In this document: positions 1-64,000 of the stretch, piece by piece
Layout of the letters: every line of letters begins with the position of its first letter
Numbering within the stretch: the stretch's first letter is position 1
Origin: Tolypothrix brevis GSE-NOS-MK-07-07A
GTDB lineage: Bacteria; Cyanobacteriota; Cyanobacteriia; Cyanobacteriales; Nostocaceae
Assembly: GCA_019358985.1 (NCBI GenBank)
Contig: JAHHIJ010000001.1
Span: forward strand, 186,001 to 250,000
Direction of reading: 5' to 3'
Length of the DNA stretch: 64,000 nt
Position numbers and translations under genes: made by a program
The notes under the pieces: generated by a model
The model's database searches: none
What the model was told of the DNA's origin: nothing
Seen by the model: the letters and a program-made list of their open reading frames with translations, nothing else

Positions 1-1055
1 GAAGCCAGATCAAAGCGGAAGCCATCGATGTGATATTCAGCTGCCCAGTAGCGCAGACACTCCAGCACCATGTCGCGGACAATTGGGTTGTTGCAGTTCA
101 GCGTATTGCCGCAACCACTGAAGTTAAAGTAGTACCCCTCCGGCGTCAGCATATAGTATATTTGGTTGTCAATCCCTCGGAAGGATATTGTGGGACCGTA
201 CTCGTTGCCTTCAGCTGTGTGGTTGAAGACAACGTCCAGAATCACCTCAATGCCGTTTTTGTGTAGTTCTTTGACCAGCGCTTTGAATTCATCCATTTGC
301 ATCCCCAACTTGCCGGTCGCCGCGTAGCCCGTCTTGGGTGCAAAGAAGCCGACAGTGCTGTAGCCCCAGTAATTCACCAACATTTCCCCCGATAACGGGT
401 TGAGACGGCTGTTTTCAAATTCATTGAATTCAAAGATCGGCATCAGTTCTACACAGTTGACGCCTAACTCTTTAAGGTAGGGGATTTTTTCGCGGACGGC
501 GGCAAATGTCCCTGGATGCTTCACCCCAGATGAAGGATGGCGGGTAAAGCTCCGCACATGCATTTCGTAGATAATCAGATCCTGGATCGGAATTTCCAAA
601 GGACGGTCTGATTCCCAGTCAAAGTCGTCGAAAGAGAGGCGTCCACGATGCTGATAGACGTTATTCCAGTCTGGCGTCTGGCGCCAGATGTCTCGCCCCC
701 CGATGCTCTTGGCATAAGGATCTAGGAGAATTTTACCCGCGTCAAACCAGTGACCGTCCTTCGGGTTGAAAAGTCCGTCCATCCGGTAACCATATTCTGT
801 GTTTTCGTAATCTAGGTCGAATACGACCATGCTAAAGACATTCCCGATGCGGAACTCGTCCGGGAAGGGAATTTCTGCCATTGGTTCAAAGGCGTTCTTT
901 TTGAAGAGTACCAAAGTACAGGATTTAGCATGGCGTGAAAATATCGAGAAGTTAACCCCCCCCGGCACAAGAGTAGCGCCGTAAGGAGATGGTCGCCCCC
1001 AGCGCAGCTTGAAGTCGCCGTAGGTGTGGGTAGGATAAATATCTATTCGTTCCAT
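1..1055 (-). CDS. glgX: Glycogen debranching enzyme GlgX (isoamylase type), 3' part beyond window
   Basis: Hydrolyses alpha-1,6 branches of glycogen or limit dextrin (GH13). The reading frame runs from an ATG at 1055 off the window edge, so only about 351 N-terminal residues are present. Residues about 18-110 look like the N-terminal CBM48 domain (VNFSIFSRHAKSCTLVLF). The catalytic barrel follows, with the GH13 region DVVFNHTAEGNEYGP and, at the edge, GFRFDLA, whose Asp (residue 349) is the expected nucleophile. It starts 5 nt after the STAS gene stop, so it is probably the last visible gene of an operon with the STAS and epimerase genes. Treated as GlgX rather than treZ because of the isoamylase-like N-terminus; the specificity is inferred. 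Confidence 0.88.
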   Translation of the reverse strand, partial: MERIDIYPTHTYGDFKLRWGRPSPYGATLVPGGVNFSIFSRHAKSCTLVLFKKNAFEPMAEIPFPDEFRIGNVFSMVVFDLDYENTEYGYRMDGLFNPKDGHWFDAGKILLDPYAKSIGGRDIWRQTPDWNNVYQHRGRLSFDDFDWESDRPLEIPIQDLIIYEMHVRSFTRHPSSGVKHPGTFAAVREKIPYLKELGVNCVELMPIFEFNEFENSRLNPLSGEMLVNYWGYSTVGFFAPKTGYAATGKLGMQMDEFKALVKELHKNGIEVILDVVFNHTAEGNEYGPTISFRGIDNQIYYMLTPEGYYFNFSGCGNTLNCNNPIVRDMVLECLRYWAAEYHIDGFRFDLA

Positions 1056-1060
1056 ATAAC

Positions 1061-1417
1061 TTAAAGTAATGAGAAATTCCCTGAGGACGGGAAAGTTTCT
1101 AATCCTAAATCCAGAGTTTTGCAAATTGTAAAAAAGTTGAGAAAACCGGTAATGAACATGGTATCCTCAATATCTTGAGAAAGCCCCACTAGTACCATGC
1201 GCCCTTCTTGACTGGATGCCTGCCGATATACTAACAACAGCATTCGCAACCCCGCACTAGACATGTAGAGGACCTCAGTCATATCCAAAAGAAGTCGGCA
1301 GTGTGGCTGAACCAACGGTAGCACTATCTGCGTGATTCCCGTAGCCGTATTGGCATCAATTTCACCAGCAATCTCTACTACCGTTACTTCTTTGATGGTC
1401 TTAATATTAATGTCCAT
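1061..1417 (-). CDS. STAS-domain protein (anti-sigma factor antagonist type)
   Basis: 118 residues, a single STAS domain. The family motif is visible as YMSSAGLRMLL around residues 51-61; one of its serines is the usual phospho-acceptor in SpoIIAA/RsbV-like antagonists. Such proteins switch partners with serine kinases or anti-sigma factors. No kinase or phosphatase partner is encoded in the window. It lies 13 nt downstream of the epimerase-family gene and 5 nt upstream of glgX on the same strand, so it is very likely cotranscribed with them. A regulatory link to storage-sugar metabolism is suggested by context only. Confidence 0.85.
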   Translation of the reverse strand: MDINIKTIKEVTVVEIAGEIDANTATGITQIVLPLVQPHCRLLLDMTEVLYMSSAGLRMLLLVYRQASSQEGRMVLVGLSQDIEDTMFITGFLNFFTICKTLDLGLETFPSSGNFSLL

Positions 1418-1430
1418 CTTCCTTCTTAAG

Positions 1431-3248
1431 TTATTTAGGGACGATTTGAACCTTGACTTTCAGTTGTTCTTGAGCGATCGGCAGCTTTACCGTCAGGGCA
1501 TCCGCGTTGAAATCGAAATAAGGTTCCCCGTTGACCCAACAGGCACCAATATACACACTACCCGCAGGGAGAATATCCGGTTGCACCCGCAGAATATTGT
1601 CCTTAAATCCGCCTAACATTGGCTTAAAGTAAAAATCCATCGGCTGCTTGGTAATTAGTAGATTACTATAGACTGTAGCCAGATAGGTCAGTTCAAACGA
1701 GTGATAACCGCTCATGGAATGGCTGCCCTTGAATCGCTCAGTTCCCATTAGGTAGGGAAGTCCATTAGCCAGAACGTTGAAGTAGACGCCTCCGTCGTCA
1801 TGGTCTAGGAACCAGGCATTATAAAATGCCGCTGATTCCCGTGCCAACTGGCGATATTCGGGATTCTTAAAGGAGCCGGACAGGATCAGGTATGCCAAAA
1901 TAGCCTGTTCTTGCTGCCACCAAGCTTTGCGATCGTGCCACACAAAGCGGTGACACTCTTGTGTTTCGCTCTTGTAGCGCTCTAGGACATCATACCACCC
2001 GCCACGCTGTTGGTCACAGCCAACTCCCGGCATAATCTCTGCAATTTTTTTTGCCAAATCAACATACTTGTCTTTTGGTTTCAGGTTGTACATCCGCATC
2101 AAGTTCCAAGCGATTTTTAGGTTGTGACCAATTACAGCGCGGTTTTCCTGCCACCCCCATGTTGTATCGTGAGACCAATCCTCCTCAAATCGCTCCTGCA
2201 CAAACGGGCTATGCTCCCAATCCGGGAAATGTTTTTCTATGATGTCAAAGGTGTACTCCAGCATGTCGGCGTATTCTTGTGCGCCCGTTGCCAGCCAAAG
2301 ATTGATTAGATAGGCGGGGGCATGGTCGCCTATAGAGTTCCAGTTCTTTTTCGCCCGGTTCCGTCCTAACGACTCACTGTGGGGATTTAACGTAACCGGA
2401 TCAATGTGTGAGAAGTACCCACCATTAGACGTTTTGTCGAGGAAAAAATTGTTAAACAGCTTGATAGTTAGCTCTGCGTCGCTCAAAATCTGGGGATCGC
2501 CCGTCACTCGGTAGGTCTGAATCGGTCCGGCTAGAGCATAAATCTGCTCGTAGGCTGGGATAGCGTCGTAATCATCCCCGAATTCTGAGGCGAAGATTTT
2601 CTGTTCGCGCGCTCCCTCAACGTCAATCCCGTGATACCAGTAAACGATCCCTTCGTCTAGATCCAAAAACCGCATATGTTCACGCAGATATTTAGTTCCT
2701 TTTTCAGCAGCCTCCAAAAAGCGATCGTCTCCAGTCATCATATAAGCTGTGGCAAAACCGTACACGAGGCGTGAAATGCTGTCAGTTTCCTGGCGAAAGT
2801 CTCCAGCTTTTGAACCTGTTACGACTAGACTGGTGCGATAATGCCGATAATCAATTTCGCCATCTTCAAACTGCGATCGCAGGTAAAAATTGCCCAGAGC
2901 ATTGATCTGATTTACCCACCAGGATGGTTTCTCGAAAAGGTATTCGTCCTCTTTCCTGCCAACAAAGACAATATGCTTGACTTCAAACTTGTACTGGTCA
3001 GCCTCAGGATAGAAAACACCATAGGCAAAAATATATCGATTGGGGATCAGCATTACTCCAAGTTCTACCGTCGCATCTTGGTAAGGCTCTGCCAGATTCC
3101 GCATCAGTTCTGCATTGGTGGTGGGAGTTAATGTAACCTGAAACTGCCTCTCATCCGCAGTCTTCAGACAAAATCTTCCCTCTTCTAAGTCAACATCGGT
3201 GACGTATCCGGCAATCATATCCGAAAACGAAAACTTTATCTTATTCAT
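1431..3248 (-). CDS. AGE family (N-acylglucosamine 2-epimerase-like) sugar epimerase/isomerase
   Basis: 605 residues. The (alpha/alpha)6-barrel AGE signature is recognisable from VIGHNLKIAWNLMRM (about residue 372), WWQQEQAILAYL and HDDGGVYFNVL. The usual AGE or cellobiose 2-epimerase is about 400 residues. Here an extra N-terminal segment of about 110 residues and a C-terminal beta-rich tail of about 90 residues are present, so the substrate could be larger or different. Family enzymes epimerise sugars at C2 or isomerise aldose/ketose; which one applies cannot be told. It is first gene of a probable operon with STAS and glgX, suggesting a role in glucan or disaccharide metabolism. Confidence 0.75.
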   Translation of the reverse strand: MNKIKFSFSDMIAGYVTDVDLEEGRFCLKTADERQFQVTLTPTTNAELMRNLAEPYQDATVELGVMLIPNRYIFAYGVFYPEADQYKFEVKHIVFVGRKEDEYLFEKPSWWVNQINALGNFYLRSQFEDGEIDYRHYRTSLVVTGSKAGDFRQETDSISRLVYGFATAYMMTGDDRFLEAAEKGTKYLREHMRFLDLDEGIVYWYHGIDVEGAREQKIFASEFGDDYDAIPAYEQIYALAGPIQTYRVTGDPQILSDAELTIKLFNNFFLDKTSNGGYFSHIDPVTLNPHSESLGRNRAKKNWNSIGDHAPAYLINLWLATGAQEYADMLEYTFDIIEKHFPDWEHSPFVQERFEEDWSHDTTWGWQENRAVIGHNLKIAWNLMRMYNLKPKDKYVDLAKKIAEIMPGVGCDQQRGGWYDVLERYKSETQECHRFVWHDRKAWWQQEQAILAYLILSGSFKNPEYRQLARESAAFYNAWFLDHDDGGVYFNVLANGLPYLMGTERFKGSHSMSGYHSFELTYLATVYSNLLITKQPMDFYFKPMLGGFKDNILRVQPDILPAGSVYIGACWVNGEPYFDFNADALTVKLPIAQEQLKVKVQIVPK

Positions 3249-3333
3249 GGTTGGATTTACTTTATGCTTGTTGAAGAAAGCAGCAAATATTGTCAGATCA
3301 GTCAGCTACCACTCAGCAGCTAATTGAGTTTTA

Positions 3334-3939
3334 CTATTTACCGACTTCCTCTAAGAAAACACTCATAAACTCCTCGATAACGCCTGGATGTTTACCCGTG
3401 ATTAGATTGCCATCAATATATGTATTTTTTGTCTCATTGCCATCGTACATGACAATTGCACCAGCATTTTCGACGTCACAAATAATGTTGTGAGCACAAG
3501 TAACTTTACGATTCTTAAGAAGTTCTGGTTCTGCACAAAACAGCCACAAGCTATGGCAGATAGTTCCAATTTTTAATTCATGCTGATCCATAGCCTTAAC
3601 AGCTTTTCGGAGAAATGCGACGGCAGGAGCCTGGTTAGGCTGACCCTCTTTGGGGTATTGTTGATATCGAAGGCGATCCATAGCATATCCACCGATGAGA
3701 ATAATACCTTTGTAATCAGCCAGATCGACATCATTGACTTCTATTTTGACTGTGACTTCTTCGCTAAAATCATTTCCTTTAAATGTCAATTGCTCTTGAT
3801 CCCAAAGATGGGAAATGTATTCCACATCGTAGCCATTTTCAGGGAATAACTCGTTGAATCTCCGGTACTCATGTTCATCGAAGTGTGCTTCAATCAACAC
3901 ACCAATTTTCCCTTTTACCTGCAAATCATTCGTTTTCAT
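3334..3939 (-). CDS. DJ-1/PfpI family protein
   Basis: 201 residues, a single class-I glutamine-amidotransferase-like fold. The nucleophile elbow is seen as GTICHSLWLF with Cys128; the more common family form is CHG. GIILIGGYAMDRLR (residues 78-91) matches the family's conserved GG segment. Members act as proteases, chaperones, glyoxalases or deglycases against reactive carbonyls; the exact activity here is unknown. It is the most promoter-distal gene of a minus-strand run with a SnoaL-like protein, a CMD-like protein, an ABM-domain protein and a lactonase. The gap to its upstream neighbour is about 250 bp, so it may have its own promoter. Confidence 0.82.
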   Translation of the reverse strand: MKTNDLQVKGKIGVLIEAHFDEHEYRRFNELFPENGYDVEYISHLWDQEQLTFKGNDFSEEVTVKIEVNDVDLADYKGIILIGGYAMDRLRYQQYPKEGQPNQAPAVAFLRKAVKAMDQHELKIGTICHSLWLFCAEPELLKNRKVTCAHNIICDVENAGAIVMYDGNETKNTYIDGNLITGKHPGVIEEFMSVFLEEVGK

Positions 3940-4193
3940 GACACCCTTTATTTTTTGTCAGTCTAGTCCAAATATTTATGGCTCTTCATTACTTCTTATG
4001 CTAAATACATCTGTAAATAAGCTTAAACCCTTTGTTAGACAAGCATAACAGCCGTTAATTTTAGAGTTTGAAGCTTTATTTTAAAATTGACGCTATAACT
4101 GCCTGTAAGGCTTGATTTTCAAGGCAAGTTACGAACTTTAACTAAAAGTCCAGCATAATACGTGCTGAAGAACCATATTTATTACCTATCCCA

Positions 4194-4760
4194 CTAGGTT
4201 GTGATTAACTTCAATAACTCATCTGATGCAAAAACATCTCGGTAGAAGGTAAGTTGCTCTGTTTTCAAGTAAACACCTCCTCTATGACCACGTCGAAGGA
4301 ATGTCACATTCCCCTTAGCGATCGTTTCATGTGTCTCTTCGTCAAGACACTTCCACTCAAAGTAAATAACATCCCCATCGAACATAACGATAGGCCAAAC
4401 CATTGTAACTCCCGGTTGAGCGATAATTGCCCACCAGTTTTTCTCTCTTTGGGTTCCTGATGTTTTACCATAGAAGGGTCCATCCTGACAGAAGTAAACC
4501 AGCTCATCGCGGTATTCATCTGCTAAAAGGTCCCCTCTACCTTGTCGCAGGGCTTCACAGTGGGTTGGCCACCAATCCTTGTTTTCCTGTTCTATTTGAG
4601 CTTTATCGTATTCAGAACTAATTAGAGGTAGGGTTCCTTCTAGGAGAGTAATATATTTCTCCGAGTCCTCAATCATTTTTTTCTTTAGCTCATCAGGAAC
4701 AATTTCCGGCTTGGAATAATCAGCCGCTAAATCGTTGTAGTAATTAATTCGCTTATTCAT
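4194..4760 (-). CDS. SnoaL-like / NTF2-fold protein
   Basis: 188 residues from the ATG at 4760, chosen because a GGAGG ribosome site lies just upstream. A longer frame to 4853 has no such site and would overlap the next gene. The central part (EALRQGRGDLLADEYRDEL, then GPFYGKTSG) resembles the NTF2/SnoaL pattern, in which a cone-shaped barrel holds a small substrate or acts as a binding domain. The N-terminal 60 residues are helical and charged with no family recognised. Sits 76 nt downstream of the CMD-like gene. Function unknown. Confidence 0.6.
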   Translation of the reverse strand: MNKRINYYNDLAADYSKPEIVPDELKKKMIEDSEKYITLLEGTLPLISSEYDKAQIEQENKDWWPTHCEALRQGRGDLLADEYRDELVYFCQDGPFYGKTSGTQREKNWWAIIAQPGVTMVWPIVMFDGDVIYFEWKCLDEETHETIAKGNVTFLRRGHRGGVYLKTEQLTFYRDVFASDELLKLITT

Positions 4761-4836
4761 GTGAAACCTCCAATAGGAAACTAGTGTCAAACTGGAATGG
4801 TAAAAGTTAAGCTGTTTTGCCAGAATGCTATGCAGG

Positions 4837-5175
4837 TTAACCAAGAATCTCATTTAGGCTGCCAAAGCAACCAGCAGCCTTATTGAATCCTGCATAAACG
4901 CACATGAATAGTAGGATTTCCTCAATTTCCTCGCGAGTAGCCCCTTGCTTAATAGCCATATTTACATGGGCGGCAAAAGGACTACCCGGTCCTACCTGAT
5001 CCTGATTCACAACATCAACAGCGATGGTGATCAAAGCTTTGGTTTTTTGGTCAATTAACGGAAGACCCCACGCTTCACCTGCTACACGGGTGCAAAAATC
5101 ACCAAATTTCGGGTTGATGTCTTTTAAAGCATTTTGAAGTTCTTGATCGTCTAGAACTGCATTTTTGTTAACCAT
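4837..5175 (-). CDS. Carboxymuconolactone decarboxylase (CMD) family protein
   Basis: 112 residues, the usual length of a single-domain CMD protein. The core is seen as KTKALITIAVDVVNQ, then HVNMAIKQGATREEIEEILLFMCVY. The AhpD-type CxxC pair is absent, so it is not a thiol peroxidase of that class and is closer to the decarboxylase-like branch. Family members are small helical oligomers acting on lactones or similar cyclic compounds. 31 nt separate it from the upstream ABM gene, indicating cotranscription. Confidence 0.82.
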   Translation of the reverse strand: MVNKNAVLDDQELQNALKDINPKFGDFCTRVAGEAWGLPLIDQKTKALITIAVDVVNQDQVGPGSPFAAHVNMAIKQGATREEIEEILLFMCVYAGFNKAAGCFGSLNEILG

Positions 5176-5206
5176 GATATCCTCCGAATATTACAGTTTT
5201 TGATTT

Positions 5207-5671
5207 TTAATTTGTGGTAGATGGAAGTTCATAATCTACCTTGTTAATTTCATATACCCTAATATTTGGCTCTCCATTAATAAACTCAGGAAATTTTTGC
5301 ATCAGTCTTTCTAAATAAGGAGTCCTTAGGTGAAATTCAAGTGCCTCTCGACTCTTCCATTCCTCAAAAAATATAAAGTGATTATTGAGATTTAAATCCT
5401 CATAAAAACTGTAACTAATTACGCCTGTTTCTGCAATCGTCGGCTCTACAACAGAAGTCGAAAGCTCTATAAATTCTTCTCTTTTATCGGGTTTTATTCT
5501 GAATCTTGCAGCCACTACTATCGGCACATCAATTTTTGTTAGTGTACTTTTTGCTTGTTGTTTACTCATCACATATATCAAGATAGCGCTTAAAACAATC
5601 AAAGAAACAAAAAGTATTCCAAGGAACAATTTAACTATCTCATCGGAATTGGAAAATGTCTGATTCAACAT
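5207..5671 (-). CDS. Membrane-anchored antibiotic biosynthesis monooxygenase (ABM) domain protein
   Basis: 154 residues from the ATG at 5671 (AGG about 9 nt upstream); a longer frame to 5725 exists. A hydrophobic helix at residues about 16-36 (LFLGILFVSLIVLSAILIYV) should anchor it. The rest is an ABM ferredoxin-like domain with IVVAARFRIKPDKREEF and YSFYEDLNLNNHFIFFEEW. ABM proteins are cofactor-free monooxygenases or quinone/stress-related enzymes; the substrate is unknown. The membrane anchor is uncommon for this small family. Located between the CMD-like and lactonase genes. Confidence 0.78.
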   Translation of the reverse strand: MLNQTFSNSDEIVKLFLGILFVSLIVLSAILIYVMSKQQAKSTLTKIDVPIVVAARFRIKPDKREEFIELSTSVVEPTIAETGVISYSFYEDLNLNNHFIFFEEWKSREALEFHLRTPYLERLMQKFPEFINGEPNIRVYEINKVDYELPSTTN

Positions 5672-5795
5672 AATTAACATCCTGTTAAAAGTTGTTTTTT
5701 GAACTATATAGTCTGACAATTTCAAGACTTATGAGCAATAAGTAAGTAGACTCAATTCAACATAAAATTATCGGTTCTACGTTACACTCCCAGCC

Positions 5796-7133
5796 TTATC
5801 TCCTGTTGCCTTCTGGAAGTATAGGTAAGATACGTTGATCCGACTTTCTACTTGTCAGCACAACAATCCCTTGGGAGAAACTATTCTCAACTGACGGGAG
5901 TGGGAGGGGCGAGGAATCTACCTCATTTAAAGTGCCGTCCTCGTTCACCTTGAGTACATGTAGCCCATTGCCCTCAACTATATTGGGCGAGTTGCGGCGC
6001 GAAACGACGTGCAGAAAGGATTCTGTTTGGTCTAGAGCTAGTTGGGTGGCACTACCAACTCCCTTAAGCGTCACCTTTTGAATCTCTACTGGCGTGGTTG
6101 GATCTGCAAGGTTATAGACACTAACACTGTTGTCAACAGTGTTCGCTGTGTAAAGAAGGGTTCCGGCTCTGTTGGTAATGATCCAGCAGGGTGCCTGACC
6201 TGAATTTGGTACGGTCTTCAGGAAGTTTAGCGCCCCCGTAGCTGGAACGTAGGTGTAGACTGCCAATTTATTGATTGTCACGAAGCCAACATACAAAATT
6301 GGCTGTCTGGGGTGAACCTGGAGTCCCAGTGGGAAAGGCGGTCGGCCGCTCGCAGAAAATTCTGATGCAGGGAGTGTTAGTGGTGAATTCGGGCTTTCTA
6401 ACAGGCGACCCTGCGGCAGAATCCTAAAAGACCGAAGCGCACCAGCAAATTGGTCTGCACCAAATAGCAGCTGTTTGTCTATTGATAGCAGCGCTTGAGT
6501 TGGGTCAGAGCCTTCTGGAAGCGAGACAGTAGACTTTGGAACTGGAATGAGCCTGCCTCTACGAGTGACACGGAAGACAGTATAGTTGGGCAGGGAATTG
6601 CTTGCCTCCTGAGACGGGTTCTGGGGATCTCGGTTCTTATTGACCACAAAGAGAAAATCATTTCCCAAACCCACGCTGACTGGGTTCACTCCACCCGAAG
6701 GGAATGGAGAACCAGACACTGGAGAAAGACTGCCATCGGGATCAATGTCAAAGACAGCGATGGTGTTCGATCCTGAGTTGACAGCAAAAAGGCGGGTATG
6801 TTCAGGATTGACGACAATATTCTGATCTGAGCTAAATACTTGCAGAGATCTAAACGTGGGATCAGCAGCGATTCCCGCGCCCCCAGCGGCAAAGGGGGAA
6901 GTGGGTAATGGTGTTAGGTTGCCATCGACATCACGCAGAAAACCAAGAATAGAGTTACCATTTTCAGTTGGAATGTTGCTTTCTGTATAGACAATACTAG
7001 TCAGAGGAGGCTGATATGGGTGGGCAGAGTAACTTAGAAATCCACCTATAAGCACGGAAGCGGTGAAACCAGTGATAAAGCAAATTACACGAAGCCAGTG
7101 TTTAGCTTGGCGAGTGCTTTGAACGGGAATCAT
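5796..7133 (-). CDS. Beta-propeller lactonase-family protein (YVTN/6-phosphogluconolactonase-like), exported
   Basis: 445 residues. A basic start followed by a hydrophobic segment (residues about 15-35) indicates a signal peptide or N-anchor, so the propeller is probably periplasmic. Blade repeats are visible: RLFAVNSGSNTIAVFDID, then DFLFVVNKNRD, LLYTANTVDNSVSVYNL and FLHVVSRR, as in the seven-bladed lactonase family. These enzymes open lactone rings, but many members have no tested activity. It heads the minus-strand cluster; an upstream spacer of about 670 bp probably carries the promoter. Confidence 0.78.
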   Translation of the reverse strand: MIPVQSTRQAKHWLRVICFITGFTASVLIGGFLSYSAHPYQPPLTSIVYTESNIPTENGNSILGFLRDVDGNLTPLPTSPFAAGGAGIAADPTFRSLQVFSSDQNIVVNPEHTRLFAVNSGSNTIAVFDIDPDGSLSPVSGSPFPSGGVNPVSVGLGNDFLFVVNKNRDPQNPSQEASNSLPNYTVFRVTRRGRLIPVPKSTVSLPEGSDPTQALLSIDKQLLFGADQFAGALRSFRILPQGRLLESPNSPLTLPASEFSASGRPPFPLGLQVHPRQPILYVGFVTINKLAVYTYVPATGALNFLKTVPNSGQAPCWIITNRAGTLLYTANTVDNSVSVYNLADPTTPVEIQKVTLKGVGSATQLALDQTESFLHVVSRRNSPNIVEGNGLHVLKVNEDGTLNEVDSSPLPLPSVENSFSQGIVVLTSRKSDQRILPILPEGNRR

Positions 7134-7802
7134 GAATTTCTCCTAATTAATTATCGGCAAAAGGTGTTCTATATGTGCTGTTAAATCTGGTTGAAACCTC
7201 AGATTATAGATTGGGTGTTTCACAAAATTGTTCAACACTTCTAGAAAACCTTCAAGTTTGCATACATATTGGCAAGTAGAGTGGTTCTAGACAGAAGAGC
7301 ATTATTGTTCCCTGTTTTTTGGTTGTTTCAAATACATAATACCCCATAAATCACAACATTAGTCAATTAATAATTACTAGAATATTTTGATACATTTCTA
7401 AGTATAAAAAATATCTATCAGCACTGTATAATATGATTCGTGACAAGTTAAGGTTTTTTAGGTTTTTTCAAGAGCCAGTATAAAGGTACTTAAAAAGCTG
7501 GGAAACTATTGATAGTGCATTAACTGCTGCGATCGCGTTGATATATTCGTGAAAAACGATCTCTAAGTTCAGTAGTAAGATATGCACGGAACCATTGGAG
7601 AATATATGCTTTGTGCTTCATCAGACTGATGCTAAATCGTTAGTAATATGGGCATACACTGGTTAATTACCCAAATCAACACTTCAATCGGTGCATCTCC
7701 TTATTAGACGCGGTTGTCAGCTTGGACACCGACAAGCATTAGTTTCACAATCAGTAATAAAGTAATAAAGTAATAAAGTAATTTAGAAAATTTTATCAAG
7801 GT
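7134..7802. other. Intergenic region, 669 bp, AT-rich
   Basis: Lies between the divergent lactonase gene and the tex fragment. The only feature seen is a short direct repeat of 8 bp (AGTAATAA) repeated three times plus a partial copy at about 7753-7783, just before the tex fragment. No RNA gene or credible ORF was recognised. Confidence 0.5.
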
Positions 7803-8051
7803 ATGCTCAAAGATGCATTCAATCGCCTGATGAAAAATTATTTGATAAATGAGGTAATATCTGAAAAGAAACTTTATGCAGATATTGAGTCAATTAAAAC
7901 ATTTGAAACAAATCTGCGAGAGTTATTACTAGGAGCGCCGACGGGAATGAAACCAACTTTGGCGATAGATCCGAGGCTTAGAACTGCATGTAAAGTTGCA
8001 GTACTTGATGAAACGCGGATTGGTTTGTCGATAAAGGCTGTTAAGCAGTAG
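7803..8051 (+). pseudogene. Fragment of Tex (S1/YqgF-type RNA-binding protein) gene
   Basis: 82 codons. The segment LRELLLGAPTGMKPTLAIDP followed by RLRTACKVAVLDET matches the start of the YqgF/RuvC-like domain of Tex (about residue 330 of a protein of roughly 720 residues). After VLDET the frame leaves the family pattern and stops 15 codons later. Neither the N-terminal helical domains nor the HhH and S1 domains are nearby, so this is an internal remnant and not a functional gene. A functional tex copy, if any, is outside the window. Confidence 0.65.
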
Positions 8052-8121
8052 AATCTTGGTGTAATTGAAAGTATTGTAGAGTCAAGAAAAGTCCTCAGTA
8101 ATACGAAACGCAACTCACCCT

Positions 8122-9327
8122 ATGACTACCGCACCCCTAAGCTGGCAAGAACTAGAAACCCTCACGGACTATCAAATAGATACTGTTAATGGTCTCACCA
8201 ACGCTAAAGCCAGGTTGCGCTTGTTTGGAAAACCCGAATCTGATGTGCGGGTAACGCTGTACCGCGATAACCATGCTTGGTGTCCTTATTGTCAAAAAAT
8301 TTGGTTATGGTTAGAGGAAAAACAGATACCCTACCGCATCGAAAAAGTGACAATGTTCTGCTATGGGGAAAAAGAAAGCTGGTACAAACGTAAAGTTCCA
8401 TCAGGAATGCTCCCCGCCATCGAGCTAGATGGGCGGATTATTAAGGAAAGCGATGACATTTTGCTCGCTTTGGAAAAGGTTTTTGGTTCATTGAGCCAAG
8501 GCATGGAAGACCGCAGGGTGCTTCCCCTACGTCAATTGGAACGACTTTTATTTAGAGCCTGGTGCGCTTGGCTGTGCTACCCAGCAGGTTCTTCTCAACA
8601 AGAACAACGCAACCGAGAACAATTTGTAGGAGTGGTGGCTAGGGTGGAGGAGGCTCTCGGTAGTACTCCAGGACCTTATTTCCTATCGGACTTCGGCACC
8701 GTCGATGTCATCTTTACACCCTATGTCGAACGGATGAATGCCAGCCTTTACTACTACAAAGGCTACTCCCTGCGGGAGGAAAACCCTCGCTTGAGGGCAT
8801 GGTTTGCGGCAATGGAAAGCCGACCGACCTACTGCGGTACCCAGAGCGATTTTCACACCCACGTACATGATTTGCCACCCCAGATGGGGGGTTGTTGGGA
8901 AAACGGTGAAACCCAGATGCTTCTGAATAAAGCGCGGGTGGATAACGGTCCCTGGTTTGGGCTACCAGATGTTACTTATCCAGAACCCGAAAACTCTCGC
9001 ATGGAAGCTCTGCAACGAACTATTGAGCATCGCATCAATATCATCCGAGTCAACCCCTTAGATGATAAATTGTTCGATCAAGCCCTCCGTTGTGCTTTAA
9101 CAAACATGATGACTGGTGAAAACTGTGTACCTCCATCGGGTTCTGATGTCGCTCTACGATATTTGCGCGATCGCATTAATGTACCGCGAGACATGTCCAT
9201 CTACGCAGCCAAGCGATTGAGGGAATCCCTGGAGAAAACCGCAGCCCTTGCCGGTGATGGACAGCCAGCCCCCATTCCCACTAAGCATCGACGAGATCAA
9301 GACCCATCTAACTTTGTCAGAAAGTAG
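8122..9327 (+). CDS. Glutathione S-transferase family protein with CPYC motif
   Basis: 401 residues, longer than a classical GST of about 220. A thioredoxin-like N-terminal domain carries WCPYC (Cys54 and Cys57), then [19 protein letters not shown], which includes the cis-Pro and the glutathione-binding ES(D) element. The all-helical C-terminal domain has [20 protein letters not shown] and [17 protein letters not shown]. The last 140 residues are an extension of unrecognised fold. The CPYC pair suggests glutaredoxin-like thiol chemistry. Monocistronic by layout. Confidence 0.85.
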
Positions 9328-9403
9328 GATTTAGCAGCTTGTCAAAGACATCGCCTCCAACGGTTTAATGTTCTAAAGTAGATTATGGAGGAGCAATATT
9401 ACG

Positions 9404-10003
9404 ATGGCATATAGTGACTTTACGCTGGAGATGGTGCTTGAACAGTTCAACTTGACGATTCAGGAAACTCGTTCGCTAATTCAAAGTCAGCCTGTGCAAC
9501 CGACGGAACTACTGGTGGCGATTCTGGAACGGGAAATGCCTTGGGCTATTGCAGTGGGTTCTGAAATTGCTCGTTATAGCGGGATTATTGCCCAAGTGCT
9601 GCTGGAGGTGAGAGAGATAAAACAGCAGCAGATAAGTGTATTTGCTGGTAAAGAATTTAACGTAGACCCGGAACGGAAGTTAAATGGCTACTGTGATTTT
9701 TTGATTAGCCTTAGTCCCATTCAGTCGGTGATTCAAGCTCCAGTTGTGGTGATTGCGGAAGCCAAACGTGGCATTTTAGAAAATGGGCTAGGACAATGTG
9801 CTGCCGCTATGGTAGCAGCACAACAGTTTAATCAAACCCACAATCTTGCTATTCCCTCTGTCTACGGTTGTGTAACCAACGGCAGTAGTTGGAAATTCCT
9901 CAAGCTCTCAGGGACTGAACTTGTAGTTGATATTACTGAATATGATATTACACCTATCGATCGCCTCTTAGGAATTCTGTTGGCAACCCTTGCGATCGAT
10001 TAG
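9404..10003 (+). CDS. PD-(D/E)XK nuclease-like protein, paralogue A
   Basis: 199 residues; ATG preceded by GGAGGAG. No named family recalled. The arrangement fits a PD-(D/E)XK fold: CDFLIS with Asp98, VVVIAEAKR with Glu119 and Lys121, then GLGQCAAAMVAAQ with Gln131. It begins MAYSDFTLEMVLEQFNLT, nearly the same as the paralogue at 33153 (MSYSDFTLRRVKQDFNLT) and recognisably like the one at 15581. All three are single genes of about 200 codons with no shared neighbours. Nuclease activity is inferred from the motif only. Confidence 0.7.
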   Translation: MAYSDFTLEMVLEQFNLTIQETRSLIQSQPVQPTELLVAILEREMPWAIAVGSEIARYSGIIAQVLLEVREIKQQQISVFAGKEFNVDPERKLNGYCDFLISLSPIQSVIQAPVVVIAEAKRGILENGLGQCAAAMVAAQQFNQTHNLAIPSVYGCVTNGSSWKFLKLSGTELVVDITEYDITPIDRLLGILLATLAID

Positions 10004-10225
10004 CAATTAGTGGGATAGTTGCTTGAGTAAATCATTAAGTTGGTGCTGTAACTCTGTCGCAGATATAGTATCTGCGACAGAGTTACAGCCCTTGATCGAG
10101 AAAACTAGATTAGCTGGAATCACACCAAACACCAGCGTTTACGAGCCATCTTTTGTGAGAAAATGAGAGGGCGATCGCTGTCAAACTCAAGTTGAATTCA
10201 GCAGAACAGGAGTGTACGCTAGCAT

Positions 10226-10801
10226 ATGGGGAAAGGAAGGTTAGAAGCATTTAGCGATGCTGTAATCGCTATTATCATCACCATTATGGTGCTGGAATTG
10301 AAAGTGCCTCATGGAGACAATTTAGCTGCCCTGCGTCAGCTAATTCCAGTGTTTCTGAGTTACATGCTGAGTTTCATCTATCTCGGCATCTACTGGAACA
10401 ACCATCATCATTTATTACAGGCAGTTCGGCACGTTAATGGTAGTGTCTTGTGGGCTAACCTAAATCTGCTGTTCTGTTTGTCACTAATTCCCTTCGTCAC
10501 TGGATGGATGGGTGAAAACTACTTTGCCACCTTACCGGTTGCTCTATACGGCATTGTGTTGTTGTGTAGTGCGATCGCATATTTCATCCTTACCCGCGTC
10601 CTCATTGCTTCCCACGGTAAAGATTCCGCTCTCGCGATCGCACTTGCTGAAGACTTTAAAGACAAAGTATCGCTGTTTATTTATGCCGTGGCAATTGGGT
10701 TTTCCTTCGTTAACTCCTGGTTTGCCTGCATATTATATACTCTAGTTGCGGTCATGTGGCTTATCCCTGACCGCCGCATTGAGAAAACTCTAACCCGGTA
10801 A
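10226..10801 (+). CDS. TMEM175-family (DUF1211) membrane channel
   Basis: 191 residues with about six hydrophobic helices. The N-terminal signature RLEAFSDAVIAIIITIMVLE contains the FSD motif that lines the pore in TMEM175-type potassium channels. YLGIYWNNHHHLLQAV matches the family's second conserved patch. Bacterial members assemble as tetramers and are potassium-leak channels; selectivity here is not tested. Stands alone between repeat-containing spacers. Confidence 0.85.
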   Translation: MGKGRLEAFSDAVIAIIITIMVLELKVPHGDNLAALRQLIPVFLSYMLSFIYLGIYWNNHHHLLQAVRHVNGSVLWANLNLLFCLSLIPFVTGWMGENYFATLPVALYGIVLLCSAIAYFILTRVLIASHGKDSALAIALAEDFKDKVSLFIYAVAIGFSFVNSWFACILYTLVAVMWLIPDRRIEKTLTR

Positions 10802-10916
10802 TTAGCAGCGATTGCGATCGCGTTGCTCCCTATTTTGAAACGTCCAAAATTCGTTTTGTGCGATCGCTTCTAGCAGAAGACATAGGCATGGAATTAATTA
10901 TGCTCCCCCTAGAAAC

Positions 10917-11052
10917 CCATAGAGACTATTCTGTGCTACGTCTCTACATTTTTTCTACAATAGACATCTCCATAAATTAATTATGCGTTGCCCGAAACCC
11001 TTGTAGAGACGTAGCAGTGCTACGTCTCTACCTCTTTTCCAACAGATGTCTA
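10917..11052. repeat. Palindromic repeat plus 92-bp TAGACATC element
   Basis: At about 10919-10947 there is a degenerate hairpin (TAGAGACTATTC, then GTGCTACGTCTCTAC). From 10961 to 11052 there is a complete 92-bp element bounded by TAGACATC and GATGTCTA. Its centre (11003-11031) is a near-perfect palindrome with arms GTAGAGACGTAGCA and TGCTACGTCTCTAC. It ends about 13 bp downstream of rplL and could also form an RNA hairpin at the end of that transcript. Confidence 0.75.
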
Positions 11053-11064
11053 ATGGAATTTTGA

Positions 11065-11454
11065 CTACTTGACAGTCACCTTACCACCAGCTTCTTCGAT
11101 GCGTTTCTTGGCATCTTCAGCCGCATCCTTAGCAATACCTTCTTTAACAGCCTTGGGTGCAGCTTCCACCATGTCTTTGGCTTCTTTGAGACCCAAACCG
11201 GTCAATTCCCGGACAATCTTCAGCACGGCAATCTTCTTATCAGCTGGAACTGATTCTAGAACCACGTCAAACTCGGTTTGCTCTACTACTTCTTCAACAG
11301 GAGCAGCAGCACCAGGACCAGCCATCATCATCATACCGCCAGTGGATGCAGCACTTACGCCGAAAGCTTCTTCAATTTGCTTGACTAATTCAGATGCTTC
11401 CAGCAAAGTCAAGGATTTCAATTGTTCCAAAATTTGATCGGTTGTAGCAGACAT
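11065..11454 (-). CDS. rplL: 50S ribosomal protein L7/L12
   Basis: 129 residues. The N-terminal dimerisation helix region [20 protein letters not shown], an Ala/Gly-rich hinge (about residues 38-52) and the C-terminal domain with EKT-like [19 protein letters not shown] and [15 protein letters not shown] are all present. Forms the L12 stalk on L10, recruiting translational GTPases. Last gene of the secE-nusG-rplK-rplA-rplJ-rplL run, 118 bp after rplJ; the gap contains one palindromic repeat. Confidence 0.98.
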
Positions 11455-11539
11455 TGATATAACTCCTGTAATTTGTTTATTGGTTGATTGTTGGTTGTTA
11501 GTTGATAGTTGTTAGTTGTTATCTTTTCTTCTAACTCCC

Positions 11540-11568
11540 GTACAGACGTTCCACCGGAACGTCTCTAC
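11540..11568. repeat. Short palindromic repeat between rplJ and rplL
   Basis: 29 bp with arms close to GTACAGACGTTCC and GGAACGTCTCTAC, the GTTCC-type variant of the GTAGAGACG palindrome. It sits in the rplJ-rplL gap and would form a hairpin in the polycistronic mRNA. Confidence 0.75.
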
Positions 11569-11572
11569 CCAA

Positions 11573-12136
11573 CTACGATTCGCTTTCGGTGTTGTCGCTT
11601 TCGGCGTTGTCGCCTTTATCCTTGTCAGCAACTGCCTGCAAAGCCCGCGCCAAGGAACTGGGTACTTCGTTGATACCCACAGCAATCTTGGTAGCCAAGG
11701 CATTGATAGCTCCGGCAATTTGCGCCATGAGTTGTTCCTTAGATGGCAAGTCTCCAAGTATCTTGACATCAGGTTCTTTTAACAGGCGACCATCCATAAC
11801 GCCGCCGCGAAGTTCTGTCTTCTTGCTGGCTTTCTGGAAGTCTTGGTAAGCCTTAATTGCGCCAGAAAAATCTTCTTTAACTAGCAAAAAGGCTGAGGTA
11901 CCCTTGAGCAACTCGGACATTGGTTGCCACTTTTCCTGTCCTTCAATGGCAATGCCCATCAAGGTGTTCTTTGCCACCTTACAAACAGTGCCACTCGGAC
12001 GTAACCGCCGCCGTAAGTCAGTGATTTCGGCAACTGTTAGCCCTTGGTATTCAATTACCAGTGCCAAAGTTGACTCGCTCAAACTTTCTTTGAGGTCAGC
12101 AACGATTGCTTTTTTATCTTCTATCGTTCTTCCCAT
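11573..12136 (-). CDS. rplJ: 50S ribosomal protein L10
   Basis: 187 residues; starts MGRTIEDKKAIVADLKESL, with the L10 features GLTVAEITDLRRRLR and KVAKNTLMGIA and a helical C-terminus that binds L12 dimers. The C-terminal end carries an acidic near-repeat (DNAESDNTES). Builds the stalk base and, in bacteria generally, represses its own operon by binding the leader RNA. The ATG is preceded by AAGGAGGTGAAAC-like sequence, a strong ribosome site. Confidence 0.97.
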   Translation of the reverse strand: MGRTIEDKKAIVADLKESLSESTLALVIEYQGLTVAEITDLRRRLRPSGTVCKVAKNTLMGIAIEGQEKWQPMSELLKGTSAFLLVKEDFSGAIKAYQDFQKASKKTELRGGVMDGRLLKEPDVKILGDLPSKEQLMAQIAGAINALATKIAVGINEVPSSLARALQAVADKDKGDNAESDNTESES

Positions 12137-12400
12137 CTTTGTTTCACCTCCTTAAACAATTTTTGGCTTTCCCTAAAGAAAGCATTTTTTTTCTGACCAA
12201 CCCAAAACAACAAACCCCAGCTATATCAGCCGGGGTTTTGCAATATTTCTCATGCTGTCATGACACTTTTTAGAAGTGCAACTTCAAGCAATCAAAGTGC
12301 AAACCTCGGCAGGATATTAAGCTATTAACACCTGCTGTCTTTGGTTTTGCCTATTCAATTTTGGCAATTGGTAATTGCTTCGATTACCCACTAGCCATTA
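12137..12400 (-). promoter_or_regulatory. rplJL leader region with GC-rich hairpin
   Basis: 264-bp gap between rplA and rplJ. At 12213-12237, read on the minus strand, the arms AACCCCGGC and GCTGGGGTT pair over 9 bp with one G-U pair. The pairing is perfect only in the minus-strand RNA, since the plus-strand version has an A-C mismatch, so the hairpin belongs to this operon. A T-rich stretch follows it. Position fits an L10 leader or attenuator; this role is inferred. Confidence 0.5.
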
Positions 12401-13114
12401 TCAGGCTTCGCTCAGTTTCAAATCGCGTAGGGCGTTGACATCGACTTTAATCGATGGTCCCATAGTAGCAGACACATACATTGTCCGCCAATAACGACCT
12501 TTGGCTCCTGAAGGACGGTTACGGTCAATCGTCTCTTGCAACGCCTTCAAGTTTACTAACAAATCTTCGGGGGAGAAGGTTGCCTTACCAAACATAACAT
12601 GGACTATGCCAGTACGATCAGCTCTAAATTCTAATTTACCAGCTTTGAATTCAGCGATCGCACTTGCGACATCAAATGTCACCGTTCCCCCTTTGGGCGA
12701 TGGCATCAAACCACGCGGACCAAGCAATTTACCCAACTTTGCTACTTGTGGCATCACATCAGGTGTGGCAATCAGCTTGTCAAAGTCCATCATGCCTTTC
12801 TGAATCTGCTCAATCAGTTCTTCCGAACCGACGATATCAGCACCCGCGTTGCTTGCTTCGTTGACTTTTTCCCCTCTCGCAATTACTGCCACCCGGACGA
12901 TTTGTCCTGTGCCTTTGGGCAATGCTACAGTGGTTCGCAACTGTTGGTCTGTATACTTTGGGTCAATTCCTAACCTGATATGCGCTTCTGCTGCTTCAGC
13001 AAACTTTGCTGTTGCTGTTTCTTTCAGCAGCGATAAAGCATCCATCGGTGCATAATCAGTGTCTTCTACTTTTTCTAGCAGTGCCTGTAATCGGCGTGAT
13101 ACTTTTTTGGTCAT
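12401..13114 (-). CDS. rplA: 50S ribosomal protein L1
   Basis: 237 residues, normal length. Begins [20 protein letters not shown]. Typical L1 segments: [18 protein letters not shown], then [19 protein letters not shown] and [11 protein letters not shown]. Binds 23S rRNA at the mobile L1 stalk next to the E site and often represses rplKA translation. Follows rplK by 123 bp on the minus strand. Confidence 0.98.
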
Positions 13115-13237
13115 TTTTCTCTCCTGGGGTAATTAGCGAGGTTTATTCTCTCCCCCGATAAATTTTTGTTTTGTTAGTTGTTGGTTGACGCTCAAGAATT
13201 AACAGTTAACCACTATCTACTATCCACTATCCAACAA

Positions 13238-13663
13238 CTAATCTGCGATCGCTACACCCATATTCTTCGCAGTACCTTCCACAATCTTCATTGCCGCTTC
13301 GATGTCGTTAGCGTTGAGATCAGGCATTTTGGTTTGGGCTATTTCTTGCAATTGCGCTTTGGTAATGGAGCCAACTTTCTTTTTGTTGGGTTCGTTTGAG
13401 CCTTTTTCAATTTTCGCTGCTTTGCGAATCAACACTGATGCTGGTGGCGTTTTCAGTACAAAAGTAAAACTCCGGTCTTCAAAAACCGAAATTTCTACCG
13501 GGATTACCATCCCAGCTTGGTCTGCTGTTTTGGCGTTGTACTCTTTGCAGAACATCATAATGTTCACACCATGTTGACCTAGCGCAGGTCCCACTGGCGG
13601 TGCTGGGTTGGCTTTCCCAGCGTTCAAAGCCAGTTTAATAATCGCTACTACTTTTTTCGCCAT
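13238..13663 (-). CDS. rplK: 50S ribosomal protein L11
   Basis: 141 residues, standard length. Starts [20 protein letters not shown] with the conserved [22 protein letters not shown]. The C-terminal domain ends [18 protein letters not shown], the 23S rRNA-binding part. Located 7 nt downstream of nusG in the usual nusG-rplK order. Confidence 0.98.
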
Positions 13664-13670
13664 TTTCTAT

Positions 13671-14297
13671 TTAGCTCTGTTTTTCAACCTGATTAAATTC
13701 CAATTCCACTGGTGTATCTCGTCCAAAAATCGAAAGCAGAGCTTTCAGCTTACTCCGCTCTGGACTGACTTCAATCACCTCGCCTTCAAAGTCCTTAAAT
13801 GGACCATTCAGCACGATTATCTTATCACCAGTCGCCATGTCAATTTTGACAACTGCTTCTTGTTCAGCGGTTTGTTTGAAAATCCGTTCTACTTCTGAAG
13901 CACTCAGGGGCATTGGTTTGACGTGACCGCGACCTTTGCCTGTGCCGCGTTTTTGTTCGGCTCCCACGAAGTTTATGACATGGGATGTATTTCGCACTAC
14001 CTGCCAGACGTCATCGTCCATAACCATCCGGACTAACACGTAACCAGGAAACACTTTTTCTTCTGTGTTTTGGCGACTGCCGTCTTTACGGATTTTCACT
14101 GCCGGCGTGTGGGGAATTTCCACCTTGACAATCTTATCAGCAACATCGAATGTTTGGATGCGCTGTTCTAAGTTTGTCTTTACACGCTTTTCACAGCCAC
14201 TAGCTACTTGTACTGCATACCAGCGTGCTTCTTGCAAAGCATCCAGGGCTGTTTCTGCTTCTTCTAAGTTGCGTGGTTCGTCTGTTGTACCAACCAT
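13671..14297 (-). CDS. nusG: Transcription termination/antitermination factor NusG
   Basis: 208 residues from the ATG at 14297, which overlaps the secE stop as TGATG and has AGG 8-10 nt upstream. The alternative start at 14321 is a TTG. The NGN domain has ARWYAVQVASGCEKRVKTNL and KVFPGYVLVRMVMDDDVWQVV. The KOW domain has GDKIIVLNGPFKDFEGEV. Binds RNA polymerase and links it to ribosomes or Rho. The stop-start overlap suggests translational coupling with secE. Confidence 0.97.
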   Translation of the reverse strand: MVGTTDEPRNLEEAETALDALQEARWYAVQVASGCEKRVKTNLEQRIQTFDVADKIVKVEIPHTPAVKIRKDGSRQNTEEKVFPGYVLVRMVMDDDVWQVVRNTSHVINFVGAEQKRGTGKGRGHVKPMPLSASEVERIFKQTAEQEAVVKIDMATGDKIIVLNGPFKDFEGEVIEVSPERSKLKALLSIFGRDTPVELEFNQVEKQS

Positions 14298-14518
14298 CAG
14301 AACACCTGTTTTGCTGCCCAAGTAAACAATCCATCAACTAAATATATCAAAGATGCGGAGAGTGTTACCATCAGCAACACAGCTGCTGATTCGCTCACCA
14401 GCTGCTGGCGACTGGGCCAAACCACTTTATCCAGCTCTTCTTTAAGACCTTGATAAAAATTGGATATGCTTAAGCCATTGGTGGTTTCTGGCATTTCTGC
14501 TTCGTTTTTCTTTGCCAC
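14297..14518 (-). CDS. secE: Preprotein translocase subunit SecE
   Basis: 73 residues: one amphipathic segment NFYQGLKEELDKVVWPSRQQ and a single transmembrane helix (AVLLMVTLSASLIYLVDGLF). This short single-helix form is normal for cyanobacteria. Stabilises SecY in the thylakoid and plasma membrane translocon. Lies between tRNA-Trp and nusG, the conserved order. Confidence 0.96.
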   Translation of the reverse strand: MAKKNEAEMPETTNGLSISNFYQGLKEELDKVVWPSRQQLVSESAAVLLMVTLSASLIYLVDGLFTWAAKQVF

Positions 14519-14697
14519 AGTCGTTTATCTCCGCGATTCTTTGACGAGCTTTTATTCACAGCTATTGTCTATGACTTTCCATTAGGGGTGATAAGTCAAA
14601 AAAAAGGCTGCAAATATAAGTATACCCAAAACTTTCCGTACTTGCTGAAGAATTAGCAGTTGTGTACTTGTTTCGGGCAATTTTGTTGTTCTCAGAG

Positions 14698-14770
14698 CGC
14701 GCCCTGGAGGACTTGAACCCCCGACATCAGGTTTTGGAGACCTGCGTTCTACCAACTGAACTAAGAGCGC
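14698..14770 (-). tRNA. trnW: tRNA-Trp (CCA anticodon)
   Basis: 73 nt on the minus strand. The acceptor arm GCGCTCT pairs with AGGGCGC (one G-T pair) and the discriminator is G. The D-arm is TTAGTTCAGTTGGTAGAAC-like. The anticodon stem CAGGT/ACCTG encloses the loop CTCCAAA with anticodon CCA. The T-arm has GGTTCAAGTCC. The 3' CCA is not encoded. Sits between rplS and secE, where cyanobacteria commonly keep this tRNA. Confidence 0.96.
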
Positions 14771-14872
14771 ACAAGTTAAGCTGCGTTGTCAAATAAATTC
14801 AGTGATTGCGCTGAACTTTATCTAGTCTAACGCAATTTGACTTTTATTTCAACCGAATGCGAGCTTATGGAA

Positions 14873-14898
14873 CAAATCAGCGGCAGGAGCCGCTTATT
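14873..14898 (-). terminator. Possible rplS terminator
   Basis: Downstream of the rplS stop, AGCGGC and GCCGCT form a 6-bp stem with a TCCT loop (14879-14894), followed on the minus strand by the weakly T-rich GATTTGTT. A convincing U-run is missing. Confidence 0.4.
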
Positions 14899-14932
14899 AG
14901 TGGAGATTTCTCCCATAATTGTGAGGAGCGAA

Positions 14933-15295
14933 CTACAAAGGACGGTCAAACCGTTGTTTGATTCGGGTAGCTTTACCTACGCGATCTCGTAAATAGTATA
15001 GTTTCGCACGTCTGACCTTACCACGACGCATCACTTTGATACTGTCAATGCGCGGAGAATGCAAAAGGAACACTCTTTCAACGCCAACACCTTGAAATAC
15101 CTTACGGACTGTAATGGTTTCATTAATTCCGCCATTGCGTCTGGCAATTACTACGCCTTCGTATGGTTGTACGCGGTATTTCTCGCCTTCTTTGATTTTG
15201 ACACCGACTTTAACTGTGTCGCCCACGTAAATCTCGGGCAAATTAGATTTTAGATGTTCCGCTTCAATGGAGCGGATTATTTCTTGCGCGTTCAT
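14933..15295 (-). CDS. rplS: 50S ribosomal protein L19
   Basis: 120 residues. Has the conserved L19 stretches [20 protein letters not shown], then [21 protein letters not shown] and [24 protein letters not shown]. Located at the 30S-50S interface. First gene, by transcription, of the rplS/tRNA-Trp/secE-to-rplL minus-strand region. Confidence 0.97.
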
Positions 15296-15580
15296 AGTCT
15301 ATTTAAAAAACTCTCAGTCATCCATAATAATTCGAGATCCCCTTTCCAGTCTACTTATTTGCGATTAATCATTTTTGGGGTACAAATACCTGGAATCCCC
15401 AGTATTAGCAGTAGTCTGTCTGACAGAGGCAGTACTACTGAGAGACCAAAGCTGGTGATGGGTGATAAAAGTGCTTACGAGGATGCGCGGGAATTTAAAG
15501 ACCATTGGGTACAACAATTAATTGATAAGCTGAAAAATAGTAAATCGAATAAAAGTACCACCGATATCAAAGGGTTAAAT

Positions 15581-16201
15581 ATGGCTTTTAGTAATTTCAA
15601 AATCATCGGCGAAGTTCTGAAGGAGTATCAAGTTACTTATAACAAAGCTAACTTTGTTGAACAAACACTCTTTAATGTTCCTGATTACTTCCGAGAAGAC
15701 TTAAATGAAGTAATGCAGGATGGAGTTTTTTCTAACTCAGAATTTGCAATATGTGAGAATTTAATCTATCCAGTCTTAAAAGAAGTATGGAAGAAGTATA
15801 AAACTAAATTCACAATCTGGAGCCACCAATCTTTTAATTATGATGAAAGATTATCAGGTTTTCCTGAGTATATTATTGCCAAGCGATCCCCTTTGGGTCA
15901 AATCGTTTTTGATAAACCTTATTTTATTTTAGTGGAAGCAAAGCAAGATAATTTTGAAGCAGGTTGGGCGCAGTGTCTAGCTGAAATGATCGCAGCACAA
16001 ATATTAAATGCTGAGTATCCAATTCCAATATTTGGTATTACTTCTAATGGAGAGACTTGGCAATTTGGAAAGTTAGAAGGAAATAACTTTATCAGAAATA
16101 TTGTTCCTTACAGTATTTACGAATTAGATAAACTTTTTACGGTTGTAAATTTCATCTTCCAAGAATGCGAAAAACAACTACATAATTTAGTAGCTGTCTA
16201 A
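15581..16201 (+). CDS. PD-(D/E)XK nuclease-like protein, paralogue B
   Basis: 206 residues from the ATG at 15581, chosen because AAAGGG lies 6 nt upstream and because MAFSNFKIIGEVLKEYQVTY aligns with the starts of paralogues A (9404) and C (33153). The frame is open upstream to 15254, but that part overlaps rplS and is not similar to anything seen. Motifs: GFPEYIIA (Glu at the usual Asp position), YFILVEAKQ and QCLAEMIAAQ. It is the most divergent of the three. Function unknown; nuclease fold inferred. Confidence 0.62.
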   Translation: MAFSNFKIIGEVLKEYQVTYNKANFVEQTLFNVPDYFREDLNEVMQDGVFSNSEFAICENLIYPVLKEVWKKYKTKFTIWSHQSFNYDERLSGFPEYIIAKRSPLGQIVFDKPYFILVEAKQDNFEAGWAQCLAEMIAAQILNAEYPIPIFGITSNGETWQFGKLEGNNFIRNIVPYSIYELDKLFTVVNFIFQECEKQLHNLVAV

Positions 16202-16294
16202 TATTTGATCTTTCCAATTTACTTTACCATGCACAAACGACTTGTTACAGCAAATTTCAGGTAAATGAGGTACATACGTAAAACCCAAAACCCT

Positions 16295-16323
16295 ATAGAG
16301 ACGTAGCAATGCTACGTCTCTAC
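16295..16323. repeat. Short palindromic repeat (GTAGCA type)
   Basis: Arms ATAGAGACGTAGCA and TGCTACGTCTCTA in the 170-bp gap between paralogue B and the convergent crtD-like gene. Could serve as a bidirectional hairpin at both 3' ends. Confidence 0.75.
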
Positions 16324-16370
16324 ATGTATTTCATAACAACGCAATCTGCTGTAATCATTCTACAATCGAT

Positions 16371-17864
16371 CTACCCAGCAGCTTCAATTTGCTTAACTAC
16401 AGTCAGTGCTGAGTAACTCACCCCAGCAGTACCTTCCCCTGGATGGGTAGAGTCTCCCACTAACCATAAATTCTTGATTGGTGTGCGATTGGCGAAACCA
16501 AAGGGACCGAAAGTTGATATCCTTTGACCAATACCGCCGACAATACCGCGATCGCGTGCTGTATAATTAGCAAAGGTGCGCGGTGTTGCTGCTTCTACAT
16601 GAATAATCGTTTCTGGTTTCAGGTAGAAATATTCGCAAAGACGAGCGATCGCTTGTTCTGTATACTTTTGTTTTAAGCCTTCATAATCTTCAGTCTCCCA
16701 CCACGGTAACGGATCGACAAAGGAAGAAGCAATAATTGTTGCTTTACCTGACGGTGCCCGTCCATCCCCCGCATGACTAACGGAAACAAATAACGAATTA
16801 TTCTCCCCTATCTCACCATTAGCATCATACATAAATTGGAGATGGGGCGGGCATCCTGAAGGAATCGCGCTTTCGTCTACACCTAAATAAACTACAAATG
16901 CACCAGATGCGGGTGGTAGTTTTTCTGTTCGCTTTTTATACCCGCGAGGAGCTTTTTCACCTAATAGTTGCACTAAGTTCTGTACGGTGACATTTGCAAC
17001 TATATGGTCGGCTGGTTCTGTCCAGACTTCGCCAGTTTTCTGATTTTTGATGACGACGGCAACAACTCTATTATGCTTGACTTGGATATGTTCTACAGTA
17101 TGGCGCATCAACAACTTACCACCGTCTCTTTCTAAAGCTGAAACTAAGCGATCGCTCAATACTTGCATACTACCTTGAAGATGAAACAATCCTTGGGGTA
17201 GTTGTGATACACTCAATGCTGTGGCTGCATAAAGTAATGCTGTCTCCTCTGCATTCACCTGAGAATACAGCTTTAATTGCAGATCCAAGAATGTCCTTAA
17301 ACGGCGATCGCTTCCTAATTTATAAGCTCGTAAAGCATCTCCCACTGTAAACAAAGTGTAAGGCACCGTAATTAATGTACCAGAACGAACCGCCTTAGTC
17401 AACTGCCACAAATCCCAAATATTACGCGGTGGTAGCACCGGATCGCGTCCTTGAAATTTCCAACTGGCTTTAAATAAAGCTGCCATTAATTGCCAGAATG
17501 GTTCACTACCAGGAAACTGCCGTTGCCGTTCCTCTTGCCATTTTTCTAAATCACGCCAAACGTTTATCGGTGTTTTCTCCCCAGGAAGATATACAGCACA
17601 AGCGGGATCGCAAGGAGTTGCTTCGGGAAGCTCGATTTCTAACTCTGAGAAAATACGGTGGTGAATACCTCCTGGTTCCAACCCCGCTACTTGAGTTGCT
17701 CCCACATCAAAGGTAAAGCGAGCGCGTTTGAAGGTAGAAGCACAACCTCCGGGTACGAGAGCTTGATCCAAAATTAATACACTGTAACCTCTATGAGCTA
17801 ATAAAGCCCCAGCAGTGAGTCCACCGATTCCTGCACCGATGATGATGACGCGATCGCTTGGCAT
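16371..17864 (-). CDS. crtD: Carotenoid desaturase, CrtD-like (C-3',4' desaturase)
   Basis: 497 residues. N-terminal FAD-binding Rossmann motif GAGIGG (residues 10-15), then LVPGGCASTFKRARFTFDVG, typical of CrtI-type desaturases and isomerases. The C-terminal end has the family NLWLVGDSTHPGEGTAGVSY. Overall it resembles cyanobacterial CrtD, which acts in myxol glycoside synthesis, more than CrtH, CrtO or CrtP as I recall those sequences. Convergent with paralogue B. The CrtD assignment needs a phylogeny; CrtH is the main alternative. Confidence 0.7.
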   Translation of the reverse strand: MPSDRVIIIGAGIGGLTAGALLAHRGYSVLILDQALVPGGCASTFKRARFTFDVGATQVAGLEPGGIHHRIFSELEIELPEATPCDPACAVYLPGEKTPINVWRDLEKWQEERQRQFPGSEPFWQLMAALFKASWKFQGRDPVLPPRNIWDLWQLTKAVRSGTLITVPYTLFTVGDALRAYKLGSDRRLRTFLDLQLKLYSQVNAEETALLYAATALSVSQLPQGLFHLQGSMQVLSDRLVSALERDGGKLLMRHTVEHIQVKHNRVVAVVIKNQKTGEVWTEPADHIVANVTVQNLVQLLGEKAPRGYKKRTEKLPPASGAFVVYLGVDESAIPSGCPPHLQFMYDANGEIGENNSLFVSVSHAGDGRAPSGKATIIASSFVDPLPWWETEDYEGLKQKYTEQAIARLCEYFYLKPETIIHVEAATPRTFANYTARDRGIVGGIGQRISTFGPFGFANRTPIKNLWLVGDSTHPGEGTAGVSYSALTVVKQIEAAG

Positions 17865-17974
17865 AGATACTTATGATATATTTCTTAATATTTATATTAA
17901 TAATTTTATATTATTTGAGGAAAATAGGAAATTTGGATTCTTGGGGCGATCGCAACCAGTGTCATGGAACAATT

Positions 17975-18002
17975 GTAGAGACGCGAAATTTCGCGTCTCT
18001 AC
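17975..18002. repeat. Short palindromic repeat (GCGAAATTTCGC type)
   Basis: Perfect 28-bp palindrome: arms GTAGAGACGCGAAA and TTTCGCGTCTCTAC. Upstream of crtD. The same sequence appears at 41719 and inside the TPR gene at 52103. Confidence 0.85.
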
Positions 18003-18126
18003 AATAATGTGTGCAATTTTTACTTGACTTTGAAGTTGCATTTCAATACTACCTGGAAAATACATCATAGCTCACCCAGTTTAGCCAGCGAACCGCGATC
18101 GCATTCCAACGCAGTGCCTGGAAGGA

Positions 18127-18519
18127 TCAAAGCTCTGACCAGATATTCTGTATCGGATAGGCACTAAATTCTGAATCGGCACTCATGAGAATTAAATTTT
18201 GGTTAATCGATTGGGAAATGATGATTCTGTCGAACGGATCAGAATGGTGAGACGGCAATGTGAGATGAATATTGAGATCGCTAAATAGAATGGGAAGAAT
18301 TTGGATATTGAGTTGATTTAAAATCATTTCCAATTCATGAAATTCAATGCCTAGATTCAGCTTACCTTTGCCGATTTTAATCGCAATTTCCCAGAGGCTG
18401 GCAACACTGATAAAGAGGTTGTTCTCAGTATTTTCTAGGAGAGTAGTCATGGTTTTGTTCAGTTTGGGATGTCCTGCAATATACCAAATCAGAATGTGAG
18501 TATCGATCAGGAGGTTCAT
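18127..18519 (-). CDS. VapC-like PIN-domain toxin
   Basis: 130 residues. PIN acidic residues are in place: Asp6 (LLIDTHILIWY), Glu44 (SLWEIAIKIGKGK), Asp94/Asp97 (SDPFDRIII) and Asp115 (SADSEF). Expected to be a Mg-dependent ribonuclease targeting tRNA or rRNA. Its start lies 3 nt after the stop of the antitoxin gene, so they form a two-gene operon. Apparently intact. Confidence 0.88.
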   Translation of the reverse strand: MNLLIDTHILIWYIAGHPKLNKTMTTLLENTENNLFISVASLWEIAIKIGKGKLNLGIEFHELEMILNQLNIQILPILFSDLNIHLTLPSHHSDPFDRIIISQSINQNLILMSADSEFSAYPIQNIWSEL

Positions 18520-18522
18520 AAA

Positions 18523-18771
18523 TTATTGGTAATCGGCAAATTCTTCTAGCGGGTCATCAAAGTCATCGGCGATCTTGACTTTGCCTTTGAGAATGCCGAA
18601 GCCGTTTCGCTTTTGGGTTAGGGCTGGCGGTTCGAGAACGGATGGTAAGGGTCGATTTGTGCTGCGGGAGGCGAGGTATTCAATATAGTGCAATGCCTCG
18701 ACTTGGAGTGCTTCAGGGAGCTTCGAGAGCAGTGAGTTGATACTGTCGATGGCATTGGTTTGTGACATCAC
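18523..18771 (-). CDS. Antitoxin, DUF2281/VapB-like
   Basis: 82 residues. The N-terminal half, SINSLLSKLPEALQVEALHYIEYL, is the DUF2281 helix pair. The C-terminal FGILKGKVKIADDFDDPLEE is the segment that in this family occupies the toxin's active site. Directly upstream of the PIN gene, so it is its probable cognate antitoxin and autorepressor. Confidence 0.85.
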   Translation of the reverse strand: MMSQTNAIDSINSLLSKLPEALQVEALHYIEYLASRSTNRPLPSVLEPPALTQKRNGFGILKGKVKIADDFDDPLEEFADYQ

Positions 18772-18806
18772 GATTGCCTCCTAGTAATTCTATTCTATCA
18801 CCGCGC

Positions 18807-19033
18807 TCATTCAATACGGCGATCGCCCTTTTGCATCGCTGGGGTGGGGCGGCGATCGCTATTCGCTGTTATTCTAAAAGTAGATGGAATATCTCGTGCT
18901 GCATGAATTACCCGCACTACCTCGACATATTCATCAGTATATCGGTAGAAGCTCAGGTATCGTTTAAAACCCTTTACAGTCCATTTTCTTTTGCGATTGT
19001 TTGTTTTACCCAAAGATTTATGTCTACTGCTAA
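18807..19033 (-). pseudogene. ParE/RelE-type toxin, C-terminal remnant
   Basis: The stretch KWTVKGFKRYLSFYRYTDEY followed by VEVVRVIHAARDI is the second half of a ParE toxin. Upstream in frame there is a TAA about 10 codons before the TTG that could serve as start, and no N-terminal helix-strand part is visible. No ParD gene is adjacent. A short start at the TTG (19013) would give 68 residues but probably not a working toxin. Confidence 0.5.
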
Positions 19034-19208
19034 TTTAGAGGCATTTTCCTGAAGGGGATGCTACGCGATCGCGCGGAGCGCCAGAGGCGATCGTAATTTA
19101 GTTTGAAAATTGGTAACGGCTGGGGTTTCAGCGGACGGCGATATATTTTGAGGCACATTCATAGCGTATCACTCCGTTCCGCTGCAAACCCTTGTTGGGC
19201 TGCTGGAA

Positions 19209-19703
19209 CTACCGCAAGATCTCTTTTTGCATTTTAATATGCGGTACACCTGTCATTGATGAAGCAAATACTTCACCAACAGGCTTGAAGCCAAACTTTT
19301 GATAAAACTGCATTTTCGTAACTCTAGCATTGAGAATCACAAGATTTGCTCCGCGCTCAATCGCCGCTTCAAGCAAACCTTGTACCAAGCGCATCCCCAG
19401 TCTATGCCCTTGGTACTCCGGCACAACAACCATTTGATAAATCTGAAACTCGTTGAAACTATTCTGACCTAACCGACCATACGCCAGTAAGCGATTTGCT
19501 GGACTAGCTGTAATGGCAAGATGCAAGTCTTGTTCCTCTTGAGGGTCAAAGATCAATTCAAACGGAATATCATGTTCCTGATAAAACAATCGATACCGAA
19601 GTTGGGCAGCTTGGCTGTACTCTTCGCTGCCATGCTCAATAAACTTCAATTGATCACTTGTGGTTTTTGACACAGCTTCTATCTTCAGAAAATTGAATCG
19701 CAA
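19209..19703 (-). CDS. GNAT family N-acetyltransferase
   Basis: 164 residues. Motif A for acetyl-CoA binding: QMVVVPEYQGHRLGMRLVQG (residues about 91-110). Motif B region: VILNARVTKMQFYQKFGFKPVGEVF. The N-terminal AAQLRYRLFYQEHDIPFE resembles the ElaA-like or acyl-homoserine-lactone-synthase-like GNAT branch. Substrate unknown. Single gene next to decayed and intact toxin loci. Confidence 0.82.
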   Translation of the reverse strand: MRFNFLKIEAVSKTTSDQLKFIEHGSEEYSQAAQLRYRLFYQEHDIPFELIFDPQEEQDLHLAITASPANRLLAYGRLGQNSFNEFQIYQMVVVPEYQGHRLGMRLVQGLLEAAIERGANLVILNARVTKMQFYQKFGFKPVGEVFASSMTGVPHIKMQKEILR

Positions 19704-20551
19704 AATTCTTTGAATCTTGTGAAATGGAAAAACCTAGGATAACAACTTTTGAAGAAATACTACCTCACCAGAAACTTCGCAGTAACCTGAGTCTCAAATT
19801 TGACGAGTAATCTCAAACTATTTATCCAACTGACAAGTCAAAGCAGCCCAACTATTTATTAACCCGAAATTTTCCGTCTATCAGCCAAATAAATCCAGTC
19901 AAATTAAGCATTACAGATAATTTAGTCATAATATCAAGAACTTTTCCGGATATCGTCAATATCCACTATTATACAGAATTTTTCCAGATAACTACCTAAA
20001 TATAGGTGGATATCAAGAAATTTTCTGGCTATTCTCCTTTTTCGGGTAATAGGCAGAATTATTCGGCATATCGACCTCTTCTAGACTCTGTAGGACTTAC
20101 CCTGTTGTATTGTTTAGCTATCTTTTCTTCTTTAGGTGTTGCCTTTCTTGCGGTGGAGATTATGTTCACACGATTAATGAAAGCCCGAATCATTAATCCT
20201 TCCACATCCCTTTTGGGTAGAGCCTGTCAGCCTGATTTGGCTCTTTGGTACATCACGCAATTTATTAGCAATTCACTTTCGTTCACCATAGAAGAATTTC
20301 CCCTAGCATTTATACCGCTTTAGGCTAGTAGCATAAATTACATTTGTGGTCTGCATTCCGTCTGTTTCGTTACCTACTTGGACGTGACCAGATTTATTGT
20401 ATAAATCTTTTACATGGGGGTAGAGGGTGTGAAACCTCTAGGGAAGTGGGCTTCCCTTGCTAGACAACCTTTTCAGGTCGCACCGGACTGATTACCGTGA
20501 TTTACTAATCAACGAATCGCACCGGTACTCCGAATCAGTGGTGGGAGGATG
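19704..20551. other. Intergenic region, 848 bp, with degenerate repeats
   Basis: Between the GNAT gene and the convergent end of the glycosyltransferase gene. From about 19860 to 20075 there are five loosely similar segments (GAAATTTTCCG, GAACTTTTCCGG, GAATTTTTCCAG, GAAATTTTCTGG, GAATTATTCGGC), mostly 35-40 bp apart, each followed by TAT- or AT-rich sequence. At about 20420-20460 there is a small hairpin (AGGGAAG, TGGG, CTTCCCT). A 105-codon frame at 20006-20323 crosses the repeats and is not credited. Confidence 0.45.
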
Positions 20552-21724
20552 TCAATCATATATCGTCTGGCAAAGCTGTAACACTTGCAACCATCTTTGT
20601 CCCATAATTCTTGCGTAAGGTTTGGTGGGGTATTGGTATGGTTTATACATTTGTCCCTGAATCTCAGTAACTGTAATATTGGGATTAACAGATACTTTCC
20701 GAACAAGTTTAAATTTTTCTAAAAACTGCAACCAAGAGTGATGATCTGACCAAATCAAAGACGTTATGGGTTTAAATGTGATTTTTAAAATACATTCGAT
20801 AATGCATTGATAAATTGGTCTTAACAAAAGCGGACTATAATCCAATTTTACAGCATTATATATCCATCCCAAAGTAGTCCAATAATCGCCGCAAGCTCTG
20901 CTTTTCCATGAAAGGTAGACGTAAAAAGCACTAGCAGACCAAGTATATATATAACCAGGAATTTCCGAATGTCGTTTTTGGAAATCTCCCATAACTAGAT
21001 TGTAAGACTTTGCCATTGTCTTACAGCTGTTAGACATACTAACAGTTACTTGACGATAACCAATCAAAAACTCAGGCACAACCCGAAACTGATAACATTC
21101 TGCAATTTTTAAGTAGATATCCCAATCTTCGCAACCTTGAGCATTTTGCTGTTTAAGTTCGCAGTTGTAACCACCAATTTTATCAAAACAAGTTCGGCGG
21201 ATCAATGGCGAACTCGCATTGCCAATAAAGTTCTTAAACAGCATAGCTGGGTAAACTTCTCCCTGTACGCTGTGAATGTTCAAATAATCATAAGGTGAAT
21301 ATTGTCCGATAATTACATCATCTTCGTCAATGAATAACGACCAGGCATAAACTAATCCTACAGATGAACCCCCTTCTAATATGCATTGCACTTGTTTGTC
21401 AAGCTTAGAGGGATACCAAATATCATCAGCGTCGAGGGGTGCGATATATTGCCCTCTAGACTTTTCGATTGCTAAATTACGCGCTGCGGCAACTCCGGCA
21501 TTTTCTTGTTTAAATAAAATTAGACGACCGTCTTTTTCGGCAAAAGACGCCACAATTTCCGCAGTTCTATCTTTAGAACCATCATCAACTACTAAAACTT
21601 CGATATTTTCGTAAGTTTGCGAGAGGACAGATTCTAATGTCCGACCAATAAATGCCTCTGCGTTATAAGCAGGAATAATAACTGAAACAAAGGGCAGATT
21701 AGCCTTCATTTTGTTCACAAACAT
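20552..21724 (-). CDS. Glycosyltransferase family 2 (GT-A fold)
   Basis: 390 residues. The nucleotide-sugar-binding N-terminus is plain: PFVSVIIPAYNAEAFIGRTL, then LVVDDGSKDRT and, at the metal site, PLDADDIWYPSK. CEDWDIYLKIAECYQFRVVPE is the acceptor/catalytic base segment of family 2. No transmembrane helices except a weakly hydrophobic C-terminal part. Probably adds a sugar to an exopolysaccharide or lipid-linked glycan; donor and acceptor unknown. Not in an operon. A second in-frame ATG lies at 21709. Confidence 0.85.
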   Translation of the reverse strand: MFVNKMKANLPFVSVIIPAYNAEAFIGRTLESVLSQTYENIEVLVVDDGSKDRTAEIVASFAEKDGRLILFKQENAGVAAARNLAIEKSRGQYIAPLDADDIWYPSKLDKQVQCILEGGSSVGLVYAWSLFIDEDDVIIGQYSPYDYLNIHSVQGEVYPAMLFKNFIGNASSPLIRRTCFDKIGGYNCELKQQNAQGCEDWDIYLKIAECYQFRVVPEFLIGYRQVTVSMSNSCKTMAKSYNLVMGDFQKRHSEIPGYIYTWSASAFYVYLSWKSRACGDYWTTLGWIYNAVKLDYSPLLLRPIYQCIIECILKITFKPITSLIWSDHHSWLQFLEKFKLVRKVSVNPNITVTEIQGQMYKPYQYPTKPYARIMGQRWLQVLQLCQTIYD

Positions 21725-22118
21725 AGCAAATGTTGGTTAAAGAATTTCAAAAATTAGCCAAAAATAGAAAATAGATAAAAATCTGGCAAAAAGTGCGAAA
21801 ATAAAAAGAAAATATTTCTACATGAAATTACTTATTTTTACCATAAACATTAATTACATATTACAGGAATCTACGGAAAAATCAACTATATGTAATGGCA
21901 TGGCAGGATTTAGGTATTTTGACATAATGAAAGCGATCGCTCTCGTTCTTCAGATTGGGACTATGGTTATATCTGCGAAAAAATCCTTCTATAGAAGGAA
22001 GAAAAAAATTGTGCAGGCAATAGGTGCAAAATCAAACTCAAAAAGTGTAAACTTGGCTGGTTATATAAGTTCTAGGTAAAATAAAGAAGTAATAAAGCTT
22101 TTCACTTCACAACGACCA
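21725..22118. other. Intergenic region, 394 bp, AT-rich, divergent promoters
   Basis: Separates the divergent glycosyltransferase and M16 peptidase genes. AT-rich with one HIP1-like GCGATCGC. A frame of 85 codons (21822-22079) has no ribosome site and no recognisable similarity, so nothing is called. Confidence 0.4.
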
Positions 22119-23393
22119 ATGACTTCAACCCTGGTGAATTTTCCTCGTCTCAATGCCCCAAAGCTGCACATCTTGCCCAACGGGTTGACAATAGTAGCAG
22201 AGCAAATGGCGATTGAAGCCGTTAACCTAAACTTGTGGGTTAAAGTTGGTTCAGCCGTAGAATCAGATGCAATTAACGGCATGGCTCACTTTTTAGAGCA
22301 TATGATTTTTAAAGGCAGTGAGCAACAAACTAGCGGCGAGTTTGAACGTCAAATTGAAGAGCGTGGTGCTGTGACTAATGCCGCTACCAGCCAAGATTAC
22401 ACTCATTACTATGTGACAACTGCTCCCAAAGATTTTGCGGAGCTAGCCCCATTACAAATTGATATAGTAACTAATGCCAGTATTCCTGACGAAGCTTTTG
22501 AAAGAGAGCGATTGGTAGTTTTAGAAGAAATTCGCCGTAGTGATGATAATCCTCGCCGGCGCACCTTTCAACGAGCGATGGAAACAGCGTTTGCTCAACT
22601 ACCCTATCGTCGTTCGGTATTGGGACCAGAAACAGTCATTTCTCAACTAAAGCCTGTGCAGATGCGGGATTTTCACGCAATGTGGTATCAACCACAGTCA
22701 ATGACAGCTGCGGTTGTGGGTAATTTGCCGGTAGAAGAATTAATTGAAATTGTTGCCGAAGGATTTACCAAAAAAGACCGGATAACCCCACCTGAACAGC
22801 ATTTAGAAATTATTCAAGAATTACCATTTACAGAAATTGTCCGCCAAGAATATGTGGATGAAAGCCTAACTCAAGCACGGTTGGTGATGGTTTGGCGAGT
22901 TCCTGGGTTAATTAAGCTTCCGGAAACTTACGCACTGGATGTTTTGGCAGGAATTTTAGGACATGGACGCACATCAAGGTTAGTGCGAGATTTGCGCGAA
23001 GAAAGAGGATTGGTTTCTTCGGTTTCTGTGAGTAATATGACGCAGCGGTTACAGGGGACTTTTTATATTTCCGCCCATTGTGCTGTAGAAAATGTGCCAG
23101 CCGTGGAAAGTGCGATCGCTCAACATATTAGCAGACTACAAACCCAATTCATCGCCGAATCAGAAATTGAGCGCGTGCGAAAGCGTGTCGCTAACAGGTT
23201 TATTTTTGGGAACGAAACACCAAGCGATCGCGCTGGTTTATACGGTTACTATCAATCTATGGTAGGAGACTTAGAACCAGCCTTTGATTATCCTAATCAC
23301 ATTCAGGCTCAAAATGCAACCGATTTAATGCAAGCTTCCCAAAAGTATCTTTCACCAGATGCTTACGGTGTTGTTGTCATGAAACCAGCTTAG
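22119..23393 (+). CDS. M16-family zinc peptidase (processing-protease type)
   Basis: 424 residues. The inverted zincin motif HFLEH (residues 57-61) and the downstream ERLVVLEEIRRSDDNP, which supplies the third zinc ligand Glu, are intact, so this is the catalytic and not the R-subunit type. GILGHGRTSRLVRDLREERG is the conserved second-domain element. M16 enzymes often act as pairs with an inactive homologue; no partner lies next to it. Confidence 0.92.
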   Translation: MTSTLVNFPRLNAPKLHILPNGLTIVAEQMAIEAVNLNLWVKVGSAVESDAINGMAHFLEHMIFKGSEQQTSGEFERQIEERGAVTNAATSQDYTHYYVTTAPKDFAELAPLQIDIVTNASIPDEAFERERLVVLEEIRRSDDNPRRRTFQRAMETAFAQLPYRRSVLGPETVISQLKPVQMRDFHAMWYQPQSMTAAVVGNLPVEELIEIVAEGFTKKDRITPPEQHLEIIQELPFTEIVRQEYVDESLTQARLVMVWRVPGLIKLPETYALDVLAGILGHGRTSRLVRDLREERGLVSSVSVSNMTQRLQGTFYISAHCAVENVPAVESAIAQHISRLQTQFIAESEIERVRKRVANRFIFGNETPSDRAGLYGYYQSMVGDLEPAFDYPNHIQAQNATDLMQASQKYLSPDAYGVVVMKPA

Positions 23394-23516
23394 TCAAAGG
23401 GGAAGGGGGAAAGGGGAAAGGGGAAGGGGGAAGAAAAATATAATATATGTATTTAAATAACTCTTTATTCCCATGCCTTTACCCTTTTCCCTTCTTAAAA
23501 AAGCCCTTTTCCCCTC

Positions 23517-24425
23517 ATGAAATTCCCCAATCAAACAATGTGGACTAAAATTGATGCTGATATTAGCCAGGTGACTGGTGAGAAATTTGAGAATCAGAGT
23601 AGGCGATCGCTAAGTGGTGGATGCATCAATCAAGGTTATGCTGTTAGTAGTGGCGATGGCAAAGCCAACGCCAGAGGCGAACGCACTTACTTTGTCAAGC
23701 TAAATCAAGCAGCGCAAATTGCCATGTTTGAGGCTGAAGCGCTGGGTTTGCAAGAAATACGACAATCAAATACCATACGTGTCCCGAAGCCAATTTGCTG
23801 GGGGACAGCAGATAATTTCAGCTACATGGTTTTGGAATGGCTGGAAATGAATCAAGGTAATAGCAAATCTTGGGAAGAGATGGGACGCAAGTTAGCCGAG
23901 ATGCATTGCTACACCAGCAGTCAAGGTATGGGCTGGAAAATTAATAATACCATCGGTTCCACGCCGCAAATTAATACTTGGACGGCAGACTGGGCAGAGT
24001 TTTATATTCAAAATCGACTATTGTATCAATTTAAACTTGCAATTCGGCGCGGTGGCAATTTTCCCCAACAAGAAAAATTACTCGCAGCTATACCTAAGTT
24101 ATTATCACACCAACCGCAGCCTTCCTTGGTGCATGGCGATTTGTGGGGGGGAAATGCTGGGTGTACTGTGTCAGGAGAACCGGTGATTTTCGATCCTGCA
24201 ACTTATTTTGGCGATCGCGAAGTTGATATCGCTATGACGGAACTTTTTGGCGTATTTCCAGCACCATTCTATCATGGATATAACGAAGTCTTTCCTTTAT
24301 TATCAGGCTATGAACAAAGAAAGACTATTTATAACTTATATCACATTCTCAATCATTTTAATTTATTTGGTGGCGGTTATGCTTCCCAAGGGAATCGCAT
24401 GATTGAAGAGATTTTGCGGTTTTGA
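23517..24425 (+). CDS. Fructosamine-3-kinase family protein
   Basis: 302 residues. Kinase-like catalytic features: SLVHGDLWGGNAG (about residue 203, the HGDxxxxN loop) and PVIFDPATYFGDREVDIAMT (the metal-binding Asp). Near the C-terminus HILNHFNLFGGGY is the usual family end. Phosphorylates ketosamines so that glycated proteins are repaired. The spacer before it is purine-rich simple sequence (AAGGGGAAGGGGGAA). A half-copy of a miniature element begins 3 bp after the stop. Confidence 0.88.
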   Translation: MKFPNQTMWTKIDADISQVTGEKFENQSRRSLSGGCINQGYAVSSGDGKANARGERTYFVKLNQAAQIAMFEAEALGLQEIRQSNTIRVPKPICWGTADNFSYMVLEWLEMNQGNSKSWEEMGRKLAEMHCYTSSQGMGWKINNTIGSTPQINTWTADWAEFYIQNRLLYQFKLAIRRGGNFPQQEKLLAAIPKLLSHQPQPSLVHGDLWGGNAGCTVSGEPVIFDPATYFGDREVDIAMTELFGVFPAPFYHGYNEVFPLLSGYEQRKTIYNLYHILNHFNLFGGGYASQGNRMIEEILRF

Positions 24426-24427
24426 GG

Positions 24428-24480
24428 GACGTTCCAGCGGAACGTCAATACAATTGTAAGTAATTTCCCGCACATGATAT
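24428..24480. repeat. Right half of an ATATCATGTCCG-type element
   Basis: Palindrome GACGTTCC/GGAACGTC, then the tail ATTGTAAGTAATTTCCCGC and GATAT. This tail matches 41825-41853 with few changes. The left half is missing. Confidence 0.65.
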
Positions 24481-24490
24481 CACGATCAAA

Positions 24491-25114
24491 TTACAGACGA
24501 GCATTAAAAATTTGGTTGGCAGTGAGATTGAAAGTAGGAAATGTTGAAGAAATAATTTGATCGTTATTTCTAAATTGAGTAATTTTATATTCCCCATCAA
24601 TGAGTTGATAAACTGAGATAGTTGGTTGTTTTGGATCGCCAATAAATCGCTTACCACCTAAAGCCTCATGGTCAATTATCCAATATTCTTGAATCCCCAT
24701 TTCCTCATAGTCCGCAGATTTTTTGGAGTAATCATCGCGCCAATTTGTGCTGACAACCTCAACAATTAATTTAACAGAATCAGCTATTTCAATAATTGAC
24801 TCACTTTCCCATCTTGCTTCGTTAATGAGAGCTTCCTCATCTAAAACAATAATATCCGGTTCGTATCCCGACTTACCAACTGATGTTTTGACTATTGATT
24901 CTCTGGGGATAAACCAAATCTCTTCTTTATTTAAATTTTTAATAGCTATATTGAGATGGTTAATTGTAAAACCAGTTACTCTCGAATGTTTTCCTCTCGG
25001 TTTCGCCATCTCAATAATTACCCCATCATGCAATTCGTAACGTACCTCAGAATGTTCTGGATACCACTCGATAAATTCATCAAATGTTATCGGTTTGGTT
25101 AAGGCTTGACTCAT
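24491..25114 (-). CDS. Uma2 family endonuclease-like protein (DUF820)
   Basis: 207 residues. Pattern as in the Uma2/DUF820 family: ITFDEFIEWYPEHSEVRYEL, then GYEPDIIVLDEEAL (Asp) and KLIVEVVSTNWRDDYSKK, ending with YWIIDHEALGG. The fold is PD-(D/E)XK, with the family's usual V-E-V-x-S variant. Highly expanded in filamentous cyanobacteria; biological role unknown. Confidence 0.9.
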   Translation of the reverse strand: MSQALTKPITFDEFIEWYPEHSEVRYELHDGVIIEMAKPRGKHSRVTGFTINHLNIAIKNLNKEEIWFIPRESIVKTSVGKSGYEPDIIVLDEEALINEARWESESIIEIADSVKLIVEVVSTNWRDDYSKKSADYEEMGIQEYWIIDHEALGGKRFIGDPKQPTISVYQLIDGEYKITQFRNNDQIISSTFPTFNLTANQIFNARL

Positions 25115-25332
25115 ATATTTTTATACTTACTTGGCTATATTTGTTCAGCTTGACCCTCAGAGATTTTTACATTTTACATATATATAGGACTCATATTGCC
25201 TCGTTCCCAGGCTCTGCGTAAAGCTAATTTATACTTTCACTCAGCAACATCGAGGATTTCTATATCATGCGTAATCGCTTTGAGTCCGCTATCGCAATCC
25301 TAGATGATTCAGGAAAAATAAAAACCCGCTCA

Positions 25333-25353
25333 CAGACGTAGCATTGCTACGTC
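25333..25353. repeat. Short palindromic repeat (GTAGCA type)
   Basis: AGACGTAGCA, T, TGCTACGTCT: perfect arms with a truncated left flank. Lies in the 420-bp gap between the Uma2 gene and the HTH gene, which otherwise holds only repeats. Confidence 0.7.
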
Positions 25354-25401
25354 TCTACAAAAAGAGGGGTTTTCACTCTCTTATTTAGGATTGCTATATA
25401 T

Positions 25402-25493
25402 TAGACATCGACCGAATTGAACTATGCGTTGCCCCAAACCCTTGTAGAGACGTAGCACTGCTACGTCTTTACATTGTTTTCTGGAGATGTCTA
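25402..25493. repeat. 92-bp TAGACATC element
   Basis: Complete copy bounded by TAGACATC and GATGTCTA with the GTAGAGACGTAGCA palindrome in the middle (25444-25472). Same length as the copies at 10961, 48370 and 48463. Ends about 40 bp upstream of the HTH gene start. Confidence 0.8.
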
Positions 25494-25534
25494 TTGCTAT
25501 ATTGTAGATATTTAGATTTTCCTGATACCGAACA

Positions 25535-25954
25535 ATGCCAGCAAGGTTGCAAATAAAAGCTGAAGATTGCTCCCCTTTAGGACGATTCATTCTTCAATAC
25601 TTGGAAGAACAGGGTATCAGTATGAACCGTCTGGCGGATTTGTCTGGTGTTCCTCAACCTAGACTCAGAGGTGCTTGCTTTAAGGGAACCTGTCCTACGC
25701 CTGAAACTTTAAGAAAATTGGCTAGAGTGATGGGTAAACATCACTTGGAGCTTTATACGCTAGCCTACGAAGCAAGAATTCAGAAGCTTCCGGACGAGTC
25801 TAATGATAATTCTCTCGATATGTTGATGCGGGATTTGTTTGAGACTGCTAGAGAAATGAGATTAGCCGCTCCAAAAATCCGTCCTTCTAAAGCCAAAATC
25901 CGCAAAGCTCTTCTAGAACTAGGATTTTGCCCAGAGAATGATGAATGTGCCTGA
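25535..25954 (+). CDS. XRE-type helix-turn-helix DNA-binding protein
   Basis: 139 residues. The HTH covers residues about 14-65: LGRFILQYLEEQGISMNRLA, then SGVPQPRLRGACFKG and PETLRKLARVMGKH. The C-terminal half is charged and helical with no family recognised. Likely a small regulator; target unknown. Convergent with cpcG, whose terminator lies just past its stop. Confidence 0.8.
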   Translation: MPARLQIKAEDCSPLGRFILQYLEEQGISMNRLADLSGVPQPRLRGACFKGTCPTPETLRKLARVMGKHHLELYTLAYEARIQKLPDESNDNSLDMLMRDLFETAREMRLAAPKIRPSKAKIRKALLELGFCPENDECA

Positions 25955-25999
25955 GTGCCTCTCCAGAGAAAAATCGAGAATCCTGACTTTTTGAAATCG

Positions 26000-26042
26000 A
26001 AAAAAGCGTATGCCGTATCTTTATTCAAGTACGACATACGCT
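26000..26042 (-). terminator. Rho-independent terminator of cpcG
   Basis: On the minus strand AGCGTATGTCGTA and TACGGCATACGCT pair over 13 positions (one G-T or mismatch), followed directly by six Ts. It starts 23 bp after the cpcG stop. Confidence 0.88.
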
Positions 26043-26064
26043 ATGGTTGACTTTTTAGATCAAC

Positions 26065-26817
26065 TTACCTACGATAAGGAACTGATTTTTCGATATCAAT
26101 ATTCATTACTGAGAGACGTGGAGGAGTGTTACCTCTTGGGTTGATACTCTGCGCCATCTCAAGGAACAGAGCCGGATTGCCTGCTGTAGACTTACTGTCT
26201 GGAGGAGTATAGCCACGAACAGTGGTTTGCCAAATGATCTGCGGGAAGCCAAGTTGAGCCCGATAGTATGCATCATAGCGGGGAGACTTGATGTTGAAAG
26301 GCAGTTCACCTTGAGAGCGACCGGGGAGTACCCGACGACGTTGGTAGGGTAATGTATCATAACCAAAGGCTTCCAGATACTCCTCAGTGTTGAGGAGGTC
26401 ATCTACAAAGCCTTTAACGCCTTTTGTCGCTACGACAATAGACCAGGCAAGCTTTTCCCGGTTATCGTAAACATCACGACCCAAAACCCGCTGCACCGTT
26501 TGTTCCACAAAACGATAGTTGCTATTGAGGTCGTAGAAACTGCGCTTGTAGGTATTAGATAGCAGCAAGCCGCGAATGAAATCGCGTACTGTGATCTGAC
26601 CACTGCGGAGCTGGGACTCTAGGAAACGCTCACGATCAGCAACAAAGGCATGGAAAAAGATCTGACGATAGGCTGCTTCGATCAGAGTGTCCAAGTCTGT
26701 TGGGGAAAGTAGGTTCTCTGTAGAGTAGATCCGGGGTTTCTCATCTCCAGGAACCTCATAACCTGCTACCCGCTGGTTTTGAGAAATGGGCGAATATTCT
26801 AAAAGAGGAATTGCCAC
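26065..26817 (-). CDS. cpcG: Phycobilisome rod-core linker polypeptide CpcG
   Basis: 250 residues. Starts [20 protein letters not shown], the CpcG signature. The Pfam00427-type linker domain spans about 20-190 ([52 protein letters not shown]). Attaches phycocyanin rods to the allophycocyanin core. The C-terminus lacks a hydrophobic segment, so it is a rod-core linker and not the membrane-bound CpcL type. It stands alone here and not in a cpc operon, suggesting an extra cpcG copy. Confidence 0.93.
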
Positions 26818-27190
26818 GACTACAAAATCTCCCTTTCCTTAATGAAATCTTACAAAGTTCTCATAATCATAAAGGACAAGGGGGTCATTATTCGATTTAG
26901 TTTGATAAAAATTACATAACTTAATTGAGTGGTTTAGGAATGCTGAAACGGTTTCCTAAATTAAATTGAAAGCCCAAAGGCTTGTGTCGCCTCGTTCCCA
27001 GCCTGAAGGTTGGGAATGTATTTTGAGAGGCTCTGCCTCTGGTCAAGCCACTGCCTCCAGTAGCTTGACCAGAATGGGTTCCAAGCCGAGTACTCGACCA
27101 AGCCAAGATTGCTGGGTAGGGCAAGCAGGGGGGGTTCATAGGTGCTTTCTTCATCACATCTGCTTCACAAAACTTGGCTAAACTTATTTA
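26818..27190. other. cpcG upstream region with structured repeats
   Basis: The stretch next to cpcG (26820-26960) is AT-rich and probably holds the promoter. At 27039-27072 CTGGTCAAGC and GCTTGACCAG form a perfect 10-bp inverted repeat. Before it, CGTTCCCAGCCTGAAGGTTGGGAATG is a smaller hairpin; a related CTCGTTCCCAG segment lies at about 25200. No gene seen. Confidence 0.45.
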
Positions 27191-27290
27191 AGTCTCACCA
27201 TTCAACTAGGAATTAATCCTAGAGGGTCTGTTTCCTGCTTCATCCAAGGTAGACGGCTACTTCTTGTCCACAGGCGTTAAGTTCCGGTTA
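27191..27290 (-). ncRNA. Putative omega (right-end guide) RNA region of the TnpB element
   Basis: About 100 bp directly downstream of tnpB, where IS200/IS605-type elements encode a structured RNA that overlaps the tnpB 3' end and guides TnpB. It contains the self-complementary segment CCGGAACTTAACG and runs through CCGTCTACCTTGGATGAAGC. Position is the only strong evidence; the exact element end was not found. Confidence 0.4.
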
Positions 27291-28466
27291 AGCCAACCGT
27301 ACTTTATTTTTAGGGGCATTCTCAAGATTAATAGAAGCATTTTCATCGCGGTCTTGAGAATGCTTACAAACCTTACAATCAAATATTCGGTCTGACAACT
27401 TCATATCTTGGATAGAATTACACTTAGAACAAGTTTTAGAACTTGGATACCATCTATCCACAAGTTCTACCTTTGTTCCAAAGTGAGCTTGCTTATAAAT
27501 AAACTGACGACGGATTTCGTAAAAACAGTTGTTACTTATAGCATTCGCTAACTTGTGATTGGCAATCATCCCCTTGACATTTAGATCCTCAATCCGAATT
27601 ATGTAAGCTTTTCGACTTAGAGAAGTCGTCATCTTTTGCGTTGTATCTTGTCTTATATTAGCGATACGTGCATTCAACTTAGCCACTTTTAGATAGAAAT
27701 TACGAGCGTTTTTTGATGCAACAACCTTAAGTTTCTTATCCCCTAAGATTTTATTGCGGTTATGCCATTGAATCTTGCCGAGCTTGGTTTTCGCACGAAT
27801 GGTAGAAACAGGCATCTCGTATTTTGAACCATCAGAACAATAAGCTAAACATTTTACGCCCAAATCCACGCCAATCTTTTCAATTGGGTGAATAATGGGT
27901 GGAAGTTTTTCGGCATCCAAAACAAAAGAAACGAACCACTTATTGGCAGTTCTTGAAACTGTAAAAGTTTGAGAACTACACATAAACTTGATTCGTTCTT
28001 TAATTCTGAATGTTTTCATCCCAGGCAAATTAATTCGTTTACCTGGTTCAATTACGACTCGATTAGTAAAGGGTAATGCAGGTTTACCTTTTTCTGGATA
28101 AATACCAGAGGTTTTGTAAACAGCGAAGGAGTCACCCATATGTTTTGACTTTTTATTTGGAAAGCCTGACAAACAATCACGCCATCTTGAGAAAGCCTTT
28201 TTTAAATCAATGAATGCTGACTGATAAACAGTGGATGGATATGATTTCATCCATGCATATTCAGGTTTTTGCATTGTGATTTGGGTAAATACTTTCTTGA
28301 TGGTATCAATTCGCTTAGAGTCAGAGGCTTTTAGATTTTCGAGACTCCAAGAATTCGTGAGCAAGTCCAACCCAAAGTTGTAGACAAATCGCTTAAACCC
28401 AGCTAGCCCGCGCATCAAGGAGGTTTCAACTTTATTTAGTTTTAATTCTCGCTTGATGGCAAACAT
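27288..28466 (-). CDS. tnpB: IS200/IS605-family TnpB (RNA-guided nuclease, OrfB)
   Basis: 392 residues, full length. The RuvC-like catalytic residues are all present: Asp201 (IGVDLGVKCLA), Glu293 (RIEDLNVKGM) and Asp374 (DRDENASINL). The zinc finger has Cys346/Cys349 and Cys364/Cys367. TnpB proteins are omega-RNA-guided DNA nucleases that favour retention of the element. No TnpA (Y1 transposase) gene is adjacent, so the element is not self-mobile and depends on TnpA in trans. The frame is uninterrupted. Confidence 0.92.
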   Translation of the reverse strand: MFAIKRELKLNKVETSLMRGLAGFKRFVYNFGLDLLTNSWSLENLKASDSKRIDTIKKVFTQITMQKPEYAWMKSYPSTVYQSAFIDLKKAFSRWRDCLSGFPNKKSKHMGDSFAVYKTSGIYPEKGKPALPFTNRVVIEPGKRINLPGMKTFRIKERIKFMCSSQTFTVSRTANKWFVSFVLDAEKLPPIIHPIEKIGVDLGVKCLAYCSDGSKYEMPVSTIRAKTKLGKIQWHNRNKILGDKKLKVVASKNARNFYLKVAKLNARIANIRQDTTQKMTTSLSRKAYIIRIEDLNVKGMIANHKLANAISNNCFYEIRRQFIYKQAHFGTKVELVDRWYPSSKTCSKCNSIQDMKLSDRIFDCKVCKHSQDRDENASINLENAPKNKVRLA

Positions 28467-28961
28467 GTCTCTATATTGGATGTTTGTATTAATGTACCAA
28501 TATCTGAAAATTAAAACAATGCCTTTTGAGAAAAATCACTAACCGAAAGGTTTTTTACCTAGAGTTCGCGAACCAAGTGACCGCAAACCGTTGACAATAA
28601 AGGTGCCCTTTGGGATTCGTGCCAAAATTATGGTAATACTAGTAGTCTGTCACATCACGCCTAGAAGTTATTGAACTATGGTTAGAAAGTAAAGCTGATC
28701 TTGATGATCAGACTTGAACAAGTTTAGACAAGAATTTATTGATTTAATCTAACTCCCAAAATAGAATAATTAGACGTAGCAATGCTACGTCTCTACAAGG
28801 GTTTTGGGTAACGCATAGTTCATCTATGGAGATGTCTATTATATTAGACATCTGTTGGAAAAGAGGTAAAGACTATTCTGTGCTACGTCTAATCAAGGGT
28901 TTGGGGCAACGCATAATTAATTTCTACGCCTATGTCTATTGAAATCATGCCATAATTTTTC
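28467..28961. repeat. Spacer with TAGACATC-type elements
   Basis: Holds the left end of the TnpB element (to about 28560), a TAGTCTGTCA end at about 28643 without a partner, a left-truncated TAGACATC-type copy (about 28770-28838) with a GTAGCA palindrome, and a second, 94-bp copy (28845-28938) whose centre is a damaged palindrome. The two copies lie head to tail. wecB ends 24 bp further on. Confidence 0.65.
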
Positions 28962-30077
28962 TTAACCCATAATCAAATAATTTTGGACAATTTGCAAGAT
29001 GCGCTCTGCTGCATGACCATCCCCAAAAGGATTAATCGCATTTGCCATTGCTTCATAAGCGCTTGAATTACTCAGTAAATCACTTGCAGCCGCAAAAATG
29101 TCTTCACTGTTTGTTCCCACAAGTTTGGCTGTTCCTGCCGCGACTGCTTCTGGTCTTTCGGTGGTTTCTCGCAAAACTAATACAGGTTTGCCCAGACTGG
29201 GTGCTTCTTCTTGCAAACCACCGGAATCTGTGAGGAGAAGATGCGATCGCCCAATTGCCCCCACTAACTCTGCATAATCTAGCGGTTCTGTCAAGAAAAT
29301 TCGCGGATGATTTCCTAAAAGCGCTTGCAATGGTTCTCGCACTGTGGGGTTACGGTGTAATGGCAACAACAAAGCTGTATCGGGAAACTTATCTAAAATC
29401 TGTAAAAATCCCTGGGCGATTCCTTGTAACGGTTCTCCCCAATTCTCCCGACGATGCACTGTAGCCAAAAGTGTGCGATATGAATCCCAGTTTAAACCAG
29501 GTATGTTGCAAGCTGGTTGGCGACTTGCCACATTTAACAATGCATCAATCACCGTATTACCCGTGTGGTGAATTTCACCTAAAACCCCAGAACGTTGCAA
29601 GTTTTCCACGGCTAAAGGAGTTGGGGCAAAGTGCAACTGAGTAAGTTGCGAAATCAACCGACGATTAGCTTCTTCTGGATAAGGATTAAATAATTCATCA
29701 GTTCTTAAACCCGCTTCTACATGACCTACAGGAATTTTTTGATAAAAAGCTGCCAAAGTCGCGGCAAAAGCCGTTGTCGTATCTCCCTGGACTAATACTA
29801 AATCTGGCTTGCTTACTTGAAATAACGTTTCTAAACCTCGTAAACTACGGCAGGTAATGTCACTTAGAGATTGTTGAGGCTGCATAATCTCTAAGTCATG
29901 ATCTGCCTTTAAGTTGAACAGTTGCATCACTTGCTCAACCATTTCGCGATGCTGTCCAGTCAAAATTATTTGCGTGTCGAAGCTATCTGAGCGTTGGAAT
30001 ACCTGAATCACCGGAGCTAGTTTAATTGCTTCCGGACGAGTACCCAAGATAATGTAAACTCGCTTTTGATTAGTCAT
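28962..30077 (-). CDS. wecB: UDP-N-acetylglucosamine 2-epimerase, non-hydrolysing
   Basis: 371 residues, standard length. Family motifs: YIILGTRPEAIKLAPVI, then VQGDTTTAFAATLAAFYQ, VGHVEAGLRT and LLTDSGGLQEEAPSLGKPVL. Interconverts UDP-GlcNAc and UDP-ManNAc for surface polysaccharide or teichoic-acid-like polymers. Monocistronic with its own upstream spacer. Very likely functional. Confidence 0.95.
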   Translation of the reverse strand: MTNQKRVYIILGTRPEAIKLAPVIQVFQRSDSFDTQIILTGQHREMVEQVMQLFNLKADHDLEIMQPQQSLSDITCRSLRGLETLFQVSKPDLVLVQGDTTTAFAATLAAFYQKIPVGHVEAGLRTDELFNPYPEEANRRLISQLTQLHFAPTPLAVENLQRSGVLGEIHHTGNTVIDALLNVASRQPACNIPGLNWDSYRTLLATVHRRENWGEPLQGIAQGFLQILDKFPDTALLLPLHRNPTVREPLQALLGNHPRIFLTEPLDYAELVGAIGRSHLLLTDSGGLQEEAPSLGKPVLVLRETTERPEAVAAGTAKLVGTNSEDIFAAASDLLSNSSAYEAMANAINPFGDGHAAERILQIVQNYLIMG

Positions 30078-30138
30078 TAAGTCGGTCGTTAAATAAAATC
30101 GGCATTGCTCAATTAAGGCATAAAATCTCTAATTTATT

Positions 30139-30167
30139 GTAGAGAGGTTCCTGTGGAACGTCTCTAC
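30139..30167. repeat. Short palindromic repeat (degenerate GTTCC type)
   Basis: GTAGAGAGGTTCC and GGAACGTCTCTAC with a TGT loop, in the 290-bp gap between wecB and the antiporter tail. The rest of the gap has no recognisable feature beyond HIP1 octamers. Confidence 0.6.
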
Positions 30168-30365
30168 CAACGAGGGTTTTGGGCGAATAGACAATTTATG
30201 TTAAACGATCGCATCTCCATCTCCCATAAATATTCTTGGTATCGATCAGCACTCACCCCAGTCTCCTCACTTGTCAGAGGTGAAGTTTTTTATGCGATCG
30301 TAATAATATCGCTAGACTTAGTTTAGTCTATATGCGATCGCGACTTTGCCGAGTAAAAGGTGTTT

Positions 30366-31919
30366 TTATTCGATAAACTGTTGCAGAGAGGGTGCAAGTT
30401 CCCGATTCAATCGACCTGAGCGGACAAATTCAGCATAAGTATCTGCTTCAATTGCTAAGAGTTCTGAACGCAACTGCTCAAGTGTAAAGTCCCGTATATT
30501 TGGATATTCATCTTGTAATTTCTCAATTTCTGTTTGCAGACGTTCAAGCTCTCCTTTAATCAGCGCTTTCTGGTAGTCGCAAAACTCTGGTTCAATCCCA
30601 GGACGCTGCTCAAGTTTTTCTAAGTGTTGTAGTACTCAATTGAGGGCAGTTTGACGGGCAATTACCTCTAAATATTGCTGCCGCAGAGGTCCATCTCCGA
30701 GCAATTGCAACTTTTTTAATAAAGGTTGGATGGTCAATCCTTGTACGAGCAGCGTAAACAATACTCCGCCAAAAACTGTAGCAATCAATGCTTCGCGATT
30801 TGGTAAACTGGTTGACACGCTCAAAGCCAAGGCAATGGCAACAGCACCCCGCAAACCACCCCACCAAAGCACCGTTTGCTTTGATGTAGTGATTTCCGAG
30901 TTAGCGAGACGATTACTGACAAAGCTCAGTGCATAAATAGCGATCGCTCGTGTCACAATCATCGCTACAACTGTGATGGCGATCGCATCTAAATTGTCTT
31001 TCAAAATCGCAAACTGTATCTGATCCCCAATCAACAAAAATACAATCGAATTGACAAAAAATGCCAAAAATTCCCAAAATTCAGTGACAATCACTCGTGT
31101 ACGCGGGTTCATGCCAATGCGAGAGCCAAAGTTACCCAGAATTAAACCACAAGTAACGACTCCAATCACTCCAGAACCGCCTAAATCCTCAGTTATGAGG
31201 TAAGTAGCGTAAGCGGAAACCAAGGTTAATGACTGCTCCACCAAGGGCAAATCGAAGCGCTGAGTTAGGTAGGAGATGCCAAACCCAATTAAAGCTCCCA
31301 CCGCTACACCGATACCGACAACTGTCAAAAACTGTACCAAAATTGGTTGGAGTCCCCATTCAGTGGTTCCCAACGACAGCGCGACTAAAAAACCAAAGGC
31401 AACAACTGCCATGCCATCATTAAATAAACTTTCCCCCTCCATCAAAATTGTGAGTCGTTTTTCTACTCCCAATTCCCGAAATAACGCTGTGACTGAAACC
31501 GGATCGGTGGCAGAAAGGCAAGCTCCAATTAGCAAAGCAGTTGTCAGAGAAATTCCGGCAAATTGATTTAACCCAAACGCAACTCCGGCAATGGAAATTA
31601 CCACCCCAATTACCGCATACAAACAAATTGGTACTAAATCCCGCTTTAAGTCTGCCCATTTCAAGTTCCAAGCAGCTTCAAACAACAAGGGAGGTAGAAA
31701 AATCGACAAAATTAAGCTAGGTGAAAGGTACACTAATCTGACATCTACCAATGCCAGCATTAACCCCACAATAACTAATAGTAAAGTGTAGGGAATATGA
31801 CGAAACCAGCTAAATATCTGTGGTAGCGTTGCCACACTCAGAGAAACCGAAAGTACCAGAAGAAATTGTTTGAGATTTTCTTCAATTGCAGCTTCTCCAA
31901 TTGCTGATTCAATCGCCAT
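30366..31919 (-). pseudogene. CPA1 sodium/proton antiporter interrupted by an in-frame TGA
   Basis: The first 427 codons give a CPA1/NhaP-type antiporter with about 12 helices. Asp139-Pro140 (SATDPVSV) and Asn167-Asp168 (GESLFNDGM) are the ion-site motifs. The TGA at 30636-30638 stops the frame after ARQTALN. Beyond it the same frame stays open for 89 codons, starting VLQHLEKLEQRPGIEPEF and ending SLQQFIE before a TAA at 30366. That soluble helical tail is what longer cyanobacterial members carry. Could be a nonsense mutation (CGA to TGA), a sequencing error or readthrough. The transporter core is complete, so the short product may still work. Confidence 0.75.
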
Positions 31920-32040
31920 GCTAAAATTCCAGTTAAACTTCTGCGTTAATTTTAATCAAATTATTGTGATATAAAACCTCCCTATGGACGAGATCGTAAT
32001 TAATAGATTAAAGCTAAAGTAATAATTTTAGGAAAGTGCA

Positions 32041-33036
32041 ATGCTTGATATTCGCCATCGCTTCCGAAACTTTAGACAACGTAGCTTAGAACCAACCCAG
32101 GTAGAGCAGTTAAAAACAGACTTATTAGAAGAATCTACCCCGAACACAACTTATCTGATTTTAATTGTTAGTTCTTGTGCGATCGCTACATTTGGGTTAC
32201 TTACCAATAGCGCTGCTGTCATCATCGGAGCGATGATTATTGCACCATTGATGCTGCCAATTCGGGGTTTAGCCTTTGGAGCGTTGGCAGGTAATGTTAG
32301 GTTGTTTCGTCTCGGTTTAATTGCGTTAGTCATAGGAACTTTGCTAGCAGTTGCGATCGCTTATACTCTGGGTTCGCTGGTTGGGATTTCTGATTTTGGT
32401 AGTGAAGTGCTATCTCGTTCTAAACCTACTTTGCTAGATTTGGGTATTGCGGTGGTAGCTGGTGCGATTAGTGGTTATGCGAAGGTGCAACCCAAAATCT
32501 CTACTAGTTTAGCAGGAACTGCGATCGCAGTTGCTTTAATGCCGCCAGTTTGTGTCATCGGTTTAGGATTGTCCCAAGCAAACTGGGCACTTAGTCAGGG
32601 AGCAACTCTACTCTACCTTACTAACCTCTTAGGCATTACTTTAGCGTGTATGCTGACTTTTCTGGCGATCGGCTATTCTCCCCTGAAAAGGGCACGAACC
32701 CCGTTAATTTGGGCACTAACTTTAACAGGTGCTTTGCTGATTCCTTTGAGCGTCAGTTTTTCTGAGTTAGTCAGACAAGCACGGCTAGAAAGTAGTCTCA
32801 GAAAGGTTCTGCTAAACCGAACTGTGACCTTCCAACGCTTGAGTTTCCTTAAAAGCGATACTAACTGGCTAACCAATCCCCCACAAGTTAGATTAAGCGT
32901 GCGGGCAAAAGAACCTATTTCCCCCAAACAGGTGAGGTTGTTAGAAGCTTTTTTGGCAAAAGAAATGGGGCAACCTTTTAAGCTAATATTTGAAGTTAGC
33001 CAAATTGAAGAAGTCATAGGAGATCCAACTAAGTAG
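32041..33036 (+). CDS. DUF389 family membrane protein
   Basis: 331 residues. The DUF389 core is visible: NSAAVIIGAMIIAPLMLPIR, then GISDFGSEVLSRSKPTLLDL and ISTSLAGTAIAVALMPPVCV. Five to seven hydrophobic helices are followed by a C-terminal soluble part of about 90 residues (from SLRKVLLNRTVTFQR). Transport or sensor function is not established. Divergent from the antiporter gene, with about 120 bp between starts. Confidence 0.85.
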   Translation: MLDIRHRFRNFRQRSLEPTQVEQLKTDLLEESTPNTTYLILIVSSCAIATFGLLTNSAAVIIGAMIIAPLMLPIRGLAFGALAGNVRLFRLGLIALVIGTLLAVAIAYTLGSLVGISDFGSEVLSRSKPTLLDLGIAVVAGAISGYAKVQPKISTSLAGTAIAVALMPPVCVIGLGLSQANWALSQGATLLYLTNLLGITLACMLTFLAIGYSPLKRARTPLIWALTLTGALLIPLSVSFSELVRQARLESSLRKVLLNRTVTFQRLSFLKSDTNWLTNPPQVRLSVRAKEPISPKQVRLLEAFLAKEMGQPFKLIFEVSQIEEVIGDPTK

Positions 33037-33152
33037 TTAAACAAAATTAATTACACAAAATACTGTAAATACTGCTTTTGATAATCGCTGATTGCAGTAC
33101 GATATTGGTATTCGCTACGGCGATGATATCGACACAGCAAAAAGGTAAACAA

Positions 33153-33755
33153 ATGTCCTATAGCGACTTTACGTTACGACGTGTCAAACAAGATTTTAAT
33201 TTAACAATCGTTGAAGAAACAACTTTTTTAACATCTATCCAATCACAACAGCCAAGTCCTTTTTTGGCAGAATTTTTGGAGAAATATTTACCTTTAGCTC
33301 TAGCGTTAAATACTGAAAAAGCTAGGTCAGAAATGCTTATATGTCCTATTTTGTTGGAACTTAAAGATATTTTTCCCCAGAAAATTAGTTTATTTTCTGG
33401 AAATGATTTTTCTGTAGACCAATCAGTAGGACTAAACGGTGTTTGTGATTTTTTGATCAGTCGTTCTCCCGAACAGTTGTTTATTAATGCACCTGCGGTA
33501 GTTGTGGTGGAAGCGAAAAAAGAAGATTTGAATGGAGGGTTAGGTCAGTGCGTTGCAGAAATGATTGCAGCACAGCGTTTTAATGAACAAAATAATCAGT
33601 CGGTTCCTATTATTTTTGGTACAGTTACTACCGGGGATAGATGGAAGTTTCTCAAGCTGCAATCTAATACGGTAACTATTGGACTTTTAGAATACAATCT
33701 TCCTCCAGTTGAGCAAGTTCTTGGTATTTTGGTTAGTTTTGTTGCACATTATTAG
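33153..33755 (+). CDS. PD-(D/E)XK nuclease-like protein, paralogue C
   Basis: 200 residues from the ATG at 33153 (AAAAGGT upstream); the frame extends to 33078 but the extra part has no counterpart in paralogue A. Motifs: GVCDFLISRSPEQL (Asp), VVVVEAKKEDL (Glu, Lys) and GLGQCVAEMIAAQRF (Gln). Shares SYSDFTL, KFLKL and GIL blocks with paralogue A. Downstream is the minus-strand terminator of the next gene. Function unknown; PD-(D/E)XK fold inferred. Confidence 0.7.
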   Translation: MSYSDFTLRRVKQDFNLTIVEETTFLTSIQSQQPSPFLAEFLEKYLPLALALNTEKARSEMLICPILLELKDIFPQKISLFSGNDFSVDQSVGLNGVCDFLISRSPEQLFINAPAVVVVEAKKEDLNGGLGQCVAEMIAAQRFNEQNNQSVPIIFGTVTTGDRWKFLKLQSNTVTIGLLEYNLPPVEQVLGILVSFVAHY

Positions 33756-33772
33756 GTAGAAAAGTAAGCATG

Positions 33773-33793
33773 AAAAAACCCGGCAAGACCGGG
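33773..33793 (-). terminator. Rho-independent terminator of the small membrane protein gene
   Basis: On the minus strand CCCGG, TCTTG, CCGGG followed by six Ts, 35 bp after the stop of the gene at 33828. Confidence 0.85.
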
Positions 33794-33827
33794 CAGATGC
33801 ACTGTTTGTCGAATTTGGTAGTGATAA

Positions 33828-34211
33828 TTATACTTTGACATCACAAGTTAAAGGACAAGCAGCGTAGACGGTAGTATGTGCTTCATCTGCCTCTCCATGT
33901 AGCCAGCTTAACCAGCTGACTTGACTTGGATGAACACCCTTGAGAGTTAACATCCCAGCAGCGAAAACAACAGCCATTATATTAAACAAAATCAAACCAC
34001 CAGCAACTAACAAAACAGCACTAACAGGTATCACAGATTGTAAGACAATCGACAATAAACATCCGACCGTAGCCATCAAGACAACTAAAGGAAAGCCAAC
34101 AACGAGCAAGCATACTGCCAATGTGAAAGACCAGATTAAAAAGCTTTTGATCATCAACAAAGACTCGGTTTTGCTATTATTAGAGCTTTGAACTGCAACC
34201 ATGACCATGAA
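33828..34211 (-). CDS. Small membrane protein, unknown family
   Basis: 127 residues from the ATG at 34211, which has GGGAGGAAAATTC upstream. Two long hydrophobic segments: FLIWSFTLAVCLLVVGFPLV continuing to about residue 55, and VIPVSAVLLVAGGLILFNIM. The soluble C-terminus SQVSWLSWLHGEADEAHTTV contains a Cys pair (AACPLTCD). No family recognised. A clear ribosome site and a clear terminator argue that it is expressed. Its start faces a spacer of about 750 bp before pilT. Confidence 0.65.
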   Translation of the reverse strand, partial: FMVMVAVQSSNNSKTESLLMIKSFLIWSFTLAVCLLVVGFPLVVLMATVGCLLSIVLQSVIPVSAVLLVAGGLILFNIMAVVFAAGMLTLKGVHPSQVSWLSWLHGEADEAHTTVYAACPLTCDVKV

Positions 34212-34964
34212 TTTTCCTCCCAATAAAGTCTGAAATATTTATCTTGCTTGTTTAAAGCAAATTCGATATCTGCCTGTAATGACTTTCAGTATATAAAAGC
34301 CAATCGGGTAAATGAGCATTTAGTTAATAAACTTTACAATTAAGCTCTGGGGATCATGGATAAATGATGTGATAAGCATTTTCTTGACTATTCCTTCTTA
34401 GCATCTGTCTTAAGGAGTAGAAGCTAAAACGTATTAGTTAATTAGGATACGTTTTTAGCACTAGACATAATTCTTGCTTAACATATTTTATTAATAACAA
34501 GGCGGATTCTCATAATCACTCTTGTATAGGATAAACAATTGTTTTGGCTGTTATTTGCTAGATAGGCGTATAAATGCCTGACACAAATTCCTCATCTTTA
34601 GATAAGTATATTTACACGAACAAATTATTTTATATTTAATACATAATTTTCTGCTTGTATTTACTGAGTGTATTGTCTGGCATTGATGTGTTAAACCAGT
34701 CTATATCAGGGATAATAATTTTTTTGTTGAACTGATAGTTAGTCGAGTTTATAAAAAACGGATACAAGTGAAGGGGAAAAAGATAGAACTGGCGATAAAC
34801 ATTTATTTGGCTTATCCCATTCCCAAATGAGTCAGCGGGATTAGGTGCGATCGCACTCGATCCCGCTTTAATTCCACATCTACCTCATGAAATGCCGATT
34901 TTTAGAACCAAAACTAACCGCTAATTCCACATATGAAACAAAACGCAGATTAATTTTAAGATAT
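34212..34964. other. Intergenic region, about 750 bp, divergent promoters
   Basis: Strongly AT-rich, between the small membrane protein gene and pilT. No repeat of the palindrome family is present, unusual for spacers in this window. The lack of ORFs and the length suggest long leaders or regulatory sequence for one or both genes, but no specific site was recognised. Confidence 0.4.
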
Positions 34965-36281
34965 ATGACAGAATCACAGCGTCCAGCAAATTCGACACCG
35001 ATCGCAACCCGTAATATCCCACCACTACCCCCACCACCACCAGCAAGCTTAAGCACCCAGCGTCAGGCTACGCAAACGCTGGACATGACACTAGAAAAGA
35101 CTGCTAACCGTGCCGCGATGAATATTGCACCACCTCCCCCACCAAGTTCTGTACCTGTTGCCTCTCCGAGTCCGGGTACTCCACCCCCAATGCCCGGTGC
35201 AGTTCGATCAAAAAACAGTCCGGGAATGACTTTATCCCAGTTGATTAAAGAAGCTTTCGATAAAGGTTTTTCTGATATTCATTTGGGTGTGGGTGAAGTG
35301 CCTCGCTTCCGCAGCCGAGGAGAAATGATGCAAACAGAATATCCAGAAACGGATAAAGAGACTTTTGTCAGTTGGGTGCGGGAGGTGCTGACAGAAGGAG
35401 AAATGAAGCAGTTTGAAGAAAATCTCGAATTTGACGGAGCAACTCAGTACGACTTTGCCCGCGTGCGGATTAATATTTTTGACTCCCTCAAAGGCTATGC
35501 GATGGTGATGCGGTTAATTCCGCTGAAAATCCTGACTATGGAACAATTGAACTTGCCTACAGTTTTTCGCGATCTTTGCCACCACCATAAAGGTTTGATT
35601 TTGGTGACGGGTCCCACTGGTTCTGGTAAATCCACTACAATGGCAGCGATGGTTGATTACATTAATAGGGAGATGGCTAAACACATCATCACCATCGAAG
35701 ATCCAATAGAATTTGTCCACAAAAGCCAAAAATCGTTGGTTAAACAACGGGAAGTAGGAATGCATACCCGAAAATTTGACAACGCTTTAAAAGCAGCTTT
35801 GCGGGAAGACCCAGATTTGATTCTGGTCGGGGAAATGCGGGATAAAGAAACGGTGAACACTGCCCTAAAAGCCGCTCAAACAGGTCACTTGGTCATGGGA
35901 ACCCTCCACACCAACAGCGCGGTGAAAACGATTGAGCGGATTCTTAATCTTTTCTCTGCTGGAGAACAGGATGCCATGCGGGTAGCGCTTGCTGAGTCTT
36001 TGGTGACAGTCATTGCTCAAGGTTTGTGTCGCACCACTGATGGCAAGCGTGCTGCTTTCCACGATATCCTAATTAATACCGACGCAGTTAAAGAATGGGT
36101 GAAAGACGGTAAATATGATGAAATTGGCGAGTTGATGAAACAAGCTGGTTTTGATGGCATGATTACAATGAATCAGTCTCTGCTAAATCTTTATCAAGAA
36201 GGTCGCATTACTGAAGAAACAGCTTTGGAGATGTCACCAACTCCTAACGAAATGGCACAGTTTCTCCGAGGTCGAGTTTAA
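34965..36281 (+). CDS. pilT: Type IV pilus retraction ATPase PilT
   Basis: 438 residues from the ATG at 34965; an upstream in-frame ATG at 34887 would add 26 residues. Residues 1-85 are Pro-rich (PPLPPPPPASL, PPPPPSSVPVA), followed by the PilT PAS-like domain. The ATPase has Walker A GPTGSGKST (about 215-223), the Asp box EDPIEFVHKS, Walker B ILVGEMRD and the His box GHLVMGTLHTNSAV. The PilT-specific end (ALEMSPTPNEMAQFLRG) is near-normal. Drives pilus depolymerisation for twitching or hormogonium motility. No other pil gene is adjacent. Confidence 0.94.
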   Translation: MTESQRPANSTPIATRNIPPLPPPPPASLSTQRQATQTLDMTLEKTANRAAMNIAPPPPPSSVPVASPSPGTPPPMPGAVRSKNSPGMTLSQLIKEAFDKGFSDIHLGVGEVPRFRSRGEMMQTEYPETDKETFVSWVREVLTEGEMKQFEENLEFDGATQYDFARVRINIFDSLKGYAMVMRLIPLKILTMEQLNLPTVFRDLCHHHKGLILVTGPTGSGKSTTMAAMVDYINREMAKHIITIEDPIEFVHKSQKSLVKQREVGMHTRKFDNALKAALREDPDLILVGEMRDKETVNTALKAAQTGHLVMGTLHTNSAVKTIERILNLFSAGEQDAMRVALAESLVTVIAQGLCRTTDGKRAAFHDILINTDAVKEWVKDGKYDEIGELMKQAGFDGMITMNQSLLNLYQEGRITEETALEMSPTPNEMAQFLRGRV

Positions 36282-36333
36282 AAATTAGGGAGGGGGAGTC
36301 AAAAGTCAATAGACAAACGTCGTGAAAATGAAT

Positions 36334-36362
36334 GTAGAGACTATTCTGTGCTACGTCTCTAC
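36334..36362. repeat. Short palindromic repeat (damaged GTAGCA type)
   Basis: GTAGAGACTATTC and GTGCTACGTCTCTAC: the left arm is altered in the same way (CTATTC) as the copies at about 10919 and 28870. Between pilT and the KaiB-domain gene. Confidence 0.65.
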
Positions 36363-36407
36363 AATGGTTTCAGATAACGGATCATTATTCCCCCAATCCC
36401 CAATCCC

Positions 36408-37169
36408 TTGAATCCAGATAAACCACTTTTACCCCAGTTGTTTAAGGGCATTGCGCTATTTACACCTGGAGGAGATTTAATTTATTGCATCGACCCTGCC
36501 AAAAAAGGTCGATGGCATTCGCATTTGTGCGCTTTTTTACAAGAAATTTTAGGCTTGCCAGAACCGCCTCATTTTTTAGTGCCTTGCTACACGGCAACTA
36601 TTGACCATTGGTTAGATCCGCGCACTCAGCAAGTACGAATTTTTGCGGAAGCTTATCCGTTGGTAATGCGACATCAAGCTGTGCTGAATGCTATTTTTGG
36701 CACGGGGAATTTAGTTTGGCATTCCTCTCCGTGGCAAGAGGGATTGTGCGATCGCATGGTATTATCTAGTTATCGATCTTCATTTGAGCAACTTTGGCAA
36801 GACCATGATTTAATTGTGCGTTTAGAGTTCTCTGAAGCTCAAGTATCTCCAGAACCGATCACTGCAATCCAAAAAGCCGAAGCGAAAACCCAAGGCTTTG
36901 TTCTTCGCTTATTTGTTGCCGGACATAGTGCCAACACTGAGCGCATCCTTAAAAATTTACACCAATTGTTAGAGCGATCGCTTAAGTATCCTTACACTTT
37001 AAAAGTTGTTGATGTTTTGACAAATCCTGAACAAGCAGAACTCGATCAGGTTTCAGCAACTCCCACTCTAGTTAAAGTTTGGCCCCACCCAATTCGGCGA
37101 ATGGTTGGTAATCTGGATAATGTGGAAAAAATCTTGCAAATGTTAGAAACTAAAAAAGACACATTGTAG
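36408..37169 (+). CDS. KaiB-domain protein with an additional N-terminal domain
   Basis: 253 residues if translated from the TTG at 36408; no ATG start covers the conserved N-terminal part. Residues about 162-250 are KaiB-like: FVLRLFVAGHSANTERILKN, then YTLKVVDVLTNPEQAE and ATPTLVKVWPHPIRRMVGNL. This resembles the thioredoxin-like N-domain of SasA and KaiB itself. Residues 1-150 (LPQLFKGIALFTPGGDLIYC, PHFLVPCYTATIDHWLDPRT) form a domain I do not recognise. No kaiA, kaiC or histidine kinase nearby. Follows pilT on the same strand with about 125 bp between. Confidence 0.75.
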   Translation: MNPDKPLLPQLFKGIALFTPGGDLIYCIDPAKKGRWHSHLCAFLQEILGLPEPPHFLVPCYTATIDHWLDPRTQQVRIFAEAYPLVMRHQAVLNAIFGTGNLVWHSSPWQEGLCDRMVLSSYRSSFEQLWQDHDLIVRLEFSEAQVSPEPITAIQKAEAKTQGFVLRLFVAGHSANTERILKNLHQLLERSLKYPYTLKVVDVLTNPEQAELDQVSATPTLVKVWPHPIRRMVGNLDNVEKILQMLETKKDTL

Positions 37170-37193
37170 AGACGTTTCGGTGGAACGTCTTAC
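37166..37193. repeat. Short palindromic repeat (GTTCC-like variant)
   Basis: GTAGAGACGTTTC, then TGGAACGTCTTAC, overlapping the last bases of the KaiB-domain gene (its TAG stop lies in the left arm). The remaining spacer to 37573 shows no gene or RNA that I recognise. Confidence 0.65.
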
Positions 37194-37573
37194 AAGTTTC
37201 CCATCGCATAAGCAATGATAAGATTTAATAAAATTAGCGGCTTCAACGGTTGATAGCATCCAGAAGTAGTTTAAAACTGACTGCGCTCCCAAATAGTTTA
37301 CACTCAAATACAGTTCCATCTCTAAGGGGCGATCGCGCTAAGTAAATTTAAACCAAGAAAATTATATTGGAGAGTGTATCGCTTGAGAAAATGGAGAGTG
37401 TCAATCAGTCATTTAGATTATAACTGGAACTTAAATGCTTTTGCACGCGACACTTTCCTAGACTCGTGAGTAGTTAGTGTTTCAGATCGAAAAAGTTGGT
37501 TTTGGATATTTACACAAATCGACACTGACGAGATCTGACTGCACCCAAGGCGAGAAAGTAGGATGGGATAATA

Positions 37574-38353
37574 GTGAAATTGCGACCAAAAAATTATTTA
37601 GAGCGATCGTGGATTGTACGCTTTGGAGCTGCTATGCTGCTTTTTGGTCAAGTTTGGCTGCATTTACTCCAAGGAAAAATGCACAACCGTCATATTATGG
37701 AACATATGATAAAAGCAGGACCTGGTTCTATATTTCCAGTTTTGCTGGTGAGTGGTTTTGCAGGGATGATTTTTACCATTCAGACGGCAAGAGAATTAGT
37801 CCAATTTGGTGCAGTAAATGCTGTTGGTGGTGCTTTTGCTTTAGCTTTCTGCCGAGAATTAGCTCCCATTTTGACAGGTTGTATAATTGCCGGACAAGTC
37901 GGTTCTGCTTTTGCGGCAGAAATTGGTGCAATGCGAGTCACAGAGCAAATTGATGCACTTTATATGCTGAGAACCGATCCAATTGATTATTTAGTTCTTC
38001 CCAGGGTCATTGCTTGCTGTTTGATGGTACCGTTATTAACAATTTTTGCCTTAGTTATCGGCATAGCTGGCGGAGTTTTTGCCGCCTTCCAATTTTACCA
38101 GATAGCGCCGGAAACATTTTTAGAATCAGTTAGAAGTTTTTTAGAACCGTCAGATTTGGTGATTATTGTGCTGAAAGGATTTCTCTTTGGTTCAATGATT
38201 GCTGTCGTCGGTTGCAGTTGGGGACTAACTACCAAAGGAGGAGTAAAACAAGTAGGAGAATCAGCAACAGCGGCAGTTGTTACTACTTGGGTGTCAATTT
38301 TTGTGATTGACTTTGTTTTAGCTTTGCTGCTATTTGATAAACCAATATTGTAG
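37574..38353 (+). CDS. MlaE-family ABC permease (Ycf63)
   Basis: 259 residues from a GTG at 37574 with AGGATGG upstream. MlaE-type features: GSIFPVLLVSGFAGMIFTIQ, then FCRELAPILTGCIIAGQVGS and AEIGAMRVTEQIDALYMLRT. Five or six helices. The permease of a lipid-transport ABC system, related to chloroplast TGD1; the ATPase and the MCE substrate-binding gene are not adjacent. Note that a different plus frame (37477-37953) overlaps it and is a shadow. Confidence 0.9.
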   Translation: MKLRPKNYLERSWIVRFGAAMLLFGQVWLHLLQGKMHNRHIMEHMIKAGPGSIFPVLLVSGFAGMIFTIQTARELVQFGAVNAVGGAFALAFCRELAPILTGCIIAGQVGSAFAAEIGAMRVTEQIDALYMLRTDPIDYLVLPRVIACCLMVPLLTIFALVIGIAGGVFAAFQFYQIAPETFLESVRSFLEPSDLVIIVLKGFLFGSMIAVVGCSWGLTTKGGVKQVGESATAAVVTTWVSIFVIDFVLALLLFDKPIL

Positions 38354-38370
38354 ACGATAATAACATTGTA

Positions 38371-38432
38371 ACCGTCGTAGAGACGTTCCGGCGGAACGTC
38401 TTTACATGAGAAGCAATTTAGCGAAAATGATA
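38371..38432. repeat. Part of an ATATCATGTCCG-type element with GTTCC palindrome
   Basis: ACCGTCGTAGAGACGTTCC, GG, GGAACGTC, then a diverged tail ending AATGATATA. It preserves the unbroken junction ACCGTCGTAGAGACG that is split by an inserted element at 41688-41799. Confidence 0.65.
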
Positions 38433-38448
38433 TAATAAAATATTTACT

Positions 38449-38476
38449 AAAAAATAACACTCCTTGTTAGGAGTGT
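38449..38476 (-). terminator. Rho-independent terminator of ychF
   Basis: On the minus strand ACACTCC, a 6-nt loop, GGAGTGT, then TATTTTTTAG. Lies 33 bp beyond the ychF stop. Confidence 0.8.
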
Positions 38477-38508
38477 CTGAACAAAAAACTTAATTTATAA
38501 TACTCTTC

Positions 38509-39600
38509 CTAGACATTAAAGCGGAATAACATCACATCTCCTTCTTGCACAACATACTCTTTACCTTCACTTCTAACTAACCCTTTTTCCTTCGCCGCAG
38601 TCATCGAACCAGTCGTCACCAAATCATTGTAAGCAACAGTTTCAGCGCGAATAAATCCCCGCTCAAAATCAGTGTGAATTACACCAGCAGCTTGAGGTGC
38701 AGACATTCCAGCATGAATTGTCCAAGCACGGGTTTCTTTTTCCCCAGAGGTAAAATAAGTTCTTAAACCCAAAAGCGTGTAAGTTGCACGAATCAAAGAT
38801 TTTAAACCACCTTCTTCTACGCCTAAAGATGCGAGAAAATCAGCTTTATCTTCTTCTGGTAAGTCAATTAATTCTGATTCAACTTGAGCGGAAACCACTA
38901 CAACTTGAGCATTTTCTTGGCTAGCAATTTGGCGAACTTTTTCCACATAATCATTACCACTTGCCAAGTCATCTTCAGATACATTAGCCGCATAAATAAT
39001 CGGTTTACCTGTGAGTAATCCCAATCCTTTAATTATCTCGGTTTCTTCTTCTGTCAAACTAAGTTGACGGACTGATTTGCCTTCGTTTAATGTTGCTGCT
39101 AATTTCTCTAAAAGTGCTAATTCTATCTGTCCTTCTTTGTTAGTACGCGCTAGTTTGCGAGTGCGTTCAATACGACGTTCAATTTGTGACAAATCAGCTA
39201 AACCGAGTTCTAAATTGACGATTTCAATATCCCGCACTGGATCTACTGAACCGGCAACGTGGATAATATCATCATTATCAAAACACCGTACCACATGAAC
39301 GATCGCATCCACTTCTCGAATGTGGGAGAGAAATTGATTTCCCATTCCCTCTCCTTTACTTGCACCTTTAATCAAACCGGCTATATCGACAAATTCCACC
39401 TGAGCCGGGACAATCTTTTTAGCAACGGAAATCTTTGCCAAAACATTTAAACGTTCATCTGGCACAGAAACAATGCCGACATTCGGGTCTTTCGTACAAA
39501 AAGGGAAATTAGCAGCTTCAGCCTTGGCATTTTCCACCAAGGCATTGAACAAAGTAGATTTTCCCACGTTGGGAAGTCCAACAATTCCGGCTCTTAGCAT
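38509..39600 (-). CDS. ychF: GTP/ATP-binding protein YchF (Obg family)
   Basis: 363 residues, standard length. G1 GLPNVGKST (residues 8-16), then FVDIAGLIKGASKGEGMGNQ (G3) and the YchF-specific NVSED in place of NKxD, which explains its ATP preference. The C-terminal TGS domain has TYFTSGEKETRAWTI and FERGFIRAETVAYNDL. Ribosome-associated, redox-responsive ATPase. Monocistronic. Confidence 0.97.
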   Translation of the reverse strand: MLRAGIVGLPNVGKSTLFNALVENAKAEAANFPFCTKDPNVGIVSVPDERLNVLAKISVAKKIVPAQVEFVDIAGLIKGASKGEGMGNQFLSHIREVDAIVHVVRCFDNDDIIHVAGSVDPVRDIEIVNLELGLADLSQIERRIERTRKLARTNKEGQIELALLEKLAATLNEGKSVRQLSLTEEETEIIKGLGLLTGKPIIYAANVSEDDLASGNDYVEKVRQIASQENAQVVVVSAQVESELIDLPEEDKADFLASLGVEEGGLKSLIRATYTLLGLRTYFTSGEKETRAWTIHAGMSAPQAAGVIHTDFERGFIRAETVAYNDLVTTGSMTAAKEKGLVRSEGKEYVVQEGDVMLFRFNV

Positions 39601-39669
39601 TTTGGATTTTAGATTTTAGATTTTGGATTAAAGTCCAATCACTATCTTACAAACTACCAAGAATTAGTT

Positions 39670-39867
39670 TTAAACAGGTTCAGGAATTGTTTGGGGAATT
39701 GGACTAGGAACAGGCTGCGGAATGGGAGCGGGTACAGTTTGTGGTATCGGTTCAGGTATTGGTTGGGGAATCGTTGGTTCCGGATTAGGTGTGGGACTAG
39801 GTAGCGGATTCGTTTCTGGAGTGGGAATCTGTGGTTCGGGTATAGAAATAGCAGTGGGATAAATCAT
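39670..39867 (-). CDS. Small proline-rich repeat protein (doubtful)
   Basis: 65 residues from an ATG at 39867. After IYPTAISIPEPQIPTPETNP the protein is a run of P-x-P and P-E-P-I-P-Q units (IPQPIPEPIPQTVPAPIPQP). No signal peptide or membrane anchor is visible. Such a low-complexity frame could be chance, but the Pro codon spacing is regular on one strand only. No ribosome site is obvious. Confidence 0.35.
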   Translation of the reverse strand: MIYPTAISIPEPQIPTPETNPLPSPTPNPEPTIPQPIPEPIPQTVPAPIPQPVPSPIPQTIPEPV

Positions 39868-39955
39868 GATAAGTCTAATTAAATTATTCGACTTTCCCAA
39901 CCTAGATGACAAGCAATACTGCCGACATCTCCCCAGCGGTTAATATTATTCAAAA

Positions 39956-41419
39956 ATGCTGAATCAAAACCAAACACCTTTATTAGATGCTTTAAAAGCC
40001 AATGCAGCGCGTCTTCACGCGGCTTTTTACACCCCAGGACACAAGCGAGGACAAGGAATTTCACCCCGTTTAACTGATTTGCTTGGTGAAGCTGTATTTC
40101 GCGCTGATTTAACTGAGTTATCAGAGTTAGATAATTTGTTTGCACCCCAAGGAGTGATTCAGCAAGGGCAACAATTAGCGGCTGAAGCTTTTGGTGCTTC
40201 ACAAACATGGTTTCTTGTCAATGGCTCCACATGTGGAATTGAGGCGGCAATTCTCGCGACTTGTGGCATGGGCGATAAAATTATTTTGTCACGAAATGTG
40301 CATTCTTCTGCGATCGCTGGTTTAATTCTTTCTGGTGCGACGCCAATTTTTGTTAATCCTGAATATGACCCAATTTTAGATATTGCTCACAGTATCACCC
40401 CTGCATCAGTGGAAGCAGCATTAGAACAGCATCCCGATGCGAAAGCGGTGATGATAGTTTATCCTACATATTACGGCGTTTGTGGAGATGCTCATGCGAT
40501 CGCTCACATTACCCATCAATACAATATCCCTTTACTGGTAGACGAAGCACACGGCGCACACTTCGCATTTCATCCCCAATTGCCGATTTCAGCTTTAGCC
40601 ACAGGTGCAGATTTAAGCGTACAATCGATTCATAAAACACTTGGGGCGATGACTCAAGCATCAATGTTGCACGTTCAAGGCGACAGGATAAACATTAACC
40701 GTGTAACTAAAGCTTTGCAATTAGTACAATCTACCAGTCCTAGTTACATACTTCTTGCTTCCCTAGATGCTGCACGTCAGCAAATGGCTTTACATGGCAA
40801 AGAGTTAATGTTTCGCACCTTGCAACTTGCAGATGAAGCTAGAACCCGCATCAGCCAAATTCCTGGATTGTCAGTTTTGGAAATTTCTCCCTCCTCCTTC
40901 GTAGCTTTAGATAAAACGCGGTTAACTGTGACGGTTTCTGACTTAGGTTTAACTGGGTTTGAAGCTGAGGAAATTCTTGATCAACTAGGTGTGACAGCAG
41001 AATTTGCATCAATGCAACATCTCACCTTTATTATCAGTTTGGGTAACACTGGGGAGGATATTCAGCAATTGGTGCAAGGTTTCATGACTCTTGCTCAGAT
41101 GATGTCAGTTAACAAAAATAAAAAAAACTTGAAATTGCCCAAGCTTGTGTGGGATGATTTCATTAGTATGGATAATTCTGTGCGGATGTCGCCTAGAGAA
41201 GCTTTTTTTGCTGAAAGTGAAACAAGGCACATAGAAGAGACTAGGGAATGCATTTGTGCAGAAATTGTCTGCCCTTATCCCCCAGGAATTCCCATTTTAA
41301 TGCCAGGAGAAACCATTACGGCAAATGCGATCGCCTATTTACAAAAGATTCTAGCAATGGGTGGGATGATTAGTGGTTGTGCAGATACTAGTTTGAAAAG
41401 TCTCAAAATTGTTAAATAA
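39956..41419 (+). CDS. Orn/Lys/Arg decarboxylase family protein (PLP)
   Basis: 487 residues. Fold-type I decarboxylase features: FYTPGHKRGQG (PGH motif), NGSTCGIEAAILA, VDEAHGAHFAFHP and Lys227 in SIHKTLGAMTQ for Schiff-base formation. Shorter than inducible enterobacterial decarboxylases (about 710) because the wing domain is lacking, as in the Bacillus SpeA-like type. Likely makes cadaverine, putrescine or agmatine; substrate not determined. Confidence 0.9.
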   Translation: MLNQNQTPLLDALKANAARLHAAFYTPGHKRGQGISPRLTDLLGEAVFRADLTELSELDNLFAPQGVIQQGQQLAAEAFGASQTWFLVNGSTCGIEAAILATCGMGDKIILSRNVHSSAIAGLILSGATPIFVNPEYDPILDIAHSITPASVEAALEQHPDAKAVMIVYPTYYGVCGDAHAIAHITHQYNIPLLVDEAHGAHFAFHPQLPISALATGADLSVQSIHKTLGAMTQASMLHVQGDRININRVTKALQLVQSTSPSYILLASLDAARQQMALHGKELMFRTLQLADEARTRISQIPGLSVLEISPSSFVALDKTRLTVTVSDLGLTGFEAEEILDQLGVTAEFASMQHLTFIISLGNTGEDIQQLVQGFMTLAQMMSVNKNKKNLKLPKLVWDDFISMDNSVRMSPREAFFAESETRHIEETRECICAEIVCPYPPGIPILMPGETITANAIAYLQKILAMGGMISGCADTSLKSLKIVK

Positions 41420-41641
41420 TTAGGATTTATATCATGTCCGTTTAGTTGATAGTGCATGGTGGATAGCAGGGTAAGAGTACTTTTTTGGCGTTGCTGAATT
41501 GAGGTATGAATCTGGATGTAGAGACGTAGCACTGCTACGTCTAATCAAGGATTTTGGTATTATGTAAAATCCTGCGTCATACATGAAATCAGCAACGCCA
41601 CTTTTTTTATAACGCTAGGACTATCAACCAACTATCAACTA
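41420..41641. repeat. Repeat nest, first part: ATATCATGTCCG end and 115-bp TGGCGTTGCTGA element
   Basis: A lone ATATCATGTCCG end lies at 41429-41440. From 41486 to 41600 a complete 115-bp element has ends TGGCGTTGCTGA and TCAGCAACGCCA, flanked on each side by CTTTTT (41480-41485 and 41601-41606), a likely 6-bp target duplication. Its centre contains the GTAGAGACGTAGCA palindrome (41518-41542). Confidence 0.75.
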
Positions 41642-41853
41642 ATATCATGTCCGTTTAATTAACAGTAATAAAAACAACGCAACCGTCGTAGTAGTCTGTC
41701 AACATAAAAATGAAGGATGTAGAGACGCGAAATTTCGCGTCTCTACAAGGTTTCGGATAGTACAAACAATCCCTCAAAATCAAATTGACAGACTAGTAGA
41801 GACGTTCCGCCGGAACGTCTTTACAATTGTAAGTAATTTACCGGACATGATAT
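41642..41853. repeat. Nested miniature elements: TAGTCTGTCAA element inside ATATCATGTCCG element
   Basis: Outer ends ATATCATGTCCG (41642-41653) and CGGACATGATAT (41842-41853). Inside it, 41692-41795 is a 104-bp element with ends TAGTCTGTCAA and TTGACAGACTA, flanked by GTAG on both sides (41688-41691 and 41796-41799). Removing it plus one GTAG restores ACCGTCGTAGAGACG, which exists uninterrupted at 38371. The inner element carries the GCGAAATTTCGC palindrome (41719-41746); the outer carries the GTTCC palindrome (41796-41824). Confidence 0.85.
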
Positions 41854-41870
41854 AACAACCAACCAAGAAC

Positions 41871-42758
41871 CTATTCAACATCTTTAATGCGGGTTTTCCG
41901 TTCGAGAATCTCCTTCAAAACCAAGGTGACAACTGCTAGCAATGCTAACAATACAGCAGCAGAGTAGGCAGCTTCGGTTTCATACTGCTTGTAAGCGTCT
42001 TCCACAAATAAAGGTAAACTTTGAGTTTTGCCACCGATGTTTCCGGAAACTACCGATACAGCTCCGAATTCACCCATTGCTCTGGCATTTGTCAAAATTA
42101 CGCCATATAATAAACCCCAGCGAATACTTGGCAAAGTGACACGCCAAAATGTCTGCCAATCGTCTGCACCCAAAGTTCTGGCTGCTTCTTCTTGATCTTT
42201 GCCGAATTCTTCTAAAACTGGGATTACTTCACGGGCAACAAAGGGCATTGTGACGAATGCTGTGGCTAGCACCATTCCCGGAAAGGCAAAGATAACCTTG
42301 ATGCCATGCTCCTGGAGCCAGCCACCAAACCATCCATTTCGCCCGTAGAGTAGTACAATCATCAAACCTGCGACAACCGGCGAGATCGAAAAAGGTAGGT
42401 CAATAATGCTGAGGACGAAAGCACGACCAGGGAATTTGTGACGGGTGATTGCCCAAGCTGCACATAAACCAAATACCGTATTTAAAGGTACAGTAATTAC
42501 AGCTAGTATTAGTGTCAACCAAGCTGCATGAAGAAAGGCAGGATGGGTTAGGTTAGATAGAAATGGACCAATCCCCTTTTTGAAAGCTTGGAAAAAGACG
42601 TTAGCAGCAGGGATGTAGAGAACTAAGCCTAAATAAGCGATCGCTATCCCAATCAAAATAATTGGCACCCAATTTCTCGATTTTACAGGTTTTTGGGGTT
42701 TTGGATCTGTGGCACCTGAATGAATCCGGGGTGGAAAAGAGGTTTCATTTTGTGTCAT
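41871..42758 (-). CDS. cysW: Sulfate ABC transporter permease CysW
   Basis: 295 residues, six helices. The EAA loop is [20 protein letters not shown], followed by [21 protein letters not shown], typical of CysW. N-terminal 30 residues are hydrophilic. Overlaps the 3' end of cysT by 14 bp, a translational-coupling arrangement. Pairs with CysT in the CysTWA-SbpA importer. cysA is not visible downstream. Confidence 0.94.
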
Positions 42759-43626
42759 ATCTTCTTGCCCAAGCTTGTAAAAGATTAATTCCGATTAACA
42801 ACACCAAGGAAATCAGCAATAACACAGTACCAATTACAGTTGCCCCAGAATAGTCATACTGCTCTAATCGCTGGAAAATCAGTACAGGTGCAATCAAATC
42901 TTTGAACGGAGTATTGGAAGCGATAATTACCGTTGAACCATATTCCCCAACTGCACGGGAAAAACCCAAGGCAATACCAGTTAAAATGGTCGGAAATAAA
43001 GGTGGAAAAATCACCTTCGAGAAAGTTTCCCATTGACTTGCTCCCAAACTCCAGGCAGCTTCTTCAATTTCGCGTTCCATTTCCTGAAGTACAGGTTGCA
43101 CTGTCCGCACGACAAAGGGCAGAGATATATAGGTCATTGCCACTGCTACCCCCAAACGAGTGAAAGATACTTTGATACCTAAGGGTGCCAGCAACGAACC
43201 AACCCAGCCATTATCGCTGTAAACTGTTGCCAGAGTTAACCCCGCAACCGCTGACGGCAGCGCAAAGGGTAAATCTACCGAAGCTTCAACAATCCGTTTC
43301 AAGGGAAATTGATAGCGAACTAAAACCCAAGCAATGAGAGTACCAAAGACTCCATTCAGCAGAGATGCAATTAGTGACGTGGTAAAAGTGACATCATAGG
43401 TTGCCAATGCGATGGGACTAGTCGCGATTTCCCAAAACTTAGCCGGGGGTTCGGTACCCGCTTTCAGAAACATCGCGGTTATAGGGATAAACAACATTAC
43501 CGTGAGGTATCCCACAGTAATTCGCCATGTCCAAGGAATTCTAGACAAATTACTTAAGAATCTCTTCCAAACCGGAGGTTCTGGGGGAATGAGTTGCCGA
43601 GGGGAGGGAGGTGAGGAGACTGCCAT
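42745..43626 (-). CDS. cysT: Sulfate ABC transporter permease CysT
   Basis: 293 residues from the ATG at 43626; a TTG further up (43674) lies in purine-rich simple sequence and is not preferred. EAA loop: [20 protein letters not shown]. Also [20 protein letters not shown] and [20 protein letters not shown], diagnostic for CysT. Six helices. A miniature element (43672-43806) now separates it from sbpA upstream. Confidence 0.94.
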
Positions 43627-43671
43627 TTTGATGAGAGGGGAGGGGGGAGGGGGAGAGGGGGGAGAGGGGGG

Positions 43672-43806
43672 CAATACGGTTCGGTTAAGGTTTTTTGATG
43701 AAAATTATAGATCACAAAGACGCGATAAATCGCCGTCTTTACAATAGATCCGTCCTTTGTAGAGACGGCGATTTATCGCGTCTCCTGCCTTAGCCGAACC
43801 GTATTG
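43672..43806. repeat. 135-bp CAATACGG miniature element
   Basis: Ends CAATACGGTTCGGTTAAGG and CCTTAGCCGAACCGTATTG are inverted repeats over 18 of 19 positions. The interior contains two copies of the GACGCGATAAATCGCCGTC segment in opposite orientation (about 43719-43739 and 43759-43783). A related 124-bp copy is at 56625-56748. Lies between cysT and sbpA. Confidence 0.85.
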
Positions 43807-43861
43807 GGAGAAGGGGGAGAAATATTTCTTTTTTCTTACCCTTTACCCCTCTGAAAAATAA

Positions 43862-45007
43862 CTATTTCTTTTGAGCTTGAATTTTGTCGAAAAGACCACC
43901 ATCTGCGAAGAATTTTGTCTGCACGGTATCCCATCCACCGTAGTCACCAACTGTACCGAGGGTTTTGACTTTGGGATATTTGCCGGCAAGTTCTTTAGTT
44001 GCAGGTGCTGTCTCGTCAACTGGTCTGAATCCCAATTTGGCGAATTCTTGCTGTGCTTCGGGGCTATAAAGGTATTTGACGAAACCTTCTGCTACTTCTC
44101 TTGTGCCGTGCTTATCAACGTTTTTGTCTACAACTGCGATGGGGTTGTCGATGGATATGTTGACATCAGGGACGATATAACTTACTTTTTCGCCTTTTTG
44201 TTGTGCTAAGATAATTTCGTTTTCGTAGTTAATTAAGGCATCTCCTTGACCTTGCTTGAAGAAGGCATCACTAGCTTCACGGGCATCTTTGGTCAAAAGT
44301 GGCACATTTGTATAAACTTTGGTGACAAAATCAGTGGCTTTCGCTTCATCTCCACCTGTTTTAATTACTGAATTCCATAGTGCTAAGAAATTCCAACGCG
44401 CAATACCTGATGTTTTCGGATCAGCGGTAATAAGTTTGACGCCATTTTTACCTAAATCTGCCCAGGTTTTGATGCCTTTGGGGTTGCCTTCTCTGGTGAC
44501 TAAGACGGCAACTGATTTTGAGACAATGCCATTGTTGGGGACTTCTTTTTCCCATCCTGGTTGAATCAATCCAGCTTTCTCAATTTTTTGGGTGTCTAAT
44601 GCTAGTGCTAAGTGGACGACATCGGCTTCTAAACCGTCGATAACTGCGCGAGTTTGTGAACCAGAACCACCGTAGCTTTGTTTTAAGCTGACGTTTTGGT
44701 TATGGTCTTTTTTCCACTGTTCGACAAATTTAGGAATAATTGCTTCGTGAACGGCTTTGGTGACTGCAAAGGAAACGAGGGTTAGTTCAACGTCTTTGTT
44801 GTTAGCTGCAACAGGACTAGCACCAGAACCCGCACTGCTATTAGCATTATCGCCATTTCCACCAGAACATGAGGCGATCGCAACACTCAATATCGCTCCC
44901 ACCAAAAACATCGATACAAAGCCTTTGAAAGAACGCAATCTGAGTTTACATCTCAGATGCTCAATGGTAAACCCCGATTGCTTCAGCGAGCGTTGCCAAA
45001 AACTCAT
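43862..45007 (-). CDS. sbpA: Sulfate-binding lipoprotein SbpA
   Basis: 381 residues. A long N-terminal segment of about 29 residues precedes a hydrophobic stretch and the lipobox VAIASCSGG with Cys47, so it is probably a membrane-tethered periplasmic binding protein. Family segments: LVSFAVTKAVHEAIIPKFVE, KQSYGGSGSQTRAVIDGLEA, ITADPKTSGIARWNFLALW and YENEIILAQQKG. Delivers sulfate (possibly thiosulfate) to CysTW. The spacer to cysT is about 235 bp and partly occupied by a repeat element. Confidence 0.92.
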   Translation of the reverse strand: MSFWQRSLKQSGFTIEHLRCKLRLRSFKGFVSMFLVGAILSVAIASCSGGNGDNANSSAGSGASPVAANNKDVELTLVSFAVTKAVHEAIIPKFVEQWKKDHNQNVSLKQSYGGSGSQTRAVIDGLEADVVHLALALDTQKIEKAGLIQPGWEKEVPNNGIVSKSVAVLVTREGNPKGIKTWADLGKNGVKLITADPKTSGIARWNFLALWNSVIKTGGDEAKATDFVTKVYTNVPLLTKDAREASDAFFKQGQGDALINYENEIILAQQKGEKVSYIVPDVNISIDNPIAVVDKNVDKHGTREVAEGFVKYLYSPEAQQEFAKLGFRPVDETAPATKELAGKYPKVKTLGTVGDYGGWDTVQTKFFADGGLFDKIQAQKK

Positions 45008-45192
45008 TTCTTATGCTCCTAATGAATCTACTATTTATTGATATACATACCGTGCAATAGATATTACAGCGCTGGAAGTAAAAATGCAAGAGATAATCTC
45101 CACTTTTTTTATAGGGAATTGGGAGATTTATAAGCGAGCGTTTTTAAATGCATCTTGACGCGTTAACATTAGACACAAGACATAGGAGCTAG

Positions 45193-45325
45193 TAGTCTGT
45201 CAATAAATAATTGATGGATAGATTAAGAGTAGAGACGGCGATTTATCGCGTCTTTCTAACCGTCAAAATAAAATTGACATAGGAGTGGAAAATAATATAG
45301 AGACGTAGCAGTGCTACGTCTCTAC
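45193..45325. repeat. TAGTCTGTCAA element plus second palindrome
   Basis: 45193-45281 has a left end TAGTCTGTCAA and a degenerate right end TTGACATA, with a GACGGCGATTTATCGCGTC palindrome inside (45229-45255). Right after it lies a GTAGCA palindrome (45297-45325) with the AAGGGTTTTGGATAA tail of the TAGACATC family. The 408-bp spacer upstream of sbpA has no other feature. Confidence 0.65.
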
Positions 45326-45415
45326 AAGGGTTTTGGATAAAGCATATTTAATTTATACAACCCTAGTCTTGGGTAGTTTTGGGGCAATATTATCTTGCCG
45401 TTACCGAAATCTCTA

Positions 45416-46189
45416 TTACCCAAATTTTAGCGGCAAACCGTCTTGAAATACTAGTAATTCTCCTTCTTTGATTTGCGTCCAAACTTCGTTGTCAGTGAGG
45501 GGGGTAGTAGCGATCACAGCAACGCGATCGCTTGGAGTAGTCAATTCTTGGAAATCTACAGTTACATCTTGGTCAATCAAGTGAGCCGCAGCAAAGGGCG
45601 CTTGCCGTACAATATAATTAAGCTTGGTTGAACAGTGAGCAAAAAAATGCTCTCCCTCAGTTAACAAGTAATTAAAAGTACCATAAATAGAAATTGAATC
45701 GGTAATTTCTCGAAGCGCTAAATATAGTTCTTTAACGTTTGGCTGACATAATGGAAAACGTTGTCTTAACGTTTCTAGTATCAAACAAAACGCTCTTTCA
45801 CTATCGGTATTGCCGACAGCATGATAAAACCCCATACATTGAGGGTGAAAATTTGGTAAATCTCCATTGTGAGCAAATACCCAGTACTTTCCCCACAATT
45901 CCCGACGGAAAGGATGGCAATTTTCTAAACTAATTTCCCCTTGAGTGGCTTTGCGGATATGGGCAATCACATGGGTAGAGTGGATAGGATAGCATCGTAC
46001 TACCTCTGCGATTGGAGAACTAATGGAGGGTTTAGCATCGATAAAAAGCCGACATCCTTTGCCTTCAAAGAAAGCAATCCCCCAACCATCACTATGGTCG
46101 TCAGTTTTTCCTCCCCGTGCAGAAAAGCCTTCAAAAGAAAAGCAAATATCTGTGGGAACATTGCAGTTCATTCCGAGTAGTTGGCACAT
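45416..46189 (-). CDS. Class II glutamine amidotransferase (Gn-AT_II)
   Basis: 257 residues from the ATG at 46189, chosen because processing would expose Cys2 (MCQLLGMNC) as the N-terminal nucleophile; a longer frame to 46231 would bury it. HSDGWGIAFFEGKGCRLFID and THVIAHIRKATQGEI, then FAHNGDLPNFHP, match the YafJ/EgtC-like group. Transfers or releases ammonia from glutamine; no synthase domain is fused. Target unknown. Confidence 0.88.
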   Translation of the reverse strand: MCQLLGMNCNVPTDICFSFEGFSARGGKTDDHSDGWGIAFFEGKGCRLFIDAKPSISSPIAEVVRCYPIHSTHVIAHIRKATQGEISLENCHPFRRELWGKYWVFAHNGDLPNFHPQCMGFYHAVGNTDSERAFCLILETLRQRFPLCQPNVKELYLALREITDSISIYGTFNYLLTEGEHFFAHCSTKLNYIVRQAPFAAAHLIDQDVTVDFQELTTPSDRVAVIATTPLTDNEVWTQIKEGELLVFQDGLPLKFG

Positions 46190-46422
46190 AGCGATCGCAT
46201 CTGTGATAGATATTAATGCTGTTAGCCTCAAGATAGTTCAGAATGACTGATTTAATCTGGAGCGATCGTAACTTTAGCCCTTACTTGATTTGCACCAACA
46301 GAAGTTAAGTATTTTTTGTGTTTGCGGATAATTTATGGACATCTCCAGGGACTCAGAATCAACCACGGTTTCACTTCTGTTTTTTGGAGATGTCTAATAC
46401 TCGACTAGAGTGCCCAAGGTTG

Positions 46423-47013
46423 TTAGCTGAGTGAATGTTTGCCAGCACTCCACCAAGACAAGGAACTAGAAGCCATGTCAAAAGGTGGTTTTTCTATATT
46501 CGTAGCCATTGTATCATTCCACTTGTTGTAAAAAGACATCATGGCAATTTGGCTGACAATCTCAGCGATAGCCTCATCTCCATAATGTTTACGCAGTTCT
46601 TCAAAATCTTCGTCTGTGACTGCATTGGGAAGCCTGTTAGCTTTTTCTGCAACATTGAGCGCTGCGCGTTCGGCATCGGAGAAACTGGGATGAGTCTTGT
46701 AATCATGAATGTTTTGAATCTTCTCCATCGGCAAACCATGCTTCAAAGACAGCACTGCACAATGTGAAGTACAATACATGCAACCAGCCGCACGAGAGGC
46801 AACATACATAACTAGCAATCTAAGTGGCATAGGGGTTTTTCCCTCTGCAAGCAAAACTGCGCCGGTTAATTCAACCACCGCTTTCATCACCGCAGGCTTA
46901 TGCCCCATTGTGAGATAGTCATTGGGGAGGAATCCGAAAAATTCCTCAAGTTGCTTGAACATTTCATCATGTTCAGCTAGTGAGGCAAGGGGTTTAGGTT
47001 CAAGTCTTGGCAT
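46423..47013 (-). CDS. AhpD/CMD-like alkylhydroperoxidase family protein
   Basis: 196 residues. The peroxidase core motif is present: SRAAGCMYCTSHCAVLSLKH with Cys78/Cys81 (CxxC) and His84. N-terminal NDYLTMGHKPAVMKAVVELT and C-terminal MSFYNKWNDTMATN are typical of the longer family members. Probably a thiol-dependent peroxidase or antioxidant protein. Starts after TGCCTCCTGTAATG-like leader, with GGAGG in a good position on the coding strand. Confidence 0.85.
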   Translation of the reverse strand: MPRLEPKPLASLAEHDEMFKQLEEFFGFLPNDYLTMGHKPAVMKAVVELTGAVLLAEGKTPMPLRLLVMYVASRAAGCMYCTSHCAVLSLKHGLPMEKIQNIHDYKTHPSFSDAERAALNVAEKANRLPNAVTDEDFEELRKHYGDEAIAEIVSQIAMMSFYNKWNDTMATNIEKPPFDMASSSLSWWSAGKHSLS

Positions 47014-47159
47014 GGTTGCCTCCTGTAATGTTTTTTAATATTTGCTAAGTCGATCATTGTTTGGATTAAAACCTTCCTTGCGGGTCGTGCTTATCAAGTC
47101 TAACCCACTGCCGAAATGTTCTCAATATAATGTGATGTATATATTATTAAAAACAAAGT

Positions 47160-47417
47160 GTGTCAAACAAAATTCCCAAGCAGATTTATATAGAACCGCG
47201 TCAAGAACATCTGCTAAAAGCGATCGCTCAACAAGCTGGTGTAAGTGAAGCAGAAGTTATTCCCTCGTGTATTGACCTTCATCTAAGTAGAATCACTGCA
47301 CCCCAGATTGATATCGCAGCATGGGAAGCGGAAAAAGAATTTATAAAAGAAATCAAAACTCGACCTGTTAAACTTGGATATCGAGATTGGCAGCGTGAAG
47401 ACCTTTATGAACGATAG
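47160..47417 (+). CDS. Antitoxin-like protein (ribbon-helix-helix type)
   Basis: 85 residues from a GTG at 47160. PKQIYIEPRQEHLLKAIAQQ and AGVSEAEVIPSCIDLHL have the strand-helix-helix layout of CopG-type antitoxins. The C-terminal RPVKLGYRDWQREDLYER is what accompanies PIN toxins. Its stop overlaps the ATG of the truncated PIN gene (ATGAACGATAG). The toxin is destroyed, so this antitoxin is an orphan. Confidence 0.65.
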   Translation: MSNKIPKQIYIEPRQEHLLKAIAQQAGVSEAEVIPSCIDLHLSRITAPQIDIAAWEAEKEFIKEIKTRPVKLGYRDWQREDLYER

Positions 47418-47511
47418 GGTTTTAATTGATACGAATATTCTGGTTTACATTTATGACCCGTTTGATACCGCAAAACAAGAACGTGCGATCGCAGTTTTTG
47501 ATCAATTATAG
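47407..47511 (+). pseudogene. PIN-domain toxin, N-terminal 34 residues, truncated at a miniature element
   Basis: MNDRVLIDTNILVYIYDPFD has the first PIN Asp. The frame ends at a TAG formed at the junction with an inserted element (47510-47583). Beyond the element the sequence does not continue as a PIN domain. Confidence 0.75.
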
Positions 47512-47583
47512 GACTTACGCACTCTCTACGAATTCTTGGCGGTTCGATAAATTAAGCTTTTTGACGATTTTTGCGTAAGTCCT
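47510..47583. mobile_element. 74-bp miniature element with AGGACTTACGCA ends
   Basis: Perfect 12-bp terminal inverted repeats AGGACTTACGCA (47510-47521) and TGCGTAAGTCCT (47572-47583). No coding capacity and no GTAGAGACG palindrome, unlike the other families here. Supplies the stop codon that truncates the PIN toxin. Confidence 0.85.
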
Positions 47584-47848
47584 GAATTAATTCGTTCTCG
47601 TCCAAGGAGCGATCGCAACTGTTGCGCTAAAATATATAACACGACACTGCAACAGATGCTTAAAGACGCGATCCAAGGTTGGCTTGAAGTTGGTAGCGAG
47701 AATGAGGAACTTGAAGCGGATAAACAGTTGATTGAATTATCCCTATGAAATCTGTTTCCGGCAAAGCCTTATGTAAAATTATGTTAATGCACAAGGCTCT
47801 TAACCTGATGCTACGCTAGCAGAAGATAACAGCAGAGGTGGGGTTGCA
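47584..47848. other. Spacer with a possible antitoxin fragment
   Basis: At about 47656-47748 a short frame reads MLKDAIQGWLEVGSENEELE and ends LIELSL. It resembles the C-terminal helix of a HicB-like antitoxin, but it is too short for a firm call. The rest is non-coding, ending with the ribosome site (GAGGTGGGG) of the next gene. Confidence 0.35.
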
Positions 47849-48121
47849 ATGAGCCAAGTTTTAACGCTGGAATTAAGCGATGAGATGTATACATTCTTAA
47901 AGCAACAAGCTGAAGTTGCAGGTGTATCCATATCAGAGTGGATAGCCACTTCTCTTGAACAACAATCCGGTTTGCAGAAAAAACAGCAAAATGAGGTAGA
48001 AAAAGAAGCTGCACGTCAGCGTTTCCGTCAACATGCTGGAAGTATTGACTTGGGCTACCCTACAGGAGTAGACAATGAAAGCATTGATACTGATTGTGTG
48101 ATGCTGTTAGCTTTGTGCTAA
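47849..48121 (+). pseudogene. Antitoxin gene fused out of frame to a PIN toxin remnant
   Basis: The first about 80 codons encode an antitoxin: LELSDEMYTFLKQQAEVAGV, then SISEWIATSLEQQ and IDLGYPTGVDNESIDTD. The last nine codons (CVMLLALC) are the wrong frame of the toxin fragment that follows. The ATG has a good ribosome site (AGAGGTGGGG). The antitoxin may still fold, but its own C-terminus is lost. Confidence 0.65.
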
Positions 48122-48204
48122 TGCGTGACCGTGGGATTAATAAAGCACTAACGACAGATCACCACTTTGAGCAGGAAGGCTTTCAGCGTTTGCTGCTACC
48201 TTAA
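48097..48204 (+). pseudogene. PIN-domain toxin, C-terminal remnant of 35 residues
   Basis: Frame 48097-48204 reads CDAVSFVLMRDRGINKALTT then DHHFEQEGFQRLLLP and stops. This is the usual end of PIN toxins, with the last acidic pair (TTDHHF). It overlaps the antitoxin gene in another frame, so a deletion has removed the antitoxin end and about the first 100 toxin codons. Confidence 0.78.
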
Positions 48205-48369
48205 TAGTCAAGTTGTAAAAATAACTAATACCATTTCTTTGTGAGGCTGCGCTTAATAACCCGACGAGTAAACTCGCGGCTACACGTACAAAGCCCAACC
48301 GACCTGGGCTAATTAGGCGCATCTTCATACAGAATTGGTATAAGGACACTCATAAGAGAGTGTCCCTAT

Positions 48370-48554
48370 TAGACATCTCCAGAAAACAATGTAGAGACGT
48401 AGCACTGCTACGTCTAATCAAGGGTTTGGGGCAACGCATAGTTCAATTCGGTCGATGTCTATTAGACATCTCCAGATTCATACGTAAAGACGTTCCGCCG
48501 GAACGTCTCTACAAGGGTTTCGGGTAACGCATAATTAAATTCGGTCGATGTCTA
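48370..48554. repeat. Two TAGACATC elements in tandem
   Basis: Two 92-bp copies, 48370-48461 and 48463-48554, separated by one base. Both have TAGACATCTCCAGA starts and GGTCGATGTCTA ends. The first has a GTAGCA palindrome whose right arm is altered, while the second has a GTTCC palindrome (arms ACGTTCC and GGAACGT). So the same outer frame carries different centres. Confidence 0.85.
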
Positions 48555-48702
48555 TTGATCTCAAACTAATCGCAAATTCAAAATTACTTGCCGTTACCGT
48601 TGCCATTAATAGTCACAATACGATCGCTAAGTTTTTCCGGCACCTCTTGCAAATGATCGTATTGCCAGTGGAAGGAACCGACGCCTAAAGTAAGCGATCG
48701 CA
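48553..48702. repeat. 150-bp duplicate of the 3' end of the EF-G-like gene
   Basis: Matches 49661-49810 almost base for base over 150 bp (from TATTGAT to GCGATCGCA) with only a few differences. The other copy includes the last about 40 codons and stop of the EF-G-like gene. Here it stops within the coding match and is non-functional. xisI and xisH lie between the two copies. Confidence 0.9.
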
Positions 48703-48788
48703 CTATTACTAAATAATGTAAGGCTTATAAAATAAGCTTTTCATCTTTATTGAAATTTTTTCCTACTCTGCGATCGCTCTCCCGATTT

Positions 48789-49112
48789 TCAAGCTATAGA
48801 AACAGACTGCGAATCCGGTAGAAAAGCTAGCACAATATCACGCTCAAGAATACCTTTATTAATTAAGTCCTGAGTAATTCCACATTCCATACCATCGTAT
48901 TCAATTATTACTTTCCCATTCTCAATAATTACATAGATCAGGTTGCCACGTACCCGCTTTCCTCTATCCCAACCAACCTGCATCAGAGCATAGCGATCGC
49001 GCATCTCGTCAAATATGACATCTAAGCGAATGTTACCGTGAGATGGGCGTAGTTTGGCATAATCACTAATTACCTGTTTGACGATTTCTCTGCTTGTGGT
49101 GATGGTATCCAT
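48789..49112 (-). CDS. xisI: XisI family protein
   Basis: 107 residues. Family pattern: DVIFDEMRDRYALMQVGWDR, then YVIIENGKVIIEYDGMECGI and GILERDIVLAFLPDS. XisI was named as a control factor for excision of the fdxN element but is widespread away from it in cyanobacteria. Overlaps the 3' end of xisH by 43 bp. No xisF or xisA recombinase in the window. Confidence 0.92.
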   Translation of the reverse strand: MDTITTSREIVKQVISDYAKLRPSHGNIRLDVIFDEMRDRYALMQVGWDRGKRVRGNLIYVIIENGKVIIEYDGMECGITQDLINKGILERDIVLAFLPDSQSVSIA

Positions 49113-49516
49113 TGGCTTACTTCCTTTTTCTCTAAATCTACAATAATTAGCTTTAAAGGTAGTTGAGCGATCGCTAGTTTTCCAATTGGTTCAGTAAATA
49201 TGTCGCTGTAGGTTGCTTCAGAAACAGCAAGATAAAGGTCACGTTCTGGATCGACTTGATTAAGTAACATGCGATATAGCGTATATTGACCAATAGCTTG
49301 CTCTAACTCAGCTACTTGAGATCGACCACGAAATTGCTTGATTTCAATGGCAATGTGTTTATTCCCCTGTCGAACTCCAATAAAGCCGCTTGCACCAAGA
49401 TCCACAAATAAAAAACGCTCACCATAGGAAATAACATAGGGATCGTCCGTAATTTCCCAACCGTCTTTGATAATTGCCTCTTTAACAGTTTCGTGAATGG
49501 AGTCTCTGGCTGGCAC
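49070..49516 (-). CDS. xisH: XisH family protein
   Basis: 148 residues. Starts MPARDSIHETVKEAIIKDGW and contains RFLFVDLGASGFIGVRQGNK and IAIEIKQFRGRSQVAELEQA. The fold is PD-(D/E)XK-like, with Asp in VDLG and the ExK in IEIK. Always paired with XisI, as here. Upstream sequence to the EF-G-like gene is short and holds a palindrome at 49632-49660. Confidence 0.93.
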   Translation of the reverse strand: MPARDSIHETVKEAIIKDGWEITDDPYVISYGERFLFVDLGASGFIGVRQGNKHIAIEIKQFRGRSQVAELEQAIGQYTLYRMLLNQVDPERDLYLAVSEATYSDIFTEPIGKLAIAQLPLKLIIVDLEKKEVSQWIPSPQAEKSSNR

Positions 49517-49631
49517 TTTATTCTAATTCTCCTCGGAATGCACGATTTTGAAGGGAGGCAAAGTTACTCATTGGACTACTCTATACCTCCCATCTGTCTT
49601 TCAAGTGACTGCCGCACCGGACTTTCAACCA

Positions 49632-49660
49632 TTAGCCCGGAACTTAAAGTTCCGGGCTAA
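49632..49660. repeat. Perfect 14-bp-arm palindrome
   Basis: TTAGCCCGGAACTT, A, AAGTTCCGGGCTAA. It lies immediately before the 150-bp duplicated segment and after xisH, so near a junction of the duplication. No T-run for a terminator. Confidence 0.85.
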
Positions 49661-49691
49661 TATTGATTCTAGACTAATTGCAAATTCAAAA

Positions 49692-51725
49692 TTACTTGCC
49701 GTTACCGTTGCCATTAATAGTCACAATACGATCGCTAAGTTTTTCTGGCACCTCTTGCAAATGATCGTATTGCCAGTGGAAGGAACCGACGCCTAAAGTA
49801 AGCGATCGCAACTCTACTATAAAGTCGTGCATTTCGGCTTGGGGCAAATAAGCTGAAATATTGTCCCATCCTTGCCAATCGTTTCTTCCTTCATAACCCA
49901 AAATTTGCCCCCGTTTACCACTTAAAAGTTGCAGCGCTTTCGAGGTAAAATCGCTGGGGGTTGTCACTTCCACATGCAGAATTGGTTCTAGCAAAATGGG
50001 TTCTCCTTTAGGTATTCCCGTTTGCATTGCTAATCGGGCAGCTTGCTTAAAGGCTTGTTCGGAACTATCAACGTTATGATAGGAACCATTTGTCAAAGTT
50101 ACCGCTACATCGACCACAGGGAAGCCTAAGGGACCATGTGTTAAAAACTCCCGCACACCCATTTCTACCCCAGGAATGTATTGTTTAGGAATGACACCAC
50201 CGACAATGCGATCGCTAAAATTAAAGCCTTCACCGCGTCCTAAAGGTTTAATATCGAGAAAAACATCGCCAAATTGTCCATGTCCACCGCTTTGGTGTTT
50301 GTAGCGCCCGTGAATCGATTCTACAGCTTTGCGGATGGTTTCTTTATAAGGTACTTGCGGCAACTGAGTTGTCATTGGTAAATTATACTTGCGGTGCAGT
50401 CTGTCTAAAGCGACTTGCAAATGTATTTCACCTTGTCCCCAAAGAATAACTTCGTGAGTATCACCGTGTTGTTCCCAAGCAAGAGATGGATCTTCTTCTA
50501 ACAACTTAGCGATCGCACTACTCAGTTTAACTTCATCGTTGCGCTTTTCGGGAGTAATTGCCAGAGCATAAACTGGTTCTAATTGTTCAGCTTTTGGTAA
50601 TTCTTTCAATTGGTGTGTAGAAAGTGTATCCCCAGTTTTGACATTTTCTAAACGGCTTAAAGCGACGATTTCCCCCGCATCAGCTACTTGAAGCGATTTC
50701 TGTTGTTGTCCCATGAGGCGATAAATTCCCCCAGCACGAACACCGTTGAGGAGAATACCATCTGTTAGTTTACCATGCCAAACACGCACTAGAGAAAGTT
50801 TGCCACCTTGAGGAGTGTAATAGGTTTTTATAACTTGCGCTATGGTAGTATTGCCTTTAAGGTCTTTTAAACGGCGTTCTGCGGTGGTTTCTGGTTCCGG
50901 TGCTTCGCGTAATAAAGCTTCTAATAAAGGTCGCACACCATAATCAAGTTCGGCAATACCAAAGAAAACAGGTACTACTAAATCTGCGCTTAATTCAAGT
51001 TTTAAATCTTTGAGAATTTCTTCTTGGGATGGTTCGATGTCTTCTAAAAGTTCTTCGAGTAAATGATCGTCAAAATTTGCTAAAGCTTCGAGCATTTCTG
51101 CTCGTGCTATGTGTTCTTCTTCTTTAAGAGATTCGGGAAACGGGATGGGATCGGCAGGTGCCCCCGGATGATATTGATAAGCTTGTTCAGTTACTAAATC
51201 GATAAAGCCGGTTAGCTGTTCCCCATTCATGATGGGATATTGATGTGCTACCAAAGGACGACTAGAAACAGCTTTGAGAGCGTGTAAAGTTTCTAAAACA
51301 TGGATATTTGCCCGATCCATTTTGTTCACAAAGACGATATGGGGTATTTCCCAATCGTCAAGGAATTTAAATAAAGGTGCTAGGGTAAGGACACGTTCGC
51401 GTATCGGTTCGCAAACTACAATTGCTGCATCGACTCCTATTAAAGCGTTGTAGGTTTCCTGGGCAAATTCTACCGAACCGGGACAATCAATAAAGGTAAA
51501 GCGAATATCGTTGTATTGGGTGGTTGCTGTGCTTACTTCAACACTCATGTGGCGATCGCGTTCTACTGCGGTACCATCTCCTATTGTACTACCATCTTTG
51601 ACATTGCCTTTGCGGGAAATTGCTCCTGTGACAAATAACAAACTTTCTAGTAATGTGGTCTTTCCGCTTAAATAAGGACCGACTATTGCAACGTTTCGCG
51701 AACCTGATTTTACTTTTTCGTTCAT
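49692..51725 (-). CDS. EF-G-like translational GTPase (divergent paralogue)
   Basis: 677 residues, about 20 fewer than standard EF-G. The P-loop is GPYLSGKTT (residues 16-24), unlike AHIDAGKTT of canonical EF-G. FIDCPGSVEF replaces DTPGHVDF, and NKMDRA is retained. The C-terminal domains IV-V have KHQSGGHGQFGDVFLDIKPL and TNGSYHNVDSSEQAFKQAAR. The P-loop and G3 changes place it in the EF-G-like group of unknown function, not the main fusA. The C-terminus ends in NGNGNGK. Its 3' end is duplicated at 48553-48702. Confidence 0.88.
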   Translation of the reverse strand: MNEKVKSGSRNVAIVGPYLSGKTTLLESLLFVTGAISRKGNVKDGSTIGDGTAVERDRHMSVEVSTATTQYNDIRFTFIDCPGSVEFAQETYNALIGVDAAIVVCEPIRERVLTLAPLFKFLDDWEIPHIVFVNKMDRANIHVLETLHALKAVSSRPLVAHQYPIMNGEQLTGFIDLVTEQAYQYHPGAPADPIPFPESLKEEEHIARAEMLEALANFDDHLLEELLEDIEPSQEEILKDLKLELSADLVVPVFFGIAELDYGVRPLLEALLREAPEPETTAERRLKDLKGNTTIAQVIKTYYTPQGGKLSLVRVWHGKLTDGILLNGVRAGGIYRLMGQQQKSLQVADAGEIVALSRLENVKTGDTLSTHQLKELPKAEQLEPVYALAITPEKRNDEVKLSSAIAKLLEEDPSLAWEQHGDTHEVILWGQGEIHLQVALDRLHRKYNLPMTTQLPQVPYKETIRKAVESIHGRYKHQSGGHGQFGDVFLDIKPLGRGEGFNFSDRIVGGVIPKQYIPGVEMGVREFLTHGPLGFPVVDVAVTLTNGSYHNVDSSEQAFKQAARLAMQTGIPKGEPILLEPILHVEVTTPSDFTSKALQLLSGKRGQILGYEGRNDWQGWDNISAYLPQAEMHDFIVELRSLTLGVGSFHWQYDHLQEVPEKLSDRIVTINGNGNGK

Positions 51726-52000
51726 AAAACCTCCTTTGCGGTGGCTTAACCAGCCGCATATGCAGATTTATTTGGGAATAAAAATCTTGATACACGATTG
51801 TTATCCCCTCTTTAATTTGTCATTATCCTTCTTTTAACCTAGTTAACAAAAAATCGTAGCTTGTTGTAAGATTTATCTGAAGAAAATTTAAGTTGTACAA
51901 ACTTTGATACAAATTTCCAAAGTTTTGTAAAAACATTGAGTTAAAACAAAACTTTTTGTGAATAAAACGTCACTAAAGGTGTTACGAGGAGCGAAAATTC

Positions 52001-52990
52001 ATGAGATTATCATTCTATAAATATCCCATAGGAAGGCTGATAAGTTTGATTTTGTTGGGTAGCGGGATTATCTTACCGTCTTTCCCTGCTTCTGGTACTC
52101 CTGTAGAGACGCGAAATTTCGCGTCTCTACAGGAGCGAAATTTCGCGTCTCTACAATTCCCTTCTCCCCTGAAGTTGGCGCAATATAATAGTAATCAAAG
52201 TGCTACAGATTGGTTAAATCAAGGCTTGCAGGCGATAAATGTCGGCAGAGTAGAAGATGCGATCGCTTCTTTTAACCAAGCAATTAAGCTAGACCCGAAT
52301 TTGGCACCAGCACATTATAATTTAGGGTTAGCCCTGCGACAAGTGGGACAATTACAACCTGCGGCAGATGCATTTTATCGCGCAACTCTAGTTGATCCTA
52401 AATTTGCTCCCGCTTTTGCTAATTTGGGGGGAGCGTTGTTGGAAGGTAATAATTTCCAACAGGCAAATGATTACTTACAACGAGCTTTACAACTTGATTC
52501 AAAGCTAGGTTTTGCTCATTATAATTTTGGTTTGCTGCGAGAGCAACAAGGCGATTGGGATAAAGCGATCGCATCTTTTAAAAAAGCAATGGAATATAGT
52601 AAAAATGCACCAGAACCAGCTTATCATCTGGGGATATCTTATCTTCAGCAAAACAAAGTTGATCAAGCAAAAGATGCATTTCGCAAAGCAGTGAAAATTA
52701 ATCCTAAATATTCCGAAGCTCATTACAGTTTGGGAACAATTTGGTATAACCAAAAGAAACCAAAAGAAGCTTTAGAAGCATTTAGAAAATCTGCTGAGGC
52801 AAACACAAATTATCCCAATGCTTATTACGGTGCGGGGTTAGTTTTTATGCAATTAAGACAATATCCGGAAGCTGCACAGGTATTACAATATGCCAGAGAT
52901 TTATATAATTCTCAGAATAATACTTTGTGGGCAAGAAATGCCGAACAATTGTTACAACAAGTACAGAATTTAAATTATCAACCCCGTTAA
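52001..52990 (+). CDS. TPR-repeat protein, exported, with repeat-derived linker
   Basis: 329 residues. A signal peptide covers about 1-31 (GRLISLILLGSGIILPSFPA). Residues 35-52 are translated from a double copy of the GCGAAATTTCGC palindrome and contain RNFASLQ twice. From residue 66 there are about seven TPR units (GLQAINVGRVEDAIASFNQA, GLALRQVGQLQPAADAFYRA and so on). Probably a periplasmic scaffold. The insertion keeps the frame and lies between signal peptide and first TPR, where it can be tolerated. Confidence 0.88.
   Translation: MRLSFYKYPIGRLISLILLGSGIILPSFPASGTPVETRNFASLQERNFASLQFPSPLKLAQYNSNQSATDWLNQGLQAINVGRVEDAIASFNQAIKLDPNLAPAHYNLGLALRQVGQLQPAADAFYRATLVDPKFAPAFANLGGALLEGNNFQQANDYLQRALQLDSKLGFAHYNFGLLREQQGDWDKAIASFKKAMEYSKNAPEPAYHLGISYLQQNKVDQAKDAFRKAVKINPKYSEAHYSLGTIWYNQKKPKEALEAFRKSAEANTNYPNAYYGAGLVFMQLRQYPEAAQVLQYARDLYNSQNNTLWARNAEQLLQQVQNLNYQPR
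52103..52154. repeat. Palindromic repeat inside the TPR gene
   Basis: One complete 28-bp GTAGAGACG-CGTCTCTAC palindrome (52103-52130) followed by a partial second copy (52137-52154). Total length keeps the reading frame. Confidence 0.9.
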
Positions 52991-53059
52991 GGTGCGATTG
53001 CTTCACATTGCGTAACAATAGAATTATTGGTTTGACTGGTGTCGTCGCAAATTGTTCCC

Positions 53060-53614
53060 ATGAGAATACAAATGTACAAGCAAAAGCGCCTCAAGAGTCA
53101 ATTTTTATTTGGCGATCGCTGGTTTGATCGACATGCAATTGTTCGCAACATGGAGGCTTTCCAAGACTTAATTGTTATAGTTCTGTGTTTGACTTTGTTC
53201 GTTGTGATGGTAATGCAGTTGTGGGGGATATTCACTGCCCTCACAACTGCATTAGACTATAAACATGTGACTTCCAAGATGCTATTTATCTTGATTCTGG
53301 TTGAGTTATTCCGATTGCTCATGGTTTACTTACAAGAACATAGCATTTCTGTCGGTGTAGCAGTGGAAGTCACAATTGTATCTGTATTGCGAGAAATAGT
53401 TGTTCACGGAGCGTTAGAAATTTCTTGGATGCAAACAGCCGCAATGTGTGGCTTGTTATTTATTCTTGGTACGCTATTAGTAGTGTGTGCGAAAACACCA
53501 CATATGGATTGCATTAGTGCTAGCACCAAATATTGTCCTATTAGGCATCGAGGAGGTAAAGAACATCAAAACGAATTCTCACATTATAGTGATGAAAATA
53601 AACCCATTGCATAA
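53060..53614 (+). CDS. PsiE-family membrane protein
   Basis: 184 residues from the ATG at 53060; a GTG at 53039 is an alternative. Four hydrophobic helices: AFQDLIVIVLCLTLFVVMVM, then TSKMLFILILVELFRLLMVY, SVGVAVEVTIVSVLREIVVH and TAAMCGLLFILGTLLVVCA. The pattern matches the PsiE (phosphate-starvation-inducible E) family, whose role is unknown. The C-terminal 35 residues are hydrophilic. Separated from the TPR gene by about 70 bp. Confidence 0.75.
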   Translation: MRIQMYKQKRLKSQFLFGDRWFDRHAIVRNMEAFQDLIVIVLCLTLFVVMVMQLWGIFTALTTALDYKHVTSKMLFILILVELFRLLMVYLQEHSISVGVAVEVTIVSVLREIVVHGALEISWMQTAAMCGLLFILGTLLVVCAKTPHMDCISASTKYCPIRHRGGKEHQNEFSHYSDENKPIA

Positions 53615-53930
53615 TAGACATCTCCCAAAAATATGTAGAGACGTAGCAGTGCTACGTCTCTATAAGGGTTTTGGATAGCGCATAATTAATTTCGGTCGAT
53701 GTAATTATGCAGCTATTCATGAGGTACAGAATATTGAATTAACCGCAGATGAAGATAGATAAACGCAGATGGACGCAGATAAGTAGTTTTGGGCGAATGT
53801 AATTCGCTACTACACAGGCAAAGTCCGCCTACGCGGACTAACACAAACATCTTGGCTTTTCAACCCACCTCCGTGGGTTTTGTTTGTGTAGCCGCGAATT
53901 ATATTCGCTTTTCAAACAACCTCTTAAATA
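53615..53930. repeat. Repeat-filled spacer
   Basis: 53615-53706: TAGACATC-family element with GTAGCA palindrome and a damaged right end. About 53742-53785: direct repeats of the type GATAAACGCAGATGGACGC. 53793-53911: a larger foldback with ends GCGAATGTAATTCGC and GCGAATTATATTCGC enclosing hairpins AGTCCGCCTACGCGGACT and CCCACCTCCGTGGG. No gene seen. Confidence 0.7.
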
Positions 53931-54000
53931 TAATTGAGCGATAAATCGCTCACTACGTTGTAGAGTAATATACAGTGTATCTATTTATGGGAGCAGAATT

Positions 54001-54405
54001 ATGGTTTTTGCTGGCAAACCACCAAACAATTTAGGTGTGAAGAATGGTAAATTAGCACCTTGTCCTAATAGCCCTAACTGCGTTTCTAGTCAAAGTTCAG
54101 ATGTCGGTCATGCAATTGCACCCCTGACTTACAACTCTACCCCAGAACAAGCGATCGCTAAACTTAAAGGTGTGATTCAATCTTTGCCTAGAACTAAAAT
54201 CGTCACAGAAAATAACGATTATTTGTATGCAGAATTTAAAAGCGCGTTGATGGGATTTGTCGATGATGTAGAATTTTATCTAGACCGCAAAGCTAACGTT
54301 ATTCAAGTACGCTCGGCGTCGCGTTTAGGTCAAAGCGATTTGGGTGTAAATCGCAAACGGATAGAGACGATTAGAGCTAAATATAATTCAGAGAAGAATA
54401 ATTAA
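54001..54405 (+). CDS. DUF1499 family protein
   Basis: 134 residues. Family landmarks: LAPCPNSPNCVSSQSSDVGH, then DYLYAEFKSALMGFVDDVEF and VRSASRLGQSDLGVNRKRIE. Conserved Cys pair in PCPNSPNC. No signal peptide visible in this start. DUF1499 proteins have no assigned activity; they are common in cyanobacteria and chloroplast-bearing organisms. Followed by GATAAACGCG direct repeats. Confidence 0.88.
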   Translation: MVFAGKPPNNLGVKNGKLAPCPNSPNCVSSQSSDVGHAIAPLTYNSTPEQAIAKLKGVIQSLPRTKIVTENNDYLYAEFKSALMGFVDDVEFYLDRKANVIQVRSASRLGQSDLGVNRKRIETIRAKYNSEKNN

Positions 54406-54445
54406 CCGCAGATAAACGCGGATAAACGCGGATAAAGCAAGATAT
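54405..54445. repeat. Short tandem repeats GATAAACGCG
   Basis: Directly after the DUF1499 stop: AACCGCAGATAAACGCGG, then GATAAACGCGGATAAAG. Same kind as at 53742. Confidence 0.7.
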
Positions 54446-54606
54446 TTAATCAACTTTTATCGGCTTTTATCATCGAAACTAGCTTTAATACGAACGGTAT
54501 TGGATTAGAGTTTAGCCGAAGTTTAATATAACTAACTTTAGCTAGAGGAAAGTTAATCACTTTCTGTGTAGCATATTTAATCAGTTCTTGTCACAAAAAG
54601 TGCATC

Positions 54607-56151
54607 ATGATGACCACAGCAGTTAGCACCATAACCGTTTCCCCGATGGATCGGTATAATCAGGAGTTAATTGATAATCTTCATCCTCCAAATTGGGTTA
54701 ACCCTGAACCTGCACCGAGTTACAATTTGGTTGTAATTGGTGCAGGTACGGCTGGGTTGGTGACTGCTGCGGGTGCCGCAATGTTAGGTGCGAAAGTGGC
54801 TTTGATAGAAAAGCACTTGATGGGCGGTGATTGTACTAATGTGGGTTGTATACCATCAAAAACTCTGATTCGCTCTGCACGGGTAGTTGCAGATGTCTAT
54901 TACGCACAAGAATTTGGCATTGACAACCGTCATCAAATTAACATTGATTTTCCCGCAGTGATGGAGCGGTTGCGACGAATCCGAGCAGAAATTAGTCCCA
55001 ATGATTCTGCTAAACGCTTTCAAGAAGAGTTTGGTGTTGATGTGTTTTTTGGCGAGGCTCGATTTAAAGATAGTGATAGGGTAGAAGTGGGCGAAAGTGT
55101 TTTACACTTTAAAAAGGCTGCGATCGCTACAGGTTCGCATCCCACTAAATTACCCATTGATGGTTTAAATGAAACAAAATATCTGACTAATGAAACCGTG
55201 TTTTCTCTGACACAATGCCCAAATCGATTAGCGGTAATTGGCGGAGGTTACATCGGTTGCGAATTAGCTCAGACTTTTCAACGCTTAGGTTCACAAGTTA
55301 TTTTACTACAAAGAGGTTCGCGTTTACTCAGTCGTGAAGATGCAGAAGCAGCAAAGATTATTCAAAAAGCTTTTGTGCGCGAGGGTATTGAGTTACGTTT
55401 TGAGTCTAAAATTAAACGCATTGAACACGACAATGTAGAAAAAGTCATTCGTTACGAGATTAACGGACAAGAGGAAGTGCTTGGAGTTGATGAAATTTTA
55501 GTCGCGACTGGGCGATCGCCTAATGTAAAAAATTTGAATCTCGAAGCTGTGGGTGTACAATATGATGAAAAGCAAGGCATTATAATCAATGACTACTTAC
55601 AGACAACTAATCCCCGCATTTATGCAGTAGGGGATGTTTGCATGAAGTGGAAATTTACACATGCTGCTGATGCTGCTGCTAGAATTGTAATTCAAAATGC
55701 CCTGTTTTCGATTCTTGGGGTGGGACGTAAGAAACTAAGTTCTTTAATTATGCCTTGGTGTACTTATACCGATCCAGAAGTAGCCCATGTAGGGATGTAT
55801 CCGCAAGAAGCTGAGGAAAAGGGTATTGAGATTGATACATTTAGCGTTGCTTTTAAGGATGTGGATCGAGCAATCGTTGATGGGGAAACTGAGGGATTTA
55901 CTAAGTTATATGTCAAGAAGGGAACAGATAAGATTTTAGGAGCAACGATAGTCGCTCGACATGCCGGTGAGATGATTAGCGAAGTGACCTTAGCAATAAC
56001 TAATAATTTGGGTTTGAATGCGATCGCTAAAACAATTCATCCCTATCCTACCCAAGCCGAATCTATTCGCAAGGCTGCTGATAAGTATAGCATTGCCCGT
56101 TTGCACAGTGTGAAGAAGTTATCTTCGGCTTGGTTAGCGTGGAAACGTTAG
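54607..56151 (+). CDS. Mercuric reductase-like pyridine nucleotide-disulfide oxidoreductase
   Basis: 514 residues. FAD site VIGAGTAGLVTAAGAAMLGA (about residues 42-61), redox-active disulfide GGDCTNVGCIPSKTL, NAD(P) site AVIGGGYIGCELAQTF and the second FAD contact YAVGDV. The interface end has HPYPTQAESIRKAAD with His-Pro, as in the family. The C-terminal vicinal Cys pair of true MerA is absent (ends SSAWLAWKR) and no N-terminal HMA domain or mer genes are present, so mercury reduction is doubtful. Confidence 0.9.
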   Translation: MMTTAVSTITVSPMDRYNQELIDNLHPPNWVNPEPAPSYNLVVIGAGTAGLVTAAGAAMLGAKVALIEKHLMGGDCTNVGCIPSKTLIRSARVVADVYYAQEFGIDNRHQINIDFPAVMERLRRIRAEISPNDSAKRFQEEFGVDVFFGEARFKDSDRVEVGESVLHFKKAAIATGSHPTKLPIDGLNETKYLTNETVFSLTQCPNRLAVIGGGYIGCELAQTFQRLGSQVILLQRGSRLLSREDAEAAKIIQKAFVREGIELRFESKIKRIEHDNVEKVIRYEINGQEEVLGVDEILVATGRSPNVKNLNLEAVGVQYDEKQGIIINDYLQTTNPRIYAVGDVCMKWKFTHAADAAARIVIQNALFSILGVGRKKLSSLIMPWCTYTDPEVAHVGMYPQEAEEKGIEIDTFSVAFKDVDRAIVDGETEGFTKLYVKKGTDKILGATIVARHAGEMISEVTLAITNNLGLNAIAKTIHPYPTQAESIRKAADKYSIARLHSVKKLSSAWLAWKR

Positions 56152-56224
56152 GAGCGAAAATTAAATAATATCCGATTTCCTCCGATCTAATTCACCCCCT
56201 ACCCCTCTTTTTATCAGAAAAATG

Positions 56225-56540
56225 GGTTTAAAACCCTGTGCTTCGTTTCCCGGCTTTGCGTGGTAGTATGTATATACCGCAAAGCCGACGGGCAACTTGA
56301 CTCAACCGAACACGTCTTAGCAACGTGGTGTCCGGGCAAACGTTGCAAACGGTGTAGTACCGATGGGCTGTCGGGAATCCAAAACGCCTATGCAGACGGT
56401 TTGCCGGGGATTGAGGCAACTCAATCTAGGTCAAAGTCGAAAACCCGTAAGGAAGTAACTAGGAAATCTAAGAAGTGATTCTTAGAAGCTCCGTCCGCGA
56501 CGGTCGGAGTCATGTCACTAATTAAGGCTACGGTGTACAC
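56225..56540 (+). mobile_element. Probable degenerate right end of an IS200/IS605-type element
   Basis: A basic frame (56260-56478) ends QSRSKSKTRKEVTRKSKK, the kind of tail found on TnpB proteins, without any catalytic part. After its stop, CTCCGTCCG, CGA, CGGTCGGAG form a stem followed by TCATGTCAC, similar to IS605-family right ends as I recall them. No TnpB domain or left end was found. Confidence 0.4.
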
Positions 56541-56624
56541 ACAAGTCGGAAAAATTCCATCCACCAAAGGTTTGCGGTGCGTTACGCTGGCGTGACAAAG
56601 CTAAATTGTTGTATTGAGGAACCC

Positions 56625-56748
56625 CAATACGGTTTGGATAAGGTAAATTGAATGAAAATCATAGATCACAAAGACGCGATAAATCGCCGTCTTTACAATT
56701 GTAGAGACGGCGATTTATCGCGTCTCTTGCCTTAACCGAACCGTATTG
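56625..56748. repeat. 124-bp CAATACGG miniature element
   Basis: Ends CAATACGGTTTGGATAAGG and GCCTTAACCGAACCGTATTG. Its internal GACGCGATAAATCGCC and GGCGATTTATCGCGTC arms fold back over an ATTGTAGA centre. TGAGGAACCC occurs on both sides (56615-56624 and 56749-56758), which is also the unit start of the adjacent 21-bp array. Confidence 0.82.
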
Positions 56749-56749
56749 T

Positions 56750-56991
56750 GAGGAACCCATTAATCGTTTTGAGGAACCCATTAATCGTTTTGAGGAACCC
56801 AATAATCGTTTTGAGGAACCCATTAATCGTTTTGAGGAACCCAATAATCGTTTTGAGGAACCCAATAATCGTTTTGAGGAACCCAATAATCGTTTTGAGG
56901 AACCCAATAATCGTTTTGAGGAACCCATTAATCGTTTTGAGGAACCCAATAATCGTTTTGAGGAACCCAATAATCGTTTTGAGGAACCCAT
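56750..56991. repeat. 21-bp tandem repeat array, 11 full units
   Basis: Unit GAGGAACCCAWTAATCGTTT plus T, repeated 11 times with only one variable position (A or T at base 11), then a partial unit. Since 21 is a multiple of three, frames stay open across it on both strands (GSSKRLL/GSSKRLM or NPLIVLR repeats), but none has a plausible start. Lies just downstream of the ClC gene. Confidence 0.92.
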
Positions 56992-57029
56992 TTGTTATTT
57001 CGGCGTGTCCATAACACACCATACTGAGG

Positions 57030-59759
57030 TTAGAAACTGTTAATGGCACCTCTGACTAAAATCACTGTACTTTCTACACTGGATGCGATCGCTTCGGGAA
57101 TATTACCTTGAATTGCTTGCTGTAACATTCCTTCTCGCGAAGCACCTAAAACCACTACATCATAACCCTCGGTTTTTACTAAGTTAATTATTCCTTCCGC
57201 AACCGATTCGGCTTTCACAGGTACAGCGGTAACAGTACTAGACAACTTGCGACGACGAATCAATTGGCGAATCGATTGTTCTAAAATTGTCATGTCTGGT
57301 TTTAACTCAGATGGTTTGAACACCCGTGTGAGACGAATTTGTGGATCGTTCCCCAACGTGACTAACGCAGGTAGCAATTTAATCGCCAATAAAGCATTGG
57401 GACCACCTGCCATTGGTACTAACCAACTGTTGAAATGAGGAGACAGGGAGAGGGGGAGAGGGGGGGATGAGGGAGATGAGGGGGATGAGGGGGATGAGGG
57501 AGATGAGGGAGAAATTTTTTCATGTCGTCCCCCTTGTCCTACTTGTCCCCCTTGTTCCCTTGTCTCAACATTCGTCGCTAACTTCACCAACAACAAATCG
57601 CAGGTAGCTTGCTTAATTAAGGTATCGACAACATTACCAAAAATCTTACCTGGGGTAGATGTATTTCCTTTCCATCCCATTAAAAGTATGTCTATATATT
57701 GTTCGTTGATAGTTTCTAAAATTGCTTGTGCTGCATCGTGGGCAACGCGAATTTGTGTATGTAGGGGAATTTCCCACTTTTTCGCCATAACTTCGGCTTG
57801 TCTAAGCAAGCGGCGACTTTTTGCAGTTCTGACTGTTGTTTCTGATGGGGAACTGTGGCGGGATACTAACATTACTTGGATGCATTCTATTTCATAATGG
57901 CGATCGCGAGCAATTGCGAAAGCCATTTCTAATAAAGTTGCTGCTGTTTCGGGATTAGCGATGGGTACTAATAATTTGCCTCTGCCAATGCTAGGCGATC
58001 GCGTTTGATAAACTATATAAGAAGGTTCTGGTTGCGGTCCTGACGATGGATTTGTACAATTAAGATGATCTGCTTCGGCGCGAATTATATCTGCACGGGT
58101 AATAATCCCAATCAGCCTTCGTCCTTGCAGTACCGGCAAGCGACTGATTTTATACCTATCAAGTAAATATAGTACATTGCTTAAGTTGTGGGTGGGTGAT
58201 ACTGTCACCGGACTGGTGGTCATGATTTCCTTTAAAAGGATATCATTTGCGAGATTGCGATCGCGTATTTTGAGTAAATCTGATTGAGTGACAATTCCAA
58301 CTAACTTCCCTTCTTCTACCACCGGGAAACCACGGTGATGAGAATGGGCAAATGCCTGCATTGCTTCTTCTAAAGTTGTCTCTGCTTCTAGAGTTTCCAC
58401 TCGTTCCTGCATTACTTGTTTTGCAGTTAACTGTGTCAATATTCCTTCACTAGAAGCTTGCTTATTTATAGTTATGCCATTTATAAACAATAGTTTGTCA
58501 TACAATGACCCAGGCATAACTTTATCAGCAACTAAGTAAGATGTCACAGAAACAATCATTAAAGGTAGCACCAGATTGAAATCTGTAGTCATCTCAAATA
58601 CAATCACAATTGCGGTGATTGGTACTTTAGAAACCGCGCTGAAAAATCCTCCCATTCCCGCTAGTGCGTAAGTTGTGGGAGAACCTACACCCAAAAGGTG
58701 AAACTCGCCTACACCGACTAAATAGCCTAAAGTAGAACCTAAGATGAGACTGGGTGCAAATAAGCCTCCTGGCGCTCCCGAACCAAATGCAATCAAAGTT
58801 AAGATAAACTGAGCAATAAAAGCGATCGCTGCCCATGAAGCATTAGCATTACCAGTAATTATCTGTTCTCGTAAGCCAGTATTATCACGAAAGTAAGCAG
58901 GCAACATTGCCATGATAATTCCCGAAACTAAACCAGCTAACGCCACCCGCAATGGTAAGCTGATATGCAGACTGCGATAAAATTTTATACTTGCAATTAA
59001 GCCGTTACTAAATACCGCACCTAGCAACCCCGCAAAAATTCCCAATAGTACGAAAAAGGGAATTTCCTGAATCGAGAAGCTGGCGTAATACTTGATCGAT
59101 TCTAGATTAAGTAGCAAACTGCCACCACCCAACAGTCTGGATATTACCCCACCAATAAACGAAGCGATGATGGCGGTTCCTAGAGTTAATCCTGATAAAT
59201 CTTGAAGTAACTCCTCCACAATAAAGAATACCCCAGCGAGGGGAGCGTTGAAAGCTGCTGCTAAACCCGCACCGGCACCCGCAGCAATCATTTGTCGGCG
59301 ATGATCTGGAGAAGTGGGAACCAAGCGACTCATTCCCGCAGCTAAACCCGCACCTAATTGGACGGTAGGTCCTTGTCGTCCTAAAGTTATTCCCGATCCC
59401 AAAGCAATAATTGCACTAATTAACTTGATACCTGCCACGCGCCATGATAAGTTAATTGGAACATTCCCAAGGGAAGCTTTAACTTGAGGAATACCACTAC
59501 CAGAAGCCTCAGGTGCAAATCTTTCCACTAGAAAGCCAGCCATAAAGCCAAAGCTCATACCAACTGCGGGTAATACAATCCACGCTGGGAAAATATGGGA
59601 TGTATGAACTCGCCATGTACCCAAATATCCTGCACCAAATTTGAGGAAAACAGCAGATAAAGCGGCAACGACACCAATTAAACAAGCTTCGGCGATCGCT
59701 AAACCTCTTCTCGGCTGCCAAAAACTGCGAAAGCGCTGAGTCAGAACAGCAAGCGACAT
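57030..59759 (-). CDS. ClC-type chloride channel/transporter with CBS and USP domains
   Basis: 909 residues. ClC membrane part about 20-430: GSGIPQVK (residues 87-94), LGRQGPTVQLGAG with Gln129 where transporters have the gating Glu, FIVEELLQDL (internal proton Glu conserved). A CBS pair follows (about 445-570: VMQERVETLEAE, MTTSPVTVSPTHNLSNVLYL). Then two USP-like domains (LLVPIANPETAATLLEMAFA and NSWLVPMAGGPNALLAIKLL), separated by a Ser-Pro repeat linker (SSPSSPSSP). CBS and USP usually bind adenine nucleotides, so nucleotide-gated anion flux is plausible. Confidence 0.9.
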   Translation of the reverse strand: MSLAVLTQRFRSFWQPRRGLAIAEACLIGVVAALSAVFLKFGAGYLGTWRVHTSHIFPAWIVLPAVGMSFGFMAGFLVERFAPEASGSGIPQVKASLGNVPINLSWRVAGIKLISAIIALGSGITLGRQGPTVQLGAGLAAGMSRLVPTSPDHRRQMIAAGAGAGLAAAFNAPLAGVFFIVEELLQDLSGLTLGTAIIASFIGGVISRLLGGGSLLLNLESIKYYASFSIQEIPFFVLLGIFAGLLGAVFSNGLIASIKFYRSLHISLPLRVALAGLVSGIIMAMLPAYFRDNTGLREQIITGNANASWAAIAFIAQFILTLIAFGSGAPGGLFAPSLILGSTLGYLVGVGEFHLLGVGSPTTYALAGMGGFFSAVSKVPITAIVIVFEMTTDFNLVLPLMIVSVTSYLVADKVMPGSLYDKLLFINGITINKQASSEGILTQLTAKQVMQERVETLEAETTLEEAMQAFAHSHHRGFPVVEEGKLVGIVTQSDLLKIRDRNLANDILLKEIMTTSPVTVSPTHNLSNVLYLLDRYKISRLPVLQGRRLIGIITRADIIRAEADHLNCTNPSSGPQPEPSYIVYQTRSPSIGRGKLLVPIANPETAATLLEMAFAIARDRHYEIECIQVMLVSRHSSPSETTVRTAKSRRLLRQAEVMAKKWEIPLHTQIRVAHDAAQAILETINEQYIDILLMGWKGNTSTPGKIFGNVVDTLIKQATCDLLLVKLATNVETREQGGQVGQGGRHEKISPSSPSSPSSPSSPSSPPLPLSLSPHFNSWLVPMAGGPNALLAIKLLPALVTLGNDPQIRLTRVFKPSELKPDMTILEQSIRQLIRRRKLSSTVTAVPVKAESVAEGIINLVKTEGYDVVVLGASREGMLQQAIQGNIPEAIASSVESTVILVRGAINSF

Positions 59760-60084
59760 AAAATTAAAGATTTAAAGTATAAAACACCCATTAGTCAAAA
59801 GTCAAAAGTCAATGGTCAAGGGTCAAAAGTCAATAGTCAAGGGTCAATGGTCAAGGGTCAAAAGTCAAGAGTCAAGAGTCAATAGTCAAGAGTCAATAGT
59901 CAATAGTCAATAGTCAATAGTCAAGAGTCATTGGGGAATAGCCTTCTTACTTAATCCCTAGTAAGCTAATCGGCAGAAATAAAGCAACCATTTAAAATCC
60001 TTAAAAAGCCTAAATTATAAGCTTTTTGACCCTTGACCATTGACCATTGACCATTGACCATTGACCATTGACCATTGCGGTACT
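59760..60084. repeat. Heptanucleotide tandem repeats (STRR-like)
   Basis: 59793-59930: many units of AGTCAAT, GGTCAAA and AGTCAAG types, largely in 7-bp register. 60027-60077: TTGACCA repeated about seven times. Between them, 59940-60020 is unique sequence. Such short tandemly repeated repeats are known from heterocystous cyanobacteria. Confidence 0.85.
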
Positions 60085-61398
60085 TCAAGTTTTTCTGCCG
60101 GTGGTGGAAAGTCCGTCTACTACGAGAGACGGAGTGTAACAAGAACCATTCCAATCAGCATCGCCACCAAGTAAAACCACTTGTTTAAGAGCAGTATAGA
60201 CATTACCTGCAACCATAGTATCTTTAACTCGCCCAATTACTTGACCATTTTGGACGCGGTAGCCCAAATCAATATTGATGGAAAAGTCCCCAGAAATGCC
60301 ATGACCACCGCCCAAGATTTGATCTACAATCAAGCCATAATCCAACTTTTGAATCAAATCTTGTAGGGAAGCTGAACTAGGCTCGATTAAGAAATTAAAT
60401 AAACCAGGGGTAGGATAGCTACTCAAATCAGGGCGAAAACCGTTACCAGTGCTACTAGTACCTAATTGCGCTCCAATAGTGCGATCGCTATAAAAATTTT
60501 GCAAAACTCCATTTTCGATAAACACCAAAAGCTGAGTCGGTGTACCTTCATCATCAAAAGGACAGCTATATGGTCCGGCAACTGGGTCTTGGTATAAAGT
60601 TAGAGTTGGTGCGATTACTGTTTTACCAATCCGGGAAGCCCAAGGAGAAGATTTTTCCAGCACTCGTTTACCATTTAAAGCAGCTTGCACAGTACCCCAA
60701 AGCATATCAGCGGCTTTAGAAGTAAATAATACTGGAACGCGACCCTTAGGAGGTGAGACATTTTTTTTTGCCCAAATCAACCGCTGTAAAATTTGGTTAG
60801 CTACTTTCTCAGGATGCAAATCATACCGTTGAGTTTGACCATCAGCGACACTTAAAAAATCATCACCGCGTACCCATTCAGCTTCTACATAAGAATTAAG
60901 AGTTGTGTCGGTGTAGTAACAATCTAAACCTTTAGTGTTGACGAGTCGGGTAGTTTCCACATCGCATTCCCACTCAGCCGTACAGAGAACATCTGGGTAA
61001 GCATCTCGAATGATAGCGATCGCTTCCTTGCCCCAGTTTACCAACATCTCTATCGGCACATCTTCCCCCAAGTCTGGATAAAAAGATTGAGACGTGCTAT
61101 TTAATTCTATAGTTTCTGGTTGATTTAATTGACTTATAGACAGCGCCCGTTCCACCATTGCGGCAGCGGTAACAGAACCGTAAGCTACTGTAAGTCCTGG
61201 ACAACCATTGCGCCATAATCGGAGTGCTGTACCTTCCGCTTGACTGGTTTCTAGCTGTTTTAGACGATTTGCCTCAAAAAACACAGGTCGAGTGTGCGAT
61301 CGCGACTGATACACCTCAGCTGCCTCCGCTCCCGACTTGATAGCTAGTTCCAGCAACTGTTCTGCTAGTGTATCTTGTGACAAATTTTCAGAACCCAT
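60085..61398 (-). CDS. TldD/PmbA family protein, TldE/PmbA type
   Basis: 437 residues. Family blocks: SGAEAAEVYQSRSHTRPVFF, then GTALRLWRNGCPGLTVAYGS, the C-terminal LIVDQILGGGHGISGDFSIN and GYRVQNGQVIGRVKDTMVAG. The HExxxH metalloprotease motif of TldD is absent, so this is the TldE/PmbA partner. TldD-TldE degrade unfolded peptides and mature some modified peptides. The tldD gene is not adjacent in this window. Confidence 0.9.
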   Translation of the reverse strand: MGSENLSQDTLAEQLLELAIKSGAEAAEVYQSRSHTRPVFFEANRLKQLETSQAEGTALRLWRNGCPGLTVAYGSVTAAAMVERALSISQLNQPETIELNSTSQSFYPDLGEDVPIEMLVNWGKEAIAIIRDAYPDVLCTAEWECDVETTRLVNTKGLDCYYTDTTLNSYVEAEWVRGDDFLSVADGQTQRYDLHPEKVANQILQRLIWAKKNVSPPKGRVPVLFTSKAADMLWGTVQAALNGKRVLEKSSPWASRIGKTVIAPTLTLYQDPVAGPYSCPFDDEGTPTQLLVFIENGVLQNFYSDRTIGAQLGTSSTGNGFRPDLSSYPTPGLFNFLIEPSSASLQDLIQKLDYGLIVDQILGGGHGISGDFSINIDLGYRVQNGQVIGRVKDTMVAGNVYTALKQVVLLGGDADWNGSCYTPSLVVDGLSTTGRKT

Positions 61399-61572
61399 GA
61401 CCTTTGATGAATTTTGGATTAGTCATTGGTAATTTGAAGAGGGGTAAGGGGTAAAGGGGAAGGGGGAAAGGGTAAGAAATATAGAGTTATAGTGAATAAA
61501 TCCGTATTTATTTCCATACCTTTCCCCTTTCCCCTTTTCCCCTCCTCAAAAAGCCCAATTCCCTAACTAAAT
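61399..61572. other. Spacer with purine/pyrimidine simple sequence
   Basis: 61440-61470 AAGGGGTAAAGGGGAAGGGG and 61517-61545 CCTTTCCCCTTTTCCCCTCC are near-complementary, so they could pair into a long imperfect hairpin; a similar spacer precedes the fructosamine-kinase-like gene at 23395-23516. Confidence 0.55.
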
Positions 61573-62436
61573 TTACGGCAAATTGACCTCTTGCAACAGC
61601 CAGAAGCCAGCAAAAGATTCGGCTTGGCGATCGGACTGCACACCGATAAAATGAACTCCGTTAGCTTTTTGCTTTGCTTCTTCAAAACTTTTAGCTTCTA
61701 CTATAGTTTGGGGATTTTTGATATTCGCCAAAATCCAGCTTTCAGTCGCACCAGTTTCTAAAACTAATCTCGTCCCTTTACTTGTGTCAAGTCTCAACCA
61801 AGCCAACTCCAAACCAGACATCCAACCCGCTAAAGGTAGCGCTCTTGGTGAGAAAATTAACACACCAGGAATGCGGGTTTCCGGTGACAAATTCGCAAAT
61901 TCTATGGGGAAAGATTCGCCAAAGCCGATTTCCCACTCATGCATTTCTGCAAAATCCGCACCAGTTAAGGTAACAAATATCCATTGCTGCCCTTCCAAAG
62001 CATCTGGTAAACGTTGAGGTAAGGGACTTTCCAAACGCACTGAAGTATTAGTTCCCTCTTGATACCCAACTTCTTGAGGATACACCTGTTCGTTCCGCTC
62101 TTGCAGCCATTGATTAAGCATTAAAGTGCGACGGCTAGGTTGAGCGGGAATGCCCACATCCTGACAAGCTTTAGTGATCATATTATTCATTTGCCTGCGG
62201 AAAAAGCGGATTTTCAGCGGTGCAACTCCAGCTTGATTAATTGCTTCTTGCAACGCTGTCCGCAACCAACCGGAATTTACCTGCGTGCTGGGGCAATACT
62301 GAGCATAGCGAAATAAAGAATCAGCTTTTGTGCGCGTATCCAAAGGACTCTCGCACACTAACACCTCCCAAATTTTTTTGTTGTTCTCGTCCAAAATCGG
62401 ACGGGAGTAATAATCGAGTTCCCAAATACTGCCCAT
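61573..62436 (-). CDS. Tab2/Atab2 family RNA-binding protein
   Basis: 287 residues. Starts MGSIWELDYYSRPILDENNK, the family signature, with APLKIRFFRRQMNNMITKAC and LNQWLQERNEQVYPQEVGY. C-terminal end GFWLLQEVNLP is conserved. In plants and algae Tab2 homologues bind psaB mRNA and help photosystem I (and II) protein synthesis; the cyanobacterial role is not settled. Single gene. Confidence 0.92.
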   Translation of the reverse strand: MGSIWELDYYSRPILDENNKKIWEVLVCESPLDTRTKADSLFRYAQYCPSTQVNSGWLRTALQEAINQAGVAPLKIRFFRRQMNNMITKACQDVGIPAQPSRRTLMLNQWLQERNEQVYPQEVGYQEGTNTSVRLESPLPQRLPDALEGQQWIFVTLTGADFAEMHEWEIGFGESFPIEFANLSPETRIPGVLIFSPRALPLAGWMSGLELAWLRLDTSKGTRLVLETGATESWILANIKNPQTIVEAKSFEEAKQKANGVHFIGVQSDRQAESFAGFWLLQEVNLP

Positions 62437-62657
62437 GTTATGACGTTTAAGTCTGGCGACTTCATATTTTTTCTTATATTTTCATAATATAGGGCGTTGG
62501 TTGCGAGTCTCCTTATTCCTGAATTTATTCTCGTAGTCAGCGCTGAAGCGCTTAAAATAAAGCACTTAAGTTCTTACTACGTGTGAGATCGCGCAAGTCC
62601 ACGCCTTATGGATGATGGCGATTCTCTGTTATTTTTATTAAACTTTTAGAGACATCT

Positions 62658-62939
62658 GTGTCAAACTCCTTTAAACTAACTAAAGTGAAGCTACCTGAAC
62701 TAGATTTAGAAACCATTGACAGAGCGATGGAAATGGCGTGGGAAGATAGAACGCCATTTGAAGCAATTGAAAAACAATTTGGTTTACAAGAACAACAAGT
62801 TATTACCCTCATGCGTCGGGAAATGAAGCCATCCAGCTTTCGGATGTGGCGTCAACGTGTTGAAGGACGCAATACTAAACATTTGCACAAGCGAGAATTT
62901 CTGGCTGGTCGATTTAAGTCAGATAATCAAAAGACTTAA
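62658..62939 (+). CDS. TIGR03643/DUF2805 family protein
   Basis: 93 residues from a GTG at 62658. LDRAMEMAWEDRTPFEAIE-like segment followed by FGLQEQQVITLMRREMKPSS and FRMWRQRVEGRNTKHLHKRE, which defines this small family. Helix-turn-helix-like layout is possible. Function unknown. Confidence 0.85.
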   Translation: MSNSFKLTKVKLPELDLETIDRAMEMAWEDRTPFEAIEKQFGLQEQQVITLMRREMKPSSFRMWRQRVEGRNTKHLHKREFLAGRFKSDNQKT

Positions 62940-62963
62940 ACTCGCGCTTCTCATCTTTCCCTA

Positions 62964-63153
62964 TTAGACACAAAGAAAGTGGAAAAGAATGTAGAGACGT
63001 AGCACTGCTACGTCTAGTGCACTGCTACGTCTAATCAAGAGTTCTGGACAACGCATAGTTTCTTTTCGGAAATATCTAATGTAGAGACGTAGCAGTGCTA
63101 CGTCTAATGCACTGCTACGTCTAATCAAGGGTTCTGGACAACGCATAATTAGA
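62964..63153. repeat. Two degenerate TAGACATC-family units with internal duplication
   Basis: Two units (about 62964-63078 and 63079-63153). Each has a GTAGAGACGTAGCA palindrome half followed by an extra TGCACTGCTACGTCTA segment, so both share the same internal duplication and arose from one another. Outer ends are partly lost. Confidence 0.7.
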
Positions 63154-63210
63154 TGAGCAATAACGTGGTATATTTGAGTTGTTGTAAATTTACTTTTATT
63201 ACTCTTCCAA

Positions 63211-63885
63211 ATGACTAAGTTGCATCTACAAGTACCCGGATTCCAAGAACTTCATTCCGAATTTCTCTCTAAACAGTCTAGCATTAGTACTTACAATATT
63301 AATGGACTTAATATCATTGCCCTCCCAAATACATATCATCCAGAGCCACAATCTAGCAGCATGTTTTTCCTGAAAACTATTCGGGAACAATTTCAACACC
63401 TCAACAGCAAGAAAGGACGGCTACTAGAGTTAGGCTGTGGTACAGGCGTTATTGGACTATGTTGTAATGATTATGTAGAAGAATTGTACCTTTCTGACAT
63501 AGACGAAAATGCTGTATTTTGCACCCAGATTAATGCATTTTTAAATTACATGTACCCCAATATATACCATTCCAACCTCTTCGAGTCCTTACCTGATATC
63601 TTATTTGATGTGATCCTTTTTAATATGCCTTTTTTAGACAAAAAGATTGAGGCAAGTGTAGAAGTCGCAACCAACGATTTAGATGGTCAAATATTCATTA
63701 ACTTTATCAAACAAATTCCGAAGTACCTTGCCCCCAAAGGAGATGTGTTTTTTAGTTATTCCAATCTGGGTAATTTAGAACTTTTTAAGACAATTCCCGA
63801 TTTCTTTATCGTGGAAAAAATTGCACATGAAGAAGATGAAAAAACCGGACTATCCAGAAGCGTTTTTCAGATGAGAATGAAGTAA
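63211..63885 (+). CDS. Class I SAM-dependent methyltransferase, PrmC/HemK-like group
   Basis: 224 residues. Motif I GRLLELGCGTGVIGL (about residues 70-84), an acidic residue at ELYLSDIDENAV, and motif IV FDVILFNMPFLDKK. NMPF replaces the NPPY of PrmC-type N-methylases, so the substrate may differ from glutamine. No known pathway genes next to it. The last 110 bp of the window contain direct repeats of the type GCGTACCTCTGCGTT and no gene. Confidence 0.8.
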   Translation: MTKLHLQVPGFQELHSEFLSKQSSISTYNINGLNIIALPNTYHPEPQSSSMFFLKTIREQFQHLNSKKGRLLELGCGTGVIGLCCNDYVEELYLSDIDENAVFCTQINAFLNYMYPNIYHSNLFESLPDILFDVILFNMPFLDKKIEASVEVATNDLDGQIFINFIKQIPKYLAPKGDVFFSYSNLGNLELFKTIPDFFIVEKIAHEEDEKTGLSRSVFQMRMK

Positions 63886-64000
63886 ACATCTTTGCCACAA
63901 GTTCATAACAAAAATATGAAGGAAGACTCTGCGTACCTTTGCGTTTTCCTTAGCGTACCTCTGCGTTTAAAAAAAATTATTGCCCTCAGGCTAAATTAGG

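What the first reader, a model, noticed from the sequence alone, without database searches (positions are those of the whole stretch)
10917..63153. One palindrome type shared by miniature elements with unrelated ends
A palindrome starting GTAGAGACG and ending CGTCTCTAC, with different middles (GTAGCA-TGCTAC, GTTCC-GGAAC, GCGAAATTTCGC, GGCGATTTATCGC), occurs more than 20 times. It sits inside elements whose terminal inverted repeats differ completely: TAGACATC, CAATACGG, TAGTCTGTCAA, ATATCATGTCCG and TGGCGTTGCTGA. This suggests the palindrome is a separate mobile or gene-converting unit that invades miniature elements, or a functional core that different transposases move. Family ends and cores are seen directly; the mechanism is inferred.
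Basis: partly seen in the sequence, partly recalled or inferred. Interest (0 to 1): 0.72.

Follow-up and report, generated by a model that had tools for sequence, protein, structure and literature searches.

The report
Self-moving palindrome riding in mini-transposons
The repeated palindrome is most likely a tiny mobile DNA hairpin (a 'double-foot' REP element) handled by its own single-strand transposase, which sits elsewhere in the genome; it has settled inside several unrelated mini-transposons, and its middle part can change while its outer arms stay the same.

Summary
The window has 20 non-overlapping GTAGAGACG...CGTCTCTAC palindromes (up to 3 arm mismatches; 4 exact, 0 in 100 shuffles) plus 6 half or damaged copies, several inside miniature elements with unrelated ends. 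The genome has 327 exact ones.

It is most likely a REP element of a RAYT (TnpA-REP) system. The window's genome encodes an open RAYT frame (C14:39821-40483) with palindromes on both sides and one inside the frame. The same pairing occurs in Bacteroidota, Chloroflexota, Patescibacteria, Planktothrix and others. This anatomy was published in 2018 as the 'double-foot' REPs of TnpA-REP subclass 2.4, including REPs inside the gene (PMC6006769). So it is a new member of a known kind.

Not seen in the papers I could search: (i) a 9-bp arm kept across about ten phyla while the self-complementary core varies (77 cores in 125 sites); (ii) at 3 of 7 orthologous places the core type differs while the arms are kept; (iii) fixed residence in several miniature-element families.

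The parts
10919..10947 (.). palindrome, 2 arm mismatches (core ATTCTGTGCTA, asymmetric)
10961..11052 (.). family A miniature element, 92 bp, ends TAGACATC/GATGTCTA
   Evidence: C41:196961, length 92
11003..11031 (.). exact palindrome, TAGCA-type core, inside family A element
11540..11568 (.). palindrome GTACAGACG-TTCCACCGGAA-CGTCTCTAC; the orthologous place carries other cores in G001 and G002, none in G003
16245..16354 (.). family C miniature element (TACAGCA... ends), approximate limits
16295..16323 (.). palindrome, 1 mismatch, TAGCA-type core, in family C element
17975..18002 (.). exact palindrome, CGAAATTTCG core; four species have four different cores here
25350..25358 (.). single arm of a damaged palindrome (TAGCATTGCTACGTCTCTAC)
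25402..25493 (.). family A miniature element, 92 bp
   Evidence: C41:211402
25444..25472 (.). palindrome, 1 mismatch, TAGCA-type core, in family A element
28788..28796 (.). single arm of a damaged palindrome, TAGCA-type core
30139..30167 (.). palindrome, 1 mismatch, core TTCCTGTGGAA, with a family D-like end motif nearby
36334..36362 (.). palindrome, 1 mismatch, core ATTCTGTGCTA
37166..37174 (.). single arm of a damaged palindrome (TTTCGGTGGAA core)
38377..38405 (.). palindrome, 1 mismatch, TTCCGGCGGAA; G004 orthologue has TTCCACCGGAA and a damaged right arm
41486..41600 (.). family D miniature element, ends TGGCGTTGCTGA/TCAGCAACGCCA
41518..41546 (.). palindrome with damaged right arm, TAGCA-type core, in family D element
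41642..41853 (.). family B miniature element (ATATCATGTCCG ends) interrupted by a family F element
41692..41795 (.). family F miniature element, 104 bp, inserted at the GTAG foot of the family B palindrome (GTAG on both sides)
41719..41746 (.). exact palindrome, CGAAATTTCG core, in family F element
41796..41824 (.). palindrome of the family B element, 1 mismatch, TTCCGCCGGAA
43672..43806 (.). family E miniature element, 135 bp, CAATACGG ends
   Evidence: C41:229672
43759..43787 (.). palindrome, 3 mismatches, GGCGATTTATCGC middle, in family E element
45229..45257 (.). palindrome, 3 mismatches, GGCGATTTATCGC middle
45297..45325 (.). palindrome, 1 mismatch, TAGCA-type core
48370..48461 (.). family A miniature element, 92 bp
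   Evidence: C41:234370
48391..48419 (.). palindrome, 3 mismatches, TAGCA-type core, in family A element
48463..48554 (.). family A miniature element, 92 bp
   Evidence: C41:234463
48484..48512 (.). palindrome, 1 mismatch, TTCC-type core, in family A element (the neighbouring copy has a TAGCA-type core)
52103..52130 (.). exact palindrome, CGAAATTTCG core, followed by a half copy at 52146
53635..53663 (.). palindrome, 1 mismatch, TAGCA-type core, in a degenerate family A element
56625..56748 (.). family E miniature element, 124 bp
   Evidence: C41:242625
56701..56729 (.). palindrome, 2 mismatches, GGCGATTTATCGC middle, in family E element
62991..62999 (.). single arm of a damaged palindrome, TAGCA-type core
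63081..63089 (.). single arm of a damaged palindrome, TAGCA-type core

Best explanation
The palindrome is a 'double-foot' REP element of a RAYT (TnpA-REP) system: a 28-29 bp hairpin with the tetranucleotide foot GTAG at one end and its complement CTAC at the other, spread by a Y1/HUH single-strand transposase encoded elsewhere in the same genome (C14:39821-40483, 220 aa). Shown: the anatomy, the copy number, the RAYT gene with palindromes beside it and in its frame, the recurrence of that pairing in other phyla, one clean empty site for a lone palindrome, empty sites for whole miniature elements, and different cores at orthologous places. Inferred: that this RAYT cuts and joins these hairpins (cleavage at CT is known for group 2 and 3 TnpA-REP, PMC8266576, passages; this group was not tested there); that REPs landed in founders of several miniature-element families, which then carried them along by their own transposases; and that cores are replaced in place.
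For: Own-genome RAYT: open frame with HUH motif PNHMH, WQ and YIINNP motifs; best family REP_Tyr_transpos NF047646, E 9e-18. 4 palindromes with up to 2 mismatches lie in the gene +-500 bp, against a mean of 0.41 in random windows of the held own sequence; 1.3% of 20000 windows reach 4. In 116 stretches fetched only because they hold the palindrome, 9 contain a RAYT match (one, L051, a short piece) and 9 of 9 have a palindrome inside the matched stretch or within 75 bp. Of 16 loci with a RAYT match that were fetched through protein similarity, 6 have a palindrome in the frame (L325, L327, L328, L331) or only within 150 bp (L206, L329). Structure model of the L318 RAYT: best PDB match 4er8, TnpA-REP bound to a REP hairpin, E 2.1e-6, narrowly ahead of the related IS608 transposase at 3.6e-6. 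Cores: 110 of 125 sites pair at all or all but one position, control 1.9%. Published match: subclass 2.4 double-foot REPs, REPs in frame inside the gene.
Against: The RAYT of this genome scores below NCBIfam's curated cut-off (64.5 against 80 bits), gets no Pfam hit and only E 0.1 to 4er8 by sequence. 10 of the 16 similarity-fetched RAYT loci have no palindrome within 700 bp. Some palindrome genomes show no such protein: 6 of 37 had no match, among them G526 with 184 exact palindromes, and 4 of 25 had no PF01797 match. A first look at Y1 genes in general showed little: 3 of 30 loci with any palindrome, and loci L297-L316 held 7 exact palindromes against about 3.5 expected by a hand estimate from genome densities. 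No excision or transposition was observed.
Confidence: 0.85

Rival explanations
1. Common descent only: the palindrome is an old internal part of one ancestral miniature element whose ends were later replaced; lone palindromes are remnants.
For: Families A, C, D and F share more than the palindrome: an outward AAGGGTTT-like motif next to it in 47 of 83 (A), 6 of 11 (C), 5 of 10 (D), 1 of 4 (F) and 42 of 169 unassigned copies, against 1.8% per side at random positions. Pairs of copies with at least 95% flank identity do not differ in core type (0 of 20 typed pairs).
Against: Families B (3 of 20) and E (2 of 11) show the motif rarely. A lone palindrome has a clean empty site, and palindromes lie inside RAYT genes of several phyla.
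Confidence: 0.25
2. The different cores at one orthologous place come from independent insertions into a preferred target, not from replacement in place.
For: HUH transposases can have preferred targets (recalled); two of the three places lie next to heptamer-like repeats, where the GTACAG arm variant also occurs with several cores.
Against: At window 11540 the rare GTACAG left arm (29 of 616 arms) is shared by G000, G001 and G002 although the cores differ; at C14:155772 the CGTCTGTAC right arm is shared by G000 and G003. At 17975 arms differ by 0-1 of 18 positions and cores by 5-8 of 11.
Confidence: 0.3
3. The palindrome is a transcription terminator or protein-binding site kept by selection on host genes.
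For: It is a strong hairpin. Its place relative to genes was not tested.
Against: Hundreds of copies, tandem arrays, cores that differ between species and between orthologous places, residence in mobile elements and in RAYT genes. By eye, most copies have no T run next to them.
Confidence: 0.04

Closest known systems
Double-foot REPs of TnpA-REP (RAYT) subclass 2.4 (Quentin et al. 2018, PMC6006769; sections 12-13 and passages read)
   Same: GTAG plus complementary CTAC ends, long hairpin, flank the tnpA-REP gene, found in frame inside that gene between HuH and Y motifs, Cyanobacteria, Bacteroidetes and scattered phyla.
   Different: The main text has no occurrence of GTAGAGACG, Nostoc, Anabaena or MITE; the parts read do not mention exchange of cores at orthologous places. 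Its supplements and figures were not seen.
GTAG REPs GTAG-12, -15, -16 of cyanobacteria (Di Nocera et al. 2013, PMC3733652; abstract, sections 5, 16 and passages read)
   Same: Short GTAG-tagged palindromes in Nostoc and Anabaena; many A. variabilis GTAG-15 dimers sit inside other palindromic repeats.
   Different: Tag described as unpaired; the consensus sequences are in a figure that is not held, so identity could not be checked.
SDR elements of Nostoc punctiforme (Elhai et al. 2008, not held; abstract recalled)
   Same: As recalled: tiny mobile repeats with conserved hairpins, found in minitransposons, in heptamer repeats and nested.
   Different: As recalled 21-27 nt against 28-29 here; sequences could not be compared.
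REPIN / BIME with group 2-3 RAYTs (PMC3116915, PMC8266576; passages read)
   Same: RAYT-associated hairpins with a GTAG foot.
   Different: There the proposed unit is an inverted pair of REPs; here many copies are single symmetric hairpins (100 of 169 unassigned copies have no other within 150 bp).

Membership tests
REP element, double-foot type of TnpA-REP subclass 2.4 | Short hairpin, high copy number, dispersed | tested here: met
   327 exact copies in the genome, control 0; 308 with up to 2 mismatches in 1.22 Mb
REP element, double-foot type of TnpA-REP subclass 2.4 | 5' GT[AG]G foot and complementary 3' C[TC]AC | tested here: met
   of 308, 72 have both arms exact (GTAG and CTAC) and 94 have GTAG on one side and GTAA on the other, so many copies keep one foot only
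REP element, double-foot type of TnpA-REP subclass 2.4 | tnpA-REP gene in the same genome flanked by the same REPs | tested here: met
   C14:39821-40483; palindromes with up to 2 mismatches at 39712 on one side and 40601, 40694 on the other, more degenerate ones between
REP element, double-foot type of TnpA-REP subclass 2.4 | REP inside the gene, frame kept, between HuH and Y motifs | tested here: met
   own gene: palindrome C14:40071-40099 plus 18-nt half copies; also L063, L092, L111, L138, L144, L317, L318, L325, L327, L328, L331, and L121 (which has a stop further on)
REP element, double-foot type of TnpA-REP subclass 2.4 | Protein motifs NH[IFV]H, WQ, YIxNNP | tested here: inconclusive
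   own protein has NHMH, WQ, YIINNP: one position outside the published pattern; NCBIfam score under its cut-off
REP element, double-foot type of TnpA-REP subclass 2.4 | Cleavage and joining of the single-stranded hairpin by the protein | not testable with these tools
   needs biochemistry
REPIN (inverted REP doublet) | Two inverted REPs separated by a spacer as the moving unit | tested here: inconclusive
   100 of 169 palindromes without an assigned end type have no other palindrome within 150 bp; the moving unit itself was not observed
MITE (families A-F that carry the palindrome) | Terminal inverted repeats and target duplication with empty sites | tested here: met
   families A and C: whole element absent in relatives with TTA at the junction (read by eye); B, D, E and F judged mainly by their ends
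SDR of Elhai et al. 2008 | Sequence identity to SDR1-8 | not testable with these tools
   paper not held

The most novel reading that the evidence does not exclude
The hairpin behaves as a cassette: its RAYT exchanges the core of one resident REP for that of another, perhaps by cutting at the CT inside the CGTCT arm, so a genome's palindromes keep their feet and places while their cores are rewritten, giving each lineage its own core set around one arm that has stayed constant across bacterial phyla.
Probability: 0.3. Interest if true: 0.72.

Novelty: new member of a known kind. Interest (0 to 1): 0.52.

Why it matters
It answers what the shared palindrome is and where its likely enzyme lies, for a cyanobacterial genus whose five held genomes have 73 to 515 exact copies. 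If cores are really replaced in place, RAYT systems would do something not described in the parts of the papers I read: rewriting existing REPs instead of only adding new ones. That would give a simple account of why REP stems diverge between species while the foot stays, and it is testable in one tube. The constant 9-bp arm in many phyla also gives a handle to follow one REP lineage across bacteria.

Tried and rejected
1. Y1 transposases in general (PF01797): 6 hits in the own genome; two of the three strongest, L045 and L046, look IS605-like, with a divergent tnpB-like frame by my reading (not searched). 3 of 30 Y1 loci have any palindrome. Pfam misses the right protein. I first wrote RAYT off in a note and had to take that back.

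2. Autonomous transposons with the ends of families A-F: in 1.22 Mb held, 4 candidate pairs for A and 15 for C had a long frame, and those printed (4 and 6) look like host genes; none for B, D, E, F. This covers about a fifth of the genome.

3. A conserved peptide as the reason for palindromes in RAYT genes: rejected, because the palindrome is read in different frames (VETxxxxASLQ, RDAMHRVST, VETLQCNVST).

4. Random association of cores and ends: not random, not fixed. Cramer's V is inflated by copies that share descent.

5. Rows dropped: one search used 308 of 328 palindromes (those with up to 2 arm mismatches). Orthologous comparisons: 149 (25 spanning, 124 split; reciprocal pairs counted twice); only split cases with short gaps were printed and read, so more places may exist. 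One pair with palindromes at nearby but different spots (G003 C2:138820, G001 C191:101804) was not counted. The window stretch 48001-64000 was not searched in relatives.

6. Many palindrome genomes outside Cyanobacteria are metagenome bins; mis-binning cannot be excluded (for instance the Planctomycetaceae bin G028 and the Dysgonamonadaceae bin G014 share a core, CAATGCATTG; both come from termite-like bin sets by their titles).

7. Papers seen only as passages without anything that bears on this palindrome: PMC6513891, PMC3542288, PMC6390638, PMC4692102.
Full report
WHAT IS THERE. The window holds 4 exact GTAGAGACG-core-CGTCTCTAC palindromes, none in 100 shuffles, and 20 non-overlapping sites with up to 3 arm mismatches plus 6 half or damaged copies. 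The genome (6.52 Mb, 74 contigs; window = C41:186001-250000) has 327 exact copies and 0 of the reversed control; the four other genomes of the genus have 146, 515, 73 and 112, the last 54% complete. In 1.22 Mb of the own genome I catalogued 328 palindromes with up to 3 arm mismatches, 308 with at most 2. Main cores are TTCCnnnGGAA, TAGCAnTGCTA and CGAnnnnTCG. Copies lie in miniature elements with at least six kinds of ends, in tandem arrays, and alone (whose output was cut in the middle).

MINIATURE ELEMENTS. Family A (TAGACATC): 16 elements defined by their ends, 12 of them 92 bp; 12 of 16 have a palindrome that passed the filter, and 3 of the other 4 hold a more damaged one. In the 92-bp copies it lies 42 and 21 bp from the ends. 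Whole A and C elements are missing at the orthologous place in relatives, with TTA at the junction, so they move with the palindrome inside. Elements nest: a family F copy sits at the GTAG foot of the palindrome of a family B copy (window 41642-41853), and the other F copy found (C15:164118) also abuts a palindrome foot; a family B copy sits in the middle of a palindrome in L045.

ENDS AGAINST CORES. Of 308 palindromes, 139 got an end type; association with core type is real but loose. Among pairs of copies with 70-85% flank identity 88 of 257 typed pairs differ in core type; at 85-95% it is 3 of 16, at 95% and more 0 of 20; random pairs differ in 61%. So cores mostly follow descent and change now and then.

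CORE CHANGE AT ORTHOLOGOUS PLACES. In the comparisons printed, seven places have a palindrome at the same spot in two or more genomes of the genus. Three have different core types: window 17975 (CGAAATTTCG in G000, CTCCACGGTCA in G004, TTCCATTGGAA in G001, TAGCATTCCTA in G002), window 11540 (TTCCACCGGAA, TTCCTTTCGTAA, CGAGGAACATCG in G000, G002, G001) and C14:155772 (TTCCGTCGGAA in G000, CGATTAATCG in G003). Three keep the core type but differ in the loop, each with a small difference in an arm as well (C15:27462, window 38377, C43:111185); one has the same core (C14:186820). At 17975 arm edits are 0-1 of 18 and core edits 5-8 of 11; at 11540, 0 of 18 and 4-10 of 12. The rare GTACAG arm is kept at 11540 and CGTCTGTAC at C14:155772. 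This speaks for replacement in place; independent insertion into a hot spot is not excluded.

A LONE PALINDROME WITH AN EMPTY SITE. G001 L171:4056 reads GAAAT-palindrome-AAAG where G003 reads GAAAAG. This is one case.

OTHER PHYLA. In 125 sites there are 77 different cores; 110 pair at all or all but one position, against 1.9% of random stretches; beyond the arms only a weak preference for T in front and A behind remains. Genomes whose places were listed have their own favoured cores, such as CAAAATTTTG in G012, CACGGCCGTG in G021, CAATGCATTG in G034 and TAGCGCGCTA in G025. Samples: 43 of 296 genomes of the phylum of G007 (a Bacteroidales bin by title; control pattern in 1), 67 of 386 of the window's phylum (control in 2), including 40 of 42 of the window's family.

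THE TRANSPOSASE. A Rhodothermales bin has a RAYT between two identical palindromes (L206). With that protein as query, 31 of 37 palindrome genomes have a match. Reading 15 fetched regions and then every held locus showed RAYT genes with the palindrome inside the frame just after the HUH motif, and often beside the gene with a similar core. Three of the 15 regions had been chosen because one search already placed a palindrome in or at the gene (L317-L319); they are not counted in the 6 of 16. The own genome has such a gene: C14:39821-40483, minus strand, 220 aa, with palindrome C14:40071-40099 and five 18-nt half copies and a degenerate sixth in frame, and TTCC-type palindromes on both sides; TTCC is also the commonest core of the catalogue. 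NCBIfam's best name for the ten proteins scanned is REP-associated tyrosine transposase, each below its cut-off. A model of the L318 protein matches TnpA-REP with its REP hairpin, 4er8, best, just ahead of IS608 transposase; residues 91-100, encoded by the palindrome, fall in its low-confidence stretch 92-101. In a tree of 26 RAYT-like proteins the palindrome label needs 2 changes, shuffles 7.7; the label partly follows from how the loci were fetched.

LITERATURE. Quentin et al. 2018 (PMC6006769, sections 12, 13 and passages) describe this anatomy as double-foot REPs of subclass 2.4 with in-frame REPs in the gene. PMC8266576 (passages) shows cleavage at CT by group 2 and 3 enzymes. Di Nocera 2013 (PMC3733652, abstract, sections 5, 16 and passages) reports GTAG REPs in cyanobacteria. 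Among the titles listed by searches I saw none on core exchange or on this palindrome in miniature elements; one search found the arm string in 143 papers and listed only 20, none on bacterial repeats. Elhai 2008 is not held and, as I recall its abstract, reports small repeats within minitransposons.

VERDICT. The finding is real and largely explained: a known kind of REP with its RAYT. The in-place core replacement is the part worth testing.

Noticed in passing
window 41642-41853; own genome C15:164118: Both family F copies found lie directly at a palindrome foot (GTAG or CTAC repeated on either side), as if F targets REP feet.
   Followed up: partly
L045:1228-1369 (own genome C50): A family B element with its own palindrome is inserted in the middle of another palindrome (GTAGAGACGTTA | TTACATGTAACGTCTCTAC, TTA on both sides).
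   Followed up: no
own genome C41:147668 and G002 C388:41284: Own genome and G002 have different family A-like elements at the same TTA site that is empty in G001 and G003; either a hot spot or replacement of the whole interior.
   Followed up: no
families A, C, D, F in the own genome: An AAGGGTTT-like motif outward of the palindrome is shared by families with unrelated ends and by 42 of 169 unassigned copies (background 1.8% per side); unexplained.
   Followed up: partly
own genome, 308 palindromes: The commonest arm pairing is GTAG on one side and GTAA on the other (94), more than both GTAG (72); one intact foot may be enough.
   Followed up: no
own genome C14:40100-40210; L092; L144; L328: The loop of several RAYT genes that holds the palindrome also holds in-frame tandem repeats (QVETLH, HDS, proline-rich).
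   Followed up: no
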